Source: Beroe forskalii
Lineage: Eukaryota > Ctenophora > Nuda > Beroida > Beroidae
NCBI GenBank assembly: GCA_011033025.1
Contig: WFMF01000267.1
Location: forward strand, 62,001 to 126,000
Direction of reading: 5' to 3'
DNA length: 64,000 nt
The notes below the pieces were generated by a model. That model saw only the letters and a list, made by a program, of their open reading frames with translations, made no database searches and was not told where the DNA came from. Positions 1-64,000 of the stretch are shown piece by piece. The position numbers were made by a program, and so were the translations under genes. Numbering within the stretch: the first letter of the stretch is position 1; the number at the start of each line of letters is the position of its first letter.

Positions 1-114
1 CATCATACAAGAGCAAATAATATGATCAAAACTTGCACGATCCAGCATTACTAAAAGTAACCAACGAATAATGGTAAATTCTGCTCCTTCATAAACTTTT
101 TGAGAGCTTATTAT

Positions 115-312
115 TTGGTCTTGCCGCATTCATTTCTGTTTAATGCTGTTTTAATTTTGATGCTCCGTATCTTTTGACTTGATTGAAGTTCTTTGATGCG
201 GTAAAAAGTATTCAATAAACTTGAGTTGCAGTGTTTCAAATTTGCGAACGAGGTGCTGCGTAGCAGCGCCGAGTGAGTTGTGTATTTGCAGGCCCAACGG
301 GCCTGCTAGTTT
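115..312 (+). repeat. Dispersed repeat fragment with hairpin + CTAG end
   Basis: This copy, in an ATG7 intron, resembles segments at 14885-15175, 34540-34870 and 49500-50070. Shared landmarks are a stretch near TTTCTGTTTAATGCTG, a GC-rich box GAACGAGGTGCTGCGTAGC, and an end with a GGCCC-AAC-GGGCC hairpin followed by TGCTAG and a host T. It looks like one non-autonomous mobile family; I could not define the other end. Confidence 0.5.
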
Positions 313-485
313 GTTATAAAATAGACCCGTTAATTTTGGGATATTTCCTGACTCCTGAGAGCGTAGCATCCAGTTTATGCCCGTAGGACGAGGGTTCAAA
401 CCAATGGATCCCATCAGATAAGGGTGTATGAATTAGAGACTTATATGAAAACGTGAGAGGTTGTCTATTATAAAAGCAACATTAC

Positions 486-2616
486 CTGCCCCCGCCAGAG
501 GCTCCAATTGAACTTCCAACACTAAGGAATGATCAATACTCCCTTTCGCACTGGTCTTATCCTTACGTAAACACACCACTTTCACAGTCCTGCTGTCACC
601 CCTGCGATGAAACGTGAAGAGGCCCAAAATAATGGGCGTGTGGTTCCGAAACTCCTACAATCAAGACTATAATGCCGTCAAGAGATAGAAGATCTGACTT
701 AAAACTGTGACACGTGTGCATTACGCACTGTGCAGTCACTGGCGTTTTGGCAGCTTTTCGTTTTGGTAAAAATACCTTTAAATGGTGAACATTCAACAAG
801 CTTACGAATTGAAGGAAACAAGAGCAAGTAGATTCCTCAAAGGCCATCCAGGGTGCTCGGTATCTGTACTGGGATCCCTGATTACGATGTATTCATGCGA
901 TAGAAAGTGAAAATGGTGATGAAACTTAGCTAAAGCGGTAGTACAGCCATGAATGTGCTTAGGTATTGATAAGGATTTCAGCCCTTGAAGCACTACAATG
1001 TTTCTTGTATAAGTCTTAATTGCAGCTTATTCAATAGTGACTGTTAATTACAATACATAAAGGAAACTTACATGCGTGTCTATTTTTAGCTTCTTATCAG
1101 TAATTCGATTCAATTCACCATCGAGGAATGTAACTCCTGAAACAAATATTGACCAAATGAGGAAGGAATGAACAACGTGCATATGCCGAAATTGTGATGA
1201 TTTCATTACTAGCCGGAATAGCTAGAACAATAGTACTTTCATAGTAAAATTACTGTAGAACAAAAGGCCAAAACTTTAAAATTATTATGTTGTGATTCGA
1301 TGAAATCAAAGCGGAATAACTAGAAAAAGAGACTGCGTGCGCGCGACAGGTCCCGCAATCAAGAAACAAAAACTAGCAATAGCGCGAAGACCGTTTGAAG
1401 TAGGCAGTAAAGTTTAAGATAAGCTTGTATTTCCTTCATATTAACGCTCAGCCTAAAAATTGCGGTTATATGCTAACATGATAGATTATCACACGATCAA
1501 TCTTGTTATCTAATGAAAATGTTGCTTTATGAGGATCATACGTTGGTTAAGGATTTAACATGGAACATTTACGCGACAGAAATTTCAAATTAGGAAGAAT
1601 TTATGATTTACGAATCTTTTTAAATCGGAAACCATCTTTACCTGTAGAACAGTTATCAATAATTTTCTGCTTTTCTTCTTCTGAGAACTTATTCCGGGCA
1701 ACATCCCTGCTGATGAGCTTGGTAGACGTTACTAGGGCCGGGAAACAGAACCAGTAGTTATAACGGTATTTCTTGAGGTCAGCAAAGCACACGCAATAGA
1801 ACTGATTCAGAAGGGAGGTATCTTCCAGCGCACTGCCATCGGTTATAGAGGTCCAGATCTGAAACAGTGTGAAGGTGCTACATTTAACAACTTGATGGCA
1901 CGCCTCGTCCATCATCCACCTTACACAGTCTCGGCTTTCCCCTCGACCGAGTAAGTTGCGGTATGGGTCACCACTTCGGCATGTAACCGCTAACTATACG
2001 CAAATCAATACCTACTCCAATGAGCTTCTAGATTAGCACTATTCTTACATAATATTTTGAGGCTCGTCAACAAATCTTATTGCCAACGCCGTTCAGAATA
2101 GCGTTGAAATCCTTAGCTTTGAAATCCTCGACAGTGTTAGTGTTGAGGATTTCCCCGTAATACGGACACCCTCTGTCGGCAGGGGAGCTGGAGAAACTGT
2201 CGTAAGAGAGGGTGAGGTGTGCGGGGAGGCCGGGCTTGCAATCTGAAATATAACGCTATCAGAGATTCTACGTGTGATAGTTTCAGGCTTGCAATCTGAA
2301 ACGATAAAACTATCAGACATTTCACATATTGTGACAGTTTGATGCAAATAGATCAAGGAATCCGTCAGTCTTATTAAATTTTCATATTTCTTGACAGTCA
2401 AGAACTCAAGTTGAAGTGGGGGCATAAGTACGGGATAACGGGACATTTCAAATTTCCATCAACACATGAAAATCGTGAATTACCATTGGTATAAAAGGCG
2501 CTGAGTGGTAACGGTCGTTCGTCTAGCTTCAATTCGTCGAGTTTCTTAGAGTTGAGCTGAGTCCAAAAGGTGTGGTCGATGGAACTGATGAACGGCACAT
2601 ACTGCAACGTTGACAT
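486..2616 (-). CDS. ATG7: Autophagy E1-like enzyme ATG7, 5' half (partial)
   Basis: ATG7 is the E1-like enzyme that activates ATG8/LC3 and ATG12 for conjugation in autophagy. I assembled five exons, all with compatible phases: 2616-2484 (start ATG), 2242-about 2088, 1858-1642, 992-806 and 601-486. They give the ATG7 N-terminal domain in order: [17 protein letters not shown], then GLPAHLTL and [10 protein letters not shown], then [20 protein letters not shown], then [13 protein letters not shown], then [15 protein letters not shown]. These match the family's N-terminal fold that recruits ATG3/ATG10. The catalytic adenylation domain and its cysteine lie beyond the left edge. The exon 2 donor is uncertain: GGC|GTTGGC at 2088 keeps phase 0, but the homology would suit an end about 12 bases later, where no GT is present. 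A duplicated acceptor lies upstream of exon 2. The zinc-finger gene lies upstream on the same strand, 467 bases away. The family call is very secure; exon edges are inferred. Confidence 0.88.
2243..2330 (-). other. Duplicated (decoy) splice acceptor before ATG7 exon 2
   Basis: The true acceptor (TTTCAG|ATTGCAAGCC, exon start 2242) is repeated 53 bases upstream, with TTTCAG|ATTGCAAGCC again at 2295. The preceding TCTGATAG-containing tract is also copied. The upstream copy runs into non-homologous sequence after about 11 exon bases, so it is a stub and not an exon. Confidence 0.75.
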
Positions 2617-3082
2617 GCCAAGCTACGCATGATAAAGTTGGTAATAACTTCGGGCTGAGTTGAATAATTAGAACGTGTAAAACTCATCATATCGGAATAA
2701 GGGAAAAATTAGTGTAATGAAGAAAGCCCCACATACTCACATAAGGAATATCAGATTCAGTTAAAATTTAAAGATCCTACTCAGCAGACTACAGTGATGA
2801 ATACGCCTACAGTGAATAAGCTTCATTGAGATCAATAATGGAGCAGCTTTTTACAGAGTAATATAACCAAGTTCTCAATTGCAAAAGCTTAAATCTATCT
2901 TGATAATTAATTTATGATGAAATACAACAACGGAAAAAATGTACGCAATCAATATAAATTTCAGTGGGATCATTTACGTATTAAAAGAAAGTATTCATCG
3001 TATGCAACCAGGTAACGTACCAAGTTAAGTGCGAAGTAACGTACCAAGTAGCGTACCAAAGTACCACATCACGAAGGTTCCT

Positions 3083-6000
3083 TCAACTGAATTCAGATCT
3101 TGACCGAATAATAACGTCCTCTGAGATTTCTAAGAAGGTGGACACATGGCATTCCTGGCCACTATCAGCAGTCCCATCTCGTATTTCAGCGTTACCTCCT
3201 CTCTCACTGCGTGACACTAACCTATCGAATGTACCCGCATCTTTATTGCTTAACCTTGCATAGACACATTTCTTTCGCGGATTAGTTCGGGCACCTTTTT
3301 TCGGTCCACTTCGTCTTTCCCCTTCCTGAACGTCCTGTTTTCTGAGGTTACTGGACCCAGCTACGGCGGTGCAATTGTCTGCCTCCACCGAATTGGGTGA
3401 CCTTGATTTGGAAGCTTTTGATCTACGTTTAGTGACTCGAGAAGGCGACTGGAAGCGCAGTGCTTCTGTCGGAAAGTTCTTCCTGGAAGAAGTCTTCACA
3501 CCAGAACATTGTCTCGAAGAAGATAGCTGACTATTTGGCACGTTCGAGTCATTGACAGGCCCGCGATCATCTGCACGACGGTAAGAGCGATTTGGAGCAG
3601 GCGAATTTGCAGATTCTGGCGACATAACGAGTGTTGGGGATGCTTCTTGAGAAGAATACTGAGTAGATTCTGAAGAATCTACAGAGCGAGTCTGACATGC
3701 TGAAGATATTTGAGAGGATTTTACAATCGGCGTCTGGACACTGGTATCACGGTACTTGCGGTGCACACGACGTTTTCGAAGAGACTCTGGGTCAACGCGT
3801 TTCTTGGGCGGAAGGGAATTCTGAAGGAAACATAGGGGGAATTTTATGGGGTGTCCCTATCTGAGTTAATTACAGTTTATCACATTCACACAATATGACG
3901 TCATGAATATGATCATGCAAGATTCAAAAGAATATACCAGAGTCATTATGCTAAATTATGATTCCACGGGGAGTACAGATGATTACGATATAATTGTACT
4001 TCAATGTTGTACTACAATAGTACAATGTGGTATTACAATGTTACAATCCACACAATGAACCTGACATAACTTCGATAACAACTTATAACTCACATTGCTA
4101 CAATACGGCATTATGGCACACCGCGATTATTTAGCAATACAAACAATAGCTATTATAACACAGAACATAGGGGAAGCCATCTGAATTCATCGGGCAATAA
4201 TTACCTAATTAGGTAATTACATAATTACGGTACTAGAGAATCCTAAATATAATCATGAGCAACATGCAATCCGTTCCAGACCGGGTTTGGGCGGCACGTA
4301 CTAACCGGGTTATGGCCGTTATGTTTCCGAATGTTGTGCGATCTGAAGCCACTGGCGGTCGAGAACTTGCTCCCACATTTCTCACATTTGAACCAGGTCT
4401 CTGGGAGGTGCAGGCGCTCGTGCCTTCTTAGCTGCGCTGAAAAGGGTCGTATTTAAAGGATGCTGGTCCAAAATTCAAAACAGCCCAAATATTGATCATT
4501 AATTACAAAAAATTTAAAGCATTTGCGTAAAAAAGGAAAACGTTATTATCTTAAAGAGACACTTTTCCCTACCACCCTGGGAAAAGCGCCGCTTTTCAAT
4601 TCCATTTGTGTCAGTTCTTCATGGAGAGCGGAGGCTCCTCCTTATAACTACCTCTCAATTATGATAAGGGATATAGAAAGTGTAATGGAACTAGTTCTAT
4701 TGTTTGAAGTTACCATTGTTTGAGGTATTGCAGCTCTCCTTTATAAGGTACTGGAAACGATTACAGAGTTAGTTGTGGTGAATTCAAATAAGAGTTTCTC
4801 TTTCGTTGCCCCACATAAACAGGTGGGCTAGGTAAAACAATAGAACAGCCAAATTCCATAATATGGAGGTGGTATACTTTATTGTTTTATCGAGTTAATG
4901 TGAATCCGGCTAGATAAATTATATCTAGTCCGATTCACATCAACTCGTGTTGATTTTAGTTAGAGTATAGTTTCCATAAGCTGCTAGACCGGTGAAAATC
5001 TAGCACAGCCGGTGGTACAACTGCGAAAATATTGAATCAAAGGGAGCCTTTGGGGGTTTCTTATAAGGTTGAAAACGAATTTCTTCTCATTTGCTAGTTT
5101 TCCTTACTCGTCTAGGCAAAACTACAACACGTTAAACGTATTCGTATACGTTTAACTGCCCTACTTTCATTTCAAGGGTGTTAGTAACTCATCAAATATT
5201 GAACTTGATTTCCGTTTTATTTCTATTTGCGTTGCACCCACAGCATACCTTGGGTGTTGAAGGATCTCTTGCAGACCGTACACGGGAACTTCCTCAAGTT
5301 CTCCTTGTTCAGCAGGTGGTTCAGCAGTCCCTGGTGTCGGGTGAAGGAGGTCCCGCAGAACGAACACACGAACACCCGCCCCTCCTTCCGACACTCGTGT
5401 CGCTCCCAACTTGCACGTGTGCGGAACACCGCCGCGCACTCCTCACATTTGTAGCACGTGTGATCACGTGTTTGTACCCTACCACACGTGACACACCGGT
5501 TATTAGACTGCTGGTGGACTGTGCTGAGGTGTGACTTGAGCGAGGCAGCCCTACTAAACATCGCATCGCACTTCGCACACTTGAATTGTTTGGGTTGGTG
5601 GGTAGTCACGTGACTTCGCAGGTATTTGGCGCTGCTGAACCCGCGCATACATATGCCGCAGGTAAACAAATCCTTGTGTTTGGAAAGGTTGTGTTCTCGG
5701 AGTCCGTCCGGCGTTTCGAAGTATTCCTGACACGTGGGGCAGACCGTGTTGGCGAAGTGCTCTGTGCTGTGCTCCCCGGGGGACTCCATCAGGGCGGCCG
5801 GACTCAACATGGCGTCAGGAAGGACGGAGGACGGCGTGATGACGTCATTAGGAGGGGGTGGTGGTGTGGTGGTCGAGTGGTAGGTATCTTGGGGAGTGGT
5901 AGAGGAGTGGTATGTATCTTGTGGGGTGGACGAGTGGTAAGTATCTTGTGGGGTTGAGGAGTGGTAGGTATCTTGGGGAGTTGAGTAGGTGTCTTGTGTT

Positions 6001-6110
6001 GTAGAGGAGTGGTATTGGTCTTGGGGCGTTGAGGAGTGGTAGGTATCTTGAGGAGTCTGAGGGTCTGATTCGGACAGTTGGGACGCATCAACATCTCCAC
6101 CACTATTGCT
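3083..6110 (-). CDS. C2H2 zinc-finger protein with TPQDTYHSS repeat N-region
   Basis: This is a probable nuclear DNA-binding protein built from three phase-compatible exons: 6110-5249 (phase 1 end, donor GTATGC), 4436-4306 (acceptor TTTTCAG, phase 0 end, donor GTTAGT) and 3820-3083 (acceptor CTTCAG, stop at 3083). About 576 residues are visible. The N-terminal part has about eight degenerate copies of a TPQDTYHSS-like unit, then a proline run. Fingers follow: CPTC..H..H, CGIC..H..H, CAKC..H..H, a degenerate CVTC, a CEEC..H..C and a CSFC finger. A CTVC finger is split by intron 1, and its histidines (RRHERLH) are supplied by exon 2, which is strong support for the splice. Exon 2 adds one more finger (CEKC...HNIRKH). 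Exon 3 is Ser/Arg/Lys-rich with a basic cluster KKRVDPESLRKRRVHRK that could be a nuclear signal. The first exon with the start codon was not found; an ATG at 6181 is out of frame. No orthologue is recognised. Confidence 0.75.
4891..4947. repeat. Short foldback in zinc-finger gene intron
   Basis: Imperfect inverted repeat with arms of about 26 bases. It starts CGAGTTAATGTGAATC, ends GATTCACATCAACTCG, and has a GCTAGATA/TATCTAG inner stem around a loop of about 5 bases. It is likely a MITE-type foldback and shows no coding signal. Confidence 0.6.
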
Positions 6111-6189
6111 CTGTAAATATAGCGAAATGAATTCAATTCAGAAGAATCCAAGGACTCTGAATTCATTGAGTGGGTATCCATAATTTGCA

Positions 6190-7690
6190 GCCAAAGTGGC
6201 TAATAAAAGTGCGTTCGGAAAAGATTGTCACTTGCAATTTTCTGGAGAAACGGCTGCCGGGAGTGACTTTTTGATGTGATATTCGTTTTTTCAGACATTT
6301 TTGGATTGAGATAATCGGGTTTTACCGATAACTAAGTTTTCTTAGCCCATTCTATAGCAGATTCAAATTTCTAATTATTTGCTCCGCTGTACGAAACTGA
6401 CCACAGATTTCGTTGTCAAAGAAAACACGCTATCAACGGACCCAGGAAGTGCGAGATTATCAAAATGAGGCTGTTGCAGCATACGTGGATGCTTACTGGA
6501 ACAAATGAACTGTTTTTTGTCGAGTTGAAATAATCTTAAGGGGGTGCTTTGACCTCAAAAAGGATATGCTCCAGATAGGGCAATTGCAACTTTTGCTCTG
6601 ACAATTGCCCAGAAATATAACATTTAAATAACTTGATACATTCGGTTATCGTATTAGGCTATTAGTTCAGACCCTTCCGTACACGGGACAACCATTTTTA
6701 AGATTTTGACTTATTGTCTTAACTTCAGAAACGTGTGTGCAAGATGTGTACTGGATTATCGGTTACTGAACTGTTAAATTTGCCTCATTTAGCTCCAATC
6801 TTTATCAATCATACAGGGTTAAATTGTACAGAAATTTGCCCCGAATGTCAACCAATCATCCTATTCTTTAGTTTCGGACCTGAACGTCCTGAATATGTCC
6901 TGAATAGTGAAATCGGACCATAAAAACATGGCCTAGAAGATGTAGAATTCGCCATACAGCGGAGCACCTGAAAACAATCAAAAAACTAGCTGGATGACCC
7001 ACTCAAAAATCTTCGTTAACACTGAAAATTTGCAATTCAGTCTGGTAGAGACCCTTGTACTTGAATATGTCGAAATTTTGACATATTTGGTCATATTTTT
7101 CATTTTATGCCTGTAGTGACAATCATTTCCGAACGCCCTAGTAGGTTAATTTCTGTCAATAACCTCACACACAAAACAGTGGTACCTGTAAAGGGAGATA
7201 GGTCACATCTTCTGCACAACTCTGCACGTCACTCACCAGCAGCACGGAATCTGGGGGGTGAATCAGTGTTAGGGTATTCTATGGCATTGATCTTAGTATA
7301 TACCTATTATCACGCGTTATCCAAAGTCTTATCTATATCGCTGTATGGGTATATGACAAACATTAAACAAACACAGAATATCGATTTATAATCCAAGGAT
7401 CAGAGTGGAGAGGGAAGAGATCCTGCAGATGGAAGGTCCTCCCTTGTCAACTGCAATGAAGATTCCATCAGCAGGTGACGAGAGAGAGAACGGAGGTGTA
7501 TATTCGTCTAATTGGTTAATAAAACTATCAAAGATAATATCATAGCCCCACAATTATGGTATTGAAATGATCATGAAAAGTTCCGAAAAAAAGGTTGTGG
7601 ATAAGGCAACATGATAACAAGGTGCCTGACGGCTGTGGTGGTGAGGAAAACTCGTGAAGATCCTTTAAAATACGAATACACGGGCCAATT
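6190..7690. other. Intergenic, no gene seen
   Basis: The region is AT-rich with only short unrelated open frames. The 5' exon(s) of the zinc-finger gene should lie here or beyond, but I could not pick out a start exon with a phase-0 donor. Confidence 0.5.
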
Positions 7691-7699
7691 TCAATTGGA

Positions 7700-7925
7700 A
7701 CGGCAATATGAATAGCCCTGACAATTTGTGTATCCCCGAGAATTTGAATAGCCCCGAGAATTTGAATAGCACCGACAGATTGAATAGCCCTGACAACTTG
7801 AATGGCTCCGACAACTTGAATAGGCCCGACAATTTGAATAGGCCCGACAATCTGACAATTTGAATATCCCTGACAATTTGTGGGGAATATTTGAATATTC
7901 CTGACAATAAGAATATTCCTAATTA
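7700..7925. repeat. 18-bp minisatellite
   Basis: About 12 degenerate tandem copies of an 18-base unit (GAATAGCCCCGAGAATTT type). Because 18 is a multiple of 3 the array stays open on the minus strand as repeated AIQIVG-like hexapeptides, but nothing around it looks like a gene. Confidence 0.85.
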
Positions 7926-8382
7926 TTTGAATATGGTAGTGAGGAATACATGCCAACAAAGGTTCATTTATATTCATCGTGCCATCGTGGAAATTAATAC
8001 TATTCGATCTCCTCTTTATTCCGTGGCATTGCTCAGACCCAGAGCGCTCGGAGTTCAAGCAACGCTAAGCTAAGGACTAATCACGGGGAATTGATATAGC
8101 CTCAAAGAGGGTAGGAATATTCATGCTTTAAAGCTTTAACAGTAGAAGGCGTATATAATTAATACTATTGAGCCAGGATCATGATTCTGATAAAGGTATG
8201 GTAGTCAATAGTCATAAGGTTATAGAATCCTCTCTCTCATTTCTTTACGCATTTGAATTTATACTTGGGCAGCGCAACGTCTAGATTTTTTCACATTATG
8301 CTACGCATGTTAATAAGTTAATATCCCATAACTTAGTGGGGACTTGTAAGTTGCTGACAAAACATCACGTCTAAGTCACGCA

Positions 8383-8500
8383 TAAGGGGAGGGAGAGGGT
8401 TTTCTAATGTTTATCATACTCGTTATTGTAATCTGGGTTTGTAAGGGGAGGGAGAGGGTTTTCTAATGTTTATCATACTCGTTATTGTAATCTGGGTTTG
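8383..8500 (+). repeat. Exact 59-bp tandem duplication
   Basis: Two copies of a 59-base unit beginning TAAGGGGAGGGAGAGGG sit head to tail at 8383-8441 and 8442-8500, with no difference that I can see. The duplication is therefore recent. Confidence 0.9.
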
Positions 8501-8814
8501 AGCTTACCACCAACCATCGGCCATTCGGCCAACAATTGTAGTGGTCCCCTATAGTGGTCCTCTAGTGTCATCTATACTTCTATAGTGGTCCTCTGGGAGA
8601 AGTCGGCGAACCTCCAGTCTGCCGTGATCACCAACCGAAGTCAAGACGACGAATTATTACTTTTTTTTGATTTCCCCCATAAAATTTATGCTATGATGGA
8701 CAATTTCTCACTTAGTCACTTATCAGTGCTCAGTAAAGGCGTAGAGTGGTTTTATGATTTCACAACTATGGGAACTCAATACCGATCTGTCTAAAACCAT
8801 GACTAAACTGAAAC

Positions 8815-9765
8815 GTGAGTAGTCAGTACTTCAGTAGTAAGTTAGCAACTTTGAGCTGTAAATTATTCCAATGGGTAAATAGCAATGGCTTGATGCTAAA
8901 CCTCAAAAAAACCCACTACATGATATTCAGCAGAAATAAAATTTTGCAAAATCCCGATCTTAAAATTAACAACTTCCCCATCAAGCGAGTCCAGGAAGCT
9001 CGCTTCCTTGGAGTGATGGTTGACGAAAAATTGGCATGGTCTGCTCACATTAAGGCCCTAAAGTAAAATGTCAAGATACGTTGGCATTATGTACAAGATA
9101 AAATCCAAAGTTCCTGAACAAGTAAGGCTTCAGATATATCATAGTTTTGTTCAGAGTCATCTTAACTTTTTGCTGTTTAGTTTGGGGCTTTACGAACAAA
9201 AAGTAACATAAGTCAACTTTTCACCGCACAGAAAAAAGCTATGAGAGCAGTAATGCCGGGATATGTCAACTACTACTACAAGGACGGTAGGCTTCCTACT
9301 AGCACGAAAAGCTCTTTCAATGATTATGGTATTCTAACAATCCACGGCATTATTGCAAAATCAGGCAGTTCAAATGATGCATAAGGCCAAAAAGTTTTCC
9401 GTCCATGTTACCAATCTCAATTAAAACCACGATCAATAGTGATATCTTGACTATGAGTACACTGGATCAGACTAATTCCTCGTTTTTAGCATGGTTCAAT
9501 GAACACAACACTCAGGTGTTCAGAAACTCTGTGTTTTTAAAGGTCCACTTTTATACTACGACCAGCGAACGGTACAAAGTTTCCTTTCACCTGCTTGTTG
9601 CATCTCATTCAATATTTTTAAAAATAATTCAAAAAAAGTTTATGATAAAATTACAGTCAGAGGGTGAGCAAAACGATTGGAGGACTAATAGCTTCTTAAT
9701 TTTTGACATTAGAGGTCTTAGATCCATGCGAAATGAAGGCAAAATTGTTAACTACAGTGTATAAT
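8815..9765 (+). mobile_element. LINE reverse transcriptase C-terminal relic (CR1/Jockey-like)
   Basis: Frame pieces read as the thumb/C-terminal part of a non-LTR retrotransposon ORF2: KLFQWVNSNGLMLNLKKTHY, then a RFLGVMVDEKLAWSAHI motif (8815-9066). After a frameshift comes a KMSRYVGIMYKIKSKVPEQV-type segment, and then a last open piece at 9405-9764. The W..N.L.LN..KT and FLGV.(V/I)D..L.W..HI signatures are standard for CR1/Jockey-type RTs. Several frame breaks mean it is dead. The fingers/palm region with the YADD box is absent, so it is 5'-truncated. Confidence 0.72.
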
Positions 9766-9769
9766 GCTA

Positions 9770-10995
9770 ATGAGTGTATTAAATAAGTGTATAAATATTC
9801 AATATTAATTTATTACAAATTTTGATGACGTGATATACAAACTTATAAAATTAATTCGTATATGAATTGTATATGAATGTAATATGAACCGTTTTGCCAT
9901 AACTAATTAAAAAATCACGGTTTATCGAGTTTTTAGAAGATTTATGTTTGACAGTTTTTATCCGCATTGTTCTTGATTTGCAATAAATTGTTTTGCGAGT
10001 TTTTCAGTGAAGTTATGTTTTGACAGTTTCTATCTATTTTGTTATTATTGATCTGCAGTCTTGGTAATATCCGTATTTCATATGCTTTGAAACGGCATAT
10101 TACATAAAGATGAACTCCTTAAATACGTAAATCAGTGCTTTATGAGTTTATGTTTTTGTTGGATTGTTAAACTTGTATTGTGTAATATTGATATAATATT
10201 GCGGCACCTTGCCAGCCCCACCGTGGGTTTCACAACAACAACAACAACATGTCAGAGCCAGGATTTCAATCCGTGTTCGATGATCAATCATATGTTATAT
10301 TTCAATTTGATCATTAGTAATTTCATTCATACGATCAACCAATATAGTTCTGGGAATGTAGATTAAAATAGTCACGGGGAATGGGTAGTAAGATTACTGT
10401 CTGCGAACAAATCAGTTAATGTGATCATGTGCAGACCTTAGAATGCTGTATAGTAGTCTCACGACAAGTTTTGACCGATTTAAAGGGTAGTACTATATGC
10501 GTAGAGTCGTGTTCTACTCGCGCTTTATATCATGTGTTTGTTATGACACACCAATTTAAATACACATCTACGCGACCTTTGCTTTTGCGTTACAAAAATG
10601 TGCATATCTCCGAGGTTTTTTGAGCAAACTTGATGAAACTTTCAGGATAATTAGAGCTTCATAAAAGCAACATCTCAGTGAAGTTTAGATTCATTTTTGA
10701 GCTCCAGAAGCGGAGTTATGACCGAAAAGCCAGTTGTTAAGCGGTAACTTTAAATCAAAACACCGGTTTATCTGTCATATCTCAATTTCTGAGGGTCAGA
10801 AATGTTAGCTACTCCAGGAATGTATTGGTCATATCTTGCCCGTAATATCCTGAAAGTTTGATCAAAATTGCTCAAAAAACGGCTGAGTTATGCGCTTTTT
10901 TGTTTTGTGTTAACAAGCATTTTCTATTATTACCATATAAGGTAATGTGTGCTTGTTGTGTACAGGGTGTGTCTTTTGTACACCGTTCGACTACT
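9770..10995. other. AT-rich non-coding, with a probable dispersed repeat
   Basis: There is no gene. A (CAA)n-like tract is at about 10231-10250. The stretch from about 10560 to 10910 has the look of an ancient dispersed repeat: alternating phrases such as GAAACTTTCAGGATAA and CGGCTGAGTTATG. I see no terminal repeats. Confidence 0.35.
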
Positions 10996-11190
10996 ATAGT
11001 ACTTTAGAGGCTCAGACTCACCGCAGAAATATGATTTAGAGCACTCGGCTCAGCTTCGCTTCGCCTCGCACTCTAAATTATTTAAATGTCTCCAGCTACG
11101 CTGTCGACATTTAAATATTATATAGAGCCCTGCTCTCGCAGGGCTCTATATTGTCTGCGTGTTCGTCTTACGCCTCTAAAGTACATATAT
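10996..11190. repeat. Foldback element containing three internal hairpins
   Basis: Outer inverted ends GTACTTTAGAGGC / GCCTCTAAAGTAC enclose three separate hairpins. The first has TTTAGAG/CTCTAAA arms around a GC-rich loop (11036-11081). The second has ATTTAAATGTC/GACATTTAAAT arms. The third is ATATAGAGCCCTGC-TCTC-GCAGGGCTCTATAT, a perfect 14-bp stem. The design is MITE-like. Confidence 0.7.
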
Positions 11191-11194
11191 GATG

Positions 11195-12990
11195 TTACGT
11201 AGAACAACTCAAGAATTTAATACACCAAAATTTTGGATAATATTTCAGGAAGAAGATTTAAATCACTAAATTGTTGATCGGTTTGGTATTTTAGAGCCCT
11301 AACATCTTGCTCACTTGTGCATGTGTTGGTGTATTGTGCTACCTAGCACTGTACTAATCGTTGATAACTGAATGACTGCGGCTGTCTCCCTAACATCAAT
11401 CGTATCGCAATATTGCGAAGAAACTACTTTGTTCTCTAATAATCCAATAGTTTATTATTCTACTACTAAAAAATAAGGAAATACTCAATCCTTATTTTTG
11501 CTATAAACTAAATTGTTATCTGCAAGTTAAAAAGTTCAAAGTACTCAACTTGGCTAACTCAAGTACTCTGCGAAATTGAACTTGCGTTCATCTTTGTTTT
11601 GTGTTCCCTAGTTACGGTTTCTGCCACATCAAAAGCGTGGCAAGACCTCATGGGGCCCGAGAGTAAAGTATTTCGAGTGACTCACTTTCTTTCATTGTCT
11701 CAAGTCTCAAAAATTCAAGAAGTTATCATTACCAACCCTTTGAAACTTTAAAGATGTCATAAGGTTGAGTCTATCGTATACCAGTCTGGTTAAATCGTCG
11801 CAACAATAAGATGAAACAATGAGATGAAACACTGGAGCCTATGATGAGCTAAACAAAGTTTCTGTAATATTACCTACATAATATATATTTTTCTTTTACT
11901 TATGCACATTGTGTCACTCCAAGCCTTAAATTGTGAAATGGGTCATTTGCATCGAGAGGTCAGATCTCTTTTTGTTGTGATGTAGGTACTGTTGTATTTT
12001 ATGAAAAGGAAAAATGAATAGGTATTGAGACCTTTTTTTAATTGATAAACGTTGTGTTTATAGTTTTTGTAGGTATAAATCATCGATCATTCATCAAATT
12101 GAGATTCAAGAATCACAATTACTACCACTTATGCCCGAAAATTGTTGCACTGATGTATCAGATTGGCCGTTTGATAATTAGGATTTAGGAAGTGAATGTA
12201 AATTTAGTGCTTATGAAAATTTTCGTTAGCTCGGAGATTTTGTTGATTTGCGTGCTCGTTTGCTATTATCCAAGACAATGCGTTTTAATGTTATTTTATT
12301 ACAATTCGTATGAATACCTCTTTAATAAAAGTATTCATCGTTAAAATACCGAGTAAAGTTATCAAATTTCTCCATATTTCAATGGTGGAAACATTCAGAG
12401 GTTCAAAGGTGCGATTGAAATCAATGTCTTAGAATTTTGACCAAAAGGCAGTTGTTGACCTCATGCTTAAAATTTAGCCTCAATCCTCATCTCGCTAGTT
12501 TCCCTGAGCCATTGAATAGGTACAGCATAAAATTATTGTTTACTGCAAACTTCGTCCAAATTGTCTCCAATAATTTGGTTGATCGAAAGAAAGGGCAATG
12601 AAGTAAAATAAATGGGAATAATGGTGAGGAAGTAAGGAAGTATGAATTAATTTGTCCAGTATCATGATTAAAAGATCAGGTGTATCACCCCTGGACCAGG
12701 TGTATTGCCGGCTGTTCAGGCAATTATAAAGTAATTTATTATTAGTGGGTTTGTCGCCTGTTGTACACTTATTTTAGCAGTTCTGTTGCTGAATGCTTTT
12801 ATATTAACATTTACATCTACCGCTATCAGTCAAGATCAAAATAGATTTTGTTTTGAATTAGTCAATTGATTGAAAGCAGTTGAGACTTGAAACTTGCAGG
12901 CCTGTATGATTTTATAAAGTCGTGTCGTTTGATGATATGAATGAATCAGAAATCAATAGATTAAAGTTATCATCAATCGATGAATTTAAA
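11195..12990. other. AT-rich intergenic, nothing recognised
   Basis: No open frame, RNA gene or clear repeat is supported. It includes the presumed 5' flank of the WSC-like gene; a TTTTCAG just before its ATG (13007) suggests a 5'-UTR intron. Confidence 0.4.
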
Positions 12991-13006
12991 TTGTAAAATT
13001 TTCAGG

Positions 13007-13570
13007 ATGTCAGTTTTCGTGAGAGCTGTCTGCACGATTTGCCTGATTTCAACTTATGCTCAAGGTGATCAGTTACCAGACTATCATTTAGTGTTCATAG
13101 CTTGATAAGTTGATAAAAGAATAAAGGAAAAATACTGTACGTAAAGCTGTAAACCTGTAAAGATACAACAGAAATCAAACCCAATAACCAAGTAATCATG
13201 GTTTTGTTTACATTCAGTCTTCACGTTTCGCAAAATCCAAGAATCACAGCTAACATAATTCTCATCAGGTACCGATAATTTACCCTGTCAACTCGTTCAC
13301 CTGGGCTGCTGGAAAGACACTGTCAACAGAGCGATATCGGGGAGAGTGAGATTCAACGCCCAGCCCCCTAGCGAGGCAGTGGAGCAGTGCAGGAATTACG
13401 CGGCTAAGAGACAGTGGGATGTGTTTGCAGTGCAGTACCAAAGGGAGTGCTTCACATCAGCCAATGCCAGAGAAACGTACCAGAAGTACGGTGCGGCAGA
13501 TGCTTGCCTGAATGGAAGGGGCGGCAATTGGATGCAAGATGTCTACGAAATCAAGTGTGGAGGTATATGA
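13007..13570 (+). CDS. Small secreted WSC-like cysteine-rich protein
   Basis: The gene has two exons, 13007-13064 and 13269-13570 (phase 1 junction, CAAG|GTGATC and CATCAG|GTACC), giving 119 residues. Exon 1 encodes a signal peptide (hydrophobic VRAVCTICLISTYAQ). The rest is one domain with VHLGCWKDTVNRAISG, then EAVEQCRNYAAKRQWDVFAV, ECFTSANARETYQKYG, AADACLNGRGGNW and VYEIKC. The LGCWKDT...NRA, VFAVQ...C, YGxxxxC and GGxW order is the WSC-like extracellular domain common in cnidarian and other marine invertebrate proteins, usually in multidomain secreted proteins; here it stands alone. WSC domains are thought to bind carbohydrate, so an extracellular glycan role is inferred only. A 60-bp satellite starts about 490 bases downstream. 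Confidence 0.78.
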
Positions 13571-14054
13571 AGTAAATTAAAACAAGATCTCACAAGTTCA
13601 AACCATCCTCATTAACCATCACGACATTATGATGGTAATAAATTCATGATCAACCATTCAACAGATACCTTTCAACAGAATCGTCCATTCTACGATGATC
13701 TAACATCATTTTTCATTGGCCATATATCTATTCAACATAACCAATCACTCACTCGCCATATTCCTATTTTCAAACTTATACGTAGTCTAATATCATATTC
13801 AGATCTAATATCATATTCAGATCTACTTCATACTTTGGGGTATTGAAAGCGGTATAATAACAGTTAAACAGTGCATCTAAAGTTTATAAACAACAAGGGT
13901 ACGATATACCTAGGTGATTTTAGCCTTCCTTTAACTTGTTAACGTAGATATGTTATACCATGCAGCATTTGAGGTGTTTCAAGAGCTTACATAGCGATTA
14001 TGCCTGTAAGCAGGATGCAGGTCTGCTACCAATTTGCTCGGATGTCATGATGTT

Positions 14055-14713
14055 ACTTGAAGATTCTAGAAGAGTGGACAGAAGATCATAACTCACTAAC
14101 TCAGAGTTAAGTTGACTTCAAGATTCTAGAACACTGGACAGAAGATCATAAGTCACTAACTCAGAGTTAAGTTGACTTCAAGATATTAGAACACTGGACA
14201 GAAGATCATAACTCACTAACTCAGAGTTAAGTTGACTTCAAGATTCTAGAACACTGGACAGAAGATCATAACTCACTAACTCAGAGTTAAGTTGACTTCA
14301 AGATATTAGAACACTGGACAGAAGATCATAACTCACTAACTCAGAGTTAAGTTGACTTCAAGATATTAGAACACTGGACAGAAGATCATAACTCACTAAC
14401 TCAGAGTTAAGTTGACTTCAAGATATTAGAACACTGGACAGAAGATCATAACTCACTAACTCAGAGTTAAGTTGACTTCAAGATTCTAGAACACTGGACA
14501 GAAGATCATAACTCACTAACTCAGAGTTAAGTTGACTTCAAGATATTAGAACACTGGACAGAAGATCATAACTCACTAACTCAGAGTTAAGTTGACTTCA
14601 AGATATTAGAACACTGGACAGAAGATCATAACTCATTAACTCAGAGTTAAGTTGACTTCAAGATTCTAGAACACTGGACAGAAGATCATAACTCACTAAC
14701 TCAGAGTTAAGTT
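14055..14713 (+). repeat. 60-bp tandem satellite, 11 copies
   Basis: Eleven nearly identical 60-base units (…ACTGGACAGAAGATCATA ACTCACTAACTCAGAG…). The main variation is a two-state position, GATTCTAG versus GATATTAG, alternating irregularly between units. Divergence is very low, so the array is recent or homogenised. Confidence 0.95.
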
Positions 14714-14884
14714 ACAAACAAATTTTTAAAGGGATAAAAGTTTACTTGTTCTTGTTGTGCAGTAATTCAGTAATATAATCTCCTATTCTCTGTACTATTT
14801 CATACTTCGTAACGTCTTTTGTCCTTTAGCCTTTTGTTAACACATTTTCGGGCGTTCATGTGCAGTATTTGATTATTTGCTTTA

Positions 14885-15270
14885 AGCAGAACACTCTTTG
14901 CGCGAGCACTCCATCTTTTCACTCCTCAGCCGTGCGAAGCACGTAAGCATCTGTTGATATGAAGTGCAGTATGGATAGAGGCGCACGTTGCTATGATTGC
15001 ATATTGCGCGATCGTGTTCATTTCTGTTTAATGCTGCTTTGGATTCGTTGCTCCGCAATTTTTGATCTGATTGGAATTTTTGTTGCGGTAAAACGTATTT
15101 AGTTGATTTGAATTGCATAGGTCGAGTCTGCGGACGAGGTGCTTCGTAGCAGCGCCGAGTGAACTGTGTGTCTTTAATTGTAACCATTAAAACATCTTTA
15201 ATTGTAACAATCTTTAATTGTAACATCTTTATCCTTCAATTGTAACAATTAAAATACCGTGTTTTAATTG
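14885..15270 (+). repeat. Dispersed repeat copy plus TTTAATTGTAAC repeats
   Basis: Positions 14885-15170 match the family seen at 115-312 (same order of landmarks, GACGAGGTGCTTCGTAGC box). It is followed by four to five copies of TTTAATTGTAAC in both orientations (15172-15290) that can pair with each other. Confidence 0.55.
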
Positions 15271-15299
15271 TTACTATTGAAGATGTTCGTCACCACCTT

Positions 15300-16865
15300 A
15301 TTCGTCCTAAGTTTTAGTACGTTAGAAGGCACAAAGTCCTTCGCAATGGTCGAGTAATGAGTACTTATCTCAAAGACTCAAAGTTTTTACTTTTCTATGA
15401 TTCCAGTATTTCTTATGGTACGTGACATTATAGTGCGAGGGGGCTATAACTCTCCAAAAGTCTAAACCACCCAGACCGTGAGGCGTCTGCTTCAGTCTGC
15501 GTCTTCAACAATTTGCTATCTTTTTTATGCAGAAAAACGCATAACCTCGTCCTTCGCTGCTCACGCCTTAAAATAATTATTTGGGTAGGTATTTATAGCC
15601 AACTCATTGATTTAACCGTTGCTTCTTCTTTAAATCGCATAATGAAATCACTATCCCTCTAACTCTCTAAGGATTGATGTTGCTTGATTTTTAACTCCCC
15701 AACGTGATGCCGAGGCTTTGTTAGTTAGTCGTTAATACTGATGCTTTGTTCACTGTTTTATCGTCTTTGGCATCCATTTTTATTGCAGAGGTTTTTAAAG
15801 ATTAATTTATCATTATTTTTTTCTAAATTAATTTATTGAATTTCTAGGTAGCCCATATCCTTATTCAAGATAAAATCAATCAGATCTTTATACTGAAACT
15901 GGCCAGTGCAGAGTACATTTCCTAATTTTCCGGAACTAATAGATTCTTCCATTGATTGCATTGGAGCATTGGATGCATTGAATGCTCACTTGAAGGTGCA
16001 GAAGTGAGTCAATTTGGCATTGCAGCTGTAGTTTGGAACTGGAAACTTGGAAAGGTCATTGTCCAAGTTACAGACAGGGGATGTCTGTTGGCCCATATTA
16101 TGTTCACACTTTCTTATGCGGACTATAGGTGCGAGGTTGGTTTGCCTGGCTGGCTGTATGAAGTGATTTTATTTTTAAATTAAGTCGCAGTTCCTCCTGT
16201 GACATATCTGCACTGGTCAATTTAGTCATCTTTATCAGAGCAAAATCCTAGAAGGGCGGCAATATTCAACTGATATAAAATATATTCTTTCTATGAATTG
16301 ATTGTCAAGTGCCAAAAAATTCATCACAAAATTGTTTGATTCTTTTCTTAACACTGATGCTTTGTCGTTACCGCTGATGCTTGAAAACTTGTTATAACCT
16401 GTAATAATAAAACCTTAAAACTCTGGACAACCCATGACCATTCGTGAGCCGATGCTCCTCCCGGCTGAATTCATCTATGAATGGATGAAATACCTATGAA
16501 TCCAATCATCACTAATCTGTAGATGATAGGTCCAACAAATATGCACATTTTATTGAATTGTACTGTGGTGCCAATACATATAACTTTCTGACGTGTAATT
16601 ATCGACGTTGGATGCCGAAAGGTCTTCGTGAAATCATTTAGAAGCATAATATCATTATCTCGTCTTAATTAGATGATTCATGTTATTCTGAATGTAGGGA
16701 AGAATGAATTGTCCATTGACATTATTCTTGTTGGCATTTAGGTGAGGCTTTTTCTAGGGACTCCGTACGAAAATAGTCATAATTCCTATTTTTACAATTT
16801 AATTCCAAGTTTATTTTTCTCTATCTTCTCAAATGAATTAAAGTAAATTCTTTGAACCGTCCTTT
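15300..16865. other. Intergenic, nothing recognised
   Basis: Short unrelated open frames only. No domain, RNA gene or tandem repeat is seen. Confidence 0.35.
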
Positions 16866-16868
16866 TCA

Positions 16869-16984
16869 CCCCCTCAAAATAGCACAATAGCGTCTTTTCA
16901 AATGTTTGAAAAGACGCTATTGTAGTATTTTGAGCGGGTTATATAATCCGAGATATTACCACAAGGAAATATCTTGGATTATAT
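16869..16984. repeat. Two adjacent foldbacks at a duplication edge
   Basis: At 16869-16938, a perfect 18-bp stem (CAATAGCGTCTTTTCAAA arm, 2-base loop) sits inside outer arms CCTCAAAATA/TATTTTGAG. At 16941-16984 a second hairpin, ATATAATCC...GGATTATAT, follows. A related hairpin opens the paralogous block at 38088-38143. Confidence 0.75.
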
Positions 16985-19900
16985 GACTGGCACAAACACG
17001 CAAAATAAGCATTGCGCACTGTTCTAAAGTTCTAAGATTATATTGTGCTTCTAAATCAACATTTATTGTTCTTCCCAACTTCATAACAAATTGAAGGGTG
17101 CATAACTACTAAATTGGGCTCTAAAATACACTGTCTAAACACGCTGGTTAGGTTAAAATACGCTGCATAAAGTCTAAACATGCCTTTTATGTACATAACA
17201 TAACAAGGGGTTTCTTTGTCAACTGTACCCCCTGAGCAAGGGATAACCCAGATCATCTGAATTTACCACACAACACGGGCTGATTGTTGCAATGGCAACA
17301 ATAAACTTTGTAGTTGAGCAATTGGTAAAGCTAATGACAATTTGACAACTTTTTACTTGTTTGCTATTGTCTGTGTTGAGTCGTTGCCTCCTAAAAGTGT
17401 TTACGATGCTGTTAAATCCACCTTTCTGAGAAACAGTCATGAACGTGGGAAATTTTATTTTAGATAAATCTCATGAAAAAGCACAGTGAAGTGACTGCTT
17501 CCGACATGTTCATGATTTTATTGATTTAAATGAAAACGATTAATAGTTATTATTATTTTATGATTTTATGTAGGGGTGTACCATGTTATTTCTTGTCTCC
17601 AAACTATGATGATAAACGTAACGTTATTGGTTAGTGGCAATGCTCTCCCAATTTCGGTGGCATTAGAAGCTTTCTATTTCTCTATTGGTCATCCCATTCT
17701 TTTGAGGGTTAATTGGATAACAAGCTAATATACCGAGTCACAAATTGAAAGGCATGGCGTTCCATTTAAAAACATTTCGATGACTCGTGTCACCTCGTCG
17801 TTGTGGGCATTTCCTTTGTATTTAGTTGGGTAACAGAGGCTGTGGAGAGGCTGCTGTAAACTTCTGAGAATTGAGATATGAGTGTGAGGCAATGGAGCTT
17901 GTCCACAGCAAGTCCCATAGCCTTTGTTTGGGTAACTGATGAGCTGATGTTTATTTTTCAATGATCAATGTTAGAAATTCCATACACCATAATCATCCCA
18001 ACACCATAATCCCAACACCATAATGAAAAAATGAAATTCTAAATATTATTTTATTCATTTTATTCCCAAAAGCAATGATTTAATACTTTTGTTGATTAGT
18101 TAAGTAACTTTATGCACGCTATATTATTACGCTCAGTTAGTTTTCCTGTCAACGAAGGCGCATAAATTGCGGAAACCTAAGCTTAGAACAAGTTTATAAC
18201 AAGCTTTTATGTCTCTGTCCAAACACCAGCTTCTACCGTTTTATTGCTAATTCTTGGTTCCAAGATAACAATTATCTATACACCTGCACAATGCCCTGAG
18301 ATATAACAATAAGCTCAACATAATATTATGCAGTATATATATCCGAGGGGCACAGAGTCCTCAGAATATTTCCCGAATCCCATCTTCCCATTGGTAGACG
18401 TTTTCGTGTTTTACATAAAATCAACTGTCTTTCAATTTTGCCTTCCCCAATTAATTTTACAACTTCACAAGGGGCAGTAATTATTCTTTGCTTTGATCCG
18501 GGTAATTTGTGTTGTTGAACTTGAAGAGTTGAAGCAATTAAGCATGACGTATAGATCGTAATATCGATTCCAGTAAGTTGTGAACCCAGTTTTTCAGATA
18601 AATGGCGATTGATTGAATGCACGTAACAGTTCGAAATGAGGAGAATTCGGCAGTTAGTTCTTCTGCTGGCTTACTTTGGGATGTACAGTTATGCAGGTAA
18701 TGAAGAATCAAGAGAACATGATAATCAATTAAAATTTTAAACTTTGTGTAATTTAATCTATCGTTCTATTGATTAAGTCATGAGAATAAAACACATTTCG
18801 TATAGAGGCATAGTTTTTAGCAGTTATTAATTTCAATTTCCAGCCCCCGCGTTTAACCTACGAATAACATGTGATGACAAGTTGGCACTTTACGTTGACG
18901 GAACCGATCAAGCTGCAAACCTAAACAATCCTAATACTTGGAATAAGGACGACGTAGTCAAGATAAGTTCGACATTCCAAGTGATTGCAGCGCAATGCGT
19001 CAATGCAAAGACGAGTAGCAAACTGGGACTCCTCGCCTCACTGGACGATGATAACGGTGACGTCCTCATGACGAGTGATACTGAGAACTGGCGATGCTTG
19101 GCAGGGAATCCCGAAGCTGATTGGACGAGAGTAGAGTTCGATGACAGTCAGTGGCAGAAAGCAATTCCGAACGGAGTGACAGGATCACAAGGAATGACGA
19201 TATCAACGGATGCGGTTTGGATCACTGCGGCAACATCACCAAAATCTAAAGTCTGTTGCAGATACACAAGGGCCTTTACCAGGCAACCAAAAGCACTGGG
19301 TTAGTCGTAGTTATCCAATGTCCCAATAAGTATATGAGCGTCAATACGGCAATGAGACCTTGAGAGGAAATATTGCGGATGATTTTAACGTCATAGAGTT
19401 AGTATAAGAAAGCAGCTGATACAGCTGAAAATTCCAGTGGTAGATATTATTAGGCAATTTAACATTCGCTACTCGACTCATCGACCGATAATCGATTGAT
19501 CTACGAATGGCTAATCTGATGAAACATAATATGATCTCGCAATTTCAAATTTCAGAGCCTTCTGTATGTTCAAAGTTAGCCGATGCGCTGATCATAATAA
19601 ATCAAAATGATACGATGGCGAAAATTTTCGTATCGACAAATTTTTCACTTATCCTCTTATCCTAACCTAGATATCAGCTACTTTTATCAGCAGAGTTTTA
19701 TAGGAGTACAGAATGCATCATCAGCAGAAAGTCTATGGAAGTGAGGATCCAGATAGCCAGTAAGATTCAGGTTGGTAATTCTACAACTATTATTCCATTT
19801 TTTTAACCTGTTCGTGTGACGTGTGCACCTTGCTTTATCTTACTTAATGAGTAAATTACATATTATTATTGTGACCAGCCCGAAATGTCATGAAACCAAT

Positions 19901-21105
19901 CATCATTAATGCTTCAATAGGGGGGCCATCAACTCATTAAGTTGTCAGTTTTCTCCCTTTACATTCTGTGATATCAAAATGGCCGCTTTCGTACATTTAG
20001 TTTTAGTCCGATGGTGGGGCAAAATGACCACTGTTTCCGACAGTTCATTTTCTATTAGTTTTTATTAATAAGAGATGGTATGAGTCATCGTTGACTCTTT
20101 GCACTGGATAGGGCTGTTAACGTAATATTGCCGCAAGATGACTATTGCCACTAATTGTTACCGTTATCTTGATCGAGAATTTGAACAACATTTATGATGT
20201 AGGATCTATTGTATCAAATTGTTTGATTTTGCCGAAGCATCTCACAATTAATTCTAACTTTCTATTGTAAATACAAATTTTGAGCCAAAAAAAGGTTTGC
20301 AAACCCCGTTGGACACCACTAAGGGCTTCAATATTCCAATAATACTCGTTACTTTCAGAGAAATGGCGATTGATTGAGTGTTCGTAACAGTTAAAATGGG
20401 GAGAAGACCTTTGCAGTTGATTCTTCTGCTGACGCACTTCGGCATGTTCTACTGCACAGGTATTCAAGAGAGCAAGATACCATGAACATGTTCCTTTATT
20501 AAACTTAGTGCGATTCGTATTAACATTAAATATATTGTGTTGATCGAAATTTGAGTACGTTTGTGTATTGGTGACTTGCTGAGGTATTAAACGGATTCCG
20601 TACAATCTAATAATAATCTATCTTGCAATTAATTTCAATTTCCAGCTCCCACGTTTAATTTATTACGGATAACATGCGATGACAAGTTGGCACTCTACGT
20701 AGACGGAACCGATCAAGCTGCGAACCTGATCAACCAGGACAACTGGAGTAAAGACGACGTTGTTAAGATAAGTTCGGCATTCCAAGTGATTGCAGCACAG
20801 TGTATTAATGGCAACAAAAGTAGCAAAATGGGACTCCTTGCCTCACTGGATGACAATAACGGTGATGTTCTCATGACGAGTGACTCTGAGAACTGGCGAT
20901 GCTTGGCAGGGGAGCCTGTAGCTGGTTGGACAACGGAAGAGTTCGATGACAGTCAGTGGCAGAAAGCAATTCCGAACGGTATGACGGGAACAAAACAAAC
21001 AACGATATCAACGGATGCGGTATGGATCACTGCGGCCACAGAACCAAAATCTAAATTCTGTTGCAGATATAAACGGGCCTTAACAAGGGAACCAGCACTG
21101 GGTTA
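16941..21105 (+). repeat. Segmental duplication, left copy (genes A, B)
   Basis: This block is collinear with 38088-48050. The 5' flank of gene A (16985-18635) matches 38145-39535 plus 41068-41305. Gene A with its downstream spacer matches gene C, and gene B with its upstream spacer matches genes D and E. It lacks the 1.5-kb TIR element, the ORF1-only LINE and one gene copy present in the right block. Confidence 0.9.
18636..19304 (+). CDS. Secreted galactose-binding-like domain protein A
   Basis: Two exons, 18636-18696 and 18844-19304 (phase 1, GCAG|GTAATG and TTCCAG|CC), encode 173 residues. Exon 1 is a 20-residue signal peptide (basic MRRIR then LVLLLAYFGMYSYA). Exon 2 encodes one domain: ITCDDKLALYVDGTDQA, then a W.KDDVVKI strand, FQVIAAQCVN, GLLASLDDDNGDVLMTSD, NWRCLAG, FDDSQWQKAIPNG, DAVWITA and a terminal VCCRYTR. 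The order DD..LYV(D/N)G, W, viAa..N, GLLAsL, TD..W+c, FDDS.W, W(I)W/T is that of the jelly-roll galactose-binding-like domain found at the N-terminus of bacterial-type alpha-rhamnosidases and relatives. Five cysteines suggest disulphides. An extracellular sugar-binding role is inferred. The closest relative is gene C. Confidence 0.82.
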
Positions 21106-21106
21106 G
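20396..21106 (+). CDS. Secreted galactose-binding-like domain protein B
   Basis: Two exons, 20396-20459 and 20646-21106, encode 174 residues. The signal peptide differs from A (MGRRPLQLILLLTHFGMFYCT). The mature domain has the same motifs but B-type residues: LINQDNWSKDD, GNKSSKMGLLAS, GEPVAGWTTEEFDDSQW, GMTGTKQTTIS and KSKFCCRYKR. It ends REPALG, two residues short of the A/C type. Tandem to A on the same strand with about 1.1 kb between them. The upstream spacer (19840-20390) is shared with genes D and E, so each copy carries its own proximal promoter region. The function is inferred as for A. Confidence 0.82.
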
Positions 21107-21164
21107 TCGTGGTTCGCAATGGAATCTAAACATCTATAATTAATATAAGGCCGGCCGGCAACTC

Positions 21165-21345
21165 GGTAATCTGCCGATGCACACCTGGGGCACATTTGGG
21201 GCACATTTCGGGCACACTTCGATCACAAGACACATCTGGGGCACACCTGGTGCACCCTGGGCACACTTGGGGCACATCTCGGACACAATTAATATTTAAT
21301 GTGCGAAACATATCTGGGGAACAACCACCTGAGGGCACATACTGA
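21165..21345. repeat. GGGCACA minisatellite
   Basis: About 12 degenerate copies of a 10-14 base unit (CTGGGGCACA, TCGGGCACACT) directly downstream of gene B. Confidence 0.75.
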
Positions 21346-21349
21346 TTTC

Positions 21350-22690
21350 ACAAAAAACCGTTTAGGCAAACGGTCAGTTTACCGAACCAAAACTGAGATA
21401 CTGGTAAACCGGCTGTTTTGCTGCCACTGATTATGAAAATCGAATAAAACGATGTCTAAAATCAAGATTATCATAACTTTTAACGTAGATATTAGCTAAC
21501 GTAGATATCAGCTAATTTCATCCATGACCCTAAGATTTTAATGCTCCAACAGCGTAATAGTAAAGATCTAGAAATTCTCAAGATCCAGGTTCGTAAATTC
21601 ACGATATTTCCATTTAATTTTAATGTATATGTTTATATGTTTAGGTGACGATATGGTGATTATGTAAGTTGCCCTACCTTTGTCCAGATTATTATGAAAG
21701 TATGAAGTATGTAAGTATGTTCAAACTTACGGCATTATATCAAAATTATCGGCTTTCGAGCATGTGACCGGAACTTAAGTAACGCTTCTTGAAATTTGTG
21801 AATGACACGGAAATCTAAATTCTTCTAAATTCATTATATCATTGAACCAATATTGTTATGTATCATGACTCATGAATTATCATGTTGATTCTAACACACA
21901 GATCTTATAACATAATTAATTTTAATTTATCAATTTGGTATGGCATAGAGGAATAAGACACAAAAAGGTCAGGTTCTAATTGCGTTACATGACCATCCCA
22001 CCCTTCCACAGATCTGTAGTCAGTGATTACTGGACAGTGGACGGTAGTGGAGTATTCAGTATTCAGTATTAAATCTGTGTGAATGGAGTGCATTGGCGTG
22101 ACCCTGTACTCTGCAGTCTGCAGGCTTCGGTTTTATTTCCTTTTCTATGCTCCTTCTCTCTTCTCTCCTTTGGTTAATTTAACAACTTGGATAGTTTTAT
22201 GAAATCAATTTATTACATTTAACCAGGATATTTCAATATTTCAAATCATTTAGCTTTGTTTTAGAATAGCCTCTGAATAAACTTTGGTCTCTGAATAAAC
22301 TTTGAGCCTTTGTCTTCTAAAGGTTTATTATGAAGCAGATGAAGTGATGAAGCATTTCATCCAAAATATTCAAAATATCCAAAAAATGTTCAACCAGTGT
22401 TGGACAGTATTGAAGATGAAGTGCTGATTAATAAGCCACGCCTTGTTCGCACGTTCCCCAACACTTATTAAACACTATTGCTCTTTTGCTGTGTATTCTG
22501 ACTTTTGATTCTTTTGTATTCACATTAGAATCATCAAAAAAACTCGCTGATTTCTAAGGAAACTACTTACTACTAAGACAAAGATTTCATTCAAAACCGT
22601 TCAGCATCATAGTACGTTACTTCGCTCTTTAGCTATAATCATGTTTATATGAGAAATCAAAGTCTGGAACCGTGTGAACAACGTCACCGC
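21350..22690. other. Intergenic, nothing recognised
   Basis: AT-rich. A few short local repeats are present, such as TAACGTAGATAT(C)AGCTAA near 21482 and 21498. No gene is supported. Confidence 0.35.
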
Positions 22691-22693
22691 TTC

Positions 22694-22723
22694 AGGCTTC
22701 AGCACAAATGTAATTATGACTAT
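22694..22723 (+). repeat. 30-bp direct repeat, left copy
   Basis: Begins AGGCTTCAGCACAAATG and ends TTATGACTAT. It is identical to 28786-28815 and brackets about 6.1 kb of repeat-dense DNA. Confidence 0.85.
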
Positions 22724-22789
22724 TATTACCCTGCAGTGTAATTACTTTTCGAATTTTTGAGCAATATTAATCATGTAATTCCACCGTAC

Positions 22790-22905
22790 CCAGCAGTTGA
22801 ATTACTGTCAAGTGTGTAATTACTATACCTCGACTGTTGAATTACTATTCAAGTGTTGAATTACTATTCCCAACTGTTGAATTACTACTGTTGAATTACT
22901 ACAAA
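22790..22905. repeat. GTTGAATTACTA minisatellite
   Basis: Six to seven copies of a TGTTGAATTACTATTC-type unit with length variation. Confidence 0.75.
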
Positions 22906-23756
22906 TTTTCTGAAACGGCCATTCGCACGATTCTAACCTATTTTCTATCTATGTGAGGATGTAAATAGGATAATAATAAGCTCCCATGATATCTGTTATC
23001 GCACTTTTCATATAAAAACGATTCGATGTAATTTATTCTTAACCGCATGTATACTGTGACACAAGATAAAATAGCGATAAGGAGCACAATATGTTCGGTA
23101 CGATATATGTTATATTCTTAATGGTACATTCGGTAGCACAAGATAAAGTAAATAAGGAGCACAATAGATAAAATACGATAATATATACGATATTATAGGG
23201 CAACACAAGATTAAAGATAAATTAGATAAATGGACTGCTATCGTATATACCTGAATGGCGCCACCTAGACGCGCTTGATAACTCCATCTGGGTTCCAATG
23301 TTTATTCAATATTTTATCTAGTGTTAGAGATGTAACGCAGACTTATGGCGCCATATATATATGGTGTATTGCTCCATTTTATCAATTTCATTTGCATTAT
23401 TACTGTGCGCCGTCATTTCTATCTGTCAGTTTTCGTTTCTTCTATGGTTGTGGAGTGAATTGTTTTGTTTTTGATTGAGTACCTACTCGCTTTCATGATT
23501 CATGTTTTTCATGGCGATGAAAGATCGCAACAAACTTTTTGTAAAGTACATACACTACGTCATACACTAACAGTATGCATCAATGCTGGGCGCTGGTTCT
23601 ATCATATTTTGGTCTTTTGAGAGTTTGAGTATTCGCTGAATTGACCCTGATGATGATGTGATGTTGACTTTTACATAAAACATTGGGTTCGAATACGTAA
23701 TACGTTCATCCGTATGTTTCTAAGTTTCAAACCGTCTCCTTTGATTGCTGCATACA

Positions 23757-23947
23757 TGGCAGGGTAATAATACAGTAAATACACACTTGGGTGTAAATTA
23801 CCATCGTAATTACTCGCAAGCTCGTGCAATTACTCAATAAACTCGCAAGCTCGTGCATTTATTGCATGAATTCCACTCGCAAGCTCGTGGAATTAATGTG
23901 GTAATTACACACCCAAGTGTGTATTTACCGTATTCCCGCCCTGGCCA
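23757..23947. repeat. Foldback with three hairpins sharing one loop
   Basis: Outer inverted arms of about 45 bases contain CAGTAAATACACACTTGGGTG on the left, with the complement on the right. Between them are three consecutive hairpins with the same CTCGCAAGCTCGTG core but unrelated stems: AATTAC-type, AATAAA/TTTATT and AATTCCA/TGGAATT. Confidence 0.8.
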
Positions 23948-24519
23948 GGGCGGTAACCCCCCGCGGTAAAAAGAAAACTGGCCAGGGGTATAGAAGTTAG
24001 AGGTTGAGGTCTGGGGTGATAGATATAATATATAATATATATATATCATGATAATTGGGAGCAAATTTAAAACGATGAGATGTCAAGAACGGGAAATGGT
24101 AGAGCCATTAAGCGATCGAGGTCAAGTTTTGTTGGTCTAAGATGGAAAAATGTTATAGGCTATGAGAAGTTCTGGTGACGTCATTATCACGTCACTATGA
24201 CGTCATCAACTTAGCGAAATTTTATTTCTTTTTAGGTCATCTTTGTGCGCATTTTTCACCAAGAAGGAATGGGAGATAGCTCAAAAATGTTGAAAAATCG
24301 TTAGTTGGAAATTTAAAGAGCTTTCAGAAAATCATACGGATCATCGGGCTATCTCGATTTTTCATCGAGATATACGCGATTTTCTAAGGTACGGTGAAAA
24401 ATCGATTTGCAAATTATAGGTCAAAACTGAAACGAGTGAGATGTACCAAGTATCTTGAGATGAGACCGGTCAAAGTATGTTCTACTAAGGCGGAATTGCT
24501 TAACCCATTATTGCCTAGT

Positions 24520-25025
24520 GGTTGCATATGCAACCACCAAGTTCAATCGCCCATAAAATTTGCAAATTTTGAGATAGGAAAATGGTTCATATTGTGTTTT
24601 GTAGGAAATTGTTTAAATTTTCATTTGAGATAGAAATTTCCAGGCTACAGTTTGATATGAAGCTGGTATAACCTGCCAAAGTTGGGTTAAAAATTTGAAA
24701 AATGACCAACTCTAGGGCTCTTCACCTCAAAACTTGAAATTTGCCCCAAATGATTTGAAAATTTTTGTTCCTGATTCAGAATTGGCAGCTCTACAGCATG
24801 AAAGTAATTTCAAGTTAAAATGGAGATTAATGTGAACATGAGAATGTTTGAAACTATGCTGGTTGCATATGCAACCGCTAGGTGGGGCCTAGTGGTTGCA
24901 TATGAAACCGGTTGCATATGCAACCACCAGGCTACAATATCTGGCCTAGTGGTTGCATATGCAACCACTGAATTGTGAAATTTTCATAAATGGTTGCATA
25001 TGAGCATATGCAACCACTAGGCCCA
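24520..25025. repeat. Cluster of GGTTGCATATGCAACC palindromes
   Basis: Six near-perfect or decayed copies at about 24523, 24861, 24894, 24910, 24950 and 24989. The full form is about 26 bases, CTAGTGGTTGCATATGCAACC + ACTAG. Two are imperfect: one has GAAACC, and one has an extra GAGCATAT. Confidence 0.85.
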
Positions 25026-26044
25026 CATTATTTGTTATTTAAGCTATGCAGTCACTATTTTGAAATCAACTCAAAATTTGAGTAGAGTTTTAGTGGTGCA
25101 TCAAGTTTAAAAACATTATTTTTGAGTAAAATGCCGCTAAATTTTGCACCTGGAACTTGTCATAATCAAATAATTTCATCTGATATAAGTCATTTCATTC
25201 TAATATACGTTGGCCATTGCTGCATGAAAACATCAATCTATTGGCCTAACGATTTTATAAGAATAAGCAATGATTTTTGTACCAGAAGCTTAGATTATAT
25301 TTATAGTTTAGACTCAAGAAAAGATAACTTAACACAATTCCTCAAAATGAGCAATTGTAACCTTTGGTAATAATCAATATGATTTTGGATGAAATTGATG
25401 GTTCTCAATTCTTCATTTACAATCAGCAAAACAAAAATCCTTGCTGGCCAGTTTATCATTCCTTTGACTATGCAATATTCATTCAAGGTTCTGTCCATAT
25501 ACCAAAATGATTAAGAATATTCAGAGCCATTTGAGGCCCAGTGTAGCTTGTCCAGAAACTGAACTATTATAATATCTTGCAGCCAACTGCCTTATTTGTC
25601 TCCAAAGATGCCAAAATTGTGTTACTAATAATAAATAATATTACTAACAATAATATCTATCCATCTAAGCATCAATCTCAGAATGCTCCAAGTAACTCCA
25701 AACATTGATTATATTTTGACTCGAATCATTGGTTTGTGGACTTCTTGAAAACCTACATTATGAAGATATAAGTAGGTATAATGATCAATGGGTGTAGTTG
25801 CGTTCCCTAAATCTTTGAAATTTTGAAACGATATTAGCCAGTACTATTTTTATAGTAGCTTGTGTCTTTCATTTCCTTATCCTAATTCATATTTTGAACT
25901 GCCTCAAGAGTCTAGAAACCCTCTAAGGAACGAATAAGTTTCTCTGGTTTGATAAGTTCAAGAATAGAAGAATTCCGTTGAGGGCAGCAATTTCACACAT
26001 CACGAACTAATTTTCCTAATTCATATTATAATGTTCAGTTATAC

Positions 26045-27135
26045 TAGTAAATTACTGCGGGAGATTGCCGGGAGTACTCCGAGAGTCCTCCGGGAGTATT
26101 ACGGGAGTCCTTTGGGAGTACTCCAGGAGTCCTACGGGATTCTCACGGGAGTCCCACGGTAGTCCTATGGGAGTCCCCTGGGATTCCTCTGGGAATTCCT
26201 AACTGAGTTCTACGGGAGTCCCCCGGGAGTCCTGCAAGAGTCCCTCGGGAGTATTCCAGGAGTCCCACAAGAGTCCTACGGGAGTCCTGTGAGAGTCCTA
26301 CGGGAGTCCTAAGTGAGAGTCCTACGGAGTTCCAAAAGAGTCCTATGAGAGCCCCACGGGAGTCCTGCCAGAGTCCCACGGGAGTCCAATGGGAGTCCTA
26401 AGGGAGTCCCACGGGAGTGCTCTGGGAGTCCTCCGGGAGTCCTACAGCAACAGGAGTCCTATAGGAGGCCCAAGGGAGTCCCCCGGGAGTCCTGCAAGAG
26501 TCCCACGGGAGTCTCGAGGGAGTGCCACGGGAGTCTCGAGGGAGTGCCAAGGGAGTCTCGAGGGTGTTCCACGGAGTCTCGAGGGAGTCCAACGGGAGGC
26601 TCGAGGGAGTCCAACGGGAGTCTCGAGGGAGTCCCACGGGAGTCTCGAGGGAGTCCCACGGGAGTCTCGAGGGAGTCCCACGGGAGTCTCGAGGGAGTCG
26701 AGAGAGAGAGTCCGACGGGAGTCTCGTGGGAGTCCCACAGGAGTCTCGAGGGAGTCCCACGGAGTCTCGAGGGAGTCCCATGGGAGTCGAGTCCCCTAGG
26801 AGTACTCCGGAGTCCGGGAGTCCCACAAGATTCCAACGGGAATCTTACGGGAGTCCTATGAGAGTCCCATGGGAGTCCTACAGCTATGGAAGTCTCCCAG
26901 AGTCCTCCGAGAGTCCCACGGGACTACGGGAGTCTCGAGGAGCCCACGGAGTCTGAGGGAGTCCTGAGGGAGTTCTACGGAGTCCCGAGTCTTACCAGTG
27001 GACTCCCCTGAAGGACTCCCTGTGGGACTCCCTAAAGACCTGTAGACCCTGGGGACTCCCGGAGGACTCAAGAGGACTCCCGGCAGCCCCCGTAACACTC
27101 CCTTGGGACTCTGGCAGGGCTCTCAGGGGAATCCC
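26045..27135. repeat. GGGAGTCC minisatellite with strand switch
   Basis: About 80 copies of a 12-15 base unit GGGAGTCC(T/C)(A/C)(C)G, with a more homogeneous 15-base GGGAGTCTCGAGGGAGTCC phase around 26500-26780. From about 27000 the motif appears as GGACTCCC, i.e. the array is inverted. Several apparently long open frames are by-products of the periodicity. Confidence 0.9.
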
Positions 27136-27430
27136 GCAGTAATTCTTTGAATAGTTGAATGACTGATATAAAATCTATGCAAGGTCTTTCAGAGTTATTG
27201 CAAATTCTACTTTCAATGCATGGAATTGAAGAGGTTGATATTAATACAATCATTGATTGCTGTTTCCAATTTCAAGTTTGTACACTGAACAGTTACCATT
27301 TGTTATAACTCAGTCTTCTATTGATAAGCTCATACTAAATTATGCAAATATTTATGTTCCACATTGATTGGTAAAAATAAGATAATATTGTCATGATATG
27401 AAATATGGATAATTTGCCTAAAGCTTCACT

Positions 27431-27565
27431 TGGTTGCATATGCAACCACCAGGCCACTGTACAAATACAGGCATAATATCCAGTTCAGCCTAGTGGTTGC
27501 ATATGCAACCATGCACCATTTGACTGGCAACGATTTCCCCCTAGTGGTTGCATATGCAACCAGAG
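27431..27565. repeat. Second cluster of GGTTGCATATGCAACC palindromes
   Basis: Three perfect 16-bp copies at 27431, 27495 and 27547, about 60 bases apart, on the far side of the GGGAGTCC array. Confidence 0.85.
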
Positions 27566-27739
27566 GATTTCGGCCCCATGGGGGTCCAAAACCTCAAATT
27601 TTGATAGTAGAAGTGCGACCATCTAGACACAAAATCCAAAATTTCATCAAAATCGGACCAGGTTCTGACCTACCGGGCATTAAGGGGTTAATAGGCTATA
27701 TGGGAAATTGGTTTGAGCCTATTTTGGTGCTGTGATGAC

Positions 27740-28130
27740 GTCATCAAAATCGCGTAAAACCACTAAAATAGCGTATTTTGCGATAAAATGCTATTTTGCA
27801 CTACTTTGAACATCTCTAACTCAGAGAGTTTTCATCGGATAATGTTTTAAGTCAACATTTTGCTTTTAGACCTCGAGATTTAGCTATAAAAATAGTTTCA
27901 AGGTGATCGGTCGAAAATGTCGTCATGTGAAGCCTCTAAAATTGAGATGCAAAATGGTTGAAATTGCGTTTATGACGAAAAATTTACTGTAGTCCTATTC
28001 TGTGATACGATAGTGAACTGATAATGGTTTCTCCATGTCTCGCAGTGACTAGGGATGGAAATATACGATGGAATAGTGAAGCACAATGTGAGTTCACGCG
28101 GACGTTTTGTAGAAATTAGGATTTTGAAGA
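27740..28130. repeat. Dispersed repeat also present in the right inverted arm
   Basis: The reverse complement of 27780-28130 resembles 49690-49970: CAGAATAGGACTACAGTA, then a GACCGATCA..TGAAAC box, then a TAAATCTCG box. The left arm keeps only the last part (34640-34690). Confidence 0.65.
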
Positions 28131-28565
28131 AATTGATATTTCACACGGGATTTTCGACGATTACGTTGAAATGAGTTTAAATACGACTACTGCACGTGAA
28201 ATTAGATCTGAAGGTTATATTTCAGCACGAGTACATACGGCCGTTTTGTAGAAATTAGGGGATTCGAAGAAATTGATATTTACACGGGATTTTCGACTTG
28301 GTGACGTTGAAATGAGTTCAAATACGACTGATGCACGTGAAATTAGATCTGTTTGTTATATTTCAGCACGTGAGTTCATATGGATGATTTGTAGAAATTA
28401 AGAAATATATCAATTCTAGTAAATTCAAGTTAGAATAACGTAGTTTTGGACTTCGTCAGGGTGAGTTACGTGGGTTAGACTTGCGTACGGGCTTATAACG
28501 TGGGTTCGGACTACGTGAGGGCAAGTTACGTGGGTCCAAACTGCCTTTGGGCAAGTGTAACATGG
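28078..28565. repeat. 131-bp tandem repeat and a 36-bp repeat
   Basis: Positions 28078-28400 hold about 2.4 copies of a 131-base unit (TTTTGTAGAAATTAGG ... GCACGTGAAATTAGATCTG). Positions 28440-28565 hold about four degenerate copies of a 36-base unit with AGTTACGTGGGTTC-type cores. Confidence 0.8.
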
Positions 28566-28607
28566 GTTCAAAAATATCATCTGTATCATCATTAAACAGT
28601 TGATTTG

Positions 28608-28707
28608 TTGGTCTAGTAACCCCCGCGGGTTTGGATGTGACAACGGAACCTGAAAAGAGACAAAATGGGCTGATCACATCCAAACCAGCGGGGGGTTACT
28701 AGACCAA
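28608..28707. repeat. 100-bp foldback (MITE-like)
   Basis: Inverted arms of about 32 bases: TTGGTCTAGTAACCCCCGC...GGATGTGA at the left and the complement at the right, with two mismatches and a spacer of about 35 bases. Confidence 0.8.
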
Positions 28708-28785
28708 CCGTCCAACGGTTTTGGTGGTTTAATATATAAGATTAATAATAATATATATCATGATAATTGGGAGCAAATAATTGGG

Positions 28786-28815
28786 AGGCTTCAGCACAAA
28801 TGTAATTATGACTAT
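28786..28815 (+). repeat. 30-bp direct repeat, right copy
   Basis: Identical to 22694-22723. Just before it, 28752-28777 also matches 24040-24065 (ATCATGATAATTGGGAGCAAA core). Confidence 0.85.
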
Positions 28816-28819
28816 AACA

Positions 28820-30185
28820 CTATCAGTTTCAAATCTCAGGTAACTTGAGCTCCTCATTTTGCTTATGCTCGAAGTAGCAGCCAGAATCCAAACGTGGTGG
28901 AATCAATGGCTGTTCTGTTCCTCCTTTCGTATAATAGAATAATGCAGTTTTGAGCCATCCGGAATTACGTATATCGTTTTTACTTTATCATTATTATTTT
29001 TAAGCTCTATGCGGCCACCCGGGTCCGTTCCTGACTGCCACTTCTTCTTTTTCAGTTTTCATTCTTCATTCTCTCATTAATGCATTCCTTTCCCCCATTA
29101 CTGCAGATGCTATTGAGTTTCATTAGCTAAGCACCTGCTTTCATAAGTTACAGAAAGGGTTGCTCTCTGGTTTGATATTTAATAACATAAACGTTCTCAG
29201 GCAGTTTTAATGACAGGTTTTGTTGCTACACTTCGGCGGTCGTAACATAATCTGATTTTAATTTCAACTAAATATTTAGATAATATGGCGGCATATTAGA
29301 CAGATGGCCATCTTTTTGTTCTAAAGTTCGGAGACTAAATGACCTTTTTACCGTTCAGTATGTGTGCTTTTGCGTTCTTTACAACGAAATGGATACTTGG
29401 TTGCAACTTGGTTTTGTACTTACATAATATTTCCATTACAGCAGAATATCTTTTACCTACTCTTTTAATCTTTTCTTCTTTTGTTCTGAGACGATGTTAT
29501 GAGATGGTAAGAAGGTAGAAGCTATACAACGACGGTTATATGCCACTTCGTATCTTCGCCATTATATGAGTCGTCAACTCGGTCATCAAATCATAACAAG
29601 GTTGAGGGGAGTAAGACTCAAGACACAAAATAAACATAGTTTACATACTTTCACTTCCAAGTCATGATACCTATATTGAATGAGTCATTAGTTAGAGTTT
29701 GAGGGTAGTGTGGCGGGTGCCAAACAAGCCAAGGGCGGAATATCTGTCATTGTTTAGACAGCAGGTCTCTTTTTGACGTCATACATACAAAAACACCCTC
29801 AGCCATTGTGTGGTGTTTTGTTGCCATTGTCAGTTTTGTTGTTGCACCCGCGTCCCACAGCTTACGCTCAAAGTTATCAGTATACACCGAATTGGAGTAA
29901 AGATATATTTTCCAGTTTGCCTTCTATACCATTTTTTACACAGAGATATGATCGGATCAAATCACAGCACTTTTTACTGTGGTTTTCAGAGTGGAATACA
30001 GATCAATTCATATTTTATAATAATGTGATAAATTTACCAGTTCTTGGCAAAACAGGAAAACATTCTCACAATCTTACGGAAAATTACAAATTGACACATA
30101 TAAAAGCAAACTTCTAATCAGGCAAGGGCTGGATCTTTCATCTTTAGGCGTGAGATAAACAGTGAGTTAGGTAAACCGTAGACAA
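28820..30185. other. Intergenic upstream of gene F, nothing recognised
   Basis: AT-rich. One 114-codon open frame at 29773-30117 has no recognisable domain or splice support and is not called. Confidence 0.35.
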
Positions 30186-30188
30186 GCG

Positions 30189-30981
30189 ATGAATGCGACA
30201 TGGTATCTTCAAGCAGGAATCCTATCTGCTATCCTGGTCATCAGCATCACTACAGGTTTTTAGAACTCGAATCTCGACGATTAAATATTTCTAAGATTTT
30301 GATATATTGGAAACAAACATAAGTTACAGCCGTATGACTGGATTTTTCAACCACTCGAGCTCCAATAAAGCAATAACTTCTAGATAAAGCTGTGTTTTCT
30401 CCCTTTAAAAGCTGTGTTTTCTCCCTTTAAAAGCTGTGTTTTCTCACTTTAAAAGCTGTGTTTTCTCCCTTTAAAAGCTGTGTTTTCTCCCTTTAAAAGC
30501 TGTGTTTTTCTCACTTTAGAAGCACTAACTCCGCCACCCCCCAGACACACTGAAACTGATTATCACCTGCGACGATCACCTCACCCTATACGTTGACGGG
30601 GTACTGCAAGACAATCTACCGTACAAAAACAAGTGGAATAAAGCCGATACCATCGATATTCCCAGAACCTTCTCCTCGTTAGCAGCTAAGTGTGACAACG
30701 CAAACCTGGGTGAGAATGGTCTGCTGGGGTCTCTGGAGAACGCGGAGGGAGAAGTTGTGATGGTGACAGACGCTACTTGGAGGTGCACTTCCACCCTTAT
30801 TGAGGGGTGGCATGTAAAGGATTTTAATCGGTATCTCTCATGGGATGAGGCAACGATCAAAACTAGGAATATAAACAGGAATTATTTTGGAGAAATCGCA
30901 GATGGGGCGAAGTGGATTTGGACTGATAGGCTTTATGAAACAAACCCAATTTACTGCATCTATAAAAGTAAGTATTGGTAG
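30189..30981 (+). CDS. Secreted galactose-binding-like domain protein F (diverged)
   Basis: Two exons, 30189-30255 and 30545-30981 (phase 1, ACAG|GTTTTT and CCCCAG|AC), give 167 residues. The gene structure is the same as A-E. Exon 1 is a signal peptide (YLQAGILSAILVISITT). The domain keeps IITCDDHLTLYVDG, KWNKADTIDI, SLAAKCDNA, NGLLGSLENAEGEVVMVTDA, TWRC and AKWIWT, but sequence elsewhere is unlike A-E. It ends with a single YC rather than CC. WIW is even closer to the rhamnosidase-N/galactose-binding-like consensus than A-E. A strong donor (AAAA|GTAAGT at 30967/30968) lies just before the stop, so an alternative 3' exon is possible. It does not sit in the duplicated blocks, so it is an older paralogue. 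Confidence 0.78.
30388..30527 (+). repeat. 22-bp minisatellite in gene F intron
   Basis: Six copies of AAAGCTGTGTTTTCTCCCTTTA-type units. The array ends just before the acceptor and supplies much of the pyrimidine-rich tract. Confidence 0.9.
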
Positions 30982-30999
30982 GTAACGCATATCTTTATA

Positions 31000-32320
31000 C
31001 ACTGCAATTTCATCGCCATTCAAATCGAAAACTTCACAAAACAGTATGAGGCATCGTCATCATGAAATCAATCCTCTGAATAAACATCGCCCGAATTCAC
31101 ATGCCATGAGTTATGGCGAAAAGCCAACTCGTATAACTATATCCCAGTTATTACAACTTGATAAAAATACTGCAGGTATGCTCAAACTTTTCAACTTCAC
31201 ATCGTGTTAAATTTCAAATTGTCGGGACGAAATAAGATCCTCAAATTGTACGACGTACGCTCTGATTAACTTAGATATATCAAAGAACAGGTTACAGGTG
31301 TTGCTGTAAAAGGAACCAGAGTTTGGCATTACAGTTTTGAGTTTATAAACTGTTGGCGAGAAAGTTGTACTTCTTTCGAGAGAAAAACAGCTTTGAACAA
31401 ACTAGTTGGAGAATGCGTTACAGTACATGGCTTTGCCTCCTAAAAACCATGGGTATAATTAAAAGTATGAATCAAAAAATGAATTGTAATCATTATTATG
31501 AATTCAAATCTTCCTCTAATTTGCGATAATTCCAAGCAGCTATCAAATTAGGGTAGCTTCGATTCTCCGAAGTAGTTACTCATTCCATTGTAAACTGAGG
31601 GGAAACTTAGAATTCATCAGAGAATAATAGCAAAACATGCGACTTGTAAAGAACGCCCCACTCCCACAACCAACATGGACTATATCTTATCATTGGAGAG
31701 CAGTTTGCAGCGTTTCTTCGTCCCTTGTGCAGCTTTGGAAACCTCCCACCCTTAATGTATGTGGTTCAACTTCCAACTTTCAACATAAAATAGGTGAGTA
31801 CTTTATTTATCCTTTTTTACTCAGCGGTGAGAGGTACAAATGGAAACTATCTGTGGTTCTTTCATGGCAAACAATTTCGTCGTTCTAAACTTCTATGATA
31901 TTGATTTGATTGTGAAAAGTAGTGTTACGTAAAATTTAAACTGGGCACCAGATGTTTAGCAACAATTATAATAGTAGTAAGTTATTGAGGGTGCCGTGAA
32001 CGTAGTGAAAGTATCACGTGGTTATTCTAAGGAAACAAATTGTGTTTCAATAGATATAGAGGTTGCTTATTATATATCAATTATTAAATTTAACATGTTA
32101 GTTCTATACTATCATTATGAGTGTTGGAATATCATTTCGTTTGACATATGTGATATAACACACACATTTCGCAGGTATATATGATACATTCAAGTGAGAA
32201 GATGATTTGGAGAAAAGAAAGTAACATGTTATCATGATCTCACACTGCAGTCCTACCGTGTTCTTTGAATCCTTACCTCCTAAATAATCAGCAATGGTTG
32301 TCACTACGACAGGCAGGGCA
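31000..32320. other. Intergenic, nothing recognised
   Basis: No domain or splice-supported exon. It ends with CAGGCAGGGCAATGATACTG at the satellite edge; nearly the same phrase recurs inside the array at 33108. Confidence 0.35.
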
Positions 32321-32322
32321 AT

Positions 32323-33298
32323 GATACTGAAGACTACAGCAGTAGCTACTACTGTCTGATACTGAAGACTACAGCAGTAGCTACTACTGTCTGATACTGA
32401 AGACTACAGCAGTAGCTACTACTGTCTGATACTGAAGACTGCAGCAGTAGCTACTACTGTCTGATACTGAAGACTACAGCAGTAGCTACTACTGTCTGAT
32501 ACTGAAGACTACAGCAGTAGCTACTACTGTCTGATACTGAAGACTACAGCAGTAGCTATTACTGTCTGATACTGAAGACTACAGCAGTAGCTACTACCTA
32601 TACTACTACTGTCTGATACTGAAGACTACAGCAGTAGCTACTACTGTGTGATACTGAAGACTACAGCAGTAGCTACTACTGTCTGATACTGAAGACTACA
32701 GCAGTAGCTACTACCTATACTACTACTGTCTGATACTGAAGACTACAGCAGTAGCTACTACTGTCTGATACTGAAGACTACAGCAGTAGCTATTACTGTC
32801 TGATACTGAAGACTACAGCAGTAGCTTCTACTGTCTGATACTGAAGACTGCAGCAGTAGCTACTACTGTCTGATACTGAAGACTACAGCAGTAGCTATTA
32901 CTGTCTGATACTGAAGACTACAGCAGTAGCTACTACTGTCTGATACTGAAGACTACAGCAGTAGCTATTACTGTCTGATACTGAAGACTACAGCAGTAGC
33001 TACTACTGTCTGATACTGAAGACTACAGCAGTAGCTACTACTGTCTGATACTGAAGACTACAGCAGTAGCTACTACTGTCTGATACTGAAGACTACAGCA
33101 GTAGCTACCACAGGCAGGGCACTGATACTGAAGACTACAGCAGTAGCTACTACTGTCTGATACTGAAGACTACAGCAGTAGCTACTACTGTCTGATACTG
33201 AAGACTACAGCAGTAGCTACTACTGTCTGATACTGAAGACTACAGCAGTAGCTACTACTGTCTGATACTGAAGACTACAGCAGTAGCTACTACTGTCA
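32323..33298 (-). repeat. 35-bp satellite, left array (about 28 copies)
   Basis: The unit on this strand reads ACTGTCTGATACTGAAGACT + ACAGCAGTAGCTACT, 35 bases. A few units carry insertions (ACCTATACT) or single changes. It is the reverse complement of the 51331-57073 array. Confidence 0.97.
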
Positions 33299-35722
33299 TT
33301 AGACCCTCCCTCCTGACACGATCTCCTCGCTGTCTCACCACCTTGCAAGCCATGCTGATGTGACGATGATTACTAGAAGAGCAGCAGTGACATCATCACA
33401 TTCAACCAGCGCTTTAGATGATCTGATACATTTACTTTGCACCACATTGTCCAGAGGCCTTCGAACAGGAAGCATAAACCTCGTTTATTTGCTCATACCA
33501 GATGCGCTTTTCGCTTTGTCCAGAGACGTGCCCGAAATGGATACTTGACAATCAGGAGTTTTGTTGTGCTTATTGCAGCTAGAAAGAAGAAGCTAGATTG
33601 ACTATGAACAAGTAGGCAGGCAATCTAACCGGAACCTTTATATCGAATACCCTCAGATCATTTCACCAGTGAGTTTAATGAGGCACATACAGCTGATGAG
33701 AAGATCACCAACTGCCAAGTGCCACCGTGGTTTCGTGGAGAGTAAACACATTGTATTTCATCGATGCTACCAAGATAGTCGTATACTCTATACTGGCAAA
33801 GTTTAATAAACGCCCGGATCGGGCATGGGTATTTTTCACATGACACCATAATATAAGTAGATCATGATGTGCTTGAAAGTAAAGTAGTAATTAAAGTAAC
33901 GAATTTTTAAGTTTTTTTTAAAGGGAACAATTCTTCTCTTGATATTTCTTTATGATGATGTCAGCGTTACGAAAGTACTTGGTGAAGATTCAGTTTGTTG
34001 ACAAAATCATCGTTTGTATGATCCCAGGGGAATAATTTATTTGTAAATATGAAATTAACTATTTCATTAGATCGAAGTTTCAATTGGTACTGAGTTTTCT
34101 ACGAAGTTGTCTACGTTTAGCATGAAATACCTATTGAAATAGCTTCTATCGTATCTGAAGTATGAACCCGAGGATACGGACCAAAAGTTGGAATGTTGCA
34201 GCTTTACAGTAAGCAGTTACGATAACATTTGGTTTACCAATTCTAAATTCTTTGCCCTCGGTTACTCTTAGTGCGAAAGTTATCATTAGCGCATCTTGAT
34301 TTATTATTTAAAGGGAGTTCACTAGTTTTGAGAATCTAGACGCCGATAGTCAAAGGCGATTTCTTATTTACTTTAAGAATCGAATGCTCGAATACTCAAT
34401 TAGATACTCAAAGAAACCTGAATCTTTGCATACGTTAAAAGTCTAAGTGCCTCCGGCCTCGTCAAATTAAGTGCATAGTTAAACTTATGGAACATGTTTA
34501 TTGACCGAGAAATATAAGACTGACAGTTCAGACAGTTAATACTTAATCAAATCTGCTCAAAATTTATGAGCAACGAAGTCAAAACAGCATGAAACAGAAA
34601 TATAGAGCGCGCAATATTCATCAGCACGTGCACTTTCCAATCTGCGAGCGCGAGATTTAGGTATAAAACGATTTTCAGGATGATCGGCCCAAAAAATTCA
34701 GCAGGCCCGGTGGGCTTCCTATTACATTGCTCACCTGGCGGCGCTACGCGCCGCCTCGTTCGCAAATTCTTACCAAGTTACCAACAGCTTGCCCTAACCA
34801 GCGTCCTATTCTGCGCGGCGCGCCGTCATTCCTCCTCAGGCCACGCGCGCGTAAGCATCTGGTAAGATGAAGCCAAAAGCCAGCAGAATGAAGTAAGTAA
34901 AAAGAGAGGTTGATAGGAACTGCAGTTGCCGAAGTGCGTTGTCTGATGGCGCAAAGGTGAATTTTGATGTCAAAAGAGCATTAGGCATTAGGGAACACTA
35001 ACGCATTGTTTGACTGGTCTTACCGTGAATCATTATTTTTCCTTTATTGTATCTTACTACTTATAATTCTTCCTCATATATAAATTAATAAATACTAGCA
35101 AAACCCGCGACCTCCGGTCGGGTGCTCGATTGGGTTGCGAGTGATGTCAGACCGGACAGACTGGGTCCTGCTAGAAAGCAGTACCTGAGACCTCATATCA
35201 AAAAATTCATAACATACTGTGAATTTGCTGATGAGACAGTGCTTTACAATCCATATAGTCTAGTTAACCAGTGTCAAGGATCTAATTCCACGTCTTCTGA
35301 TACATTACGGAGTGGTGTCAGACCGGACAGACGCCAGACAAACATAATTATACATAGATAAATATATATATGATGAAGAATTATATATAGTAAGATACAT
35401 CTGTCTGTCCGGTCTTCCTTATATATAGCCACACACTTCTCTGACACCACTCAGTACCCAATCAAGCATACCGATGATCGGAATGTTCATACCAGAGTAC
35501 CAGTGACGTTTGACACCACCAGGTATATAGACATCACTTAGAGGAGTAGGCACACCAGATTAAAATATAACCTCATCACTGATAAGAACTACAGTCCTAC
35601 ATTGTACTGTACGAATGGTGAACGGTGGCCGGAGGCCACGGGCCCTGCTAGTACTGAATAAAGCTGCGTAAGAAATGAAAATAAATAAAGATTAATTTTA
35701 GGCCTATGCAAATTACATGCCA
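33299..35722 (+). repeat. Large inverted repeat, left arm
   Basis: Matches the reverse complement of 49264-51330 over nearly its whole length, with scattered substitutions. It is interrupted by the insertion-bearing segment at about 35010-35650, and it lacks about 250 bases present in the right arm (49662-49912). No intact gene is carried. Confidence 0.92.
35095..35651. mobile_element. Small element with CTAGCA ends, nested in left arm
   Basis: The ends read TA|CTAGCAAAACCCGCGACC on the left and GGCCACGGGCCCTGCTAG|TA on the right. They are imperfect inverted ends, each with a CC-GGA-GG hairpin, flanked by TA. An internal TCAGACCGGACAGAC is repeated. The right arm lacks it. It could be a TA-target MITE or a Helitron-like derivative (hairpin plus CTAG followed by T). 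Confidence 0.55.
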
Positions 35723-35729
35723 AGTAATT

Positions 35730-36480
35730 TTCAAGTAATTTTTCAAGTAATTTTCAAATATAATTTGTAACAAATGCATTGTTATTCAAATCATACACAC
35801 TCAGAAGTATGTTAATGGGTGTTGAGTAGGTGATGCGATGATAAGTTGAGCGTGATTCAGATGTTAATTGAGCCTAGGATATCAAGGTGATTAGTGGTTC
35901 ATAGGAAGGCGTGAGCAGTGAGTGACAAAGATGAAGTGCCTGAGTCACTGTGCTGAAACGGAGAAAGGAGCGAAGCAAGGGGGAGAGCAATAGTGAGAAA
36001 GGGAGTTGGGGTGGGGTGGGTTGGGGTAAGGACAAGGGGATAGAACACCTGAAATCAAACAGAGGTCAACGTAGTGTGGCGGTAAGTGAGGCGGGATGGT
36101 GAAGAGGGTGCTGAGAAGCAAGGGGCGAAGAGCAAGCAGAAAGAACTCGAAAGATGAGAAAGAGATAGGAACGATGATGTCCCCCAGCCTACGCATGCCC
36201 CACGCATGGGACACAAGCCCAACGGTACGTAGCCAGGCGAGTGTCGGAGAGGCACCTACTCCCCACACATATGTAGTAGGTGGCTGGATCACTACCAGCG
36301 CAAGTCGGAAACACCCTCTTTTCCACTCAGCCATCTGGGATCCAAACTGAGTGGGACACTTAGACAACACCCATTACCTAGAAGGAGAAAGAAGTGGAAA
36401 GCAGGAAGTGAGTGAAGGGAGGAAGGTTGACAAGGCTCACTGACTAGGTAGTTGATCTTGTTGTCTTCTTGCACTTGAGG
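35730..36480. other. G-rich/low-complexity spacer, probable LINE flank
   Basis: Purine-rich (GGGGTGGGGTGGGTTGGGG near 36010) with open frames on both strands that look compositional. It may include the 3' tail region of the adjoining minus-strand LINE. Confidence 0.35.
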
Positions 36481-36484
36481 GACA

Positions 36485-38040
36485 TTTTATACATACACTT
36501 GATAGCTCTAGTCACTATCTGTACGTGTGCTTCGAGAGTTGTTCCTCGGTGATATGTGATTTTCGTCTGAATTGGGAGTTATCTTCCCAATGCCGACGCT
36601 GTCAAGGGATAGATCTTTGTTGCAGTGTAGCTCCTGCAGCAGGGATAACATTCTTATTCTGTGAGACTCGCCAACTGGACAGTCTGAAAGAAGGTGTGAT
36701 TCATCTTCGATGATACTCCTAACAGGTGCACAGAAGTCACATGATCTTTCTTCTCTGGGTATGTTAGAATGCCTGCCAGTTTCAATATTGAGCTATGTGC
36801 ACTACATCGTATCCTTGATGACATTTTTTCTATCCTCAAAATGATCGAGCGTGGTCAAGATATGGCTCCCAGGTGATAGACGTCTTGAGCTTACTATAAA
36901 ATGAAAGTCTGCTTGATTGATCGATGGTGAACTTCCAAGATTGAGTGAGATACTCCTTAAGTTGTTTCTCAAATTTTTGTGGGGGAGTGGCATCAGCAAG
37001 AAGACGTGAATTGATAACATCATCAGAGTTTTGATTGAAGTGATAACCATTAACCATCTTCAGTTCCGAGGTTCAGCATGATGGACTTGATGTTCGCAAA
37101 CCAGGGTAAATCCAGGTAGATTTGTTCGTCCATGGCTGCCCTGACAAAGTTCGATGTATCAAGCTTCACTACTCTGAAGAATTTGACGCACAGTTTCAGG
37201 CAACTGATGATAAGTGGAAGTTACCTGTCTCACCCCAGGCTGTACAGTTCGGGGGGTTGCGTCTAAAGCCCAGTAGATACTTGAGATGTCGGAGGTGAAC
37301 CTGTTCCAGTCCCATCCTAGCAATTTTAGGGAGGCATCGGTTAATGTTGCCATCTCTATCAAGGCAGGAGTTAAGATGCTTCATGATTGGGAGAGGTAAC
37401 CATACCTGGCAACCATAAGTAAGGATCGGTGTGATGAGGGAGTTGAAGAGCTGATTGTAGTTCATCGGATTAATGTATCTCCTGTCCACTGTGTTTCAAG
37501 AGAAGTAAGCTCCGAGTCCCTTCTTGTAAAGTGAATCCACTGCTTGTGTAAACTTACCATTGCTACTGATAATAACACCAAGATAACAGTATGATGTAAC
37601 AAGTTCAATATCGTTGCCATTGATCTTTGGTCTCCAGGAACTGTCTGGGTTGTCTGGGCATTTACCATTCAGCACCATGAACTTTGTCTTAGAGATGTTG
37701 ACCTCTAGACCCTGCGCTGCAATAGTTTTCAATCACACAGAGTTGCTTTTGAAGGATTTGGTGTCCAAAGCAAGAATAACTAAGTCATCGGCCCATGCTA
37801 AATGCGAAATTGTTAGCCCTGAAAGAGATGGGCAGTTCACTGGTAATTCGTTCAGGAGGTTGGACAACTTCAGGAAGTACACCTTGAACAGTTCTGGGCT
37901 GAGCGGATGACCTTGTTCTGTGCCTTTAGAGATGCTAAAGGCCTTGCTTAGCTGGTTGTTTATTTTTATGTGACCGCTTGAACTACTGTACATGTTCTTG
38001 ATGATGTTAAAGAACTCCATTGATGCCATAGCAGGCTAGC
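36485..38040 (-). mobile_element. 5'-truncated LINE, ORF2 RT C-terminal half
   Basis: Minus-strand frames give RT domain motifs in order: GTEQGHPLSPELFKVYF (38029-37733 piece), LAWADDLVILALD (the catalytic DD), GLEVNISKTKFMVLNG, then SYCYLGVIISSNGKF and LITPILTYGCQVW. Near 36700 comes a CDFC...EDESHLLSDC zinc-ribbon-like C-terminus typical of these LINEs. At least four frame breaks make it inactive. It is truncated at 38040 inside the RT and abuts the segmental duplication. Confidence 0.82.
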
Positions 38041-39535
38041 TTGAAGAGAAGTGCTTTAGGCAGACCAGATCAATATTTGGTAGGTTTCAATATAATCCCA
38101 GATATTTCCACAAGGAAATAATGAAATATCTTGGATTATATAACCGGCACGACCGCACAAAGTTCTAAAGTTCTAAGATTATATTATTGTGCTCCTAAAT
38201 CAATAATTTATTGTACTTCTCTACTTCATAACAAATTGAAGGGTGCATAACTACTAACTAGAATTTAAAATGGACTGCCTAAAAGCCTAAACACGCTGGT
38301 TAGGTTAAAATACGCTGCCTAAAGTCTAAAGATGCTGTTTAGGTACATAACATAACAAGGGGTTTCTTTGTCAACTGTTGCCCCCTGAGCAAGGGATAAC
38401 CCAGATCATCTGAATTTACCACACAACGGGCTGATTGTAGCAATGGCAACAATAAACTTAGTAGTTTAGCAATTGCTATAGCTAATGACAATTTGACAAC
38501 TGTTTACTTGTTTGCAATTGTCTGTGTTGAGTCGTTGCCTCCTAAAAGTGTTTACGATGCTGTTAAACCCACCTTTCTGAGAAACAGTCATGAACGTGGG
38601 AAATTTTATTTTAGGTAAATCTCATGAAATGGACCAGTGAAGTGACTGCTTTCGACATGTTTATGATTTTATTGCTTTGAATAAAAACGATTAATAGTTA
38701 TCATTATTTTATGATTTTATGTAGGGGTGTACCATTTTATTTCTTGTCTAAAACTATGATGATACAACGTGATTGGTGAGTGGCAATGCTCTCCCAATTT
38801 CGGAGGCATTAGAAGCTTTCTATTACTTTATTGGTCGTCACATTCTTTTGAGGGTTAATTGAATAACAAGCTAATATACCGAGTCACAAAATGAAAGATA
38901 CGGAGTTCCATTTAAAAACATTTCGACGACTCGCGTCACCTTGTCGTCGCTGTTGGCATTTATTTTTTATTTAGTTGGGAGAGGCTCCTGTCAACTTCTG
39001 AGAATTGAGATATACGAGTGTGAGGCTATGGAGCTTGTCCACAGCAAGTCCAATAGCCTTTTGTTGGGGTAACTGTTGAGCTGATGTTTGTATGTTTATT
39101 GTTCAATGATCAATGTTAGACTTTAGAGATTCCATACACCATAATGGAAAAATGAAAGTCTAAATATTATTTTATTTATTTTATTTCGAAAGGCAATGCT
39201 TTTATACGTTTGTTGATTAATTATTCAGTAACTTAATGCACTATATATTGCGCTCAGTATGTTTTCCTGTCAACGAAGGCGCATAAATAGCCGAAACCTA
39301 AGCTTTATCACAAGCTTTTATGTCTCTGTCTAAACACCAGCTTCTACCGTTTTATTGCTAATTCTTGGTTCCAAGATAACAATTATCTATACACCTGCAC
39401 AATGCCCTGAGATATAACAATAAGCTCAACATAATATTATGCAGTATATATCCGAGAGGCACAGAGTCCTCAGAATATTTCCCGAATCCCATCTTCCCAT
39501 TGTAGACGTTTTACATATTTTCGTGTTTTACATAA

Positions 39536-41067
39536 GGACGTGTTTCTTTAGTCACGACCTTTTCCCACTTTTTTGACATCATTCTTTAGATGGAAATTTT
39601 CGGACATTAGTTTACTCATCTGAGTATTTGTTCAGCTTTTATTTGGATGAGGAATGGCTGAAGTTTTCCTTTTTCCATTTTGTTCTAAGTGCATCACAGC
39701 TAAAGTTAGACCATGTTAAACATCGGTTTGTTAAATGTACTGGTTATGCTAAATAAAGGTCTTTTTGTTGCACACTTTTCATTCCTTGATTTTGACCTCT
39801 TGGAGTTTATCACTGACCCAAAACTTGTACTTGTTGAAAATATATCCTTTTCTGCTCACTATAAACCACATTTCAGGATAAAATGTACTCATCTTATGCT
39901 AATTTTGGACCATTAGAAAATCTTTATGTTTTTGAAAAAGTGTTCCTAGGATCCACAAAGGCCATTCTATGGGTTATATTAAAGTCTTCTTTCAAAGAGT
40001 CAGTCCTAAATGTGTATACTTCGGTCCAATTTTTCAAAAATGTTGAACCACATGCTAATTATGGACCATTGAATAATAGTATGAAAAATCTAATCTAGTG
40101 CTTAATTTAGGGTCAAATTATAGCAAAATGTGTGATTTCAAGATTAAATCGATCTCTCTTGGCCCCATGGGCAATAAAAGTTGATTTGCTTGATAAAATG
40201 TCACACCTAAATGCTAAAAAAGAGCCTCAAACAAATAAAGGTCCCATTTTAGCAAATTTAGAATTATTTTATTCATTTTCTTGATGATCTAAGGAAATCC
40301 CATGAAGCCTTGTAATGTCCCATTTCATTCTTTAAGAGAAGAAAATAACTTGATAAATGTAAAAAGCTAAAATGAACCATTTTCTCATTTAGATGAAAGC
40401 TCTTGGTCAATTTCTGGGCGAAATTTACCTCATTTTTGGTTCTTTTATAGCAATTTTTGAAAATTTAACAAAACAAAAATGTACTGATGTAAGAGTAGAT
40501 AAGATAAATGTCACCTTTATTGATGTTTCAATGCTAATAAACGACCATGTTCTTCAAAATTTGCTCTAAATGATGAAAAATGGTCCTTTTTAGCCGAATT
40601 TTACTTTCAAGAACTTGTCCATCATTCTTAGTGGATTGGCTAACTTGATTGGAGTAGATTCAGATTGAAAATGCTACAAAAAAGCCTCCTTACGAATCAA
40701 AAACACGACTTTCAAGGCTTATGGACAAGTATTAGCCAAGGTGTCACATTTAACGAAATACCTATGACATTTATCGCTTTTGGGCCTAGGAAAGGCAAAC
40801 AGTGACCATGAATACATCCAGATTCATAAAATCACAATCAGTTTCTTGTTAAATGTCACTAAAGCTAAAAAGGGGTTTTCTTAGCATAAAACTGTAACAA
40901 TTAACCCATGAATTATGATTCCTGGCTTATACTTAGCATGTCAACATTATACACTTAATCTCAAATTTCCAGATCAAAAGATGAAAAAATGGTCCTTTTA
41001 TAGCTATTTTTCTAAATTTGAGATTTCTTGAAGAGCTGAAAAAGGTCGTGACTAAAGAAACATGTCC
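39536..41067. mobile_element. 1532-bp non-autonomous TIR element
   Basis: 28-bp terminal inverted repeats (39536-39563 and 41040-41067) differ at one base; they begin GGAC and contain TTTCTTTAGTCACGACC. They are flanked by a 4-bp ATAA duplication (39532-39535, 41068-41071). The paralogous block has the empty site with a single ATAA at 18415-18418. The inside is AT-rich with short recurring phrases (TGGTCCTTTTATAGC) and no transposase, so it must be mobilised in trans. Confidence 0.93.
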
Positions 41068-41305
41068 ATAAAATCAACTGTCTTTCAATTTTTCCTTCCC
41101 CAATAACCGATACGATTTACAACTTCACAAGGGGCGGTAAAGCAGTAATTATTCTTCGCTTTGATCCGGCTAATTTGTGTTGTTGAACTTGACGCAATGA
41201 AGCATGACGTATAGACCGTAATTGCGCAATTTAAAGATTCCAGTAAGTTGTGAACCCAGTTTTTCAGATAAATGGCGATTGATTGAATGCACGTGACTGT
41301 TCGGA

Positions 41306-42027
41306 ATGAGGAGAATTCGGCTGGTAATTCTTCTGCTGGCTTACTTTGGGATGTACAGTTATGCAGGTAATCAAGAATCTAGAGACCATGATTATCAATT
41401 ACAATTTTAAACTACGTGCAATTTAATCTGTCGTTCTATTGATTAAGTCATGACAATAAAACACATTTCGTATAATGGCATAACTAATTGATTTAGATTG
41501 ATAATTTATCAATGCTAAAAATTATTAATGATAATTTTAGCAGTTATTAAAAATTTCAATTTCCAGCTCCCGCGTTTAATCTACGAATAACATGCGATGA
41601 CAAGTTGACACTGTACGTAGATGGGACCGATCAAGCTGCGAACCTGAACAATCCTAATACTTGGAATAAGGACGACGTAGTCAAGATAAGTACGACATTC
41701 CAAGTGATAGCAGCGCAATGCGTCAATGCAAAGACAAGCAGCAAATTGGGACTCCTTGCCTCACTGGACGATGATAACGGTGACGTCCTCATGACGAGTG
41801 ACACTGAGAACTGGCGGTGCTTGGCAGGGGATCCTGTAGCTGATTGGACGACAGTAGAGTTCGATGACAGTCAGTGGCAGAAAGCAATTCCGAACGGAGT
41901 GACGGGATCGCAAGATATGACGATATCAACGGATGCGGTATGGATCACTGCGTCCACAACACCAAAATCTAAAGTCTGTTGCAGATACACAAGAGCATTT
42001 ACCAGGCAACCAAAAGCACTGGGTTAG
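41306..42027 (+). CDS. Secreted galactose-binding-like domain protein C
   Basis: Two exons, 41306-41366 and 41567-42027 (phase 1), encode 173 residues. It is nearly identical to A: the same signal peptide type, NNPNTWNKDDVVKIS, NAKTSSKLGLLASLDDD and KVCCRYTRAFTRQPKALG. It differs at TL for AL in the TLYVDG strand, GDPVADWTT and ITASTTPKSK. The 5' flank matches A except for the TIR element about 240 bases upstream of the start, which may have displaced distal promoter elements. Its 3' half and downstream flank recur in gene D. Confidence 0.82.
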
Positions 42028-43678
42028 TCGTAGTTATATGGCTCATCCAATGTCTCCGTGTATGAGCGTCGATACGGCAATGAGAGCGTTAGAGGAAATA
42101 TTGCGGATGATTTTAACGCCCTAGAGTTAGTATAAGAAAGCAGCTGTTACAGCTGAAAATTCCAGTGGTAGGTATTTACTGTTAGGCAATTCAACATTCG
42201 CTACTCGACCCATCGACCGATAACCGATTGATCCACGAATGGCTAATCTGATGAAAAATAATATGATCTCGCAATTTCAAATTTGCAGAGCCTACTGCAT
42301 GTTCAAAGTTAGCCGATGCGCTGATCAAAAAAAATCAAAATAATACGATAGCGAAAATTTTCGTATCGTCAAATGTTTCACTTATCCTCTTATCCTAACT
42401 TAGATATCAGCTACTTTTATCAGCAGAGTTCTAAAGGAGTACAGTATGCATCATCAGCAGAAATTCTATTAAAGTGAAGATCCAGATAGCTAGTAAGATT
42501 CAGGTTGGTAATTCTACAACTATTATTCCATTTTTTAACATTCGACAATCAAAACTCAAAAAATTATGCCAATTTCTCAATTTAAGTTGTTACTTACCTA
42601 ATAAGTTAATAATACCTCCTAATAAGAACTTTTTTGGTCTACTGACAAACTATTTCATCAATTCATAAGCATCCAACAACTGTAATGACGAAGTATCTGG
42701 GTGTCCTAAATTGTCAAACACTTTAATAGCAATATACCTCCTGATTTTTAAACCAATTCCTCAATTATCATTTACAACCATCGTAAATAGCAAGGATAAT
42801 ACCCTGCTAACTGCTACTGTTTGCTGGTACCAGCATGACAATAACCTTGACAAAGCACCGTGACATAGCAAGATAACAACGGCTCATGACGTACCCACGT
42901 AGGCAGAATCATGACAGAGCTGACAACAGAAGTCATTACCTCGCCAGCCCTCACCTCGAGAGCACTATCAGATGTCTTGAGTTGTTTTTGGTTTCCAAGC
43001 TCTACTTAGTCAAAAAAACCCTCCCCCGAAGTCATTACTTCATTACCTTTTTTACTTGTGATAGGCCTGTTCGTGCGACGTGTGCACCTTGCAGCTTGCT
43101 TTATCTTACTTTCTTAATGAGTAAATTACATATTATTATTGTGACCAGCCCGAAATGTCATGAAACCCATCATCATTAATGCTTCAATAGGGGGCCGTTA
43201 ACCTCATTAAGTTGTCAGTTTTCTCCCTTTACATTCTGTGATATCAAAATGGCCACTTTCGTACATTTAGTTTTAGTCCGATGGCGGGGCAAAATGACCA
43301 CTGTTTCCGACATTTCATTTTCTATAAGTTTTATTAATAAGATATGGTATGAGTCATCGTTGACTCTTTGCACTGGATACGGCTGTTATCGTAATATTGC
43401 TGCAAGATGATTATTGCCACTAATTTTTACCGTAATCTTGATCGAGAATTTGAACAACATTGATGATGAAGGGTCTATAGTATCAAATTGTTCGATTTGC
43501 CGAAGCATCGCACAATTAATTCTAACTTTCTATTGTAAATTTAAATTTTGAAACGAAAAAAATAGATTGCAAACCGCGTTGGGCACCAATAAGGGCTTCA
43601 AAATGTAAAATAAATATTCCAATAGTTCTCGTTACTTTCAGAGAAATGGCGATTGATTGAATGTTCGTAACAGTTGGA

Positions 43679-44345
43679 ATGGAGAGAAGACCTTTGCAGT
43701 TGATTCTTCTGCTGACACATTTCGGCACGTTCTACTGCACAGGTATTCAAGAGGGCAAGATACCATGAAAATTAAACTTTACTAAACTTAATCGCTATTT
43801 GAGTATGTTTGTGTAGTACAGAGGAATAAAGCGGATTTGTACAATCTCATAATAATATATCTTGCAATTAATTTCAATTTCCAGCTCCCACGTTTAATTT
43901 ACGGATAACATGCGATAACAAGTTGGCACTATACGTAGACGGAAACGATCAAGCTGCGAACCTGATCAACCAGAACAGATGGAGTAAAGACGACGTTGTT
44001 AAGATAAGTTCGGCATTCCAAGTGATAGCAGCACAGTGCATGAATGGCAACAAAAGTAGTAAAATGGGACTCCTTGCCTCACTGGACGATGATAACGGTG
44101 ACGTCCTCATGACGAGTGACACTGAGAACTGGCGATGTTTGGCTGGGAATCCCGTAGCTGATTGGACAACAGTAGAGTTCGATGACAGTCAGTGGCAGAA
44201 AGCAATTCCGAACGGAGTGACGGGATCGCAAGATATGACGATATCAACGGATGCGGTATGGATCACTGCGTCCACAACACCAAAATCTAAAGTCTGTTGC
44301 AGATACACACGAGCATTTACCAGGCAACCAAAAGCACTGGGTTAG
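43679..44345 (+). CDS. Secreted galactose-binding-like domain protein D (recombinant)
   Basis: Two exons, 43679-43742 and 43885-44345, encode 174 residues. Upstream spacer, signal peptide (MERRPLQLILLLTH...) and first half (LINQNRWSKDD, MNGNKSSKMGLLAS) are B/E type. From about 44070-44115 onward the sequence is C type (TENWRCLAG, ADWTTVEFDDS, GSQDMTIS, ITASTTPKSKVCC, RAFTRQPKALG), including the C-only STT, and so is the downstream flank. It is therefore a crossover product that is intact and in frame. It has CDN for CDD at the first strand and GND for GTD. Confidence 0.82.
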
Positions 44346-45465
44346 TCGTAGTTATATGGCTCATCCAATGTCCCAATATATGAGCGTCAATACGGCAATG
44401 AGAACTTGAGAATTTGAGATTTTGAGAGGAAATATTGCGCATGATTTTAACGTCCTAGAGTTAGTATAAGAAAGCAGCTGATACAGCTGAAAATTCCAGT
44501 CGTAGGTATTATATTTACGGTTAGGCAATTCAACATTCGCTACTCGACCCATCGACCGATAACCGATTGATCTACGAATGGCTTATCTGATGAAACATAT
44601 GATCTCGCAATTTCAAATTTCAGAGCCTACTGCATGTTCAAAGTTAGCCGATGCGCTGATCATAAAACATCAAAATAATACGATGGCGAAAATTTTCGTA
44701 TCGACAAATTTTTCACTTATCCTCTTATCCTAACCTAGATATCAGCTACTTTTATCAGCAGAGTTTTATAGGAGAAGGAGTACAGTATGCATCATCAGCA
44801 GAAAGTCTCATTTAATTGAAGATTGAGGAAGTCAGAAAGATTCAGGTTGGTAATCCTACTATCCTACAACTATTATTCCATTTTTTTAACATTCGACAAA
44901 CAAAAACTCTAAAAAATAACGCCATTTTCTCGATTTATGTTGTTATTGACCTAATAATACCTCCTAATAAGAACTAGTTTTTTGGTCTACTGACAAACTA
45001 TTTCATAGATCCATACGCATTACTGTAATGACGAAGTATCTGGGTGTCCTGCATTGTCAAACACTTTAATTTCAATATACCTCCTGTTTTTTAATCATAT
45101 AAATTCCCTAATTATCAACAAATAGCAACTGTTTGCTGGTACTAGCAACTGTCTGCTGGCACCAGCATGGCAATAACCTTGACAAAGCACCGTGACACAA
45201 CAAGATAACAACAGCTCATGACATAGCCACGTAGCCAGAGTCATGACAGAGCTGACAACAAAAGTCATTAACTCGCCAGCCCTCACCTCGAGAGCACTAT
45301 CATGATAGTGTATCTCAGATGTCTTGAGTTGTTTTTGGTTTCCAAGCTCTACTTAACGACTCAGAATAGTCAAAAACCCTCCCCCAGAGTCATTACTTCA
45401 TTACCTTTTTTTACATTTTATAGGTCTGTTCGAAAGACGTGTGCACCTTGCTTTATCTTACTTAA

Positions 45466-46800
45466 TAATAATAATAATAATAAGATTTTGGCCCCGTGGC
45501 CAATTCAAATCAATCATTTATACCCTTCCTATCTCAACCCTATTCCATTTCACACAATAATCACTTTTGAAGTTATAGCATAAAGCACATTTAATGACTT
45601 CTCGAAAATTCTTTAAATTTTATTGATAAAAAGTTATCCGTCTTCCTCTTCACTACTGGAGAGGCGTTCTCGGGGCATGTTTCTCAATTGGTCAATTTCT
45701 GTGAGATTGCACTGGTTAACCTGTTGACTACTTCCTTGATTTCTTCAGGTTCATCTTCAAAGTTGTAACCAACCATGCTATCTTCTGAGCCAGCATCAGT
45801 GTCATTTTCCTCCTTGTTATCTTCTTCAATTACTCCAGTTTGGGATTTTTCATCCACAATCTCCTTTCTGGGACAGATGAAGGGCCCACCGTCAATCACT
45901 TTGTCCCCTCGAATCTTCCATCGGGTTTCTGGATGATTGCGTATTTGTTCCTTGAGAACAGCAACAACTGCCTTCCGTTTGTTCCTTTCATCAGCCGTCA
46001 GGTCAGCAGAGATGTAGATGCCCTTATAGCCAACATTTCCTCTAAGCCGAGGTGCTCTCTGTAAGACCGTAGTTGCGTCGTTAGAAGACTTGAGCCGTAG
46101 TCTCAATGGTCTGTTCGTCCCTGGCCTATCAATGCCAATATAATCCGTGGATAAGATGCCGGCACTGCTGCACTGCATACTTTCCAGCAATTCCGAACAC
46201 CAGTCACTTCGTGTCTGCACATCCAAAGGTCCAGGAGCCCCGTAGATTACCACATTGCTCTTCTTGTCACGTTTTGCCAGTGTTGTTTGTACTGCAGTCG
46301 CAACAACATCTGAACATCATTACCTTGAATCCCTGCCTCGTCAACTTCTGAGTAAGTCCGTACATTGCTGCTTTCGCTACACTGTTTTTCAAGATCTTCA
46401 TCGCGCATATTTCAGTCATAACTTTCTCTTCCCTTTTTTCTTGGGTTGCAATAAAATCCTCGAGCATGCGGGAATGAGCATCATGCAGTTTTTCACACCA
46501 TTTCCCGGCATCAAGCAGACAGTTCATAACATCCACGAGGTGTGTTGCGAGTTCCTGTCGTGTGTTCTTCTTGTGAGACAAAATACCTTCGACTGTTCCT
46601 TCCCCTCCACTAGTGATTTTCTCTAAGATTTTCGATCTGCGGGCTGTAGTTTTACTCAAGAATTTGAAGAAGTCGGAGTTCTTGTAATATTCATCCCTCG
46701 TGATTTGTGTTTGACGTTTTTGTAATATGATCGTAGGTACTTCAAGTTCTCAAGGTCAAGAACAGCTGACAGGTGCAACAAAAGATAAAGTGAAAAACGA
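45466..46800 (-). mobile_element. ORF1-only LINE derivative
   Basis: Inserted in the spacer between D and E; the A-B and C-D spacers read through this point. The minus strand carries an ORF1p-like protein in two frames: 46659-46267 (alpha-helical, coiled-coil-like) and 46253-45684 (KKSNVVIYGAPGPL, LRLRLKSSNDATTVLQRA, YKGIYISADLTADERNKRK, then an acidic tail), separated by a frameshift near 46310. The RNP/ISxDLTxxqR..rk pattern is that of RRM-bearing LINE ORF1 proteins. The 3' end on this strand is an (ATT)n microsatellite tail (45466-45482). No ORF2 is present, so this is a half-LINE, analogous in layout to mammalian HAL1. Confidence 0.72.
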
Positions 46801-47375
46801 GAAGTGAATTACATATTATTATTGTGACCAGCCCGAAATGTCATGAAAACAATCATCATTATTACTTCAATAGGGGGCCGTTAACTCATTAAGTTGTCAG
46901 TTTTCTCCCTTTACATTCTGTGATATCAGAATGGCCACTTTCGTATTTACTTTTAGTCCGATGGCAAAATGACCACTGTTTCCGACAGTTCGTTTTCTAT
47001 TAGTTTTTATTAATAAGAGATGGTATGAGTCATCGTTGACTCTTTGCACTGGATAGGGCTGTTATACCTATAACGTAATATTGCTGCAAGATGACTATTG
47101 CTACTTCCCACTAATTTTTGCCGTAATCTTTATCGAGAATTTGAACAACATTCATGATGTAGGATCTATATTATCAAATTGTTTGATTCGCAGAAACATT
47201 TCCCAATTGTAGAATTAATTCTTACTTTCTATTGTAAATACAACTTTTGGAACGAAAAAAGATTGCAAACCCCATAGGGCACCACTAAGGGCTTCAAAAT
47301 GTGAAATAAATATTCCAATAAATACTCTTTACTTTCAGAGAAATGGCGATTAATTGAGTGTTCGTAACAGTTGGA

Positions 47376-48083
47376 ATGGGGAGAAGACCTTTGCAGTTTT
47401 ATCTTCTGCTGACACATTTCGGCACGTTCTACTGCACAGGTATTCAAGAGGGCAAGATACCATGAACATGTTCCTTTATTAAACTTAGTGCGATTCGTAT
47501 TAACATTAAATATGACGTGTTGATCGAGTACGTTTGAGTACGTTTGTGTAGTGCTGACTTGCTGAGGCATTAAACGGATTCCGTACAATCTAATAATAAT
47601 CTATCTTGCAGTTAATTTCAATTTCCAGCTCCCACGTTTAATTTACGGATAACATGCGATGACAAGTTGGCATTGTACATAGACGGAACTGATCAAGCTG
47701 CGAACCTGATCAACCAGGACAAATGGAGTAAAGACGACGTTGTTAAGATAAGTTCGGCATTCCGAGTGATAGCAGCACAGTGCATGAATGGTAACAAAAG
47801 TAGTAAAATGGGACTCCTCGCCTCACTGGACGATGACAACGGAGACGTACTCATGACGAGCGACTCTGAGAACTGGCGGTGCTTGGCAGGGGAGCCTGTA
47901 GCTGGTTGGACAACGGAAGAGTTCGATGACAGTCAGTGGCAGAAAGCAATTCCAAATGGTATGACGGGAACAAAACAAACAACGATATCAACGGATGCTG
48001 TATGGATCACTGCGGCCACAGAACCAAAATCTAAATTCTGTTGCAGATATACGCGATACTGGCGCGATAGCGGCGTGAGGTAG
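47376..48083 (+). CDS. Secreted galactose-binding-like domain protein E (altered 3' end)
   Basis: Two exons, 47376-47439 and 47629-48083, encode 172 residues. It is B type throughout (LINQDKWSKDD, GNKSSKMGLLASLDDD, GEPVAGWTTEEF, GTKQTTIS, KSKFCCRYT). After CCRYTR the sequence leaves all other copies: the usual TRxPxALG end and 3' flank are replaced by YWRDSGVR and a stop at 48083. The new sequence is itself repetitive (GATACTGGCGCGATA, GATACTGGCGTGATACTGGC). This marks the end of the duplicated block. The core domain and all cysteines are kept, so it may still be functional. Confidence 0.78.
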
Positions 48084-49105
48084 GTCTGATACTGGCGTGA
48101 TACTGGCCTAGACTGATCGCTCAATTTAACGCAGTCGTCAGACAACAGCATACCGTTATTAATATTATCACTTTATCAGGAGTAAACAGCGGAGCAACGT
48201 ACACAATCACGACTTCACAACAACTGATAATAGTTTTAGTGACTGTATTGAACCATACTATATAATCACATATATTTTATGTGAAATATTTCATATAATA
48301 AACCATAGTGTACGAATTGTCGTTGTGACTTTTGTTAGGAGCGCTATATTGTCCTGTTATCGCAGTGCCTTGTGATATTGTTGATTGCTTTATTGTTTTA
48401 TCCTGACACCGCTCAAACACCAGCTTTGTAGTTATTTCAACAGAAAACTCTATCTTTTGTCAGAAACTCTTGCACCTGCCAGCTTCAAAATGTCGTGGAA
48501 GGCTAGATGGCGTTAGATTTCATGTCACCAATAGGGCATTGAGACAGGGTCAGCAGACTGCTACCACAAAGCAAAAGTTCAAATAAAAATCAGTGAAAAA
48601 TCGTTATAGAATATGAGTTAATGATCTCGCCACACCATGCGATAAAATCAAATGCGTTAGATTCATGACCTATAATCATATGAGTATAATAGTATACTAT
48701 ATTGTAAAAGAGAGGTCGGACCTCGACCAGAAGGTTTCGCAAAAGGACAGTCCCGGAGACTGCAAGTCCCGGAGACTATGCCTTTGAGAGTGTGAGGGTA
48801 CGCCCATAAACGTATTTAATAAAGAAGAGCACTGGACGAATAGAGGGTCACGCGGCAGCTTTGGAGGCTAATTCAATGGCGGTATTATTGTGTGCTTTCT
48901 GACAGTGATAGGGGTATTATCTTATGGCCATTTCATCTTTTGCGGTTTTTATCCTTAAATAGGTACGGTCTTTGTTTTCTACGGTCTTTGCTTTCCCTAT
49001 TCACCTTGAGTAAATTGTTGTCATGAAGTATGAAGATTTAACCAGTTGTGAGTCGAATATTTGTATTTTTCTTCTCATCATTTAACAAGCTCTTTGACAG
49101 TGATA

Positions 49106-49194
49106 GGGGTCATGGGTATCATAGCCTCCTAATTGCCGGTTAGAGCAACTAACCGGCAATCAGGAGGTTGTGGGTTCAAGTCCCCCTCGCCCCG
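49106..49194 (+). tRNA. tRNA-like sequence with extended internal hairpin (possible pseudogene)
   Basis: A GGTTCAAGTCC B-box/T-loop, a near-complementary acceptor pair (GGGGTCA with TCGCCCC) and a TTAGAGC D-arm-like box give a tRNA look. However, the middle is one long hairpin: CCTCCT, one mismatch, then a perfect 12-bp stem ATTGCCGGTTAG/CTAACCGGCAAT around AGCAA, closing with AGGAGG. No normal anticodon arm forms. A tRNA-derived repeat or a tRNA with an intron-like insertion are both possible. Confidence 0.35.
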
Positions 49195-49263
49195 CTCATT
49201 TTCAGCTCACCGAGTTTGTAGGTGTGACTACAGGCAAGGTGAATTACAAATAAAACCAAGCAT

Positions 49264-51330
49264 TGGCATGTAATTTGCATAGGCCTAAAATTAATCTTTA
49301 TTTATTTTCATTTCTAACGCAGCTTTATTCAGTATACAAATGAAGAAAAAATAATAAACAATGCGTTAGTGTTCCCTAATGCCTAATGCTCCTTTGACAT
49401 CAACATTCACCTTTGCGCCATCAGACAACGCAATTCGGCAGTTCCTAGCAACATATTTTTTTACTTACTTCATTCTGCTGGCTTTTGGTTTCATCTAACC
49501 AGATGCTTACGCGCGCGCGGCCTGAGGAGGAACTACGGCGCGCTGCGCAGAATAGGACGCCGGTTAGGGCAAGCTGTTGGTAACTTGGTAAGAATTTGCG
49601 AACGAGGCGGCGCGTAGCGCCGCCGAGTGAGCAATGTAACAGCAAGCCCACCGGGCCTGCTAGTATTTAAATGAGTAAATAGCAAATCTTCGAATCTCCC
49701 AATTTCTACAAAATGTCTTCGTGAACTCATGTGCTTCACTAGTCCATCGTGTATTTGCCATCCCTATTCACTGTGAGACATGAGTAAACCATTATAAAGT
49801 TATAAGTTCACCATCGTATCACAGAATAGGACTACAGTACAAATTTTCGTCTTTAACGTAATTTAAAGCATTTTGCAGCTCTATTTTATTAAGGGACCTC
49901 TCATGACAAAATTTTTCGGCCGATCATCCTGAAACTCGTTTTATACCTAAATCTCGCGCCCGCAGATTGGAAATTGCACGTGCTGATGAATATTGCGCGC
50001 TCTATATTTCTGTTTCATGCTGTTTTGAAGTTTTGTTGCTCATAAATTTTGATCAGATTTATTTAACTTTCAGAACTGTAAGTCTTATATTTCTCGGTCA
50101 ATAAACTTGTTCCATAAGTTTAACTATGCACTTAATTTGACGAGGCACTTAGACTTTTAATAATGTGTGCAAAGATTCAGGTCTCTTTGAACATCTAATC
50201 GAGTATTCGAGCATTCGATTCTTAAAGTAAATAGGAAATCGCCTTTGACATTGGCGTCTAGATTCACAAAACTAGTGAACTCCCTTTAAATAATAAATCA
50301 AGATGCGCTAATGATAACTTTCGCACTAAGAGTAACCGAGGGCAAAGAATTTAGAATTGGTAAACCAAATGTTATCGTAACTGCTTACTGTAAAGCTGCA
50401 ACATTCCAACATTTGGTCGGTATCCTCGAGTTCATACTTTAGATACGATGGTAACTATTTCAATAGGTATTTCATGCTAAACGTAGACAACTTTGTAGAA
50501 AACTCAGTCCCAATTGAAAAATTGAAACTTTGATCTAATGAAATAGTTAATTTCATATTTACAAATAAATATTATTCCCCTGAGATCATACTAACGATGA
50601 TTTTGTCAACAAACTAAATCTTCACCAAGTACTTTCGTAACGCTGACATCATCAGTACCTACCTATAAAGAAATATCAAGAGAAGAATGGTTCCCTTTAA
50701 AAAAAACTTGAAAAATTTGTAATTCTAGGTATTTACTACTTTACTTTCAAGCCCATCATGATCTACTTATATGATGGTGTCATGTGACAAATACCCATGC
50801 CCCATGGGCGTTCATTAAACTTTGCCAGTATAGAGTATACGACTATCTTGGTAGCATCGATGAAATACAATGCGTACACTCTCCACGAAACCACGGTGGC
50901 ACTTGGCAGTTGGTGATCTTCTCACCAGCTGTATGTGCCTCGTTAATAAACTCACTGGTGTTATGAACTGAGGGTATTCGATAGAAAGTTTCCGGTTGCC
51001 TGCCTACTTGTTCATAGTCAATCTAGCTTTTTCTTTCTAGCTGCCATAAGCACAACAAAGCTCCTGATTATCAAGTATCCATTTCGGGCACGTCTCTGGA
51101 CAAAGCGAAAAGCGCATCTGGTATGTGTGATCATCCGGGCTTTATGCTTCTATGCTTCCTGTTCAAAGGCCTCTGGACAATGTGTTGCAAAGTAAATGTA
51201 TCAGATCATCTAAAGCGCTGGTTGAATGTGATGATGGCACTGCTGCCAATTCTAGTAATCATCGTCACATCAGCATGGCTTGCAAGGTGGTGAGACAGCG
51301 TGGAGATCGTGTCAGGAGGGAGGGTCTAAT
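49264..51330 (-). repeat. Large inverted repeat, right arm
   Basis: Reverse complement of 33299-35722. It includes a GC-rich GGCGGCGCGTAGCGCCGCC hairpin and a GGGCCTGCTAG end (49643-49661). About 250 bases (49662-49912) are absent from the left arm, and this arm lacks the CTAG element. No gene. Confidence 0.92.
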
Positions 51331-54300
51331 GACAGTAGTAGGTACTGCTGTAGTCTTCAGTATCAGACAGTAATAGCTACTGCTGTAGTCTTCAGTATCA
51401 GACAGTAGTAGTATAGCTACTGCTGTAGTCTTCAGTATCGAACGAAGTTCAGTATCAGACAGTAGTAGCTACTGCTGTAGTCTTCAGTATCAGACAGTAG
51501 TAGCTACTGCTGTAGTCTTCAGTATCAGACAGTAGTAGCTACTGCTGTAGTCTTCAGTATCAGACAGACAGTAGTAGCTACTGCTGTAGTCTTCAGTATC
51601 ATCAGACAGTAGTAGCTACTGCTGTAGTCTTCAGTATCAGACAGTAGTAGCTACTGCTGTAGTCTTCAGTATCAGACAGTAGTAGCTACTGCTGTAGTCT
51701 TCAGTATCAGACAGTAGTAGCTACTGCTGTAGTCTTCAGTATCAGACAGTAGTAGCTACTGCTGTAGTCTTCAGTATCAGACACACAGTAGTATCAGTAG
51801 CTACTGCTGTAGTCTTCAGTATCAGACAGTAGTAGCTACTGCTGTAGTCTTCAGTATCAGACAGTAGTAGCTACTGCTGTAGTCTTCAGTATCAGACAGT
51901 AGTAGCTACTGCTGTAGTCTTCAGTATCAGACAGTAGTAGCTACTGCTGTAGTCTTCAGTATCAGACAGTAGTAGCTACTGCTGTAGTCTTCAGTATCAG
52001 ACAGTAGTAGCTACTGCTGTAGTCTTCAGTATCAGACAGTAGTAGCTACTGCTGTAGTCTTCAGTATCAGACAGTAGTAGCTACTGCTGTAGTCTTCAGT
52101 ATCAGACAGTAGTAGCTACTGCTGTAGTCTTCAGTATCAGACAGTAGTAGCTACTGCTGTAGTCTTCAGTATCAGACACAGTAGTAGCTACTGCTGTAGT
52201 CTTCAGTATCAGACAGTAGTAGCTACTGCTGTAGTCTTCAGTATCAGACAGTAGTAGCTACTGCTGTAGTCTTCAGTATCAGACAGTAGTAGCTACTGCT
52301 GTAGTCTTCAGTATCAGACAGTAGTAGCTACTGCTGTAGTCTTCAGTATCAGACAGTAGTAGCTACTGCTGTAGTCTTCAGTATCAGACAGTAGTAGCTA
52401 CTGCTGTAGTCTTCAGTATCAGACAGTAGTAGCTACTGCCAGTCTCAGAGTATCAGTAGTAGCTACTGCTGTAGTCTTCAGTATCAGACAGTAGTAGCTA
52501 CTGCTGTAGTCTTCAGTATCAGACAGTAGTAGCTACTGCTGTAGTCTTCAGTATCAGACAGTAGTAGCTACTGCTGTAGTCTTCAGTATCAGACAGTAGT
52601 AGCTACTGCTGTAGTCTTCAGTATCAGACAGTAGTAGCTACTGCTGTAGTCTTCAGTATCAGACAGTAGTAGCTACTGCTGTAGTCTTCAGTATCAGACA
52701 GTAGTAGCTACCAGTCTTCAGTATCAGACAGTAGTAGCTACTGCTGTAGTCTTCAGTATCAGACAGTAGTAGCTACTGTACTGCTGTAGTCTTCAGTATC
52801 AGACAGTAGTAGCTACTGCTGTAGTCTTCAGTATCAGACAGTAGTAGCTACTGCTGTAGTCTTCAGTATCAGACAGTAGTAGCTACTGCTGTAGTCTTCA
52901 GTATCAGACAGTAGTAGCTACTGCTGTAGTCTTCAGTATCAGACAGTAGTAGCTACTGCTGTAGTCTTCAGTATCAGACAGTAGTAGCTACTGCTGTAGT
53001 CTTCAGTATCAGACAGTAGTAGCTACTGCTGTAGTCTTCAGTATCAGACAGTAGTAGCTACTGCTGTAGTCTTCAGTATCAGACAGTAGTAGCTACTGCT
53101 GTAGTCTTCAGTATCAGACAGTAGTAGCTACTGCTGTAGTCTTCAGTATCAGACAGTAGTAGCTACTGCTGTAGTCTTCAGTATCAGACAGTAGTAGCTA
53201 CTGCTGTAGTCTTCAGTATCAGACAGTAGTAGCTACTGCTGTAGTCTTCAGTATCAGACAGTAGTAGCTACTGCTGTAGTCTTCAGTATCAGACAGTAGT
53301 AGCTACTGCTGTAGTCTTCAGTATCAGACAGTAGTAGCTACTGCTGTAGTCTTCAGTATCAGACAGTAGTAGCTACTGCTGTAGTCTTCAGTATCAGACA
53401 GTAGTAGCTACTGCTGTAGTCTTCAGTATCAGACAGTAGTAGCTACTGCTGTAGTCTTCAGTATCAGACAGTAGTAGCTACTGCTGTAGTCTTCAGTATC
53501 AGACAGTAGTAGCTACTGCTGTAGTCTTCAGTATCAGACAGTAGTAGCTACTGCTGTAGTCTTCAGTATCAGACAGTAGTAGCTACTCTTCAGTACTGTA
53601 GTCTTCAGTATCAGACAGTAGTAGCTACTGCTGTAGTCTTCAGTATCAGACAGTAGTAGCTACTGCTGTAGTCTTCAGTATCAGACAGTAGTAGCTACTG
53701 CTGTAGTCTTCAGTATCAGACAGTCAGCAGTAGTAGCTACTGCTGTAGTCTTCAGTATCAGACAGTAGTAGCTACTGCTGTAGTCTTCTTCAGTAGCTAC
53801 TGCTGTAGTCTTCAGTATCAGACAGTAGCTACTGCTGTAGTCTTCAGTATCAGACACAGTAGTAGCTACTGCTGTAGTCTTCAGTATCAGACAGTAGTAG
53901 CTACTGCTGTAGTCTTCAGTATCAGACAGTAGTAGCTACTGCTGTAGTGTTCAGTATCAGACAGTAGTAGCTACTGCTGTAGTCTTCAGTATCAGACAGT
54001 AGTAGCTACTGCAGTTCAGTAGCTACTGTAGTCTTCAGTATCTTCAGTATCAGACAGTAGTAGCTACTGCTGTAGTAGCTACTGCTGTAGTCTTCAGTAT
54101 CAGACAGTAGTAGCTACTGCTGTGAGTAGCTACTGCTGTCTTCAGTATCAGACAGTAGTAGCTACTGCTGTCTTCAGTATCAGACAGTAGTAGCTACTGC
54201 TGTAGTCTTCAGTATCAGACAGTAGTAGCTACTGCTGTCTTCAGTATCAGACAGTAGTATAGCTACAGCTACTGCTGTAGTCTTCAGTATCAGACAGTAG

Positions 54301-57073
54301 ACAGTAGTAGCTACTGCTGTGTAGTCTTCAGTATCAGACAGTAGTAGCTACTGCTGTAGTCTTCAGTATCAGACAGTAGTAGCTACTGCTGTAGTCTTCA
54401 GTATCAGACAGTAGTAGCTACTACTGCTGTAGTCTTCAGTATCAGACAGTAGTAGCTACTGCTGTAGTCTTCAGTATCAGACAGTAGTAGCTACTGCTGT
54501 AGTCTTCAGTATCAGACAGTAGTAGCTACTGCTGTAGTCTTCAGTATCAGACAGTAGTAGCTACTGCTGTAGTCTTCAGTATCAGACAGTAGTAGCTACT
54601 GCTGTAGTCTTCAGTATCAGACAGTAGTAGCTACTGCTGTAGTCTTCAGTATCAGACAGTAGTAGCTACTGCTGTAGTCTTCAGTATCAGACAGTAGTAG
54701 CTACTGCTGTAGTCTTCAGTATCAGACAGTAGTAGCTACTGCTGTAGTCTTCAGTATCAGACAGTAGTAGCTACTGCTGTAGTCTTCAGTATCAGACAGT
54801 AGTAGCTACTGCTGTAGTCTTCAGTATCAGACAGTAGTAGCTACTGCTGTAGTCTTCAGTATCAGACAGTAGTAGCTACTGCTGTAGTCTTCAGTATCAG
54901 ACAGTAGTAGCTACTGCTGTAGTCTTCAGTATCAGACAGTAGTAGCTACTGCTGTAGTCTTCAGTATCAGACAGTAGTAGCTACTGCCAGTCTTCAGTAG
55001 ACAGTAGTAGCTACTGCTGCAGTATCAGACAGTCTTCAGTATCAGACAGTAGTAGCTACTGCTGTAGTCTTCAGTATCAGACAGTATAGCTACTGCTGTA
55101 GTCTTCAGTATCAAACAGTAGTAGCTACTGCTGTAGTCTTCAGTATCAGACAGTAGTAGCTACTGCTGTAGTCTTCAGTATCAAACAGTAGTAGCTACTG
55201 CTGTAGTCTTCAGTATCAGACAGTAGTAGCTACTGCTGTAGTCTTCAGTATCAGATAGTAGTAGCTGTAGTCTTCAGCTACTGCTGTAGTCTTCAGTATC
55301 AGACAGTAGTAGCTACCGTTCAGTATCAGACAGTAGCTACTGCTGTAGTCTTCTCAGACAGTAGTAGCTACTGCTGTAGTCTTCAGTATCAGACAGTAGT
55401 AGCTACTGCTGTAGTCTTCAGTATCAGACAGTAGTAGCTACGGTCTTCAGTATCAGACAGTAGTAGCTACTGCTGTAGTCTTCAGTATCAGACAGTAGTA
55501 GTGTAGCTACTGCTGTAGTCTTCAGTATCAGATGTAGTAGCAGACAGTAGCTACTGCTGTAGTCTTCAGTATCAGACAGTAGTAGCTACTGCTGTAGTCT
55601 TCAGTATCAGACAGTAGTAGCTACTGCTGTAGTCTTCAGTATCAGACAGTAGTAGCTACTGCTGTAGTCTTCAGTATCAGACAGTAGTAGCTACTGCTGT
55701 AGTCTTCAGTATCAGACAGTAGTAGCTACTGCTGTCTTCAGTATCAGACAGTAGTAGCTACTGCTGTAGTCTTCAGTATCAGACTTCAGTACAGTCTACT
55801 GCTGTAGTATCAGACAGTAGTAGCTACTGCTGTCTTCAGTATCAGACAGTAGTAGCTACTGCTGTAGTCTTCAGTATCAGACAGTAGTAGCTACTGCTGT
55901 CTTCAGTATCAGACAGTAGTAGCTACTGCTGTAGTCTTCAGTATCAGACAGTAGTAGCTACTGCTGTAGTCTTCAGTATCAGACAGTAGTAGCTACAGCT
56001 GCAGTCTTCAGTATCAGACAGTAGTAGCTACAGCTGCAGTCTTCAGTATCAGACAGTAGTAGCTACAGCTGCAGTCTTCAGTATCAGACAGTAGTAGCTA
56101 CTGCTGTAGTCTTCAGTATCAGACAGTAATAGCTACTGCTGTAGTCTTCAGTATCAGACAGTAGTAGCTACTGCTGTAGTCTTGCGTATCAGACTTCAGT
56201 ATCAGACAGTAGTAGTACAGCTACTGCTGTAGTCTTCAGTATCAGACAGTAGTAGCTACTGCTGTAGTCTTCAGTATCAGACAGTAGTAGCTACTGCTGT
56301 AGTCTTCAGTATCAGACAGTAGTAGGTACTGCTGTAGTCTTCAGTATCAGACAGTAGTAGCTACTGCTGTACAGTCTTCAGTATCAGACAGTAGTAGCTA
56401 CTGCTGTAGTCTTCAGTATCAGACAGTAGTAGCTACTGCTGTAGTCTTCAGTATCAGACAGTAGTAGCTACTGTATCAGACAGTAGTAGCTACTGTAGTC
56501 TTCAGTATCAGACAGTAGTAGCTACTGCTGTAGTCTTCAGTATCAGACAGTAGTAGCTACTGCTGTAGTCTTCAGTATCAGACAGTAGTAGCTACTGCTG
56601 TAGTCTTCAGTATCAGACAGTAGTAGCTACTGCTGTAGTCTTCAGTATCAGACAGTAGTAGCTACTGCTGTAGTCTTCAGTAGCTATCTGCAATAGTCTT
56701 CAGATCAGACAGTAGTAGCTACTGCTGTAGTCTTCAGTATCAGACAGTAGTAGCTACTGCTGTAGTCTTCAGTATCAGACAGTAGTAGCTGCTGTAGTCT
56801 TCAGTATCAGACAGTAGTAGTAGCTACTGCTGTAGTCTTCAGTATCAGACAGTAGTAGCTACTGCTGTAGTCTTCAGTATCAGACAGTAGTAGCTACTGC
56901 TGTAGTCTTCAGTATCAGACAGTAGTAGCTACTGCTGTCTTCAGTATCAGACAGTAGTAGCTACTGCTGTAGTCTTCAGTATCAGACAGTAGTAGCTGCC
57001 GTGTCTTCAGTATCAGACAGTAGTAGTTCTCAGTATCAGACAGTAGTAGCTACTGCTGTAGTCTTCAGTATCA
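51331..57073 (+). repeat. 35-bp satellite, right array (about 160 copies)
   Basis: The unit is AGTAGTAGCTACTGCTGTAG + TCTTCAGTATCAGAC. Long runs are perfect (e.g. 52790-53580); other zones (53580-54330, 54985-55560, 55780-56220) are scrambled by truncated or rejoined units. Half the unit, CAGTAGTAGCTACTGCTG, is a near-perfect palindrome, and the other half is GTCT...AGAC. Confidence 0.98.
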
Positions 57074-57074
57074 T

Positions 57075-57540
57075 AAATTATGCGCCTGAAACCTTTGAAC
57101 CAATGATACCAGTTTTCCTTTGTTTTCCTGTAAAATCCAAAAATAAAAATCCCTATTTTACCTCGCAAAACTGGGATGCAGGCGTGTTCATTTCTCAGGC
57201 ACCCAAGATCCGAAATCAAAAAGCTTTGGCTGATCGAGCTGAAAATTTGCGCGCCATCCATGGACGACCTAAGAAAGACATACCCTACTTCAGAATCCCG
57301 AAATCAGCCATTTTCTGTCTGTTATGGGGGGTTAAAATCGCGTTTTTGGGCTTAAAAACTGCCCTCTTTCGCCCCTTATTGGGCGTAGATGTCTCATGGG
57401 TGGTCAAATAGAAGAGTATCTGGTCATCTGCATGTGATTAAGTGTCGTAAGAATTTATTGAGATTGAATGTCCGTTTAGCCCCTAACCCTTACCCTTGCC
57501 TTAAGTCGAAATATCATGTGGTTAAGTGTCGTAAGGTATA
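57075..57540. other. Satellite-GPCR junction, no gene called
   Basis: A 136-codon open frame overlaps the satellite edge but has no recognised domain. From 57429 the sequence becomes a run of ATGTGGTTAAGTGTCGTAAG-type repeats leading into the duplicated acceptors of the next gene. Confidence 0.4.
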
Positions 57541-57697
57541 ATTTATTGAGATTGAATGTCCGTTCTGCAGGTACTGACATAGAGAAATGTCATGTGATAA
57601 AGTGTCGTAAGAATGTTTTGAAAATGTCCGTTCTGCAGGTACTGACATAGAGAAATATCATGTGGTTAAGTAAGAATGTTTCGAGAATGTTCTGCAG
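57541..57697 (+). other. Triplicated splice acceptor and exon start
   Basis: TTCTGCAG|GTACTGACATAGAGAA occurs at exon starts 57571, 57639 and 57698. Only the third continues into the GCC2/GCC3-coding exon; the first two break off after about 20 exon bases into intron-like repeats. Confidence 0.85.
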
Positions 57698-60600
57698 GTA
57701 CTGACATAGAGAAGTGCCCTGCTGGACAAAGGGAAGAAAACGGGGAGTGTGTGCCGTGCATTCCTCAGCAGGGGGAATACCAGACTCAGGAGGGGAGGAA
57801 CTACTGTGAGCGGATCAAACCTGGCTTCGCACGTCCTGCTTCACCTGATTTAGGTTTGTTAGCTTCGCCTCGGCCCGCTTCACTTGATTTAGGTTTGTAA
57901 GCTTCGCACGTCCCGCTTCACCTGATTTAGGTTTGTTAGGCCCATAGCTGCCAAACTGCCCTGTTTTTGACAGGGCGCCCTGTCATGCCCTGTTTTTGCC
58001 CTGTTTTTTGGCCCTTGCCCTGCGAAGCCCTTCTTTTGCTCTGCTTTTGGACCAATTTGCCCTGTTTTCTGGGGCAAAAAATATACTCAGATAACCTTTT
58101 TTGGGTCGCCTCCAAAAAAAAAAAAAATAAAAAAAGGTCGCCAATTTCCAGAAATATACCTATTAATTTATTAGGAACTGCCTCAGATGGAATTCAGAAA
58201 TATACCTATTTGTCTATTTATCACCGTCTCGGCGCGGATAAAATTTGGAAATATACCTATTAACTTATTAATCACTGTCTCAGATGGAAAGGAAATATAC
58301 CTATTCAAGTATTATTCACTACATCGGATGGAATTGGAAAATATACCTATTAAGCACTGACTCGGATGGAATTCGGAAATATACCTTTTTTAGTATTAAG
58401 CATTAAGCACTGTCTCGGATGGAATTTGAAAATATATCTTTTTAAGCATTAAGCACTGTCTTGGATGGAATTTGAAAAGATATCTTTTTAAGCAATAAGC
58501 ACTGACTCGGATGGAATTTGGAAATATACCTTTTTAAGTATTAAGCACTGTCTCGGATGAAATCTGGAAATATACCTATTAAGCACTGACTCGGATGGAA
58601 TTTGGAAATATACCTTTTAGGTATTAAGCACTGTCTCGGATGGAATTTGAAAATATACCTATTAAATTATTAAGCACTGACTCGGATGGAATTTGGAAAT
58701 ATACCTCTAAATATTAAGCACAGTCTCGGATAGAATTTGAAAATATACCTTTTAAAATTTTAAGTATTAAGCACTGTCTCGGATGGAACTTGGAAATATA
58801 CCTATTAAATTATTATGCACTGACTCGGATGGAATTTGTAAATATACCTTTTTAAGTATTAAGCACTGTCTCGGATGAAATTTGGAAATATACTTATTAA
58901 GTATTAAGCACTGTCTCGGATAGAATTTGAAAATATACCTTTTTAAGTATTAAGCATTGTCTCGGATGAAATTTGGAAATATACTAAATTAAGCACTGTC
59001 TCGGATGGAATTTGGAAACATACCTATTAAATTATTAAGCACTGACTCGGATGGAATTTGGAAATATACCTTTTAAGTATTAATAAGCACTGACTCGGAT
59101 GGAATTTGAAAATATACCTTTGTAAGTATTAAACACTGTCTCGGATAGAATTTGAAAATATACCTTCTAAGTATTAAGCACAGTCTCGGATGAAACTTGG
59201 AAATATACCTATTAAGCACTGTTTCGGATGGAACTTGGAAATATACCTATCAAGCACTGACTCAGATGGAATTTGGAAATATACCTTTTTAAGTATTAAA
59301 TTATCAAGCACTGTTTCGGGTAGTATTTGGAAATATACCTATTCAGCACTGTCTCGGATGGAAATATACCTATTAAGCACTGTCTCGGATGGATTTTGGA
59401 AATATACCTAATAAAGTAAAATATACCTTTTGAGCACTGTGTTCATGAAATAAATTTACCTGAAATATACCTGAAAATCGAAAAATATACCCATTAAGCA
59501 CTATCTCGAATGGCCTTTTCAGGGTGGCGTCCAAAAAAAAAAAAAAAAAAAAAAAAAAAGGTCGACACTTTTCAAAAAGATACATAGGCATATATGCCCT
59601 GTTTTTCACTGCATTTGCCCTGCTTTTTGGGCCATTTCTATGCCCTGTCAAGGAATTTTTAAAGTTTGGCAGCTATGGTTAGGCCAGCTTTACCTTATTT
59701 AGGTGTGTAGGCTTCGCACGGCCTGCTAATGCTTTAACTCGTTTAGGTGGCGTTTATTTGAAATAATTCTATTACCAAACGCCTTTGCAAACCATCACAT
59801 AAATGAGCTGCGACCAAATTCGCCATCAACTCATCATTGAAATCCCTGATAAATCCCTGATTGAAAACTATTATAAATCCCTGTTAAAATACCATAAGAT
59901 GAGTTCTACAATACACCCCCTCAGCATGTCCACAGAACCAGTGTTGTGCACTAAAGGGACTGTCAGTAACTACCTCTTTCTCTGTGTTCCCTGCAATGTG
60001 GAGCAAGGAGAGTACCAGGATAAAGATGGGCAGAGTTTCTGTCAGGTGGTAGATCCGGGACATGAACTGGTGGTGGACGAGACTACTGGGTTACCAGGTA
60101 ATGTGTAGTGGTGTCAGGGTGGTGTCAGAGTGGTGTCAGGCTGGTATCAGAGTGGTGTCAGGCTGGTGTCAGGCTGGTGTCAAGGTGGTGTCAGAGTGAT
60201 GTCAAGGTGGTGTCAGAGTGATGTCAGGCTGGTGTCAGGCTGGTGTCAGGCTGGTGTCAGGCTGGTGTCAAGGTGGTGTCAGAGTGATGTCAGAGTGATG
60301 TCAGAGTGGTGTCAGGCTGGTGTCAGGCTGGTGTCAGGCTGGTGTCAGGCTGGTGTCAAGGTGGTGTCAGAGTGATGTCAGAGTGATGTCAGAGTGGTGT
60401 CAGGCTGGTGTCAGGCTGGTGTCAGAGTGGTGTCAGGGTGGTGTCAGGCTGGTGTCAGGCTGGTGTTAGGCTGGTGTCAGGGTGTCAGAGTGGCGTCAGG
60501 CTGGTGTCAGGCTGGTGTCAGGCTGGTGTCAGAGTGGTGTCAGGGTGGTGTCAGGCTGGTGTCAGGCTGGTGTCAGAGTGGTGTCAGGGTGGTGTCAGGG

Positions 60601-63600
60601 TGGTGTCAGAGTGGTGTCAGGCTGGTGTCAGGCTGGTGTCAGGTGTAGTGTATTTGAGAACAGGTATAGTTCTCTGTATGATGATTTATTGAAAATAATC
60701 CTTTATTCCCACATTATTTTCAGAGGTAGACCAGAAGCCAGTGAAGTGTAAGAAAGGAACGTACAGTAAAGGGTCCAACAAGAAATGCACGCCATGTGAC
60801 AGGTAAGCTGCCTGATGGATATAACAAGATTCTTAGGTTAGAAAATTGAATCCGATATCTTCCTCCGTATTGCTATTGCTAATTCTGGTGTTAAATCTTT
60901 TTTCAGAGACAAGAACGAGTATCAAATCGTCTGATTTCTGATGTCAAAAGGGTGAATTTTGTTATTTTTTCTTCAGGGATAAGAAGGAGTATCAGAATGA
61001 AGAGGGTGCTACTTACTGTAAGATCTGCAGCAGAGGAAAGGTTCATGAGGGAGCAATGGTCTGCGAGGGTAAGCCTTCAGTTTATAGTGATGATTTGGTG
61101 TTATGGTGATCGAAAGATCCCGGTTCGATTCCCTGCCATTACTAAAGGTTGGAATAGAAACAAAACCTTCAAAATAAAACTGTTCTCCGTCATCAGTTAC
61201 GTTTCATGTTTGTCATAAAGGGTCAAATGCATTGTAAGGATGGGAGGAGCAAACCAAACTGTGACATCTAAATTTCAAATATTTTCGATCCTTCCAGCTC
61301 CTTCCAATAACACTTAGAAACTATAACTTTACTCTTATTCAGGACTGGGGTGCAAGGAAGAATCTCTAGTAAAGATCGAGCTGAGTGAGAATCCCTTCCT
61401 CTTCTCTGAAACTGCTGCCGGGGAAACTCTTATCATCCCTTGTAATCCTGAGTGAGTTCACACAATAAATTGCCCATTGGACCTCAGACTCACCTCGGCT
61501 GAAGTCATGAAAGGGATTTAAATCCCAAGTTCTGCTGCAGATTCAGCTCCCATTATTAAAACCCTTATTTCAATCCCAACCCCAGAAAGCTGAGTGAAGT
61601 GGGAGATAAGATCTACAGACACTGTGTTTATGACGAGGAACAATACACAGCGTACTGGGGTATTCCCAACTTTGCCATGTGTCCTACCGCTAAAACGGAG
61701 ATGATTCACGATCTGAACTCTAAGATGGAAGTTCTGCAGAGCCCAGAGAAGCTCTCTACTCTGGTGAGGGATGTTGGTTTTACGGTGACATGTCGAACTC
61801 TTACGTGTGCGGCTTTTTCATGTGCAGCTCAATTGTGTGCGGCTCACTGCCTCAAATTAACGGCAACGCAAGTGAGCCGCGCACAGGCGCACGATTACGC
61901 CGCGCCTGGAAAAGCCGTGCGCTTTGGAGTTCGACACGCCACTGCTAGTGCTACGATGGCGTGTTGAACTCCGACGTGCTTGTATTCGATGTATTCCTAC
62001 AGCAGACTGACTTCATTGGCAGTGACTGATCACAGAGTAGACTTTAAATAAAAACTTGTTGTTTTTTTAATGTATGATTATGAGTCCCCCTACTCTGTCT
62101 TCGAGTGATCTAGCTGTGGAGTTTGAAAAACTATCGGAAGGATTTGATGCCCTTACTGTGGAAGAGAAAGTCAACGGAACAGAGGTATATTAATATGTAA
62201 GACACTGACGAAGGATGAAGGTCAAAGGACCTGAATTCGGATATGCAATTCTGATTTTCATTAAAATGCTTATAACTGGCATCGGAATTGACTCTGAATC
62301 CAAACGGTATTTCTTTGCAGGTAAAGATGACTGCGCGCGATGTTAGTGACGTCACTAATGCCCTAATGTCGGTGGAGAGCGTGATTAAAATGGACAGGGC
62401 TAAGGGGGCGGGGGATGAAACTCCGGAGGAGTTAGCTGCCATGAAGGAGGCAACCAACAAAGTGGTGAGTAGTGTATGCCGCACCCCATTAGCAAAGCGC
62501 GCGCCGCGCAGAAGGAAACTGTGCCCGTGCAGGTTTTGAAATGCGCGCGTCTCGCTCCACCATTTTTACGAAACAAATTTTGCTTCCTCTATTCTTTCTT
62601 ACCTCCCAGAAACGGTCTACAATCAACACGGTTGAGAAGGTGGCTGAATCAGACGAGGACACCCTCAAGACTGTGGACAATAACCACAAAGTCAGCATCA
62701 TCAACTCGGTGGAGGCTCTGAGTGACAGCATGGAAGATGGGGAGGAACCAATAGGTTACCATTTCTCAATATCAAAAAGTCCAGTTTCGGTTTGCTAAAA
62801 AAGCCCGGCTAACCGGTTTTCTGTTCGGTTAACCGGTATATCGGTTTCTGTTCGGTCGCTTCCAACCAATCACCCTCAGATGGAGAGGAACCAATAGTCG
62901 CTAAGAATCTGGTGGTAAAGAAGATCCCGGCAGCCACCAACCCTGATGAGGACATCTCCCTGCCCCTTCCACTGGATGTTGCTGAGGACGAAGCTCCCAA
63001 GGTATTCCATTCACTGGATTAACATTCAACTTGAATCAGGCGCCCATTCAGACCTAGCGATTCCTTCTATTTCATCATTTCAGAGATTGTTAAATTCCAG
63101 TTTGAGGCGTTGTTTTTGTGCCGATTCAAGCATTTAGGATAAGGTCCCCATCTAAACTATTCTTTGGTATCTGGATATCATTGAAACCCCCCTCCCATAA
63201 CTGTCTAACACTGGAAAACTCAGTTGTCAATGGGGGACATGGATTCCACCGGCACCTCAGTAGCTGTGTTCAGCGAGTCCGCCAAAGGCATGTTTCCTGA
63301 CCCAACAGATGGTTAGTTTCTTCAGAATCTCAAATATTTTTGATTCCCACCAAACATTTTTGTCAGGAATGAGAATTAGATTTACATGTTAGTTGAACGA
63401 ATTACCGACCATTTTCCGACAATAAATTTAAACCCAATATCAAATATTATTATCCATGAATTATGATTATCTTAGGTGACGAAGATGATGAAGAAGACGA
63501 GGAATTAGAGCCTCGTTCCTCCCCAAGGCCAAAACCCAAAGTCAACAAAACCCTTAACTCCTGTGTGGTATCCCTCAAGTTCAAAGACGCTCAGAAAGTT

Positions 63601-63930
63601 AACTTCTCACTCCGACTAAAAGCTAACTTCTCAAGAGATAAGGGGGAAAAGTTAGTAGCAAGTTCATTCTTTAAGCTTTTCACTAGTCTAATTCCGTTTA
63701 ATTCAGTTTAAATGGACCCCTGTGAAATGAGTCATGCCAACTCTGCAGAATATTTCCTTGTGTTTGACTTCTACTCCTTTTCCAGGAGCAAACGCCTCGA
63801 GAGAAAGTGCAGTTTTCTGAACACCACGACCGGGAAGTGGAGTTCGAAGGGCTGCAACACGACCCAAATACCGGAAACTGGGGAGCTCAAGTGCACCTGC
63901 GATCACAACACCAGCTTCGCTATCCTACTG
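57698..63930 (+). CDS. Adhesion GPCR ectodomain (GCC2/GCC3, HormR-like, GAIN, GPS), partial
   Basis: Thirteen phase-compatible exons: 57698-57853, 59936-60097, 60724-60802, 60977-61068, 61343-61451, 61586-61763, about 62122-62184, 62321-62464, 62610-62754, 62880-63001, 63224-63311, 63476-63650 and 63786-63930. The domains in order are an ephrin-receptor-like GCC2/GCC3 repeat (CPAGQREENGECVPC...QGEYQTQEG...YC), a second one (CTKGTVSN...CNVEQGEYQDKDGQSFC) and a third across two exons (CKKGTYSKGSNKKCTPC / KKEYQNEEGATYC). A hormone-receptor-like segment follows (IYRHC...YWGIPNFAMC), then a GAIN region with an acidic insert (GDEDDEEDEELE), and a GPS ending CTCDHNTSFAILL with CSF, W and GC conserved. 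GPS autoproteolysis would fall next to HNT; canonical sites read HLT or HLS, so efficiency is unclear. The signal peptide exon is not found and may lie upstream of the satellite. The 7TM exons lie beyond the right edge. Confidence 0.85.
57825..57941 (+). repeat. 38/39-bp tandem repeat spanning a splice donor
   Basis: Three copies starting at 57825, 57863 and 57902 (CTTCGCACGTCCTGCTTCAC ... GATTTAGGTTTGT). Each carries the same TTAG|GTTTGT donor-like site; degenerate further copies follow the inserted element at about 59685-59750. Confidence 0.85.
57942..59678. mobile_element. 1737-bp TIR element carrying a tandem array
   Basis: Perfect 16-bp terminal inverted repeats (CCATAGCTGCCAAACT / AGTTTGGCAGCTATGG) with a 6-bp duplication TTAGGC (57936-57941, 59679-59684). 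The subterminal zones are rich in GCCCTGTTTTT. A (A)n-flanked GGTCGCC box lies at each side of a core of about 30 degenerate 40-55 base units (AAGCACTGTCTCGGATGGAA...GGAAATATACCT, 58150-59515). No transposase. It sits in the first visible GPCR intron. Confidence 0.9.
60110..60647 (+). repeat. 11-bp minisatellite in GPCR intron
   Basis: About 48 copies of GGCTGGTGTCA / GAGTGGTGTCA / AGGTGGTGTCA, starting only about 12 bases after the splice donor at 60098. Eleven is not a multiple of 3, so all three frames stay open as (VSGWCQAGVRL)-like strings; these are not proteins. Confidence 0.95.
61791..61985. repeat. Nested GC-rich foldbacks in GPCR intron
   Basis: TGTCGAACTC...GAGTTCGACA (61791-61936) encloses GTGTGCGGCTCACTGC / GCAAGTGAGCCGCGCAC arms. 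An overlapping second foldback, TTGGAGTTCGACACGCCA / TGGCGTGTTGAACTCC, spans about 61923-61973. The same arm motif occurs three times in alternating orientation. Confidence 0.75.
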
Positions 63931-64000
63931 GTTCGGTTATTTGGAGTGGGAAATTGTCTTGTTGGGACCGAACGGAAAGTGGGATGATTGAAGTAATCGA

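Follow-up and report, generated by a model that had tools for sequence, protein, structure and literature searches.

Tandem genes for predicted secreted, CBM67-like jelly-roll proteins in the ctenophore Beroe forskalii

The window analysed here is a stretch of 64,000 nucleotides from the Beroe forskalii genome (GenBank contig WFMF01000267.1, positions 62,001 to 126,000 of the forward strand). Its interval 18636-48083 holds all six genes of a protein family, labelled A to F (Table 1). The first exon of each gene, 61–67 bases long, codes for a hydrophobic leader, as judged by eye. It is followed by a GT-AG intron of 142–289 bases in phase 1 and by a second exon coding for approximately 145–153 residues, and the predicted mature chains open almost at the first core strand of the domain. 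The original prediction, made from the DNA letters of this window, had described six two-exon genes with a phase-1 intron after the leader, and all six are present where it had placed them. It had also described the mature part as the domain alone with added cysteines, which holds for A to F. In gene C, a GTAAGT lies near the end of the open frame and may be the splice donor for a third exon that is not seen.

Table 1 Exons of the six family genes in the window (positions counted from the first base of the window)
Feature	Position	Strand	Remarks
Gene A exon 1, predicted signal peptide	18636..18696	+	ATG, hydrophobic leader, phase-1 donor GTAATG
Gene A exon 2, predicted mature CBM67-like domain and stop	18844..19304	+	Open frame, acceptor TTCCAG, family profile match
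Gene B exon 1, predicted signal peptide	20396..20459	+	
Gene B exon 2, predicted mature domain	20646..21106	+	Family profile match
Gene C exon 1, predicted signal peptide	30189..30255	+	Weak donor GTTTTT
Gene C exon 2, predicted mature domain	30545..30981	+	WIW motif kept near the C-terminus; member modelled in 3D
Gene D exon 1, predicted signal peptide	41306..41366	+	
Gene D exon 2, predicted mature domain	41567..42027	+	Family profile match
Gene E exon 1, predicted signal peptide	43679..43742	+	
Gene E exon 2, predicted mature domain	43885..44345	+	Chimera: B/F-like 5′ part, D-like 3′ part
Gene F exon 1, predicted signal peptide	47376..47439	+	
Gene F exon 2, predicted mature domain, divergent C-terminal tail	47629..48083	+	Family profile match

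Several other features were observed in the window. An ATG7 exon lies on the minus strand at 1601-1993 (PF16420, E 4.2e-21), and a GPS-motif exon at 63712-63984 (E 5.6e-12) probably belongs to an adhesion GPCR-type gene. A WSC-domain exon (13259-13567; Pfam E 1.3e-6) encodes another possible carbohydrate-binding domain near the cluster, and about 500 bases past it is a 60-base tandem repeat (11 copies, 96% matches, 14055-14713). The palindrome GTTGCATATGCAAC occurs in seven exact copies, arranged in two clusters within 24521-27560 that flank a G-rich tandem array at ~26083-26788; none of 100 shuffles contained a single copy. A 35-base tandem repeat is present in ~161 copies at 51331-57026 and, as the reverse complement of the unit, in ~27 copies 18 kb away at 32322-33297. 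An 11-base tandem repeat (49 copies, 60108-60643) is open in all three forward frames and starts just past a frame that ends at 60108.

The six genes carry a record of duplication. A and D share 86% DNA identity, as do B and E, over 1.3–1.5 kb, which marks a block duplication, and gene F duplicates B once more (90% DNA identity). Gene E is a chimera: its aligned codons 1–75 are 92–96% identical in DNA to B and F and 68–87.5% to A and D, and from codon 126 to the end it is 98.8–100% identical to D. Purifying selection acts on five of the genes, A, B, D, E and F, with dN/dS values of 0.13–0.35 over the 10 pairs among them; dS is saturated in the 5 pairs that involve gene C.

The family extends well beyond the window. 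Protein searches of the genome (216,145,372 bases, 1134 contigs), with gene A, a C714 copy and a C244 copy as queries, located at least 22 distinct places on 8 contigs: six on C322, four each on C714 and C244, two each on C703, C475 and C647, and one each on C370 and C607. Five of the 22 look broken or truncated (two on C714 and one each on C244, C703 and C370). When 12 further loci were scanned in a simple way, 7 showed, upstream, a probable leader exon with a donor in phase 1. Neither the window nor the 10 regions fetched had an open frame with two copies of the domain.

We consider it nearly an even call, falling just on the negative side, that the window copies are mostly recent and partly conversion-driven duplicates without separate roles, so that the cluster represents ordinary gene turnover. 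The close pairs A/D and B/F, the chimeric gene E, the larger matching blocks in the window (83–90% identical in DNA) and the broken copies on other contigs all fit such turnover. Gene C fits it less well, being far diverged yet open throughout, and so do the subfamilies on other contigs, which vary at putative site residues discussed below. Turnover is in any case compatible with a lectin function, and duplication and conversion would multiply and mix lectin genes.

The mitochondrial contig of the same genome is 13,339 bp long, reads TGA as Trp and, judged from conserved context, has AGR at Arg sites. Seven Pfam-recognised genes lie on it, all on one strand. ATP6 found no match among the 13 of 19 long frames scanned, and ARAGORN reported no tRNA, although its bacterial mode, the one used, tests mitochondrial sequences weakly. 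Two long frames (L090 7546-8649 and 8929-9867) have no Pfam match at E 1; the start of the former looks, by eye, copied from the start of the frame at 4311. These traits fit those given for ctenophore mitochondria in PMC6991124: missing tRNAs, missing ATP6/ATP8, unidentified frames and apparently unidirectional transcription.

We searched the PDB with a 16-row profile of the family. The best match was POL, the Pleurotus ostreatus lectin (E 1.3e-8), and the Streptomyces rhamnosidase SaRha78A was also matched (E 1.4e-4). A profile of the window copies alone matched SaRha78A, with POL absent up to E 10, and gene C alone matched POL by phmmer (E 3e-5), with SaRha78A not listed. The family is thus significantly related in sequence to solved members of the CBM67/POL-type superfamily. 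Pfam gave no comparable signal: none of 16 members matched PF08531 (Bac_rhamnosid_N) at E up to 10, and a scan of the same 16 returned five weak families only, with no lectin model (SUEL-type, C-type or other animal lectins) among them. In L021, the one homologue scanned in this way, PF08531 spans residues 358–528, the segment homologous to the family is residues 217–326, and no Pfam model covers this CBM67 segment. The sequence relative is CBM67 rather than PF08531. Prokaryote genomes, searched with the window alignment, yielded no close relative, nor did viral contigs searched with four queries. The same was true of phage and plasmid records, where the plasmid row of lowest E (0.4) falls under a GH78 gene.

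For the predicted fold we relied on two models. The first, of gene A with six window rows only, was poor (pLDDT 49.6), its Foldseek list was meaningless, and it was set aside. The gene C model is a beta sandwich with pLDDT 83.9 and pTM 0.84, less confident over residues 101–145 (pLDDT 72–79), and it places the family, as modelled, within the jelly-roll fold of the CBM67/POL-type superfamily. In structural comparison it is matched best by POL and by jelly rolls of rhamnosidases; its likeness to CBM67 is partly built in, because the alignment behind the model included bacterial CBM67 rows. Foldseek gave no match at E < 0.001 for either model; four POL entries were aligned to the gene C model over 132–133 columns with an rmsd of 5.3–5.5. 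VIA places the SaRha78A match at residues 317–474, which is the jelly roll adjoining CBM67 and not CBM67 itself; the PF08531-type domain that neighbours CBM67 has a similar fold. No SUEL or C-type lectin name is among the best 50 VIA matches listed, which excludes nothing. The rhamnosidase-N/galactose-binding-like fold of the original prediction thus survives as a jelly roll, with its relative moved from PF08531 to CBM67. Profile searching had been named there as a check, and it returned the same families as the structural matches; neither of the outcomes named there as refuting, a predicted structure other than a beta jelly roll or a best profile hit to an unrelated family, occurred. The prediction had not noticed that the chain seems circularly permuted, that residues of the calcium site are kept or that gene E is a chimera.

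The order of the strands sets the family apart. Nine Streptomyces CBM67s carry WIW...WFR ahead of the core, and POL has WIW ahead of each of its cores. In the ctenophore family, the chain opens at the core and closes with WIW...YCR (WIT in five window copies), so that the WIW...FR strands do not come first; for this difference in chain order we file the family as a variant of the superfamily and not as a plain CBM67. The first Trp of the C-terminal segment is invariant among the 16 members long enough to include it, and the gene C model has a predicted strand at residues 136–141. Two members on C475 (L054, L055) end in WIW...YFR, with Phe in place of Cys, which resembles the bacterial WIW...WFR.

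When the WIW segment was moved to the front in the rows that possess it (13 of 16), the profile–profile score against the bacterial set rose from 79.44 (102 columns) to 88.56 (123 columns), a value reached by none of 300 column shuffles (maximum 85.8). For the seven non-window rows alone, the permuted order scored 72.17, a small margin above the best of 200 shuffles (71.43), and the six window rows, which had no shuffle control, went from 67.39 to 71.81. The chain is therefore likely, on these alignments, to be circularly permuted relative to CBM67 and POL. In VIA, POL is matched to residues 1..117 of the gene C model (145 residues), the extent that a permuted chain would give; the four Foldseek alignments of POL given above run longer, so the end at residue 117 is particular to VIA. 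Decidedly unlikely, in our judgement, is that WIW...YCR is an independent addition to a CBM67 core that lacks its first strands. Such an addition could pass for permutation, since aromatic-rich strands can look alike, and in HMM-to-sequence tests on the nine Streptomyces proteins the permuted order did no better than shuffled controls (permuted 29.49 bits, native 28.31; shuffled mean 29.59, with 28 of 60 at or above permuted). In a permuted PDB search, which used a different row set, POL scored lower (33.3 vs 38 bits) and SaRha78A slightly higher (26.2 vs 25.0). The profile–profile score exceeding all 300 shuffles of the same columns, the invariant first Trp and the predicted strand speak for permutation instead. 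The WIW...FR strands that open CBM67 would then close the chain, as could arise if a tandem two-domain ancestor of POL architecture were cut to one domain out of register. By its entry title, PDB 2xhh documents a permuted pair of calcium-dependent carbohydrate-binding modules.

Site residues and cysteines were counted in 17 aligned members of the 22 places. D11 is present in 17/17, D or N at position 12 in 13/17 and N54 in 11/17, and all six window copies keep the three, the motif of the superfamily. They align with D179, N180 and N228 of the Streptomyces CBM67 of SaRha78A, which we take to bind calcium and rhamnose. In the CBM67-type fold, two Asp bind calcium according to PMC11512411. Four members, C607, C647a, C647b and C714a, have neither the second site residue nor the Asn. 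In the tree they group (100/98) with C714c, which keeps both, at a point where long branches meet. C10, C52 and C85 occur in 17/17 members, and C139 in 14/16 of those long enough to include it. As C10 and C52 adjoin site residues in the sequence, a C10–C52 disulfide is plausible; two members that lack C139 keep C85, so a C85–C139 pair cannot be universal.

Taken together, we consider the products of A to F most probably (a probability of about 0.68) to be secreted, single-domain, cysteine-bearing, calcium-dependent lectins of the CBM67/POL superfamily with a circularly permuted chain. After removal of the signal peptide, each would be one jelly-roll domain. Calcium in the C-D-[DN] loop and the C-x-N loop would hold one terminal sugar, perhaps rhamnose- or galactose-like. 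Most likely the proteins would act in solution, recognising or trapping glycans from microbes, algae or mucus. Every functional step here is drawn from relatives, and on that analogy soluble glycan binding is the best reading. The lectin fold might alternatively have been kept with sugar binding lost, the proteins serving as a structural part of extracellular matrix, mucus or an adhesive secretion and the conserved residues holding only calcium or the fold. C607, C647a, C647b and C714a, which keep fold residues but not the second site residue and Asn, would suit such a part, as would a single domain with its single site; agglutination by one site would need an oligomer, and none is in evidence. 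We judge this loss unlikely: D, D/N and N are retained in every one of the six window copies, and purifying selection acts on five of them.

A wider proposal is possible, though on balance we lean against it: that these genes represent a large, ctenophore-lineage family of secreted, permuted CBM67 lectins, derived by out-of-register trimming of a tandem POL-like ancestor. Such an animal lectin class without a Pfam model would recognise rhamnose-bearing non-self glycans, with the calcium/sugar site kept in some members and lost in others. The coexistence of members with and without the site residues makes the calcium–sugar hypothesis directly testable, and a circularly permuted CBM67 is a natural case in which to test how carbohydrate-binding modules turn into free-standing lectins. 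If the lectin reading is true, the family would be a new lectin class for animals, outside the families that Pfam describes. Similar WIW...YCR proteins may exist in other invertebrate genomes, and the novelty of the family would then be lower. Among the open-access literature matches listed, no title concerned an animal's own CBM67 protein or such a family. Ctenophores are treated as the sister group to all other animals in PMC11797021, where their immune receptors are surveyed by known Pfam domains; a survey so described would miss this family.

Among known systems, POL (PDB 6t0q, 6t1d, 6kbj, 6kbq, 6kc2, 6li7) is the closest on three counts, as the best match of the 16-row profile, of gene C alone and of the gene C model. 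It too is a free-standing jelly-roll lectin of CBM67-like domains, and shares the D-D motif after the first core strand. Unlike the family, with one domain, WIW last and four cysteines, it has two tandem domains, each preceded by WIW, and C10, C52 and C85 are missing from its aligned stretches. The CBM67 of SaRha78A has a homologous core, in which the D/N and Asn residues align with those of the family, but it is a module within a six-domain enzyme, whereas the family is free-standing. CBM60 and the permuted pair of entry 2xhh (2xhh, 2xfd) are also among the closest systems. AJLec from a sea anemone is likewise a small calcium-dependent jelly-roll lectin of an animal outside the Bilateria, and sea anemones and corals have predicted homologues of it, but it is a disulfide-bonded dimer whose site is described, in PMC6070535, as unlike other lectins. 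Being absent from the family's sequence matches and having a different site, it was dropped as a relative. The shiitake lectin Shictin resembles the family in having a signal peptide, one CBM67-type domain and two Asp for calcium, and differs in being fungal, 289 residues long and equipped with an extra C-terminal domain (PMC11512411). In Armillaria, CBM67 modules occur “on their own”, in fungal genes that the authors tie to pectin breakdown in PMC7827401. The view that this fold serves only as an accessory of glycosidases, taken in the original prediction, is thus contradicted by POL, Shictin and the Armillaria modules. Since free-standing CBM67-type proteins exist in fungi, the architecture itself is not new; the family differs from the known free-standing CBM67s in its animal host, its four cysteines and its probably permuted chain order.
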